From: a virus
DNA length: 26,994 bases
Strand: one strand, 5' to 3'
Virus record (IMG/VR): IMGVR_UViG_3300034198_017425
Location: 1 to 26,994 of that record
The position numbers were made by a program, and so were the translations under genes. The notes beneath the pieces were generated by a model, which was not told where the DNA came from, ran no database searches, and saw only the letters and a program-made list of their open reading frames with translations. Positions 1 to 26,994 of the stretch are shown piece after piece (within the stretch, counting starts at the first letter, position 1; every line of letters starts with the position of its first letter).

Positions 1-429
1 GCCCTTCGACTGCCTTGCTACATCAAGCGGAAGGTGCCGAATCATCGCGACCATCGTGGCAACGCAGAGACCTGACCGGGCCACGCCGACAATTCGATTT
101 GTGTTGGCAGGCAGCATCGTCGCCAGGTGTTTTGCATCTTCCATCAGCCGGGCCGTCGTCACGAACTCCGGGACAGGGTTTGCCGCCTTGTTCCACGCGA
201 ACGGGAACAGCCGGTTGAGCGTCCGTTGCCGCCCTTTGCATCCGCCGCAGGGCTTAATGCCGACTGCTGACGTGACTTTCGCGATCACGTCACCGAGGCC
301 GCGCGAGGGCTTCGACGTGTCCCACTCGCCAACGTCCAGAGCGCCCTTTTCGCAGGCCCATTTTATCCCGGCCGTCACCAGAAGGTTTCGCTTGGCGCAC
401 GCTGCACCGATCTCGCACTGGCACGCCAT
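1..429 (-). CDS. Phosphoribosyltransferase-like protein, partial (3' end beyond window)
   Basis: An open frame runs from ATG at 429 to the window edge without a stop (143 codons seen). It starts 3 nt after the stop of the upstream cysteine-rich gene, so it belongs to the same operon. The N-terminal part carries CxC and further cysteines (MACQCEIGAAC) and a PCGGCKGR motif around residues 60-67 that could bind a metal. After a helical stretch comes RIVGVARSGLCVATMVAM, which resembles the first strand, loop and helix of the type I phosphoribosyltransferase fold. The PRPP-binding motif expected further on lies outside the window. In phages such enzymes may act in nucleotide or modification metabolism; the substrate cannot be told. 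Fold assignment is by eye, so the call is moderate; that the frame is a real gene is likely. Confidence 0.6.
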   Translation of the reverse strand, partial: MACQCEIGAACAKRNLLVTAGIKWACEKGALDVGEWDTSKPSRGLGDVIAKVTSAVGIKPCGGCKGRQRTLNRLFPFAWNKAANPVPEFVTTARLMEDAKHLATMLPANTNRIVGVARSGLCVATMVAMIRHLPLDVARQSKG

Positions 430-432
430 TGC

Positions 433-1686
433 CTACGACTCCTCCAGAACGAATTCTTGTATCTGGTACGCGGTCTTGCTGTCTGTTGAGGCAAATGGGT
501 CGATCAGGCACGCGGGGCTAGCCCCTTCTAGCCCAAACACTCCAGAAGCGGCAGACCTGATGTCGAAGAATGTAGGCGAGCAACGGAACAAAGCAGCGTT
601 TGCCGTTGACACTCCGGTGTCTGTCCAACCGGGGTTTCCCGCTTCAACGGCTGAACTAAACCGATACTGAAAATATCGCTCGAATCCAACTCGGCAAAAC
701 AACCGAACCTCTATCGTGTCATCAATAAACTCGCCCATCCCAACCGGGAATGATGTTGATAGCTGCCCCTCAAATGCTTGGCACTCTCCCGCGATCTTGA
801 TCGCCGACTGGCATAGGTCCATACAAAGGAAGCTGGGCGTGAGCGTCACCACACCCAAGGGCCCCGAAACGAGGCCGGAAAACATCGTTGCCGTGATCGC
901 AGTAACAACTCGCCCAGGGCAGAAACACAGGTTCGGCGGCAGGTCACATTCTTCGTGGCATTCGGCACACCGAAGCAACACCGTGTACTTGACCTCGCCC
1001 TCTTCGTCGAGAATGTCGACCTCGTGCGAGAACTCCCGCCGCGTGCAGTTTTCCAGCGTCAACGGGATCACGGCGGACTCTTCGCCATCCACCAACACGA
1101 CCATTTCACAGGTGCCGTCGTACTCGTTCGGGCGAATCAGTGCCCGCACTTCTCGCGTCAGGTTGGGAGCGGTCTGCGTCTGCTCGTTAACTGTCCCGGA
1201 ATACTCCTGCGTGTACTGATTCCAGCAACCCTTGCCCGAGTAGATGTACTCACCTCCGTAAGGCTCGGTGAAGTCCCGGACGATGATGCAGATACATTCG
1301 CACAAGCAATCACAGGTAGTGCATTCGGGTTTGATCTTGTCGGTGCAGGTAAAGGCAACGTCACCTACGGACGTTGGGATTGTCCCAGACAGGGCGCGGC
1401 AATTGATGTCTACCCCGATCTCGTACCGAACTTTTTCGTAACCGTCCTCGTTGCCGATCACGAAACAGCCGTATTCGTTTTCCTCGAACGTGACGGAGAC
1501 GTTGACTTCGCCGTTATCCGAATCGAGCGTTGCCGCGAATTCTTCGTCAATCCAATCGGCTTCCGCGCCGTAGGTCTGGTAGGCTCCCTCAATGCTAAAA
1601 CAGAGTGTCTTGCAGGCGCACGCACAGCAGCCAACAACGCCCTTGCACTCACCGCAGCAGCAGCATTTGTTCCCCTTTGCGGCCAT
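433..1686 (-). CDS. Cysteine-rich distal tail or virion protein, unknown function
   Basis: 417 residues. The ATG follows a clear GGAGTGAGG ribosome site 9 nt after the previous stop. About 33 cysteines are present (8 percent): ten in the first 29 residues, including four in a row, a run of alternating Cys near residue 130 (CTTCDCLCECIC), and CAECHEEC plus LCFC near the middle. No signal peptide or membrane segment is seen. The rest is acidic and rich in short beta-like segments, as in tail-tip proteins. The cysteines could bind metal or form disulfides in the mature particle; the sequence does not decide. Neighbours on both sides also hold CxxC or CC pairs. I recognise no family. A virion role is inferred only from position at the distal end of the tail operon. 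Confidence 0.75.
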   Translation of the reverse strand: MAAKGNKCCCCGECKGVVGCCACACKTLCFSIEGAYQTYGAEADWIDEEFAATLDSDNGEVNVSVTFEENEYGCFVIGNEDGYEKVRYEIGVDINCRALSGTIPTSVGDVAFTCTDKIKPECTTCDCLCECICIIVRDFTEPYGGEYIYSGKGCWNQYTQEYSGTVNEQTQTAPNLTREVRALIRPNEYDGTCEMVVLVDGEESAVIPLTLENCTRREFSHEVDILDEEGEVKYTVLLRCAECHEECDLPPNLCFCPGRVVTAITATMFSGLVSGPLGVVTLTPSFLCMDLCQSAIKIAGECQAFEGQLSTSFPVGMGEFIDDTIEVRLFCRVGFERYFQYRFSSAVEAGNPGWTDTGVSTANAALFRCSPTFFDIRSAASGVFGLEGASPACLIDPFASTDSKTAYQIQEFVLEES

Positions 1687-1695
1687 CTTTGAACC

Positions 1696-2382
1696 TCACT
1701 CCGGCGGACAACAGAGGGAGTGAACAACCCACTTCGGATCTGTCTCGCCTTCAACCTTCATGTACCGCGCGAACCCCTTTCGGCCGACCAGCTCTTCCGC
1801 AGTCTCGTCGAAGAAACAGCCTGTCAAATCGTGTACTGTGATCTTCCCGTTCTCGTCCTCACCCTCTGATGTCGTTTTCGGGTTGTCGCGTGCCAGGATC
1901 GAACACGTTGCCGTCTTGATTTCTCCGTACTCTTCGACCGAGTCAATCTCGAAGGCAACGCCCTCGCCGCCCCCGCCGCCTTCCTTTCCGATCAGACAGT
2001 AGCCCGCCTCTGTGTCGATCCCGCCAAGCACCTTGAATCCTGAGTTGCCTTTTTTCAGGTGGTACTGATTCTCCTCAGGCCCAACGTCATCATTGACCGC
2101 CAAGTCGTCATCACTGCCATCGCTGTACAGCGCGCGGCAGGGAGCGTCATAGGTGCAGGCCCCGAACGCTCTTACCTCAACTGACGTTGGCCCATTGAAC
2201 GCGACATTGCCCACCGTCGCTTCAACGTCAGGCCTGATTGCCCTCCAGACGATCGCCCCGTTGATGAGTTCGGTCCCATCGAACCGGATGACGCCATACG
2301 GCGGGACGGTCTCGGGGCCAATGTTCTTGAACGGCATCCAGCGGCCGCCGCCGACTGCCGCTTTCGGGTCTGTGATGCCCAT
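1696..2382 (-). CDS. Probable virion structural protein, unknown
   Basis: 228 residues, ATG 3 nt after the stop of the hub-like gene, so translation is probably coupled. It has no membrane segment or signal. It is acidic, with a GGGGG linker at about two thirds, strand-like segments before and after, and eight cysteines including a terminal CC (SLCCPPE). The first 40 residues (FKNIGPETVPPYGVIRFDG and following) have the look of small baseplate or fibre-anchoring domains that begin with polar turns around 'VPPYGV'. Lying between a hub-like protein and the cysteine-rich protein, it probably belongs to the tail tip. I cannot name a family. Confidence 0.65.
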   Translation of the reverse strand: MGITDPKAAVGGGRWMPFKNIGPETVPPYGVIRFDGTELINGAIVWRAIRPDVEATVGNVAFNGPTSVEVRAFGACTYDAPCRALYSDGSDDDLAVNDDVGPEENQYHLKKGNSGFKVLGGIDTEAGYCLIGKEGGGGGEGVAFEIDSVEEYGEIKTATCSILARDNPKTTSEGEDENGKITVHDLTGCFFDETAEELVGRKGFARYMKVEGETDPKWVVHSLCCPPE

Positions 2383-2385
2383 AGA

Positions 2386-4050
2386 TCACCGCCCCCGCCG
2401 GACGATTTCACGCGACTGCCGCTTGCCCGCGGCGATCATCCGACGGGCGTTCATCTTGCCCCGCGTCTCGCGATCCCGCCGCCGTCGTTCTTCGTAGCCC
2501 GGCGTCTCAACGTCCCACTCCGAATTGATGCTCGCATTGGTGAACGCCCCCGACTCGCCGAACTTCCAGCCGACCTGCTGGATCGCCCCGTCTGGCGAAA
2601 TGTCGATCAATCCCGCGTATTCGAGTTCGACGGATTCCGGCTGCTGAAACTCGGCAACTCGCTCCGCCAAGATCTGATCGGCCTCGCTGCCGATCTGCTG
2701 CTCGTTCGTCACGACGTTCGTAGGCTGATTCTGAGCGTTGTACTTCTGGACGATCGTGAGCGTTGCCTCGTCCACATTGATGATCATGGGCGCTGTGGTG
2801 AACTGCAGGCCCGGCAACCGCCGATCTCGCGTGTATCGGTAGATGCGTCGATCATCCGAAAACCGCAACGAATGGGCACACTCGACGAACAGCCGGGCGG
2901 GATAAATCTTGTCGTTGTCGATGCGGATCACCGGGTCGCTGAACTCAACCAGCCCCTCTTCGCCACGGACAGAAAACGACTTGTTGTACTGATTCGGGTC
3001 TGTCTCGCCGCCCGTGTTCTCGTCCAGCTGCAACGACTCGTCTTTCCAGAATTCGCCCACGACTTTCGCGGGCTTCGGAACGGGGACGTTGTTCGGTCCC
3101 GTGCTGGTCTCAACGAGCACGTCTTCAATCGGAACAACGTCCTCAAAGCTGGCGTTGGTGATCGGTCCGTGACGGAACACGAACCCGCCGCCAGGTGCCG
3201 TCCCCTTGATGCGGTAGGCGCGGTACACCGAGCGCTGAGCGAGCTGGTGAGCCTCTTTCCCATGCTGCTCCAGCACGGCCCCGAACAGCGGCGGGAAGTC
3301 TACTTCCCAGCCGCCTGCAGGCTTGTACGGCAATTCGTCCAGAGGCAGATACTGCCCGTCCGCCGTTAGTCCCACAGCTTCCAGCGAGAACCGGGTTTGA
3401 TACTTCACCGGCCCCCCAACCAGCATCAACTGCGAGGGGCGAACCCCGGCATCGATCCCGTAATCGACCGAGATTTGCTTGCCGTTGTCTGGGAGCGGTT
3501 GCCCCACTCCGCGGCGCCGGATGTGAACCTTATTGTTCGTGTTCAAGACGATCCGGCAGCCGAGATTCTCGCACAGTTCGGCGAGTTCCTGCGCCGGGTT
3601 GTCGAAGTCCCAATCGACCTCGGGCCGCGAATCATTGGGCAACGCGGTCGCGTCCCCGGTTGGCTCACCCATCGCCTGGAACAGCAGCTCCGCCAGTTCC
3701 TGCGGCGTCTTCTCTGTTGCCGTGTCAACGTCGCCATCCTGCTTGCGGATGTTGTATTTCCCGCTGATGTGACCAAACCGCCACTGCCAGCGACGATCCA
3801 AGATCGTGACCGAAATGATCTGGCCCGCGTCGTTCAGTTGCGACAGAGGGGCAACGAGCTTGCAATCGGGGAACGTCATCTGGGTCGATGCGTACCGAAT
3901 CGTCACGTCGCCGTACTCGGGAATCTTCTGCTGCTGCGGAGCGAACGAAATGACGATCGACCCGGGATTGATCCCGTGCGAAAGCGTGTAGCTTCCGCCG
4001 ATCGGCTTGGCGATGTTGGGATAGTCGATGAAGCCTTGCGGATCGGGCAT
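2386..4050 (-). CDS. Tail hub/baseplate-like protein
   Basis: 554 residues. The ATG lies 14 nt after the stop of the beta-helical gene. Residues about 60-180 include a patterned segment (ILDRRWQWRFG, then PAQELAELCENLGCRIVLN and KVHIRRRGVGQPLP) that resembles the hub domains of Mu gpP/gpD-type tail proteins, where a helical stretch precedes 'L...G.....T...V.I...G.G'. The C-terminus is very basic (YEERRRRDRETRGK and RQSREIVRRGR). Position after tape measure and Dit-like genes fits a hub that plugs the tail tube and anchors the tip. The family match is by pattern only; a general 'phage tail protein' is the safe reading. Confidence 0.6.
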   Translation of the reverse strand: MPDPQGFIDYPNIAKPIGGSYTLSHGINPGSIVISFAPQQQKIPEYGDVTIRYASTQMTFPDCKLVAPLSQLNDAGQIISVTILDRRWQWRFGHISGKYNIRKQDGDVDTATEKTPQELAELLFQAMGEPTGDATALPNDSRPEVDWDFDNPAQELAELCENLGCRIVLNTNNKVHIRRRGVGQPLPDNGKQISVDYGIDAGVRPSQLMLVGGPVKYQTRFSLEAVGLTADGQYLPLDELPYKPAGGWEVDFPPLFGAVLEQHGKEAHQLAQRSVYRAYRIKGTAPGGGFVFRHGPITNASFEDVVPIEDVLVETSTGPNNVPVPKPAKVVGEFWKDESLQLDENTGGETDPNQYNKSFSVRGEEGLVEFSDPVIRIDNDKIYPARLFVECAHSLRFSDDRRIYRYTRDRRLPGLQFTTAPMIINVDEATLTIVQKYNAQNQPTNVVTNEQQIGSEADQILAERVAEFQQPESVELEYAGLIDISPDGAIQQVGWKFGESGAFTNASINSEWDVETPGYEERRRRDRETRGKMNARRMIAAGKRQSREIVRRGR

Positions 4051-4064
4051 GACTCAACAGCAGC

Positions 4065-5372
4065 TTACGCCACCGCTCCGCGGGTCAACCGGATGTTCTG
4101 CCCGATCAGAATGTTGGCGTTGTTGGTCGTCTCGTTCAGATCCAAAACCAACGTCGCGACCACCTTATTCGGATCGCTCACCTTCGCCTGCGGACCGAAC
4201 ACCTCAATCGCGTTGGTGACCGCCTTCGCCCGCAGGTCGCCCGCGAACGTGATGTGACCAGACCCGGCAACGACTGGATTCCCCCCGAGCGTCCCCGTGC
4301 TGTTGTAGTTGCAGACTCCACCGCGAACCGTGAGCCCAACGTGCCCGCCGGCAAGCAGGTTCAGCACACCATCGGTTTGCGTGATCGTTGCCGTTCCCGA
4401 CGTTGCCGAATTCAGATCGAGCGACCCGCCGCTCTGGGCGATTACCGCATTCGACAACGTCACCCCGGCGCCCAGTTTGACAGTGGAATCACCAGCCGGG
4501 TTGGTCGTGTACCCGACATTGACGGTCGCGAGCGTTGCCGTTTCCCCCTGGTAGAATGCAACGCCGACAGATCCGCGAGAGACCGTCAAGGCGTTGCTGG
4601 CATGCGTCCCCTTGAACAGCAGCGTCGGGACCGATGTTTCTGCCGGGTTGTTCGTGTTCTGGACCAGCAGCGTCGTCTGAGCGTCCCCCGTGTTGATCTT
4701 GAGCCGACTTCCGCCACCCCGGCAGGTGATCGTGATGGCTTGCGAGTCCGCCGCGTTGCCGATTCGCAGGTACTGATCGCGGTATTCGTAGTAGGTCCGC
4801 GTCGCGCCTGCGTCGGCGTTCACCGGCGGCAGGCCGATTTTCCCGGTGAAACCTGCGTCGATGATAATCGCGGCCGGGGTGATCGTGTTCAGGTCGAGAC
4901 CGTAGAGCAGGTCAGAACTGCCCTGGTCGAACACGATCGTGTCCCCGTCCACAGGCAACGCCCCGCCCGCCCAGTTGGTGACAATGCTGGCGTCATTCGG
5001 TCCGCTGTTCGCGGTGACCGTCGTTGCCGATCCGATTGTCTGCGAGTCTGCCGCGCCGCCGCCCGTCTCGGTGGTCGTGATCGTGACCGTGAACGGCTTG
5101 CCCGCGGTGTCTGCGGTGAGCCGCAGATCGTTGCCGGAACGCGAGGCTGTCAGTTCCGCGAACTCCGGGTACGTGGTAGAGCTGAGCGCGTTCCACGCGG
5201 TCACCACGTTATCAACCACCGTCGTCAACGTCGTTGAACCGGCAACGACCGAGACCGACTTCGAGCCGATCGTGAGAATGACAACGTCCGTTGCTTCCCA
5301 TGTCCCGCCGAACGTCCAGCCGGTCACTTGCGCAACGGCCGCCGCGTCACCCTTCCAACGAATCGTTGCCAT
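4065..5372 (-). CDS. Beta-rich (possibly beta-helical) virion protein
   Basis: 435 residues from ATG at 5372, chosen over a TTG one codon upstream because GAGGTGA sits about 6 nt before the ATG. The second and third codons form the recurring GGCAACG word. After an N-terminal domain with many Val/Thr strands, residues from about 120 on show repeating short strands with turns rich in N, G, S and T (for example GAGVTLSNAVIAQSGGSLDL), the pattern of a right-handed parallel beta-helix. No signal or membrane segment. It probably forms part of the tail tip or a tail spike. Another reading is a decoration or adhesion protein. Family not recognised. Confidence 0.65.
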   Translation of the reverse strand: MATIRWKGDAAAVAQVTGWTFGGTWEATDVVILTIGSKSVSVVAGSTTLTTVVDNVVTAWNALSSTTYPEFAELTASRSGNDLRLTADTAGKPFTVTITTTETGGGAADSQTIGSATTVTANSGPNDASIVTNWAGGALPVDGDTIVFDQGSSDLLYGLDLNTITPAAIIIDAGFTGKIGLPPVNADAGATRTYYEYRDQYLRIGNAADSQAITITCRGGGSRLKINTGDAQTTLLVQNTNNPAETSVPTLLFKGTHASNALTVSRGSVGVAFYQGETATLATVNVGYTTNPAGDSTVKLGAGVTLSNAVIAQSGGSLDLNSATSGTATITQTDGVLNLLAGGHVGLTVRGGVCNYNSTGTLGGNPVVAGSGHITFAGDLRAKAVTNAIEVFGPQAKVSDPNKVVATLVLDLNETTNNANILIGQNIRLTRGAVA

Positions 5373-5386
5373 CAAATCACCTCGCT

Positions 5387-6094
5387 CTACAGGATCGTCG
5401 GAACGCCAGACAGCGCCGAAACAGACTCGAATTCATAGTTCCAACTGACCGGCCACGCGGTGAAATCGTTGCCCACTCGCTCCGGCGTCATTCGCACGAG
5501 CACCCGCCGCTCCACGTGTTCGGCAGCAGGGAACAACGGAGCCGGAACGATTGGCCAGGATGTGATCCCGATCGCGCTCCCGGATTGGCGAACGCGATAC
5601 GGCACCTGTTCGCTGACCTGTTGCCGCTCGCCCTGTCCGCGCCGCGTCTCGATGATCACCCAGCGAGGCCCGCCCCCCGAGAATTCCAGCGTCTCTTTCC
5701 ACTCCGTCAAACCAGTCAGTCCAGCGGGGAGAAGAATGTCCCCCTCGATCGTCACCGAGAAAGTTCGCACGGTCGCGTACTCGGTCCCGTCGCCCTTCGG
5801 AAACTGTGGCGGGTTGACGACTCGTGTTCCCCCGAGGCACCGCGACGACTGCAGGTAGTGAGCCGTCCCGACCAAAGACACGTCTAACCCGTTGACGAGG
5901 TAGGCGTTTTCGATCTCCGTGATTCGAGCCGTGATATCGGCAACCGTCTGCCCGTCCACGATGTTGATGATGCCGTCGATCGTCCAAGTCTCTTTGATCT
6001 TGGTGCAGATCCCCCGCTCGAAGATGCCCTGTCGTGAAATGACGAGGGAGCATTCGTTGTCGGGGTGCGTGTATCCGCCGTACCGGACTTGCAT
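5387..6094 (-). CDS. Distal tail (Dit-like) or tail tip structural protein
   Basis: 235 residues, ATG at 6094; the stop lies 14 nt before the next ATG. It is the first minus-strand gene after the tape measure gene, separated from it by the plus-strand gene. Sequence is strand-rich, with CTKIKETWTIDGIINI and FSVTIEGDILLPAG, and ends in VSWNYEFESVSALSG. In siphophages the position after the tape measure protein is held by the Dit/distal tail protein, which is the basis of this call; I see no diagnostic motif. Because the plus-strand gene interrupts the operon, this gene may need its own promoter in 6095-6215, but I found no convincing one there. No exact GGCAACG word occurs upstream of about 5474 in this gene. 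Confidence 0.6.
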   Translation of the reverse strand: MQVRYGGYTHPDNECSLVISRQGIFERGICTKIKETWTIDGIINIVDGQTVADITARITEIENAYLVNGLDVSLVGTAHYLQSSRCLGGTRVVNPPQFPKGDGTEYATVRTFSVTIEGDILLPAGLTGLTEWKETLEFSGGGPRWVIIETRRGQGERQQVSEQVPYRVRQSGSAIGITSWPIVPAPLFPAAEHVERRVLVRMTPERVGNDFTAWPVSWNYEFESVSALSGVPTIL

Positions 6095-6215
6095 TTGAGG
6101 CGATCCATCGGAGACGATGCGTCAACTTCGTGATTCTATTTCGCGTGTGGTTCTGTTCGCGTTTTTTCGTTGTCCTTCCCTCGGTCATGACGGCCTCTTC
6201 TCTGCCGTTGCACTC

Positions 6216-6824
6216 ATGATCGACGACTCCCAACCTTCTGATCCCGCTCCGCTGATCGATCCGGCCTTGTTGCCGTTTCTTGATCAAGCGGAGTTTTCTT
6301 TGCGCGATGCAGAACACCACGCCCGATCGATCTATCTTGCGTTTTCTCGCATTCACCCAGAGGAAGTTACGCCTCAGACGATAGAGGCATTCCACGATTT
6401 GATTGAGCGGTGGTATCGTTCGCACCGAAAATGGATCGGGTTGTGTCGGGAACAGTGTCGAGAGGTTGAGGCGATTGGTTCCCTTGTGGCTAGGCCCGCG
6501 AAAATTGTGGTTGATTCGTCAGGAACTCAGGCGAGGATTGGAGCAACGATGAATGACTTGGGTGGGAATCAACACGATCAGGGCACACCTGGTAAGACCG
6601 ACGGGATCGGCCCCGTAGATTGCCCGTACTGCGGTGTCCGTGTTTCCGATTCTGTGAGGTACTTGGGACAGGCGATCTTGTGTCCGAAATGCAACGGGAC
6701 GTTCACGGCTCCAGAGACTCGCGAGAACGTCTTGATGATGCAGCTCGTTGTCCCGTTGATCACTGGCGGCCTGCTTATCTTGACCGTCTACTACCTGATT
6801 CAATCCTTCCTTCTGGCTCCCTGA
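6216..6824 (+). CDS. Moron-like zinc-ribbon membrane protein on the opposite strand
   Basis: 202 residues from ATG at 6216; the frame is open back to an ATG at 6117, but MIDDSQPSDPAP begins the compact domain and is preferred. An acidic helical part (WYRSHRKWIGLCREQC around residues 70-85) is followed by a zinc ribbon, CPYC then CPKC 17 residues later, and a C-terminal hydrophobic segment (about 25 residues, MQLVVPLITGGLLILTVYYL and on) that should cross the membrane, leaving the zinc part in the cytoplasm. It is the only plus-strand gene and ends 9 nt from the tape measure stop, convergent with it. Base composition looks more AT-rich than its neighbours by eye. A late-acquired gene expressed on its own, perhaps in the lysogen, is likely. 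Function unknown. Confidence 0.75.
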   Translation: MIDDSQPSDPAPLIDPALLPFLDQAEFSLRDAEHHARSIYLAFSRIHPEEVTPQTIEAFHDLIERWYRSHRKWIGLCREQCREVEAIGSLVARPAKIVVDSSGTQARIGATMNDLGGNQHDQGTPGKTDGIGPVDCPYCGVRVSDSVRYLGQAILCPKCNGTFTAPETRENVLMMQLVVPLITGGLLILTVYYLIQSFLLAP

Positions 6825-6833
6825 TGCTCTTGA

Positions 6834-8867
6834 TCAGTATGATCGCGAAGCCTGCTGCGAAGTCCGCATCTGGTCCCGCGTCTGCTGCGTCTGAGCCTGT
6901 GCGGCCTTCACGCTCGCAACCATCGCATCCCCAAGTTCCTTGATCGCCTTCACAAGCGCCTGCTGCTGCTCGCCGATTTGCACCGTCACGTCCCCGATTT
7001 CGCTTTCGAGGGTCGCAAGCTGCTGCTGATTCTGCTCGATCTGGTTTCGGAGTTCGGTTTCCTTCTTCCGGTCTCGGCCCGTCGTTGCATCTGAGAGATT
7101 TCCGAAACCCTCTCGCTCTGCTTGCTGTTGGCGGAACTCTTCGGTTTTTCCCTGCGCGAAACCCTGCTTTTCGAGGAACCCGACTTCTTCTTCGGTAAGC
7201 TGCTCACCGCCCGCAATCTTCTTGTCGATCTGCTTCAACTGAGCTTTTTCGAGGGCCCCCATCTGGGCGAACCGCTGAGCCGCCGTCTTATTGCGGTCCT
7301 CTTCGGTTTTCAGTTGCTGCCGAGCCGTTTCGAGGGCGCTCTTCGCAGCGTCCTTCTGCTGGTTCAGGTTGTCGCGGATTTGGTTGAGCGCCCCAAGCCG
7401 CTTCGCTTCGAGGTCTTTGACACGTTCTGCCGCCGCTGCCTGCTCTTCCATCGCAGCCGTGGTCTGGCCCAGGATCGCGGGTTGGCCCGATGCCTTCCTC
7501 TCTTCTGCCCGTGAGCCGGCCGCTGCAACCCCTTGCCGTGCGGTCGCCAATCCGCTCTGGGCCTGTGCTTGAGCCTGAGCGATTGCGGCGAGCTGTGCCC
7601 GCGGGTCGTTGCCCTGAGCGTCAATCAAGGCGGATTCGGTCTGCTGGCCAGCCGCACGAAGCTGGCGAGCATCTGCGGATTCTTGGCCAACCCGCTCGTT
7701 CTGGTCTTGAACGAATGCAAGCCGGGCATCCCGGTCGCGTTGCATCTTTCCGGTCTTCTCTTCGGATGCGGCCGCGTCGGATTTGGCCGCGAACATGCTG
7801 GCGATCCCGCCGCCGCCCATCAGCCGGTCGATGACTTCCGTGAAGGCAACGGCAATCAGGGCAGGCAAGGCAACGAATTTGAGAGCAATCGCACCAAACC
7901 CAGCTAGCGAGGCCCCGAACGCCTTGACGCCCGCGAGGAACGCTCCGCCACCTGCGGCTGACGCAATTGCCCCGCCCGCAGCTCCAGCCGCCGCGCCTCC
8001 TACGGCCCCGCCAATTCCGCGACCAGCCCCCGCCGCTCCACTGGCGGCCGCCAAAGCATTTGAGGCCGCCAGTGCCTTATTTGTGGCGATTGCCGCTTCG
8101 CCCGCAATCTTGATCGCCTGATAGCTCTTGGCAATCCCGGTCGCCGCGTCAATCACGCCCGTGGCAGTCTGGATGTAGGACTCCATCGCCGCCACGTTGC
8201 GGATTGCGGCCTGCATGTCCTCTTCGGTCGCAGCCGTGTTCAGCGCATACGCTCGGGCGAGATTCAACGCCCCGGACGCTGTGAGCTTGAGAGCCTCGCC
8301 CATCTGGAGCTTGGCCTGGCGCCCTCGCTCCGTTGCCGCCGTGTGCGCCGCCTGCGCTTTGTCCAAATCCTTTAGGCGTTGTTCTTCAGCTTTGCGGGCT
8401 TTCTCGATCTCGGCCGCTGCGTCCTTTTCCGCGTCCTCTCGCTGCTTAGCTCCGTTGACCACCGCTTCTGTGTGTTCGTTGATTTCCTTCTTGGCGGCCT
8501 CGATCGCGGCCGTTGCATCAACCTCCGCACGCTCTCGCCGGTTGGCCGCATCGACTGCCGCTTGCGCCATGTCGAGGATCGCCTTTTTTGACGTCTCGAT
8601 GGCGGCTTGCGATTCCTTCTCAGACTGCAGGCGCGTTGCTGTGCTTTGCGTGACAGACTGAGTGAAATCCTCGATGACTTTCCGAGCTTGCTCGATCGCC
8701 GTCGAAGCCTCTTTCTCCGCCGTAACTCGTTGCTTTGCGCCTTCAACCGAAGCCTCTGTTAGTTGATCAACCTGCTGCCGGGCCTGCTCCACTCCCGGAA
8801 CTTCGATCTTCGATTTTTCCTGCTGAATGCGGATGCGAACGACAACGTCGCGGATCGTTTCAGACAT
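6834..8867 (-). CDS. Tail tape measure protein
   Basis: 677 residues. Start is set by an excellent AAAGGAG site 8 nt before the ATG at 8867. The N-terminal third is long Ala/Glu/Lys helix: residues about 39-166 hold four repeats of 32 residues, each with an A..AIE.A/SKK core. The centre (about 255-345) is rich in Gly/Ala and hydrophobic residues (GAAGGAIASAAGGGAFLAG, then FVALPALIAVAFTEVI), the part that can enter the host membrane at DNA ejection. The C-terminal third is again Gln/Glu/Lys coiled coil. Composition, size and position right after the frameshifted chaperone gene are typical of the protein that sets siphophage tail length. It is shorter than many tape measures, predicting a tail near 100 nm if the usual relation holds. 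Confidence 0.88.
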   Translation of the reverse strand: MSETIRDVVVRIRIQQEKSKIEVPGVEQARQQVDQLTEASVEGAKQRVTAEKEASTAIEQARKVIEDFTQSVTQSTATRLQSEKESQAAIETSKKAILDMAQAAVDAANRRERAEVDATAAIEAAKKEINEHTEAVVNGAKQREDAEKDAAAEIEKARKAEEQRLKDLDKAQAAHTAATERGRQAKLQMGEALKLTASGALNLARAYALNTAATEEDMQAAIRNVAAMESYIQTATGVIDAATGIAKSYQAIKIAGEAAIATNKALAASNALAAASGAAGAGRGIGGAVGGAAAGAAGGAIASAAGGGAFLAGVKAFGASLAGFGAIALKFVALPALIAVAFTEVIDRLMGGGGIASMFAAKSDAAASEEKTGKMQRDRDARLAFVQDQNERVGQESADARQLRAAGQQTESALIDAQGNDPRAQLAAIAQAQAQAQSGLATARQGVAAAGSRAEERKASGQPAILGQTTAAMEEQAAAAERVKDLEAKRLGALNQIRDNLNQQKDAAKSALETARQQLKTEEDRNKTAAQRFAQMGALEKAQLKQIDKKIAGGEQLTEEEVGFLEKQGFAQGKTEEFRQQQAEREGFGNLSDATTGRDRKKETELRNQIEQNQQQLATLESEIGDVTVQIGEQQQALVKAIKELGDAMVASVKAAQAQTQQTRDQMRTSQQASRSY

Positions 8868-8882
8868 TGCGTTCGCTCCTTT

Positions 8883-9290
8883 CTACCTCTTGGAATTCAC
8901 GCCTATCGAAGCCAACAGCAGGTCTTCAATTCGCTTAAACCGGCCTCGGTCAATCTGCTCCATGATTCGCTGAATGATCCCCGCGTTCCGCCTCACAACC
9001 GCATCATCCGGGAACTGCCCAACCGCCCGACACTCAACATAGTGCTGGTAAGCCAGCCTGTTCTCGGCGGTCCATTCCTTCCCAGCTTCCGGGCTTCCCT
9101 TCGGGCACTTCGTCGGACCGTATCCGCACGGTGGGAACGTCCCCTTCGGCCTCGGCATCGGCTTCCCGCTGCCCTTCGGCCACTCTTCCCGTGCCCCCGT
9201 CTCTTCGTTGTAGATGTGTTTTTTGCAGTCGTCACAGGACCGGCCCGCTACCTCTGGATGCAAGACATACAGAGCGAGGCCGGATATCAG
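8883..9290 (-). CDS. Tail-assembly chaperone C-terminal (T) domain, made by -1 frameshift
   Basis: This frame has no good start of its own (only a TTG at 9263), but is open back to the slippery heptamer at 9296-9290. A -1 shift there joins it to the upstream chaperone, giving a fusion of about 281 residues, as in lambda gpG-GT. From the shift it reads LISGLALYVLHPEVAGRS, then CDDC, later PPCGYGPTKC and CPKGSPEAGKEW, and ends in a helical segment. Four or more cysteines in CxxC-like pairs suggest zinc binding, less usual for a T domain. The T domain is expected to recruit tail tube subunits to the tape measure. The stop lies 15 nt before the tape measure ATG. Confidence 0.82.
   Translation of the reverse strand: MISGLALYVLHPEVAGRSCDDCKKHIYNEETGAREEWPKGSGKPMPRPKGTFPPCGYGPTKCPKGSPEAGKEWTAENRLAYQHYVECRAVGQFPDDAVVRRNAGIIQRIMEQIDRGRFKRIEDLLLASIGVNSKR
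9240..9283 (-). promoter_or_regulatory. Frameshift-stimulating stem-loop
   Basis: Six nt after the heptamer the coding strand folds: CCGGCC (9283-9278) pairs with GGCCGG (9245-9240), a T is bulged, CGCT (9276-9273) pairs with AGCG (9249-9246), and after a 4-nt bulge CTG pairs with CAG, leaving a 13-nt loop. About 13 pairs, most of them G-C, at the usual 5-9 nt spacing for a stimulator. The fold was found by hand and not scored. A pseudoknot was not checked. Confidence 0.65.
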
Positions 9291-9727
9291 TTTTTTGCGG
9301 CCTCGCCCTCCGCCGCCGCAACCGCCGCACTACCCCGCATCGCGAGTTCGTATTCCTGCTTTGCGAGCTTCTCCGCGTCATCCTTGCTCTCGGTCGGGTC
9401 CGGGTCTGAAACACCGGTCCCGAGAATCACCTGGAGCATGCGGTCGAACAGCGACGGATCGAGGCGGATCACGTTGCCCTCGGTGATCGCGATCGGAGCA
9501 CCCTTCTGGTCCATGATGTCCCACGACTTCACCTTCGAGACGATCATCTTGGCGACGGCCATCGCCTGAGCGGTCGCCCCGGCTTTTCCCGTGGGGCCAT
9601 AGAGGATCTCGTCACGTTCGGCAACGAGCGCCGGGCGGTAGGCGAAGCGGACTTCGGGGCGCAAGAACTCAACCGGCTTGAAGTAAGCCTTGCGGGTGTA
9701 GCCGTCGTCGATGAATGCGGAAAGCAT
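9287..9727 (-). CDS. Tail-assembly chaperone (G protein)
   Basis: 146 residues from ATG at 9727 (MLSAFIDDGY). The frame is open 38 codons further up to 9841, but that stretch overlaps the tail tube stop and carries a strong hairpin, so the internal ATG is preferred although no clear ribosome site precedes it. The protein is helical with a charged Ala-rich end (AVAAAEGEAAKN), and sits between tail tube and tape measure genes as lambda G does. Its last two sense codons, AAA AAC, followed directly by TGA, are part of a canonical slippery heptamer; most ribosomes should stop and make this short form, a minority the long G-T form. Both forms are expected to coat the tape measure during tail assembly. 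Confidence 0.85.
   Translation of the reverse strand: MLSAFIDDGYTRKAYFKPVEFLRPEVRFAYRPALVAERDEILYGPTGKAGATAQAMAVAKMIVSKVKSWDIMDQKGAPIAITEGNVIRLDPSLFDRMLQVILGTGVSDPDPTESKDDAEKLAKQEYELAMRGSAAVAAAEGEAAKN
9290..9296 (-). promoter_or_regulatory. -1 ribosomal frameshift slippery heptamer A AAA AAC
   Basis: In the coding strand the phase is GCA AAA AAC TGA, so the zero-frame codons AAA AAC preceded by A give the X XXY YYZ arrangement. A -1 slip leaves both tRNAs paired with AAA and continues CTG ATA TCC into the downstream frame. The stop codon directly follows the heptamer, which should favour slipping by slowing the ribosome. Frameshifting at this point in tail chaperone genes is well known in tailed phages. 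Confidence 0.85.
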
Positions 9728-9757
9728 GTGGAAAATCCCGTGTATTTTGAAATGTGG

Positions 9758-9778
9758 CGAAAAGGTGTCGAAAAGGTG
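9758..9778 (-). repeat. Two 10-bp direct repeats, 11-bp period
   Basis: CGAAAAGGTG on the plus strand occurs at 9758-9767 and 9769-9778 with one base between. On the coding strand this reads CACCTTTTCG twice. It lies in the leader between the tail tube stop and chaperone start. One-turn spacing (11 bp) could suit a protein-binding site; it may also be chance. Confidence 0.5.
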
Positions 9779-9784
9779 GCGATT

Positions 9785-9814
9785 CGGTTTCCGGGTTCTT
9801 TCCCCCGGAAACCG
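9785..9814 (-). promoter_or_regulatory. Strong hairpin after the tail tube gene (attenuator or mRNA-stabilising)
   Basis: Arms CGGTTTCCGGG (9785-9795) and CCCGGAAACCG (9804-9814) match perfectly over 11 bp around an 8-nt loop. On the transcribed (minus) strand the hairpin begins 10 nt after the TGA of the tail tube gene. No U-tract follows at once; a CCTTTTCG stretch comes about 10 nt later. It could be a partial terminator or a 3' end that protects tail tube mRNA, which must be made in far larger amounts than the downstream chaperone and tape measure mRNAs. Confidence 0.55.
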
Positions 9815-9824
9815 CCCGCCAGCA

Positions 9825-10709
9825 TCACGCCGTCGAGTCATTCGTGACCACCAGCTCCCGCGTCGTGCTCGTCATGCGTGCGATCCCGTCCAGCGTCAAC
9901 GGGATCTCATCCTTCCCGGCAACGACCGGCGAGTTGTCCGGGAACTGCAGCTTGCCGTACGTGAACGTCACCGAGCGCCCGCCGTTCGTGAACGCGAGAC
10001 TTCCGGCCGACCCGAGCAACGCCTGGTTGTACAGGTCCACTTCGTCACTCGTGAACGGGGTTGTCGCCTTGAACGACACAATCCGATCGGTGGGGCTGAT
10101 ATCCGTTGCCGATTGCGAATTCGCAAATCGGGTCGCGAGCACGTTGTCGATCGCCGTCTCGAAGTCGAAGAACTGGCGAGCCGTCGAAACCAGAGTCAAC
10201 GCCCCCTGGTGGAACACGTATGGCGGATCCGTCGGGGCGGTGATTGACGGGAACGACGTTGCACTCACCGTCTCGGTCTTCCCGACGATGTCCAGCACGA
10301 GCTGAATCAACTGCCCGGCCGACCCGGTGAACGTGGCCTTGCCGACCTTACAGTTGCCGTACACGAATCGCTTGGCGCCGCGGTCGATGAGCACGTCGAA
10401 CTCAGGCAACGTATCCGCCAGGGCGAATGTTGTCCCCGATGCGACCGCCCCCAAGATTCGCGGCAACAGCAGGTCGAGAACCGCCGGAGTCGGATGCAAC
10501 GTGATCTGTCCGCCGATCGCGTACGTGCCCTCGGCTGTCCGTTCGCTCGCGTGCGACCGCGTGCCCCGGATTCCGTTCGTGTCGAGAATCACCCCGGTCT
10601 TTTTGAGGTTCTCCGAAACGATCTCGATGGCCTCGGTGAACGAGCCAACGGCCGTTCCGGTCGCACCCATCGACAATCGAGACGCCCAACCCATTGAGGC
10701 GGCAGGCAT
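9825..10709 (-). CDS. Major tail tube protein
   Basis: 294 residues, with an AGGAG site 8 nt before the ATG at 10709. The protein is strand-rich with a Gly/Ala/Ser start (ASMGWASRLSMGATGTAVG), central ITLHPTPAVLDLLLPRILG and VYGNCKVGKATFTGSAG, and ends in LDGIARMTSTTRELVVTND. Patterns such as 'V..C.V..A.....AGQ.I.L.LD.VGK' are seen in siphophage and related tail tube proteins, where they form the tube beta-barrel. The position, after the tail completion gene and before the chaperone pair, supports the call. A strong hairpin follows the stop. Sheath genes are absent, which argues for a non-contractile tail. Confidence 0.8.
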   Translation of the reverse strand: MPAASMGWASRLSMGATGTAVGSFTEAIEIVSENLKKTGVILDTNGIRGTRSHASERTAEGTYAIGGQITLHPTPAVLDLLLPRILGAVASGTTFALADTLPEFDVLIDRGAKRFVYGNCKVGKATFTGSAGQLIQLVLDIVGKTETVSATSFPSITAPTDPPYVFHQGALTLVSTARQFFDFETAIDNVLATRFANSQSATDISPTDRIVSFKATTPFTSDEVDLYNQALLGSAGSLAFTNGGRSVTFTYGKLQFPDNSPVVAGKDEIPLTLDGIARMTSTTRELVVTNDSTA

Positions 10710-10740
10710 GTTGTTTCTCCTGGTCTATCTGGTTTGGCTT

Positions 10741-11217
10741 CTATCTGGATTTCAGCGTCTCGACCACCGCATCCGCGATCGCGTCAACCAAGCTCTGACA
10801 AGTCTCGTCGTTAATTCCCACATGCTCCCGCTGCGGGAGTCTCGATGTTCCGTCCTGGTGGAAGATCGAGTAGGGCACTTCTGTTCCGAACAACAATCCG
10901 CGGTGACTCACCGCACGCACCGAATCCCCCGTTGCCCCGATGAGTGAGGCCTCTAATCGCCCCTTCTCATAGAGAATGATCCCGTGCCCCTTCCGCTTAA
11001 TCGTTCGTGGAGAAAGGGGTCTCCATTTGCTTCCAGAGGGGCTTGCCTCAGCCGCAAATCCGGCCGCATGCGTCCCCTCAAACACCCTTAAAAACGGCTC
11101 AAGCGTCTCCGAGTAGTCGGCGTTCTGAAACTGCTGCTCGATTTCGACGAAGATCCCGCCCAGGGCGGCGATGCCTTCGACCTGCTGCCTATGCGTTTCC
11201 CGCGTTGCCGTTGCCAT
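10741..11217 (-). CDS. Virion morphogenesis protein, Mu gpG-like (tail completion)
   Basis: 158 residues. The ATG overlaps the end of the previous gene by 29 nt. The pattern SGSKWRPLSPRTIKRKG, then LYEKGRLEASLIG, VPYSIFHQDGTSRLP and a C-terminal helix is that of the Mu gpG/phage virion morphogenesis family: 'W.PL...T...K', 'L..G.L..S', 'Y...HQ.G...P'. These proteins act at the head-tail joint or tail terminus during assembly. The first codons ATG GCA ACG GCA ACG carry the GGCAACG word twice. Length fits the family. Confidence 0.85.
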   Translation of the reverse strand: MATATRETHRQQVEGIAALGGIFVEIEQQFQNADYSETLEPFLRVFEGTHAAGFAAEASPSGSKWRPLSPRTIKRKGHGIILYEKGRLEASLIGATGDSVRAVSHRGLLFGTEVPYSIFHQDGTSRLPQREHVGINDETCQSLVDAIADAVVETLKSR

Positions 11218-11443
11218 CGTTCACCTTCTTCAAGCGAGCGGCCGCGATCGCGTCACCGGGCAACCCGTACGGCTGGCCGTCCAGCTCGAACACCCGGCCT
11301 TCGGGACCGTCAATGACGTGGATTGTTGAGCCGTGGAACTGGAGCGCCATGGCCACGTTCTCAGGCTTGGGGGCCGCCGGAGGTTGGATTGGTTCCGTCG
11401 TGCTGACGTTGCCTTCCTTCGCGATTTCGTTGCCTTCACTCAT
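11189..11443 (-). CDS. Small conserved-looking phage protein, unknown
   Basis: 84 residues, start overlapping the upstream stop as ATGA. The N-terminus is polar with a Pro/Ala linker (IQPPAAPKPENVAM), followed by a short beta-rich unit (ALQFHGSTIHVIDGPEGRVFELDG) and an alpha-helical end. The gene overlaps the start of the gpG-like gene by 29 nt in another frame, and the overlap carries the GGCAACG word twice. Position among head-tail joining genes suggests a minor assembly or connector role. No family recognised. Confidence 0.6.
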   Translation of the reverse strand: MSEGNEIAKEGNVSTTEPIQPPAAPKPENVAMALQFHGSTIHVIDGPEGRVFELDGQPYGLPGDAIAAARLKKVNDGNGNAGNA

Positions 11444-11904
11444 GATCTCGCCTCTCGCGATGAGACCTGGAGCACGATCGCCGAAACCAACACGTTTCGA
11501 TCGAAGAATGCTCCGGGGTCGATGATTGCCTGTGGCTGAACGGTCGAGTTGAAGACGGTCGAAAGCGACGTGAACGCGGTCAAATTGTGGTGGAACTTCT
11601 TGCGGATCGACTCGCGCCAGGTCAGGTACTTGTCTCGGTCCGTCGCTTGCGTCTGTGAATCCGGGGCAACGATCGCGACAAGGATTGGATAGATGATGTC
11701 GTCGCGAAGGTTGGTCCCGGCTGTTGGCGTCAGCGTCTCACCGCCGAAGGGGGCAATCACAACGACCGGAGCCGGGGGATTGGTCTTCGGCAGATCCGCC
11801 GGGCGGATACTCGGCACCTTCTGCGTGAACACCAGCGTTGAAGACAAGCCCGTGAGCGATAGACCGGTGATACCGGTTTTCACTGCTCCGAGAATGTCTT
11901 CCAT
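11440..11904 (-). CDS. Neck protein, probable tail terminator
   Basis: 154 residues from ATG (MEDILGAVKTGI); a GTG four codons upstream at 11916 is an alternative, and neither has a clear ribosome site. An N-terminal amphipathic helix is followed by strands (VVVIAPFGGETLTPTAG), then DDIIYPILVAIVAP, a WRESIRKKFH helix and a final strand AIVLQVSSREAR. Helix-strand-strand-helix-strand order and size resemble tail terminator/minor tail U-type proteins ('Y...V.I......D...D....W...I...F'). It lies between the head-closure candidate and the gpG-like gene, as such proteins do. The call is from pattern and order. Confidence 0.6.
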   Translation of the reverse strand: MEDILGAVKTGITGLSLTGLSSTLVFTQKVPSIRPADLPKTNPPAPVVVIAPFGGETLTPTAGTNLRDDIIYPILVAIVAPDSQTQATDRDKYLTWRESIRKKFHHNLTAFTSLSTVFNSTVQPQAIIDPGAFFDRNVLVSAIVLQVSSREARS

Positions 11905-11948
11905 GATGCTGGACACTGCCCACGCCCTTTCACTGCTTCATTCAGACC

Positions 11949-12287
11949 CTACGTCGTCAGTCTCCGGCAGATCACTTCCCAGTGCGTGTTGTGCGACCCG
12001 ATGCCCCGCTGCTTCGCGGTCAACACCGTCCAATTCGCCCCGCAGCACTGCTTGATTCTGTCGCCCTGATTGATCTCGGTCGTCTCGGGAAGCAACGCGA
12101 TCGGGATCATCCAGAGCAGTTCGTCGCCCTGGATTTCGACCCCGGAAAACTGAGCCCGACGCCGGTCAACGTCCCCGGCGAGGGCATGCGTCACTCTGTG
12201 TTCGGTGGCAACGCTGTTCCGCACTGTGGCAACAATCACCTCTTCGGTGTTGTCCCATTGCAGGTAGTCGTTGCTGTAGTCGATCAC
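11949..12287 (-). CDS. Head-tail connector (head closure) candidate
   Basis: 112 residues, GTG start at 12287 behind AAGAGGGCAAC, in which the GGCAACG word overlaps the ribosome site. Predicted all-beta: EEVIVATVRNSVA, AQFSGVEIQGDELLWMIPI and GDRIKQCCGANWTVLTAKQ, ending HWEVICRRLTT. The arrangement 'G..I.......W.V......I......W.V.C' is that of small head-tail adaptor proteins, beta-barrels that close the portal channel. Position after the capsid gene and before the tail terminator candidate fits. Two adjacent cysteines are present; no metal site is evident. Confidence 0.6.
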   Translation of the reverse strand: MIDYSNDYLQWDNTEEVIVATVRNSVATEHRVTHALAGDVDRRRAQFSGVEIQGDELLWMIPIALLPETTEINQGDRIKQCCGANWTVLTAKQRGIGSHNTHWEVICRRLTT

Positions 12288-12315
12288 GTTGCCCTCTTGA
12301 TCTGCTCACTGCCCC

Positions 12316-12555
12316 TTACGTCACTCCGATCACTGACTCTTCCCACGGCCCGTTATCGGTCACCGCCCCGCCCGCGTTGGCGATCAGGCGGTCCAGCATT
12401 TCCAGCTCGCGGTAAAGCCCATCCTTGTAGCCGACGTGATCAATCCCCGTGGCGGCCGCGTTCGGCTTCCCCCCGGCCGCCGTGGCTGACAAGGCGGCGA
12501 GTTGAACCGCGATGGCAGACCGGCGAGCGGTGAGGTTTTCGAGGTACGTTGCCAC
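12316..12555 (-). CDS. Small helical head-tail joining protein candidate (gpW-like)
   Basis: 79 residues from GTG at 12555; codons 1-3 are GTG GCA ACG, containing the GGCAACG word. An N-terminal helix (YLENLTARRSAIAVQLAAL) is followed by a Gly/Ala turn region, 'GIDHVGYKDGLYRELEMLDRLIANAGG' pattern as a second helix, and a short tail. Two helices around a turn in under 80 residues between capsid and connector genes recall lambda gpW, which joins head and tail. Similarity is structural in outline only; the family is not identified. The gap to the upstream gene (12556-12611) holds two further GGCAACG words. Confidence 0.55.
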   Translation of the reverse strand: MATYLENLTARRSAIAVQLAALSATAAGGKPNAAATGIDHVGYKDGLYRELEMLDRLIANAGGAVTDNGPWEESVIGVT

Positions 12556-12611
12556 GATTCAGGTCCACTGGATGACGGACGGGGAATTGCCGTTGCCGTT
12601 GCTTCGTTGCC

Positions 12612-13016
12612 CTACTCTTCCTGAGGAACCGGCCCCAAATCCTTGATCTTCCGATCCGTCATCCGGGGCGACGGCCACGACTGCTTCGCATCGCAGTACA
12701 TGGCCCAGGCGTCGTTCTCGTTGTCGGCGATCACCACGCGCGGAGCCTCTTCCCCGACACTCACCGAAAACCGATGCTTGCGGGGGGCGGGGCGGCGGTT
12801 GGCCGCGAGCTGTCGCTGGTAGGCGGTCTGGGCAACGATCGTGCGAGCTTCCGGGAGCGGTGAGGCAGCCGGGGGAGCGTCCGGGTGGACTGGGATGCGG
12901 CTGACGTCGTGAACGCCCAGGTTGATCTCGGGGGCGGCCGGAGCCTGGACAACCGGAGTCTGAGGAGCGGGAGCCGCGGGCTTCTGGGGGGCCGGAGCGG
13001 TCTGTTCGGGGGGCAT
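12612..13016 (-). CDS. Hypothetical phage protein with Pro/Ala-rich N-terminus
   Basis: 134 residues from ATG with AAGGTG about 7 nt before it. The first 60 residues are disordered Pro/Ala (PAPQKPAAPAPQTPVVQAP and following); a small folded domain follows (HRFSVSVGEEAPRVVIADN and ENDAWAMYCDAKQSWPSP). The order strand, strand, helix with 'A.NE.DAW..Y' suggests a small alpha/beta fold. A 161-bp gap (13017-13177) separates it from the capsid gene; it holds one GGCAACG word at 13081 and only a weak 5-bp hairpin. Function unknown; perhaps a capsid-associated or connector protein. Confidence 0.6.
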   Translation of the reverse strand: MPPEQTAPAPQKPAAPAPQTPVVQAPAAPEINLGVHDVSRIPVHPDAPPAASPLPEARTIVAQTAYQRQLAANRRPAPRKHRFSVSVGEEAPRVVIADNENDAWAMYCDAKQSWPSPRMTDRKIKDLGPVPQEE

Positions 13017-13177
13017 GTGACACCTTGGAAAAATGTTTGAACGGTGGCGTGGTCTTCAGTGAGTCAGCTTCAAAACATCAGGCAACGAATCCGGGCAGCC
13101 CGAGACAGCCGCCCCGCCATCTTGCGACAGCGGAGCGACTGCTCCCGCGCCACCAGCAGCTTCAATCAGTCACTTCG

Positions 13178-14404
13178 TTACGCAACGGTCGCCTTCGCCA
13201 TCAGGCGCGGCTCGCGAACCACGTACTGACCTCGCTCGCTCGCCTTCCAGCGGAACGGGATGTCCCGCGAGAATTCGAGTTCCGAGTTGGCCGGAGCCTG
13301 GACAACCGCCATCGGCCAGTTTTCCATGTACCGGAACGCCCCCGACGGGTCGCCCATGAAGTAGTCCGTGTCGGTCGCCAGGCGGTCGGCCAGCAGGCGG
13401 CTGGTCAACACGTCGAACGCACCGCCGACGGGGTTCGAACCCCGCGTCTCGATCGGATTGGCGCTCGTCGCGTAACCCGGCGTGACGTGAACGACTTCCG
13501 TTGCCGACTTGATCCGGTTCGCCGTGGTCACGAGACCGCGGGTGACGATCAGCTTCATCGGCCCCTCGATCACGATGGGCTCGCCCGTGTTGGGGTCGCG
13601 CATCGCGTAGAAGAGCTGCATCAGGTTGTCGATGTCGGTCCAGTCCACCAGCGCGTTGCTGGCTTCGAGGTTGTCGAAATCGTGCGTCCCCGAGTTGTTC
13701 CCGTAGGTCGCGATCTGACCGCGGCTCTTGCGGTTGTAGCGGTGACGAGTCGTGTTCTCGTCGATCACGCAGTCGATCGCCCGCTTTTCCTTGTTGAGAC
13801 CGAGCGAGTAACCGACATTGCGGCAACGCTCCAGCACGAGGCCCGTGCGGTCGAAGAACGCGACCTCTTTCGAGACCGGAACGATCAACCCGCGCTTCGT
13901 GGTCTGGGGCGTTTCGATGTAATCTTCGTTCGTCCCGACGATCGGGTATTCACCCAGCTCGTCAACGACTTCGGCCTTGTCACCCAGGTCGGCAACGCCC
14001 GGCAACTTCTCGCCGTTGAACTGGGTCGAGACGGACGGGATCAGGCCCGTAAAGACGAAGTCTTCGGCACGATAGGCCGCCATCGTCTCGGTATAGATGA
14101 TCTGCCCGAAGATGTTGGAGAAGAACGCAGTGTTGACCGCATCGGACTCCATCAGCTTGGTCAGGTTGATGCCCTCGTTGCCGCCGCCGTGCCGAGGGTT
14201 CCACGAATCGAGAATCTCGCGACCGCAGGCGGCCCCGTTCGCGTCCGTAATGAACTCTTCCATGCACTCACGGATCGAGAAATCCTTCGGCTCGATCGCC
14301 TTGGATTCGAGGGCCTCGGTCAAGTCCGTAAAGAACCTGTCCGGGGTCTTGTCCTTCTGCGCGGCTTCTAGCAGTCGCCGCAAGCTCTTCGTCTTCACAG
14401 CCAT
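13178..14404 (-). CDS. Major capsid protein (HK97-type fold expected)
   Basis: 408 residues, with AGAAAGGAC ahead of the ATG at 14404. The N-terminus is helical and charged (LRRLLEAAQKDKTPDRFF). Then come segments seen in capsid proteins of this fold: TAFFSNIFGQIIYTETMAAY, IPSVSTQFNGEKLPG, KRGLIVPVSKEVAFFDRTG, a long spine-like helix region GLVLERCRNVGYSLGLNKEK, and the C-terminal FRYMENWPMAVVQAPANSEL with DIPFRWKASERGQYVVREPR. Size and order after portal, protease-scaffold and decoration protein agree. It will be made in hundreds of copies. The protease gene upstream suggests the scaffold, and maybe the capsid N-terminus, is cleaved on maturation. Confidence 0.85.
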   Translation of the reverse strand: MAVKTKSLRRLLEAAQKDKTPDRFFTDLTEALESKAIEPKDFSIRECMEEFITDANGAACGREILDSWNPRHGGGNEGINLTKLMESDAVNTAFFSNIFGQIIYTETMAAYRAEDFVFTGLIPSVSTQFNGEKLPGVADLGDKAEVVDELGEYPIVGTNEDYIETPQTTKRGLIVPVSKEVAFFDRTGLVLERCRNVGYSLGLNKEKRAIDCVIDENTTRHRYNRKSRGQIATYGNNSGTHDFDNLEASNALVDWTDIDNLMQLFYAMRDPNTGEPIVIEGPMKLIVTRGLVTTANRIKSATEVVHVTPGYATSANPIETRGSNPVGGAFDVLTSRLLADRLATDTDYFMGDPSGAFRYMENWPMAVVQAPANSELEFSRDIPFRWKASERGQYVVREPRLMAKATVA

Positions 14405-14504
14405 GATTGTCCTTTCTGGACGATAGAGAGAACTGCGGGCGACTACTCCGCAGGGGATTCCGCTTCAGGTGTTGCCTCGATCAGAAGCAACGCCCCGGCT
14501 TCGG

Positions 14505-15224
14505 TTAGCGGTCCTGATAGGCCGCGATGTAATCGACGTTCACGACTTCCGAATTCGCACTACCCGCCTTCACCCCGACGAACGCCATCATTTCCGTGGC
14601 GCTCGTGTAGGTGAGCGAATGCTTCATCACGTGAACGCCGTCGATCCAGAAAGACACCTCGGCCTCGGTGGACGAAACCGGGATCACCTCGATCCGCAGC
14701 GTCTGGTAGGACGCCCCGCCCGCCGTCTGCGCTGACTTGCTCAGCGAGTTCGCGGCGGTCAGGTCGGTCGTCGTCTGGCTCGAACCGAGCGAGCTTTCCA
14801 CCTGCCAACGTGTCCCGCCATCGACCTTGAAGAACACGGCCCCGGAGTAGGACGCTTTCGGCCCCGCCCCATCGTCGAGGATCGAGTTGGCCCCGACGGC
14901 ATCCATGAAGCCGAGACAGACGTTGGCATCGTCCGTGTTCGCTTCCGCGTACTGAATGCGAGCCTCGAACAATAGCGGCTTGTTGTTCGCGAACCTGAAG
15001 ATTTCCTTCGTCGTGAGAAGGTAGGCTTCGTTGTTGTCCGTTGCCCCCGTGGTGAGCACGACGACGCCGCCTGCCGCATCGCTCGAAGCAATCGTGGCAC
15101 TCGCGTCGGCACTCGTGTCGGTGAACAGGTCGCCCGACACGAACGTCTCGAAGTCCTCGAAGAACCCGAACTGCTTCCGGCCGACCGTCAATTCCTTGAG
15201 GTCTTGAAGGAGACTCACTCCCAT
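14505..15224 (-). CDS. Head decoration protein candidate with lectin-like jelly roll
   Basis: 239 residues from ATG at 15224 behind GCGGGGA; an upstream start at 15278 would add 18 residues but has no ribosome site. The body is beta-rich, with FGFFEDFETFVSGDLFTDT, LLFEARIQYAEANTDDANV, WQVESSLGSS, ASYQTLRIEVIPVS and VSFWIDGVHVMKHSLTY, the last ending in FVGVKAGSANSEVVNVDYI. This resembles concanavalin A-like domains ('F.A.I......D..V..GF', 'LRIEV', 'V.FWIDG'). Its place just upstream of the capsid gene points to a decoration protein on the capsid surface. A sugar-binding role is possible but not shown. Confidence 0.65.
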   Translation of the reverse strand: MGVSLLQDLKELTVGRKQFGFFEDFETFVSGDLFTDTSADASATIASSDAAGGVVVLTTGATDNNEAYLLTTKEIFRFANNKPLLFEARIQYAEANTDDANVCLGFMDAVGANSILDDGAGPKASYSGAVFFKVDGGTRWQVESSLGSSQTTTDLTAANSLSKSAQTAGGASYQTLRIEVIPVSSTEAEVSFWIDGVHVMKHSLTYTSATEMMAFVGVKAGSANSEVVNVDYIAAYQDR

Positions 15225-15307
15225 GATTTTCCCCGCTTTCTGTGGGATGGATTTCAGATCTGCAATCAGCCAAGGCAACGAACCCCAGCCCGTCCCGTCT
15301 CAGCGGG

Positions 15308-16483
15308 TTATCGCTTCACGGCAGCCGCGAAACCCTTTGCGTCCGCCGGGTACTTCGCGTCTTCCTTCGATTCGAGCAGGGGACGAGACACGGTCGGGCG
15401 GTTGCCCAGGCCGAAGCGGCTTTCGTTGCCCTTGATCCCCGTTCCGCTCGTCGCTCCGGCCACCAGAGCCGCCCCGGCCTTCGCCTTGAACGACTCAATC
15501 AGTTCCTTGCGTTCGGAACTGTCTTCGGCCCTCGCCACCGCCTTGATCTGCGACTCGGTCGGCTTGGCGATGCCCGCGGCTTCCAGAAGCTCGGCCGCCA
15601 CGGCTCGCTTGGCCTTGACGCTCTCTTCCATCGGGTTGCCGCTGGCCCCCGATTCACCGGCCCCGCTGGGCTTGCTCTCGCCCGAGGTCTCCCCGCCGCC
15701 GTTGAGCTTTTCGTAGGCCTTGAGGATGTCCTTGATCTTGGTGAGGGTGGCCTTCGTATCGAGCTTGTCATCGTCGAACGCGGCAACGACCATCTGCCGG
15801 AACGCCGCCTTGACCTGATCTTCGCTCTCGCCGCCCGAGGCTTCGGCGGGCATCTCCGCCATCGCCATCGGAGCCATCGCGTCTTCTTCGAGCAGCTTCA
15901 GCAGCATGGCCCGGCCGGGGTTGGCCTTGTCGATCTGTTCCACGTGTTCCCGCAACTTCTTCATCGGTTCCTCGCTCTCGAAAAGCCCCGTGTTCGTTGC
16001 GGGGGTCTGAACAATGTCAACCGAGCGCACGGACTCGATCGACTCAACAACACGCTTGCCGCCCTTCGTCCCCATCCGCCCTTCGGCATTGTGGGACAGG
16101 CCAAATCGCTTCGGGTTTCGCTCCGCCGCCTCGAAGAGCAGGCCCGCGAGCGGATGCTCTTTCAGGATGTTCAAGTCGCCCACAACGGCCTTCTGCTCCG
16201 GGATGTACTTCACACCGGACAGCCAGCCGATCCCGTCGCCAACTCCGCGCTCTACCGAGGCGTTCTTGCGATCCGGGTGATTGACGTTGACGCCCAAGCC
16301 CTCATAGATCGTGGCCGCCTGCTGCATCGCCTGTTCGCTGTACTCCCGTCCGTTCTTCGACGAGGCGCCCAGAATGCGAACACCGGCAACGACTCCGGCT
16401 TCGCGGTTCACCTTGGGCGCATCGCTGTAGACGGTCTCGATCAGGGTTTCCCGCGTCGATGTCTTGGGGGCGGCCGTGGCCAT
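15308..16483 (-). CDS. Prohead protease fused to scaffold
   Basis: 391 residues. The ATG lies just after AAAGGCAACGAAC, so the GGCAACG word overlaps the ribosome site. The N-terminal 170 residues look like a phage maturation protease: SKNGREY at 42-48, NVNHPDR with His69, RFGLSHNAEG with Ser130 and His131, then SVRSVDIVQTPATNTGLFE. His69 and Ser130 are the likely catalytic pair of this herpes/T4/HK97-type serine protease group; the exact clan is not certain. From about 172 the protein is Glu/Lys/Ala coil with a Gly/Ser linker near 295-315, as expected of a scaffold that fills the prohead and is then degraded by its own protease part. Confidence 0.8.
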   Translation of the reverse strand: MATAAPKTSTRETLIETVYSDAPKVNREAGVVAGVRILGASSKNGREYSEQAMQQAATIYEGLGVNVNHPDRKNASVERGVGDGIGWLSGVKYIPEQKAVVGDLNILKEHPLAGLLFEAAERNPKRFGLSHNAEGRMGTKGGKRVVESIESVRSVDIVQTPATNTGLFESEEPMKKLREHVEQIDKANPGRAMLLKLLEEDAMAPMAMAEMPAEASGGESEDQVKAAFRQMVVAAFDDDKLDTKATLTKIKDILKAYEKLNGGGETSGESKPSGAGESGASGNPMEESVKAKRAVAAELLEAAGIAKPTESQIKAVARAEDSSERKELIESFKAKAGAALVAGATSGTGIKGNESRFGLGNRPTVSRPLLESKEDAKYPADAKGFAAAVKR

Positions 16484-16518
16484 GTTCGTTGCCTTTATGC
16501 CTGGTGGCGGATCTGTCT

Positions 16519-17367
16519 TTATCGAGTCGCCGCGAGTTCTGGGGGACTGGCCCCGGCTCCCGCGCCAACCTGCTCAAATGCGTATTCAATCCAGCAACGG
16601 CAACGCGGATGAGCGGGCGGCCCATCCGGGAAAAACCGTGACCAGTTGCTTCGCGTCCGTCCGTTCAGCGGAGCACAGATCGGGCAAACCCGCTGATCTT
16701 CCGCCGTGAACCACCTGTCCTCTTCGTTGCGTCCGACCGTTGCATCGACCGCGATCTCACCGGCCGCGCTCGCTGCCCCTGTCGTCTCCGTCACTGCGAT
16801 GTTCTCGACTCGACTCGGCCCGAAGGCTTGGTCGATGATTTCGTCTGGGTCTGGTTGAACTGTCGGTTGCGGGGTGGTCGGTTGCGTTGCGGGCTGAATC
16901 ACCGGCAACGACCCCGGCTGTTCTATTCCCGTCCCGCTTCCCCCCGGTTGTGCTGCTGGCTGTCCTGTCCCGCCCGTCACCTCGCCCGGCAATCCGATCT
17001 TCTCGATGATCTCTTGGCTTCTCTCGGTGTACTGCTGGGCGAACTCCGTTGCCCTTGCATCAGCCCACCGCCTCAACTGCTGTTCGATCTGAAGCGTTGC
17101 CTGTCCGATGTCGCGTCCGGACTGAGCAACCGCTGGTTCAAGCCGTGCCGTGTACTGACTCGACCCCGCCATCAGGATCAGCAGCAGCAACGCCGCAGCT
17201 TCTTCTTTTGTTTCCTGCTTCACTCGCTCCCAGAATTCCGCCGGAATGTTTCGTGGGTCCGGTGGCGTTCCAAGTAACTGCTTCAGTTCGCGCTTGTGCC
17301 TCGCGGAGAGTCTGGCGAACCGCTCCGCGAATCGTTCTTCGTGTCTGGTGCGTCCGACGAGGTCCAC
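16519..17367 (-). CDS. Minor head protein, Mu gpF-like
   Basis: 282 residues from GTG at 17367, 18 nt after the portal stop and in the same frame as it. The N-terminal half is helical with a hydrophobic stretch (EEAAALLLLILMAGS); a Pro/Thr/Gln-rich linker spans roughly 130-175. The C-terminal 65 residues hold the family signature: WFTAEDQRVCPICAPLNG near 218-235 and FPDGPPAHPRCRCWIEY near 246-262, with four Cys and one His that could bind metal. Mu gpF-like proteins lie next to the portal, are packaged in few copies and are needed for head morphogenesis; in some phages the same C-terminal domain carries toxin or ejected functions. Confidence 0.88.
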   Translation of the reverse strand: MDLVGRTRHEERFAERFARLSARHKRELKQLLGTPPDPRNIPAEFWERVKQETKEEAAALLLLILMAGSSQYTARLEPAVAQSGRDIGQATLQIEQQLRRWADARATEFAQQYTERSQEIIEKIGLPGEVTGGTGQPAAQPGGSGTGIEQPGSLPVIQPATQPTTPQPTVQPDPDEIIDQAFGPSRVENIAVTETTGAASAAGEIAVDATVGRNEEDRWFTAEDQRVCPICAPLNGRTRSNWSRFFPDGPPAHPRCRCWIEYAFEQVGAGAGASPPELAATR

Positions 17368-17385
17368 CCGGTCACCTGCTGCCGA

Positions 17386-19029
17386 TTACGGGTAGGACTC
17401 GAAAACCGACTCGACCGTTTGGCGGAGAGCATCCGACGGGCTGCCAAACCCGCCGAATCCGCTGCCACCAAACCCACCGAACCCACCAGCAACCACCGCA
17501 GGCTTCGCCCCGAGCTTCTTCTCCTCGTCCAAATCGAGCCCCAGCAACGTCGCCCCGGTCTTCGGAGAGAGCACGCCCATATCCATCTGGGCCTTCACGG
17601 ATGCCGTCAGCTTGTCGATGTCGCGGGTGGCAACGGCAGGCGGGTCAACCTTGACCTCGAACAGCCGCCGGATCGACTCCCAGGACTCGCCTTGGCCCGC
17701 GTCGTTTACTCCGTAAATGTTCGCTTCGTACCCGAGCTTCAGGGCCTTCAGGACGGCATCCTTGAACGCGGCCGCGTAGAAGTTCTGGTCAGCCTCGCGT
17801 GCCTTGACGAACGGGGATTCGGCAACGAGCGTCGAACTGAAGTTCGCGTTTGAGGCATCCCCGGAAATCATGTACTCGGGAAACACCCAGCGAATGCCGA
17901 TCCGCCGCAGAATGAACGAGGCAACCTCAACGAAGCCCGCGTTGCGTTCGGCCCCCATCGGCCCCGGCTTGTAGAGCTTGCCGGGCGAAGGGCGAAGAAC
18001 CGTCCCCTTGTCGAACCGCTGCGTCCTGATCGTGCGTTGGCCGCTCTGCCCCGGCCGCGTGACCTGCCCTTCAGCCAACGCCCCGGCCAGCCCTTGGACC
18101 TGCCCTTGTGTCGTTCCGGCCGGGTGTTCCTCGATCCACGCGATCGCCGCCTGGAGGGATGCCCCCGTGACCATGTTCCCGGCCAGCTTCGCTTCCGCCC
18201 GCATGTCTTCGAGGACCGGGTAGAAGTCGCTCACGCCCCGCTTGGCGTTGCGGTACGTGTTCCGCTTCAACCAGATCATCCGGTCGGCCGGAACGTAGTC
18301 CCAATCGACTCCCGCCCCGTCATAGACCACGTGGAAGCCAAGCGGGTTGGCGGGCTGACGGTGTTTCGTGTGAACGCCGAACGTCCAAGAGGACTGGTAT
18401 TCCTCGCTGACACCGAGCCAGTCTTCCAGCGGCCGGGCGTTGGCCGGTTCGACGATCTGGGCAGGCTCGATCGACAGGGCAGAGAACTTGCCGCCCTGGA
18501 ACTCGATCGCCGCCGCCGCCTCGCCGTCTTCGCGCGACCGCTGATGCAGCTCGCGGGCGAAGGTGTCCCGCAGCCCTAGGGACTCAACGATCAGGTCAAC
18601 CAGAGCCTGAAGCCGAGGGCCGAGTTCCGCCCCGATCTCCTGCCCCTTGGTAGGCTGTACCGTGAAGTCGAAGCCCGCCTTCCCGAGCACGTAGTTGGCG
18701 AGCGACTCGTTCGCCCCTATCGCCACCCCGTCGAATTGGGACAGCAGTCGGCAGTGCCCGCGGATCAGCCGCAAGTCTTCCTCAGTTTCGTAAACCGGCA
18801 GGAACTTCCCGTCCTGTCGATCCTCGATCCGATCCCGGCCGCCCCAGCCGCCGATCCCAGCGAACATCGCGTCTTCGCGAATGCGTTCACGCGGATCAAT
18901 CCAGTCGCCATGCTGCTCGGTGAGAGCCTGCGCATCGCGGGTCGCGAAGAACGTGGCGGCGGCGGTGAGGCTTGCGGGAGTCATGATGGAGGCATCTTCG
19001 CCGCCGTCACGCCAAAGCCAACTCCGCAT
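17386..19029 (-). CDS. Portal protein
   Basis: 547 residues. ATG at 19029 overlaps the previous gene by 23 nt; a second ATG at 18984 (MTPASLTAAATFF) is possible, since neither has a strong ribosome site. The sequence follows the plan of phage portals: an alpha/beta wing region (LRLIRGHCRLLSQFDGVAIG, ANYVLGKAGFDFTVQPT), VDWDYVPADRMIWLKRNTYR with GVSDFYPVLEDMRAEAKL (a typical portal motif), a long stem helix region and a crown. The C-terminus carries an FG-rich tail (GGFGGFGGSGFGGFG), expected to be disordered. It forms the 12-fold ring through which DNA is packed by the terminase and later leaves. Confidence 0.88.
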   Translation of the reverse strand: MRSWLWRDGGEDASIMTPASLTAAATFFATRDAQALTEQHGDWIDPRERIREDAMFAGIGGWGGRDRIEDRQDGKFLPVYETEEDLRLIRGHCRLLSQFDGVAIGANESLANYVLGKAGFDFTVQPTKGQEIGAELGPRLQALVDLIVESLGLRDTFARELHQRSREDGEAAAAIEFQGGKFSALSIEPAQIVEPANARPLEDWLGVSEEYQSSWTFGVHTKHRQPANPLGFHVVYDGAGVDWDYVPADRMIWLKRNTYRNAKRGVSDFYPVLEDMRAEAKLAGNMVTGASLQAAIAWIEEHPAGTTQGQVQGLAGALAEGQVTRPGQSGQRTIRTQRFDKGTVLRPSPGKLYKPGPMGAERNAGFVEVASFILRRIGIRWVFPEYMISGDASNANFSSTLVAESPFVKAREADQNFYAAAFKDAVLKALKLGYEANIYGVNDAGQGESWESIRRLFEVKVDPPAVATRDIDKLTASVKAQMDMGVLSPKTGATLLGLDLDEEKKLGAKPAVVAGGFGGFGGSGFGGFGSPSDALRQTVESVFESYP

Positions 19030-19306
19030 TTACAGATAGCTGTAAGCTAGTTTGGGAATCGTCGAATTGACCCTCGAAACGACTCTCGAACTCATCGCGA
19101 AACACTCTGGATTGTTTCGCGGATTGTTTGCATCCCTTCACCGGGCAGTAGCAATACCGGACTGTTTCCGTTGTCGATCCCGCGAGCATCGGAACCGCGT
19201 GAACCGGGCATACCGGTTGCGGCTGAATCCGAAACTTTCGCTTCGGTTTCGGCTGATCAGGCTCCGGCATTCCGGGGAAGAGTAACTGCATCCTGCGATT
19301 CCTCAT
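19007..19306 (-). CDS. Small Cys-containing (zinc-finger-like) phage protein
   Basis: 99 residues, ATG overlapping the large terminase stop as ATGA, and ending 23 nt inside the portal gene. A basic N-terminus (MRNRRMQLLF, then KPKRKFRIQPQP) precedes CPVHAVPM and, 17 residues later, YCYCPVKGCKQSAK. The pattern C-x2-H ... C-x-C-x4-C could hold a zinc ion, as in small nucleic acid-binding proteins. The remainder is acidic. Placed between terminase and portal it may help in packaging, but no family is recognised. The tight overlaps on both sides support that it is expressed. Confidence 0.7.
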   Translation of the reverse strand: MRNRRMQLLFPGMPEPDQPKPKRKFRIQPQPVCPVHAVPMLAGSTTETVRYCYCPVKGCKQSAKQSRVFRDEFESRFEGQFDDSQTSLQLSVNAELALA

Positions 19307-20733
19307 ACCACAGCGTAAGAAATCTCGGTGAGTTCGTTGCCGTATTCATCCACGTTCACCGCGTTCGCGCCCGTCGGGATCTGCGACATTTGATCCAGCA
19401 AGCGAATCGCCATCTCCAGCGCGTCAGGTCCATCATCGTGATGCGCGAGGGGCCACTCCCGGAGCTGCGAAAGCAGCAACTTACAACCCGGAGTGTTGCG
19501 AAACCGAATCAATCCGCGTGAGAAATACGGGTCGAGTCGCCCAATTCTCACGTTCTTGTTCACGCGATTTTCGATCAGATGCAACGGCAACGGCGGAATA
19601 TGCCCCGATCGACACTGATTGTCGAATTCTGTCGCCAAAAGTTCCTGGAATTGATTCGACTCCAACAACACTCCATCAGACGGATTGTGACGATAGAACG
19701 TGATGGAATCGGCAACGATCTGCGACGGCGGGCGCCGCTCAATGTCGGCGTCAACGTACAGCAGCCCCCCGCACAACCCGACGAACACGATGGCGGAATA
19801 GTCCCCTTTTTTCGCGTCTTTCCCCTTCGACGGGTCGATCGCGATCGAAGCAAGCTCGAATCGATCAGGCCAGCGATCCGCCCAGATGTTTGACCAGTAC
19901 GATTCCGGCCATTCGGATTGAGTCGCGAGCGTGGGTTTCTGCTGGTAGAGGCAGCTCCACTTGTAGGGCCCAACGGCCTGCTCAATCTGTCGCAGCCGGT
20001 TGATGTCGTACCGCTCCGGCCAGAGGGCTTCCTCGTTGTCGTTGATCGCGGGGAAGTGGACAACATCCCACTGCTCCGCGAACTCGTCCCCGGCCGCCTG
20101 AGCCTTCCGCAGCCGCCCAATCAAGTCGTCCTCGTGCCATCGCGTCTGCAGCACGATCACTGACGCCCCAGGTTCGAGCCGGGTATAGGCGGTGGATTGC
20201 CACCAGTCCCAGACGCTGTCTCGGATCGTGGGGCTCATCGCCTCTTCCCAGTTCTTGAACGGGTCATCGACGATCAGCAGGTCGGCCCCCTTTCCCGTGA
20301 TCGCCCCGCCTGCCCCGGCTGTCTGCATCCCGCCTTCGCGGCCCTCAATATCCCAGCGGTCTGCCGCTGACGATCTGGGATTGACCTTCACCGCGAAGAT
20401 GTCGTTGCCGAATTCCTCTGTCAGTGTCCGCGCCTTCCGGCCCCACTGAGCGGCGAACCCCGCTTCATAGGACGTAAGGATCACGCGGCGATCCGGGAAC
20501 GTGCCCAGGTAGTGCGACGGCAGGTATTTGCTGAGGTATTCCGACTTCCCGTGCCGAGGCGGCATCTGAACCAGCAGCCGGCCGTTGGGCTTGTAGGCCG
20601 TCCGAATCACCGCCCGATCAAGGGCCGCCAGGTGCCTCGCCATCTTCCACCGGCCCCGGCTCACCGTCCGCGCGTACAGGGCTGGCGTTGCCGTCTGGCG
20701 GACCAAGTCGCAGGAAGTCGAGGTAACGATCAT
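19303..20733 (-). CDS. terL: Terminase large subunit (packaging ATPase and nuclease)
   Basis: 476 residues. The N-terminal ATPase has a Walker A-like PPRHGKSEY at 58-66, followed by RRVILTSYEAGFAAQWGRKAR, Walker B LLIVDDP at 152-158 and the coupling-like VLQTRWHEDDLIGRL at about 194-208. The C-terminal RNase H-type nuclease shows IAIDPSKG (Asp300), VLLESN (Glu358) and HHDDGPDAL (Asp433, Asp434, Asp437). It cuts the concatemer and drives DNA through the portal. Start is uncertain: 20733 keeps a family-like N-terminus (PALYARTVSRGRWKMARH) but overlaps the small terminase by 116 nt; ATG at 20643 would cut the overlap to 26 nt. Confidence 0.93.
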   Translation of the reverse strand: MIVTSTSCDLVRQTATPALYARTVSRGRWKMARHLAALDRAVIRTAYKPNGRLLVQMPPRHGKSEYLSKYLPSHYLGTFPDRRVILTSYEAGFAAQWGRKARTLTEEFGNDIFAVKVNPRSSAADRWDIEGREGGMQTAGAGGAITGKGADLLIVDDPFKNWEEAMSPTIRDSVWDWWQSTAYTRLEPGASVIVLQTRWHEDDLIGRLRKAQAAGDEFAEQWDVVHFPAINDNEEALWPERYDINRLRQIEQAVGPYKWSCLYQQKPTLATQSEWPESYWSNIWADRWPDRFELASIAIDPSKGKDAKKGDYSAIVFVGLCGGLLYVDADIERRPPSQIVADSITFYRHNPSDGVLLESNQFQELLATEFDNQCRSGHIPPLPLHLIENRVNKNVRIGRLDPYFSRGLIRFRNTPGCKLLLSQLREWPLAHHDDGPDALEMAIRLLDQMSQIPTGANAVNVDEYGNELTEISYAVV

Positions 20734-21196
20734 CGTTGAGCATCTGCTCGCGTAGACTGGCGGTCACTGCACCAACCGAGACCCCGACGGCCATCCCGCC
20801 GGAGACGTTCAGGTTGACGTTGCTTTCCTTTGGAGTGTCGATCTTCTGCTGGTTCACGTTGATCGAGTCGGCGGTGACGATCACCTTCGCCGCGGCGATC
20901 TTGTTTCGCGGATCTGGGCTTCTCTCAACAATGCCGAACATCTGGTCCAAGAGCATCGCCCGCCGCTCGTCCGTCATCGGCCAGCGTTCTCGGAATGCTC
21001 GCCGGGCCAGTACCATGTTCCCCTTACCAGCGTGTAAAGCTCCGTCCCCGAACATCACCTCGGATTCGACGGGCTTTGCATCTGGGGTCGATCCTTCCCC
21101 CGGTTGCGATCCTTCCCCCGGCGGAGTGTTCCGTTCGAGTGATTTGACCTCGGTCAGCCTCGCCCGACGTTGCCTTCTCTTCCGGCCACTGGCCAC
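20618..21196 (-). CDS. terS: Terminase small subunit candidate
   Basis: 192 residues, GTG start sharing one base with the upstream TAG (TAGTG). Very basic N-terminus (GRKRRQRRARLTEVK), then a Pro/Gly/Glu-rich stretch, and a helical core: MVLARRAFRERWPMTDERRA, LLDQMFGIVERSPDPRNKIA, AAKVIVTADSINVNQQK. 'RNKIAAAKVI..AD..N..Q.K.D' is a pattern I associate with small terminases and related DNA-binding phage proteins next to terL. The C-terminus is disordered and acidic. It should bind the packaging site and hand DNA to the large subunit. The call rests on position and helical core; no exact family match could be tested. Confidence 0.7.
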   Translation of the reverse strand: MASGRKRRQRRARLTEVKSLERNTPPGEGSQPGEGSTPDAKPVESEVMFGDGALHAGKGNMVLARRAFRERWPMTDERRAMLLDQMFGIVERSPDPRNKIAAAKVIVTADSINVNQQKIDTPKESNVNLNVSGGMAVGVSVGAVTASLREQMLNDDRYLDFLRLGPPDGNASPVRADGEPGPVEDGEAPGGP

Positions 21197-21546
21197 TATC
21201 TCGCCCTCACTTGCACCCGGCAGATCATCACCAGCGTGTCACCGAGCGACGTTCCGCAGCTCACCTTCACTTCGTAGTCCGTGTCTTCAGTCCCACCGCT
21301 CACCTTGAACTTGACCGCCTCGCTGGCCGGAATCGTCTCGCCTTCCTCGGTCGTGAATGCGCTCCCCTCGATCGAGACACTGGCGACCGTCAGGCCCGAG
21401 GGTGTTGCTGTTGCTGTGGGCGATCCCGTGAGCGTTTCCCCAACTCCCAGCTCACGCGAGAACACCGCCGGAATCGTGCGGGCCGCGTCGGGATGCTTGA
21501 CGAAAATCTGTGCTGCGGTGACCCGCGTGTATTCCGTTGCCATCAT
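21196..21546 (-). CDS. Fibre-tail adaptor-like, beta-rich structural protein
   Basis: About 116 residues; ATGATG offers two starts, the first overlapping the upstream stop. One Ig-like domain: VTAAQIFVKHPDAARTIPAV, then VSIEGSAFTTEEGETIPASE, AVKFKVSGGTEDTDYEVKVS and a final strand MICRVQVRAR. The pattern 'I....W......G....SS.FT....V.....GGT....Y.V......'  is that of small phage proteins annotated as fibre-tail adaptor. It follows the repeat protein and precedes terminase. The second start begins ATG GCA ACG with the GGCAACG word. The frame upstream to 21726 is a shadow of the repeat gene. Confidence 0.65.
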   Translation of the reverse strand: MMATEYTRVTAAQIFVKHPDAARTIPAVFSRELGVGETLTGSPTATATPSGLTVASVSIEGSAFTTEEGETIPASEAVKFKVSGGTEDTDYEVKVSCGTSLGDTLVMICRVQVRAR

Positions 21547-22553
21547 GCCCCCTGGATCGGATTGGCCGAGGCTGCGATCCGCAACGCCCCTGTGAACTGT
21601 GTTGACGCTCGCTCTACGGTGAACCCCGCGGCCGGTCGGGTGGCCCGGAAGATCGAGTCGCAGCCGCAGGACTCGAACGGCGAGCTCGCCCGGGGCGCCC
21701 GGAATGACCTTGGATTCGGACACCACGCGAACGGCAGATTGCCGCTGGTGAGGAACTGGAAGGAGTAATCGGTGGCTGGGATTAAGGCGACGAGCGTCCC
21801 ACCGATCGCCACGCCCCCGGAAGCGGTGACGGTCGAGACAGCAACGACCCCAGAGACCCCGGAGACCGAAACCCCGCCCGAGGCGGTGACCATGGAGACT
21901 GTGGCAACTCCGGTCGAAGCCGTGATCGCGATGCCACCCGAGGCGGTGACCGTTGCCGTCTGATTGACCGCGGAACTGACCGACAGGGCGACCCCGCCGG
22001 CCGCCTGGACGGTGGAAACAGAGGCAACGTCAACAGCCCCACCGACAGTGACCCCGCCGGCCGCCGTCACCGCCGAGACCTGCGAAACTCCCACAGCTCC
22101 GGCAACAGCCACTCTTCCCGCAGCACTCACGACCGCAACCGAGGCAACGTCAACAGAGCCAGAGACGTCGATCCCACCCGAGGCGAGCACGGTCGAAGCC
22201 GAGGCAACGTCTGCGCTCGCTCCCACCGCAATCCCGCCTTGCGCGGTTACCGCCTGGACCTGGTCAACTGCTGACGCCCCCCCGGTTGCAACGCCACCCG
22301 AAGCGGTGGTGGCTTGGATCAACTGAACGACCGAGACCCCAGAGACAGCGACTCCCCCGGAAGCAGTGACCGTCGAGACGAGCACCACGCCTGCGAATCC
22401 AGAGACGGCAACGCCCCCCGAGGCCCCGACGGTGTAGACGCACGCCACGCCCGTAGCAGCTCCGCACGCAACGCCACCGCTGGCAAGCACATCCGATGTC
22501 GTCGGATGCTCGCTGAATGCGGCGGCAGAGAATGCGTACTGGCCGAGAAGCAT
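21543..22553 (-). CDS. Fibre-like protein of twelve 20-residue Gly/Val repeats
   Basis: 336 residues. After 23 N-terminal residues come twelve tandem units of 20 residues (24-263), each near ASGGVAVSG followed by a hydrophobic half (xxVVxVSTVT). Each unit has two short Val-rich strands and a Gly-Gly turn, as expected for a beta-helix or beta-roll stalk. The C-terminal 73 residues are different (SFQFLTSGNLPFAWCPNPRS, with CGC) and may be the receptor-binding tip or a trimer cap. No membrane segment. It is placed among fibre genes. The start ATG has no clear ribosome site. The repeats suggest length variation between relatives by unit gain and loss. Confidence 0.75.
   Translation of the reverse strand: MLLGQYAFSAAAFSEHPTTSDVLASGGVACGAATGVACVYTVGASGGVAVSGFAGVVLVSTVTASGGVAVSGVSVVQLIQATTASGGVATGGASAVDQVQAVTAQGGIAVGASADVASASTVLASGGIDVSGSVDVASVAVVSAAGRVAVAGAVGVSQVSAVTAAGGVTVGGAVDVASVSTVQAAGGVALSVSSAVNQTATVTASGGIAITASTGVATVSMVTASGGVSVSGVSGVVAVSTVTASGGVAIGGTLVALIPATDYSFQFLTSGNLPFAWCPNPRSFRAPRASSPFESCGCDSIFRATRPAAGFTVERASTQFTGALRIAASANPIQGA
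21765..22484 (-). repeat. Twelve 60-bp tandem repeats inside the fibre-like gene
   Basis: DNA period is exactly 60 bp over about 720 bp, seen directly as the same words recurring at 60-bp steps: for instance GAGGCAACGTCAACAG at 22021 and 22141, with GAGGCAACGTC again at 22201, and GAGGCGGTGACC near 21878 and 21938. Copies are diverged in DNA but keep the 20-residue protein unit. Three of the units carry the dispersed GGCAACG word at the same place. Confidence 0.85.
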
Positions 22554-22598
22554 GGAAGCAGGCGGGCCTTTCGTTGCCTTTGATGTGCCGGGCTTTGA

Positions 22599-23027
22599 TT
22601 AGGCCGGGTTGCTCATCTGGAATGTGATGTCGTTCACGTTGATCTGCCCATCTCCCACCGCGACACGCGCCCCATCGGTCCACCGATGAGCGAGGATCAC
22701 CTTGCCCGACGTTGCCCCGACGATGTACCAGCCGTAAACGCTCTGCGAGGTCGCCCCGGTGTAGGTGAAGCTCTGATCGGTGGCATACTCGCTCTGGGCG
22801 ATGTTGCTGGCGATCGAGGCGGCCCCCCAGGTCGATCCCGTCTGCGAGCGTGTCAAGGTCTTAGCGGAATACCCCGTGAAGTCGGCCTGCGTGAAGTCGG
22901 CCAAGACAGACCCGACGACCGGCGTGTAGTCGTTCTTGAACAGCCTCAGCGACCACGCTTCCAACGTCCCGCCCGCGAGCAGGTTGTTGACGAGAACGAC
23001 GCGACCTTCATTCGGTGCAACGGCCAT
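22599..23027 (-). CDS. Small tail-fibre-like structural protein
   Basis: 142 residues from ATG with AGAGGG about 11 nt before it. It begins with EGRVVLVNNLLAGGTLEAWS and goes on LRLFKNDYTPVVGSVLADFTQADFTGY, a layout common in small phage proteins of tail-fibre regions: 'L......L.LF.NDYTP....L..FTEA.F.GY....L'. The rest is strands ending in VNDITFQMSN. No signal or membrane segment. It probably forms part of the fibre or its chaperone-like partner. The family is known to me only as phage-associated, without a proven function. Confidence 0.75.
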   Translation of the reverse strand: MAVAPNEGRVVLVNNLLAGGTLEAWSLRLFKNDYTPVVGSVLADFTQADFTGYSAKTLTRSQTGSTWGAASIASNIAQSEYATDQSFTYTGATSQSVYGWYIVGATSGKVILAHRWTDGARVAVGDGQINVNDITFQMSNPA

Positions 23028-23050
23028 GATTGATCTACCCTCTCAGTGAA

Positions 23051-24307
23051 CTATGAACACGGCTCCGCTTCGGCCGTGGCATGAATTGACATTTGATTTC
23101 CGCTCGTCGTTGATCCCGCATTGATCGCAACGGCGCTTGTCGTTGCGGTTCCAAGCGTTACCGTGCGATCCGCGCTCGCGGTCTGGTCTCTCCAATTTGC
23201 GTTTGCGGCAAGCGGGTTGAACGTCGTGATCGTCGGAATCTTTCGCATAGGCACCGGGAACCGCCAGTCGATATCAACTCCGCTGCCGTTGCCGGTTGCT
23301 CGCAGTGCGCCTTGAGCGTTGCCGATGTTCTGGACCGGGGCGGTTGTTAGGCCGAAAGTCTTGGTGTAGCGGGCGAGGCAGGCGGTCAGTTCGTCGGAGT
23401 AGCTGGGCGGCAGGTAGATTTGTGGGCAACCAGCGTCCGACAGGATTGGCTCGCCAATGTAGAATTCATTCCCGGATGTAAGCTGTGTCTCCGTCCAGAT
23501 CAGCACACCTAGGTTTTTGTGACCGCCGGGCACTGTGACAGGGAACGAGAATCGATATCCAGTAGCGCTTGCAACTCCCTGCGCAACCGCCAACGGCACC
23601 CAGTTGGCATGAAAGAAATTCCCGGCGGTATAGGTTGTGCTGGCCCAGTTATTGACCATGTCTCGCGTCTGCGCGTCCGTTGTTCCGCCCCCGTACAGGA
23701 CCGCAGCGCGGACGGTCTTGGTAGCGCTCGTGAACACGTCACACTGAAACCAGAAGTTATCGAGGTCGTAAGCGTCCTGACTAAACAGTACCTGCCCAAA
23801 TCCGACCCGCTGCGTCGATGTCACGCCAGCTACTGCGTACTTTCCGACTCCAACCCCATAGAAGTTCGACCCCGGCGCACACGTTACGCTTCCGCTCTCA
23901 GACAGTAAGAACCAGCCATCCGGCCCCATCGCCCCGTCAGCCAGTGTTAGCGACGTACCCCGCTGCCAGATTCGGAACGACGAATTGACCAGCAGGTTCC
24001 GATTGGGAATCCCCGCAGCCGCCCGCGCGGGCAGCGTCAGCACCACATCTTTTGACGCCCCCGTGAACGACACTAGTGATCCCGCGTTGCTCGACGCCAA
24101 TACCGTTGACCGCACAAGCTGCCCCGAGTAGATGCCAACGCCGACTTCCCACAAGGCCCCCTCGGTAATGACGTACTGGACCTCGTCGCCGATTGAACAC
24201 ACCGAAGCGAACGTGCGAAACCCCGTCACAGCCCCGGCGAGCGTTAGCTGGCCAGTCCCGCTGGTTGTCGAGGTTTCGCGCACGCGATCGGCGATGATGA
24301 GGCCCAT
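23051..24307 (-). CDS. Long tail fibre / receptor-binding protein
   Basis: 418 residues, with AAGGT 5 nt before the ATG. The N-terminal domain (DRVRETSTTSGTGQLTLAGA, then TGFRTFASVCSIGDEVQYVI, WEVGVGIYSGQLVRSTVLAS and ASKDVVLTLPARAA) is the widespread phage module that joins fibres to tails. A middle part (NRNLLVNSSFRIWQRGTSLT) starts a jelly-roll, carbohydrate-binding-like domain typical of tail fibre and sialidase-like proteins ('NLL.N..F..WQRGTS'), running through VPGGHKNLGVLIWTETQLT to about residue 290. The C-terminus is another beta-rich domain. This is the best candidate for the host-recognition protein. Confidence 0.85.
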   Translation of the reverse strand: MGLIIADRVRETSTTSGTGQLTLAGAVTGFRTFASVCSIGDEVQYVITEGALWEVGVGIYSGQLVRSTVLASSNAGSLVSFTGASKDVVLTLPARAAAGIPNRNLLVNSSFRIWQRGTSLTLADGAMGPDGWFLLSESGSVTCAPGSNFYGVGVGKYAVAGVTSTQRVGFGQVLFSQDAYDLDNFWFQCDVFTSATKTVRAAVLYGGGTTDAQTRDMVNNWASTTYTAGNFFHANWVPLAVAQGVASATGYRFSFPVTVPGGHKNLGVLIWTETQLTSGNEFYIGEPILSDAGCPQIYLPPSYSDELTACLARYTKTFGLTTAPVQNIGNAQGALRATGNGSGVDIDWRFPVPMRKIPTITTFNPLAANANWRDQTASADRTVTLGTATTSAVAINAGSTTSGNQMSIHATAEAEPCS

Positions 24308-24340
24308 GATCTACCTTGTGGGGCGGAACGGCGAAACGGG

Positions 24341-24610
24341 TTAGTACAGGGCGACGATGTTGGTTGCAGTCGTACTGGTTGAGTTCACCCGCGTTGCCCG
24401 GATCGGCAGAATCGCCCCCGCCGGAACTCCGACGAAAGTCAGCGTTGTCCCGTCCTTCATCACGGCAACGACTGTCCCCGCCCCGCCCACGTACAGAGCA
24501 CGAGAAGCCTTGGTGAATGATGCGGAATCGCTCGGGGTGACTGCTTCGCCGTTCGTGGCAGGCGAAGACAGGCCGGGCGCATGATGCGAGTAGTTATCAT
24601 CGGAAGGCAT
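24341..24610 (-). CDS. Spike base protein, RCAP_rcc01079-like
   Basis: 89 residues, with AGAGAAAGAAC before the ATG. It shows the features of the spike base family first named in the Rhodobacter gene transfer agent: HAPGLSSPATNGEAVTPSDS, then ASRALYVGGAGTVVAVMKDG and TTLTFVGVPAGAILPIRATR ending TATNIVALY. 'ALYVGG.G.....M.DG....F..V..G.LLP.R...V..T.TTA..I.ALY' matches that family closely in my memory. The protein makes head or tail spikes in the agent; here it likely anchors the fibre encoded just downstream. Length agrees with the family. Confidence 0.85.
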   Translation of the reverse strand: MPSDDNYSHHAPGLSSPATNGEAVTPSDSASFTKASRALYVGGAGTVVAVMKDGTTLTFVGVPAGAILPIRATRVNSTSTTATNIVALY

Positions 24611-24644
24611 GATGTTCTTTCTCTAAACAATGACCGTGGCCAGG

Positions 24645-25247
24645 TTACAGCCCCAACGGAAACCCAAGAGACGGTCGAGAGTGTTTCGAACCGCTCGCCT
24701 CGGTGTAGGTAACCCTTGCTTCGATGATGTCAATTTGCGGCTGCGACTCAAACTCCCCGTCGATGTTGACGATCGAAATCGCAACCCCGAATCCGGAATT
24801 CTTTATCTCTGATGGGGTCCACGTCGCTCCCCCGAGACTCGACACAGAACCGAAGGTTACGTTTCCAAACGAAAACGGAAAATTCTGGGGGCTTGATGCA
24901 AGGTTGCTCCCCACGTTTGCGCCGTTAGTTGTCGTCTTTCTGCCCCAAACCTGATCAACGCGAATGATCGCATCTGATTGGCTTCGAGCGCTGATTCTCC
25001 ATTCAATTCCATTGATCGTTGCCGAGTCTGGGACCAGCGACATATCGGGAGCATGAGCTACTAGCCATCGAGTTCGAGCGCCAGCAGTCAGCGAACCCAA
25101 TCCCACCTGAGCAGATCCACCACCCACGGCCGACAAGCACGCCGTGAGAGTCGATGTAGTTGCGGTCCAGTCCTGAGAAGCTCCACTCGGAGCACTGACG
25201 CTATCGCTCCGTGCCGACGTGACTGGCTTCCATCCCGTGTCAGGCAT
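24645..25247 (-). CDS. Virion surface or tail protein, beta-rich
   Basis: 200 residues; the start overlaps the upstream stop by 8 nt. It has the composition of a small structural protein (Ser, Thr, Gly, Val rich). Segments ARTRWLVAHAPDMSLVPDSA, TINGIEWRISARSQSDAIIR and IEARVTYTEASGS give a jelly-roll-like pattern seen in phage proteins that include 'I.GI...I..........V.......G........IN..FGV.I.' (here NSGFGVAISIVNIDGE). No signal peptide. Together with the downstream spike base protein it likely sits in the adsorption apparatus. Confidence 0.7.
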   Translation of the reverse strand: MPDTGWKPVTSARSDSVSAPSGASQDWTATTSTLTACLSAVGGGSAQVGLGSLTAGARTRWLVAHAPDMSLVPDSATINGIEWRISARSQSDAIIRVDQVWGRKTTTNGANVGSNLASSPQNFPFSFGNVTFGSVSSLGGATWTPSEIKNSGFGVAISIVNIDGEFESQPQIDIIEARVTYTEASGSKHSRPSLGFPLGL

Positions 25248-25578
25248 GATAACCGCCTTCCGTCGCTCGCTTCGCCTGCATCTCGTCCCACAGGAACGCG
25301 ATCAGCCGCGCCACCATCACCCCGATCTGCCACCAGAGCCACGGGTTTGCGAAGAACGAAACCTTCTGACTTTCCCGCACCTGATTGGCGATCCGCCGTT
25401 CCATCTCTCGCCGCGTGCGGGGCGATTGCCCTGCGTATCCCACCGTCGTCAGCTCGTGATGGATGAGAGTCGAGGCGAGCGGAACGAACCGTTGCACGCT
25501 CGTGCCCAGGTCCATCACATGCCCTTGACAGGCGTGAACTCGCTCCGAAATCTCAGCGGTGGCATCGACTGTGTTCAT
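25240..25578 (-). CDS. Small membrane protein, holin/spanin candidate
   Basis: 112 residues, start overlapping the upstream stop as ATGA. The N-terminal 80 residues are helical and charged (RTRREMERRIANQVRESQKV), followed by one aromatic-rich hydrophobic stretch (FFANPWLWWQIGVMVARLIAFLW) and a basic tail (QAKRATEGGYHA). One membrane segment plus a charged tail would fit a class III-like holin or an inner-membrane spanin. The neighbouring lipoprotein and peptidase support a lysis or envelope role. No family is recognised and the role is an inference. Confidence 0.65.
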   Translation of the reverse strand: MNTVDATAEISERVHACQGHVMDLGTSVQRFVPLASTLIHHELTTVGYAGQSPRTRREMERRIANQVRESQKVSFFANPWLWWQIGVMVARLIAFLWDEMQAKRATEGGYHA

Positions 25579-25886
25579 TCCGTCCTCGCCAGTTCGTTGC
25601 CGTGCTCATCCCGAACCACGATTCCACCCGACAGCCGCAACACCACTTCGCGGACGTTCTTCGTTGCCCACGCGAACACGAGCTTGAGAAACGGGTTCGC
25701 GCTGGCCTTCGTCACCCGCAGATAGGGCGGTGCGAACGTCAGCCGCGTGCCCTCGATGTCCTCGTCGACCGTCATGACCAGATCGTCAGGCAGAGACACG
25801 CGAAACCCGCCCGCGGTGATCTCGCTCACGTTCGCGGGGGGCGTGATCGTCCACCGGCCCTGCATTTGTCGGAGTAGCTCGATCAT
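25575..25886 (-). CDS. Small beta-rich phage protein, unknown
   Basis: 103 residues from ATG at 25886, which overlaps the upstream stop as ATGA; the longer open frame to 25976 is a shadow of the lipoprotein gene. The protein starts MIELLRQMQGRWTITPPANV and continues with alternating strands (FRVSLPDDLVMTVDEDIEGT, RLTFAPPYLRVTKASANPFL), then EVVLRLSGGIVVRDEHGNEL. It looks like a compact beta fold without membrane segment or cysteine. The ATGA overlaps on both sides tie it to the membrane protein and the lipoprotein. Function unknown. Confidence 0.65.
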   Translation of the reverse strand: MIELLRQMQGRWTITPPANVSEITAGGFRVSLPDDLVMTVDEDIEGTRLTFAPPYLRVTKASANPFLKLVFAWATKNVREVVLRLSGGIVVRDEHGNELARTE

Positions 25887-26422
25887 CGCCCCGACTCCGT
25901 TCTGGCGATGCGGGCTTCGAGTTCTTCGCGGGTGATGAAGCCGCGGAAGTTCCACCTGGTCCCGCGTGCGGTCCATTCGATGTACGGGATTCGAGCTTCA
26001 CCATCGACGATCGATGCAGCCGGGAACGAGTGATCCCGCCACGTCCAAGCGATTCGGCGGCGCCCGTTGCCTTTCTTCATCTCGCTCATCAGGCGATCAC
26101 AGGGCGGGCATCGCGGGCCGAACCAGACATCGACCGCAATCTCCGGCAGCTCGGTGCGCTCGGGGATCGGGAACGGCTGTATGGGCACGATGGGACCGGC
26201 GGCCGGCTCGGGGAGCGGGGTTGGAGAGGGGCCGGGCTTCGAAGGTCCTGGCGATGGGGGCTTCGGGACTGGCGTTGCCTTCTGATCGGCAGGTGAGGCC
26301 TCGAAAGTAAACTTGATCGACGGCTCTTCGATCGCTGGCTCGCGACCGAACGAGGCGGGCAGGTCCGCACAGCCGGACAGGCACAGAGCAACGACAGCGA
26401 TAACGGCGAGGTGAGTGTTCAT
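25883..26422 (-). CDS. Thioredoxin-like lipoprotein
   Basis: 179 residues from ATG at 26422, which overlaps the upstream stop (ATGA). An upstream in-frame start at 26443 is less likely because the internal ATG starts a proper lipoprotein signal (MNTHLAVIAVVALCLSGC, lipid Cys at 18). A long Pro-rich linker (about 50-98) spaces the domain from the membrane. Then VWFGPRCPPCDRL holds CPPC at 105-108, and IPYIEW supplies the cis-proline expected in thioredoxin folds. It should act outside the cytoplasmic membrane in thiol exchange, possibly on the disulfides of phage or host envelope proteins. Lipoproteins with Pro-rich linkers also occur as outer spanins, but the Trx domain favours a redox role. 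Confidence 0.78.
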   Translation of the reverse strand: MNTHLAVIAVVALCLSGCADLPASFGREPAIEEPSIKFTFEASPADQKATPVPKPPSPGPSKPGPSPTPLPEPAAGPIVPIQPFPIPERTELPEIAVDVWFGPRCPPCDRLMSEMKKGNGRRRIAWTWRDHSFPAASIVDGEARIPYIEWTARGTRWNFRGFITREELEARIARTESGR

Positions 26423-26994
26423 CCGAACGAAACCTCCGTCCAAGAGACCGGCCGCGGCGTCACGTCCGCCATGTCACTGATCCCCATCCAGCCGAACGGC
26501 GAGTTTCGGATCTGGTAGTCGAGCACATGCGGAGCGGTCAGGATTGCCCCGCTCGAACCCCACTGCGGGCCGTGCGAGTTGTAAATGTCGTACCACCGCT
26601 CGCCGTTCCTCGTGACCCATGTGCCGGTCGCGAGAGCATGGCCACCGAGCGAGCCGCCGCCGGGAATCTGATCGAGTTCCGCCCGGCCTCGCAGGCCGTC
26701 CCAGCCGGTCAGCCAGTGAATGCCGAACACGACAGCACCACCGCCAGAGGTGCAGAAGCGATCGAGGTCCGCATAGGACTTGATTGGGGTGATCGACCGC
26801 ACCCGGAATGGACTGGCAGCCTCTCTGGCCTGTTGCTCATTCGGAACCCCAGGCTGATACCCACCCTGGTAGTAGGGGACCAGTTCCTCGGGGGCGAATC
26901 CGATCCTGTTGGCCACCAGAGCGGCCCCGCTGATCGTTGCCCCTGCGTCTGTTCGCGGGTCGCTGCCGTCGAGTTGTTTCGCCCAGGCGTAGGA
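26419..26994 (-). CDS. Papain-like cysteine peptidase, partial (5' end beyond window)
   Basis: The frame is open to the right edge; 191 residues are visible and no start is needed inside. Features of the C1/C1-like papain fold: SYAWAKQLDGSDPRTDAGAT and ISGAALVANRIG as the helical part after the active Cys (Cys not in the window), SYADLDRFCTSG, GGHALATGTWVTRNGERWYD with the catalytic His in GGHA, and YNSHGPQWGSSG in place of the usual NSWG..WG, with the catalytic Asn. The protein may process a virion protein, degrade host surface material or act in lysis; no peptidoglycan-binding module is visible. It heads the ATGA-coupled row that leads into the lipoprotein gene. Confidence 0.78.
   Translation of the reverse strand, partial: SYAWAKQLDGSDPRTDAGATISGAALVANRIGFAPEELVPYYQGGYQPGVPNEQQAREAASPFRVRSITPIKSYADLDRFCTSGGGAVVFGIHWLTGWDGLRGRAELDQIPGGGSLGGHALATGTWVTRNGERWYDIYNSHGPQWGSSGAILTAPHVLDYQIRNSPFGWMGISDMADVTPRPVSWTEVSFG

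Follow-up and report, generated by a model that had tools for sequence, protein, structure and literature searches.

Abundance of GGCAACG in the window and in contig G001

Why should one 7-bp word, GGCAACG, occur again and again throughout a phage genome? The window, which is the whole stretch of 26,994 nucleotides analysed here, contains 84 copies (33 on the plus strand and 51 on the minus strand, 3.11 per kb) when 7-mers are counted on both strands. The word is not palindromic (complement CGTTGCC) and the strands were counted separately. A third-order Markov model expects 21.3 copies (z 13.6), an expectation that is itself pushed upward by the 4-mers of GGCAACG, and GGCAACG is the top 7-mer of the window by z. 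This agrees with the original prediction of about 80 copies per 27 kb, dispersed over the whole stretch in both orientations. The main features of the window are as follows.

1..26994, both strands (33 plus, 51 minus): dispersed GGCAACG copies, n = 84, each located with its context
9825..10709, minus strand: minor tail protein (phrog_290, E 5.6e-24)
13178..14404, minus strand: major capsid protein (Phage_capsid_4, E 2.8e-13)
17386..19029, minus strand: portal protein (phrog_21, E 1.6e-28; Phage_portal_2)
19303..20733, minus strand: terminase large subunit (phrog_38, E 3.9e-96; Terminase_6N), used as the query for relatives

The window is identical (100%), in reverse, to bases 37-27030 of contig G001 (46,555 bp). 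G001 contains 132 copies (81 plus, 51 minus; 2.83 per kb) against a Markov expectation of 33.5, and GGCAACG ranks first among its 6884 7-mers. The copies are randomly spaced (mean 354 bp, coefficient of variation 0.998 versus 0.988 in simulations), so that periodic spacing was not found, and they are evenly distributed along the genome (variance/mean 0.84). The word had been put forward as undescribed; a PMC full-text search for it and its complement as whole words returned only papers unrelated by title.

GGCAACG is favoured independently of coding

Shuffles were run on the 58 genes called on G001 with our own gene caller. These genes contain 120 copies. Synonymous shuffling gave a mean of 23.4 (maximum 36 in 300 shuffles), or 28.6 (maximum 43 in 300) when the first base of the next codon was also fixed, and shuffling the codon order gave a mean of 13.1 (maximum 23 in 200). 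GGCAACG fills 117 of the 304 places in G001 where synonymous codons allow it, with 20.8 expected; the overall enrichment in odds is about 13-fold per possible site (log-odds 2.57). The odds ratios were 8.6, 6.2 and 13.2 in the sense phases and 23, 7.6 and 15.3 in the antisense phases, the intervals being wide in two of these phases, where only 6 and 4 places are available. Over G001 the odds ratio was 11.6 for plus copies and 15.0 for minus copies. This similarity across all phases and both strands had not been foreseen. The earlier claim that the word is not a codon effect held, as the shuffles stayed far under the number found and all six phases were occupied.

Among the 210 anagrams, GGCAACG had the highest ratio, and the runner-up (3.6-fold) overlaps GGCAACG. 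One-base variants were clearly enriched only at the first base (AGCAACG, 28 versus 9.6; TGCAACG, 19 versus 8.0).

Codon pairs, amino-acid composition, GC content or avoidance of a neighbouring word might have produced the word as a by-product. The expectation in sense phase 0 is indeed high (10.7 for 29 found), because GGC, AAC and ACG are preferred codons. However, the shuffles and the antisense enrichment contradict such an origin, to which we give hardly any credence. A codon, amino-acid or dinucleotide artefact is ruled out by the Markov, shuffle and synonymous-occupancy tests. Avoidance of a neighbouring word was rejected as the cause because the deficit of any single one-base neighbour is at most about 10 copies, whereas GGCAACG exceeds its expectation by about 92. 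GGCAACG is thus favoured at the DNA level, independently of coding, and its excess on both strands and in every phase points to a DNA signal read by some enzyme.

Copies between genes

The word had also been predicted to occur in the gaps between genes. Outside the called genes of G001, 13 copies were found in 5,284 bp (1.05 expected). When main-strand ORFs of at least 100 aa were hidden as well, 4 copies remained in 2,701 bp (0.50 expected), and masking ORFs of at least 60 aa left 3 copies in 1,505 bp (0.28 expected). The prediction therefore stands for the called genes and becomes thinner under the stricter mask. Such copies in the window include the following.

12591..12611, minus strand: two copies (12591-12597 and 12605-12611) just outside a called gene; a longer alternative ORF, 12559..13023, would cover them
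13081..13087, plus strand: copy in a gap between called genes; only the opposite-strand ORF 13025..14371 (plus) also covers it
15274..15280, plus strand: copy in a gap between called genes; an alternative-start ORF, 14505..15278, would cover part of it
16487..16493, minus strand: copy just upstream of a called gene; the ORF 16302..16625 would cover it

Flanking sequence and strand

The flanks of GGCAACG are rich in A and not in T. Nearby, A is 1.63x and T 0.83x, at offsets picked post hoc after a first inspection of the flanks, compared with 1.04x and 0.90x at greater distance; the 1890 anagram sites that served as controls give 1.11x for A. The A enrichment lies on the strand of the word and spans about -6 to +9. 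It had not been anticipated in the original prediction.

Overall strand polarity was not found over G001 (odds ratios 11.6 and 15.0). The contig ends are short of minus copies (1 of 20 places filled versus 6.5 predicted), a post hoc observation. Accessibility of the word strand was considered and rejected: the core is unpaired at 0.517, its complement at 0.500 and 500 anagram sites at 0.479, a small difference that is not strand-specific.

Conservation and relatives

A close relative, G002, is 93.5% identical to G001 and retains the word. Between the two, 60 of 74 GGCAACG copies are conserved; the corresponding figures are 7774 of 11415 for 7-mer windows and 864 of 1280 for anagram copies. GGCAACG is lost less often than control words, and because its conservation is above both controls, we take it to be currently maintained. 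The excess in conservation is modest.

Biased mutation or conversion could produce the same abundance if a sequence-specific mismatch correction turned near-words into GGCAACG, of no use to the phage; very-short-patch repair and Elhai's model for HIP1 are models of this kind. G001 encodes a protein with MutS domain I, a 3275-aa ORF of another, word-rich phage, G1038, contains a stretch resembling it (39% over 77 aa), and the word differs at two bases in 6 of the 15 listed G001/G002 differences. Such a process does not predict A-enriched flanks of 6-9 nt, however, and losses of GGCAACG are also rarer than those of control words. No DNA methyltransferase marking GGCAACG was recognised among the called genes scanned, some two thirds of the 58; a 193-aa protein of G001 matches a PHROG named DNA methyltransferase, but its Pfam match is Methyltransf_24. 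We consider conversion improbable.

Distant relatives of G001 are not enriched in GGCAACG, and forty other viral contigs with the same kind of integrase have 0-0.84 copies per kb in the stretches counted. Other word-rich viruses were sought by clustered copies, which gave at least 120 stretches, then 107 and 22. Several short loci among these matches have 2-8 copies per kb. Among 19 other whole contigs counted afterwards the highest density was 1.10 per kb (G008), and among the best 22 of 127 cluster loci it was 2.5 per kb (4 copies in 1.6 kb), followed by 2.24 per kb. Most G001-like contigs are not expected to show such clusters, which gives this search low power. Protein repeats (RTX or Gly-Asn) explain high local counts in other contigs (e.g. 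L167), not the six-phase copies here. GGCAACG is a dispersed, non-palindromic element of one phage lineage.

Density in bacterial genomes

The phage carrying GGCAACG is temperate. Its integrase points to one order of Planctomycetota, so the host is probably a planctomycete bacterium; the inferred order rests on the integrase, and the actual host may lie outside the genomes surveyed. An attP-like tRNA half was uninformative as to the host (1 of 149 genomes within one mismatch).

We counted GGCAACG in about 870 genomes of mixed GC content (38 diverse genomes, 392 Planctomycetota, 145 Verrucomicrobiota and 299 Pseudomonadota, other phyla being hardly sampled). Phylum and order were assigned from the centre genome. 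The density was at most about 0.62 per kb, with genome sizes rounded to 0.1 Mb and the highest values read from tables by eye, compared with 2.8 per kb in the phage. The original prediction allowed that the word might be common in any GC-rich genome of this amino-acid make-up; the genomes counted did not bear this out. In the inferred host order (170 genomes) GGCAACGA reaches at most about 0.18 per kb, versus 1.18 per kb in G001, and the share of words followed by A (the extended 8-mer) is about 0.17-0.33 in 43 dense or related genomes versus 0.42 in G001. For three genomes of the inferred host order, maybe not the actual host, the stretches counted gave observed/expected ratios of about 1.25, 0.87 and 0.77, with z ranks for the word of 702 of 7954, 5800 of 8178 and 7136 of 8157. 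A scan for clustered alternating copies, one genome per species, gave 42 stretches; the 38 genomes behind them, counted leaving out four loci of one already represented Lachnospiraceae MAG, have only 0.1-0.6 copies per kb.

These counts bear on a host-wide word, like HIP1 or DUS, that serves uptake, repair or methylation and that the phage has matched to an unsampled host. The well-known words near this density belong to hosts, and all parts of the phage genome carry GGCAACG evenly. Nevertheless, no genome counted and no genome behind the clustered stretches is word-rich, the density of GGCAACGA in the host order is far from that of the phage, and the stretches of other viral contigs with the same integrase type are not enriched. 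A host word is therefore unlikely, and the long co-evolution with a word-carrying host that was originally suggested found no counterpart in these genomes.

Other words in other phages

The phage G1038, which has the same integrase type, contains 619 copies of CAGGG in 68.8 kb (about 9 per kb). Weaker candidates are CAACCGG (L382), AGTCAG (L253) and CCCAGG (Salinibacter phage M1EM-1), where L253, L382 and L408 are parts of contigs. The analysis included 150 viral sequences, a non-random set of loci of at least 10 kb mostly fetched for GGCAACG clusters. Different words in other phages had not been anticipated.

CCCAGG occurs 152 times in M1EM-1 (odds ratios 4.0-9.9 in six phases), is absent from Salinibacter phages M8CC-19 and M31CR41-2, and shows no enrichment in a plasmid from another strain. 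Avoidance of CTCAG (4 versus 62.7) may, as a side effect, account for part of the enrichment in M1EM-1.

One-strand adenine methyltransferase systems (Type III, BREX, type IIL-like) often have words with adenine on one strand only. This is true of GGCAACG, CAGGG, CAACCGG and CCCAGG, and a phage protected at such a site could accumulate it, for example as a decoy. M1EM-1 has a gene annotated as a DNA modification methylase, and three other Salinibacter phages have no CCCAG where 39-46 copies are expected. On the other hand, AGTCAG does not fit, T-free words are common in GC-rich DNA, and the Salinibacter avoidance extends to other CCAG-containing words. GGCAACG, GCAACG, CAGGG, AACCGG and AGTCAG are never absent from the 64-156 viral sequences in which at least 4 copies are expected, and no matching methyltransferase was recognised in the scanned two thirds of the G001 genes. 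We regard modification or defence as very improbable.

Candidate readers of the word

We tentatively place first, as a possibility and not a probability, that GGCAACG is a dispersed asymmetric recognition signal under weak selection with a Chi-like reader. An enzyme that phage DNA encounters inside infected cells would recognise the word. Weak selection per site would maintain it, with a scaled selection coefficient of about 2.6 if the log-odds of 2.57 is read in this way, and sites would turn over at mutation-selection balance. The least certain step is the reader, which may be a Chi-like sensor, namely the helicase-nuclease with which the host resects DNA ends (RecBCD or AddAB type); sites packed densely in either orientation would then turn end degradation of phage DNA into recombination or protection. 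G001 encodes a RecT-type annealing protein and the word-rich G1038 an ERF-type one, and different words in different phages would follow from hosts that differ in Chi. The CCCAGG pattern in Salinibacter phages, whose host species is known, is contrary to a shared host Chi if M1EM-1 represents the same phenomenon. CAGGG at 9 per kb in G1038 is very dense for a Chi.

A phage role was one of the two options originally offered and is kept here as a reading, since the enrichment is specific to one phage lineage and not to the host group sampled. It is also possible, if somewhat doubtful, that the reader is a phage-encoded replication, packaging or condensation protein, binding GGCAACG or starting synthesis there on either strand; lineages would differ in their word because each has a reader of its own. 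Phages with the same integrase kind do carry different words. One candidate is an 850-aa zinc-finger/TOPRIM primase fused to a P4/D5-type helicase, encoded by G001 itself. The mean distance between copies, 354 bp with both strands taken together and about 700 bp on one strand, would be suitable for priming. M1EM-1, which encodes a distant relative of this primase (26.6%), shows enriched 6-mers (CCCAGG), although these may partly stem from CTCAG avoidance. However, the site read by a zinc-finger primase is usually about 3 nt long. In G1040, whose primase shares 42% identity over 595 aa and whose RecD2-like helicase shares 41%, GGCAACG counts are nevertheless ordinary. In Arthrobacter phage DrSierra, with another distant primase relative, the strongest 7-mers are GTTTACA/GTGTAAA sets (27 and 26 copies, 12 of the 27 GTTTACA outside genes), which are probably operators. 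No replication gene common to the word-rich phages was found in G1038, where Pfam was run on 17 of the 73 called ORFs and PHROGs on 10, giving ERF, a DEAD helicase and a weak ParB-like match, and tblastn of the G001 primase against G1038 gave no match.

More generally, we think it doubtful, though possible, that certain phages have a genome-wide address private to their lineage, in the form of an asymmetric word that a phage protein reads independently of any host word. GGCAACG and CAGGG with its 3′ context would then be two independent cases, and such words, where the genetic code leaves room for them, would exceed expectation several-fold to about 13-fold.

Implications

Dispersed words are known mainly from hosts, and this phage word is about 4.5 times denser than in any of the roughly 870 genomes. 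That the force behind it is about equally strong in all six phases and on either strand suggests that the sequence of a phage genome can be built around a signal at the DNA level. With more than 100 weakly selected sites, a quantifiable per-site effect, a close relative for turnover and a second phage with its own word, the system is measurable. One could then test directly what poorly known hosts, planctomycetes among them, check phage DNA for, and the synonymous-occupancy test is a simple screen for such signals in viruses of bacteria.

Comparison with known systems

The DUS/USS of Neisseriaceae and Pasteurellaceae are asymmetric words present in both orientations at many weakly selected sites with biased flanks, and GGCAACG resembles them in all of these. 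DUS are words of naturally competent host genomes at about 1 per kb, whereas the density in the phage is higher and no genome counted, a set that may miss the actual host, has a matching abundance.

Phage operator arrays such as mycobacteriophage stoperators are also asymmetric, repeated and specific to a phage lineage. They number tens of copies, mostly between genes, in contrast to the 132 copies here, mostly inside genes.

According to an excerpt of Elhai 2015 (PMC4390886), HIP occurs about once per 1000 nt, and more often in one strain. GGCAACG shares with HIP1 and the alternative HIPs a dispersal of about 1 per kb or more and a sharp core tolerant at an end base. In the same excerpt, HIPs are palindromes that occur throughout the host and are linked to DNA methyltransferases, whereas GGCAACG is non-palindromic and enriched in one phage lineage only, host-wide abundance being absent from the genomes sampled, which may miss the actual host.

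The PrimPol of NrS-1 recognises TTTGGTTA and GTG (excerpt of PMC8718748), strand-specific sites that are needed on both strands, as would hold for a primase here. The excerpt describes no genome-wide enrichment on the scale of GGCAACG, and an AEP PrimPol of this type was rejected for G001, whose protein is TOPRIM-type.

In an excerpt of Bobay 2013 (PMC3784561), lambdoid phages that lack a RecBCD inhibitor over-represent Chi (median observed/expected 2.5-3.1). Chi reaches 0.2 per kb in lambdoid phages that lack recombinases (same excerpt), compared with 2.8 per kb and about 13-fold odds for GGCAACG. Chi between origin and cos is polarised, whereas GGCAACG is even along the genome and unpolarised overall (11.6 on plus, 15.0 on minus). 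E. coli over-represents its Chi, unlike the three host-order stretches with GGCAACG. Like GGCAACG, Chi is a short asymmetric word over-represented in temperate phages, and Chi-like words vary by host group (PMC3784561, in the part excerpted).

Abundance of GGCAACG and tests against coding effects

GGCAACG occurs 84 times in the window (33 plus, 51 minus), compared with 21.3 expected from a third-order Markov model, and has the highest z score among the 7-mers. This agrees with the original prediction of strong over-representation in both orientations. The window matches IMG/VR contig 3300032213_002526 (46,555 bp; G001) at 100% identity over bases 37-27030, in reverse orientation. The whole contig holds 132 copies (81 plus, 51 minus; 33.5 expected), and the word ranks first of 6884 7-mers.

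The prediction had also held that codon use does not account for the word. The 58 genes of G001, called with our own script, contain 120 copies (72 sense and 48 antisense). Synonymous shuffles of these genes gave a mean of 23.4 copies and a maximum of 36 (n=300). When the first base of the next codon was also fixed, the mean was 28.6 and the maximum 43 (n=300). We then scored each place permitted by the amino acids for the word, with the expectation taken from codon use outside it. GGCAACG was present at 117 of 304 permitted places, compared with 20.8 expected, and all six phases were enriched.

Occupancy of GGCAACG by phase in G001: realised/attainable places, with the odds ratio (OR) of word presence at places where synonymous codons could spell it
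Sense phases: 29/37, OR 8.6; 3/6, OR 6.2 (wide interval); 37/119, OR 13.2
Antisense phases: 2/4, OR 23 (wide interval); 8/22, OR 7.6; 38/116, OR 15.3

A single log-odds shift of 2.57 (OR 13) fits the phases jointly, with an OR of 11.6 for plus copies and 15.0 for minus copies. Among 210 anagrams, GGCAACG ranks first by realised/expected ratio (5.6), and the runner-up (3.6) overlaps it. The shuffles and the six-phase test thus rule out a coding effect as the cause of the excess, and the prediction stands on this point too.

Outside called genes, 13 copies were found in 5,284 bp (1.05 expected). When ORFs of at least 100 aa on the main coding strand were also masked, 4 copies remained in 2,701 bp (0.50 expected), and with ORFs of at least 60 aa masked likewise, 3 in 1,505 bp (0.28 expected). 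Because the noncoding count depends on the gene calls, the argument for a DNA-level force rests mainly on the antisense phases. A post hoc observation concerns the ends of G001 (bases 1-4000 and 42000-46555), where the word fills only 1 of 20 attainable minus-strand places, compared with 6.5 predicted.

Shape of the element

One-base variants are clearly enriched only at the first base: AGCAACG was found 28 times (9.6 expected) and TGCAACG 19 times (8.0 expected). CGCAACG is not enriched (21, with 20.3 expected), and most other variants are near or below expectation under a shuffle null that itself lowers near-misses. In the flanks, from -6 to -1 and from +7 to +9, A is raised 1.63-fold and T is at 0.83-fold, and farther out A is at 1.04-fold. 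Sense, antisense and noncoding copies all show this excess of A, as do both genome halves; flank A at 1890 anagram control sites was 1.11-fold. The copies are spaced like random points, and differences in accessibility at the word are small.

Phage G001 and its inferred host

G001 is a tailed temperate phage. Its genes and features (L015 and L016 are parts of the contig) include:

Structural genes: terminase, portal and capsid
L015:9372-10667, minus strand: integrase
Recombination and repair genes: RecT-type annealing protein, RecD2-like helicase parts, ERCC4 nuclease
Primase of 850 aa, zinc-finger/TOPRIM, with P4-type helicase
L016:3059-4708: MutS domain I protein, 549 aa, domain at the C-terminus
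L015:9285-9355, minus strand: tRNA-like stretch adjoining the integrase (21.6 bits, gathering score 29); by eye the 5' half of a tRNA-Arg(TCT), and a likely attP
L015:12311-12382: complete tRNA-Met

Of 199 Planctomycetota genomes sampled, 8 contain a match to the integrase (30-47% identity for the best one in each). All 8 belong to one order (170 genomes listed), into which, by our count, only 10 of the 199 fall. Two of these genomes also carry a relative of the primase N-terminus (36-39%), at a distance from the integrase of about 6 kb and 15 kb. We infer from sequence comparison that the host is a planctomycete of that order or near it.

Palindromic 6-mers are avoided in G001 (413, with 731 expected) and GCGC is halved; CTCGAG, GAGCTC, CAGCTG, GGATCC and ACGCGT occur once each (13.7-19.5 expected), which suggests restriction pressure. 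AGGAG (24, with 67.0 expected) and CCTCC (25, with 90.5 expected) are depleted within genes, as would be seen if genes avoided internal sequences resembling ribosome-binding sites.

Search for a host carrying the word

The maximum density of GGCAACG was 0.60/kb in 38 diverse genomes, about 0.62/kb in 392 Planctomycetota, about 0.54/kb in 145 Verrucomicrobiota and about 0.49/kb in 299 Pseudomonadota. This survey covers 871 distinct genomes, with phyla beyond these hardly sampled. Across the inferred host order (170 genomes), GGCAACGA reached at most about 0.18/kb, compared with 1.18/kb in G001. In stretches of 400, 200 and 200 kb from three genomes of that order, GGCAACG is unremarkable (ranks 702/7954, 5800/8178 and 7136/8157), with flank A at 0.97, 1.02 and 0.92. 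Scanning 84,980 genomes, one per species, for three closely spaced alternating copies of GGCAACGA returned 42 stretches with no word-rich genome behind them; the estimated yield is about 1.6 stretches per 4-Mb genome at G001-like density. One Lachnospiraceae MAG has alternating copies at five loci (L148, L158, L159, L171 and L176), which are probably a repeat family. No word-carrying host was found among the genomes surveyed. An unsampled one is possible, and we consider it rather improbable that GGCAACG is the word of such a host.

Conservation and relatives

A close relative, G002 (IMG/VR 3300033067_001103, 13,660 bp), is 93.5% identical to G001 over 11.5 kb. In the well-aligned region G001 has 36 copies and G002 has 38; 30 are in common, 6 are confined to G001 and 8 to G002. 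Conservation of the word is thus 60 of 74 copies, while for 7-mer windows it is 7774 of 11415 and for anagrams 864 of 1280. This turnover fits weak selection at many sites and could also reflect biased conversion. Enrichment is absent in three terminase relatives (37-52% identity), which have 1 copy in 4.9 kb, 2 in 7.0 kb and 12 in 43.8 kb.

The observations show that GGCAACG is favoured at the level of DNA, that its core is sharp and its flanks biased, and that, in the available data, this preference is confined to one lineage.

Private words in other phages

Searching with six aligned integrases gave 40 further viral contigs, the last by a weak match; GGCAACG in stretches of these ranges from 0 to 0.84/kb. 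G1038 (3300037882_001881, 68,783 bp, parts L412-L415), a phage with the same integrase type as G001, is a second clear example of a phage with a dispersed word of its own. CAGGG occurs in it 619 times (9.0/kb) on both strands and over the whole contig, with 560 coding copies compared with 209.3 expected. Five phases have an OR of 6.6-10.5 and the sixth has 2.0, and 59 copies lie in the 7.1 kb outside called genes, a raw count without a null. The 3' context is non-random, most strongly at +5, +6, +9, +14 and +15 and weaker farther out; G is disfavoured at +5, and the favoured bases are C (+6), G (+7 and +8), A (+9), T (+14) and C (+15). G1038 also has a MutS_I-like stretch within a 3275-aa ORF (L412:11646-20000, running on into L413). 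This stretch, common to G001 and G1038, is a thin lead towards biased conversion as the source of GGCAACG, which we consider unlikely.

We scanned 5- to 7-mers in 144 other viral loci of at least 10 kb, which are not a random sample. The largest z per locus has a median of 4.65 and a 95th percentile of 6.5, compared with 9.1-12.2 in parts of G001 and G002 and 12.5 in a part of G1038. Two outliers, both with z 8.8, are L382 (CAACCGG, 19 coding copies, 3.4 expected) and L253 (AGTCAG, 36, 9.5 expected), each enriched in both orientations and in the majority of phases. Judged from these contig parts, they are possible further private words. GGCAACG and the words of G1038, L382 and L253, or their cores, are absent from no sequence tested, so nothing marks them as restriction targets. 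That GGCAACG is a word modified on one strand is an unlikely reading.

Several other patterns were seen. Several phages of the same integrase type (L389, L394, L401 and L410/G1039) lack GCGC-containing 5-mers completely or almost completely, and CCAGG is absent in many other viral loci. L381, also of this integrase type, has dispersed short tandem arrays of the 7-base unit CCAAGAA. Arthrobacter phage DrSierra (L331) has 27 GTTTACA and 26 GTGTAAA (1.4-1.6 expected), probably operator-type repeats.

Salinibacter phage M1EM-1 (L330) was picked for its distant relative of the G001 primase. CCCAGG occurs in it 152 times with an OR of 4.0-9.9 across six phases, and is weaker in fold terms (128 coding copies, 60.8 expected). 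CTCAG occurs 4 times (62.7 expected), and the excess of CCCAGG is perhaps partly a side effect of this avoidance. CCCAG is absent from the first 40 kb of each of M8CC-19, M8CRM-1 and M31CR41-2 (39-46 expected); some other CCAG-containing 5-mers are also absent or nearly so there (L422, L423 and L424). In plasmid pSR35 of another Salinibacter strain, CCCAGG is ordinary (14, with 17.9 expected). The CCCAGG/CCAG pattern looks like strain-specific restriction and modification. If M1EM-1 shows the same phenomenon as G001, then within a single host species the word belongs to this phage alone.

Readings of the mechanism

Our literature matches covered the word itself, HIP1-like words, Chi, 7-mers, uptake sequences, dispersed or non-palindromic phage motifs and planctomycete prophages. 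Among the PMC matches listed, with subscription journals mostly outside, none describes GGCAACG or private phage words, in line with the earlier claim that the word has no known description.

A protein would read GGCAACG. A reader encoded by the phage itself is possible, nearly as likely as our narrow and tentative first choice, a Chi-like role in which a host RecBCD/AddAB-type helicase-nuclease would read the word. Compared with Chi, GGCAACG is much denser and lacks polarity, its counts in genomes of the inferred host order are ordinary, and the Salinibacter result also argues against this role. However, we prefer the Chi-like role because each of the two phages with a well-supported word has a gene for an annealing recombinase (RecT in G001, ERF in G1038) and because there is a lambdoid precedent: according to PMC3784561, host Chi is over-represented in lambdoid phages.
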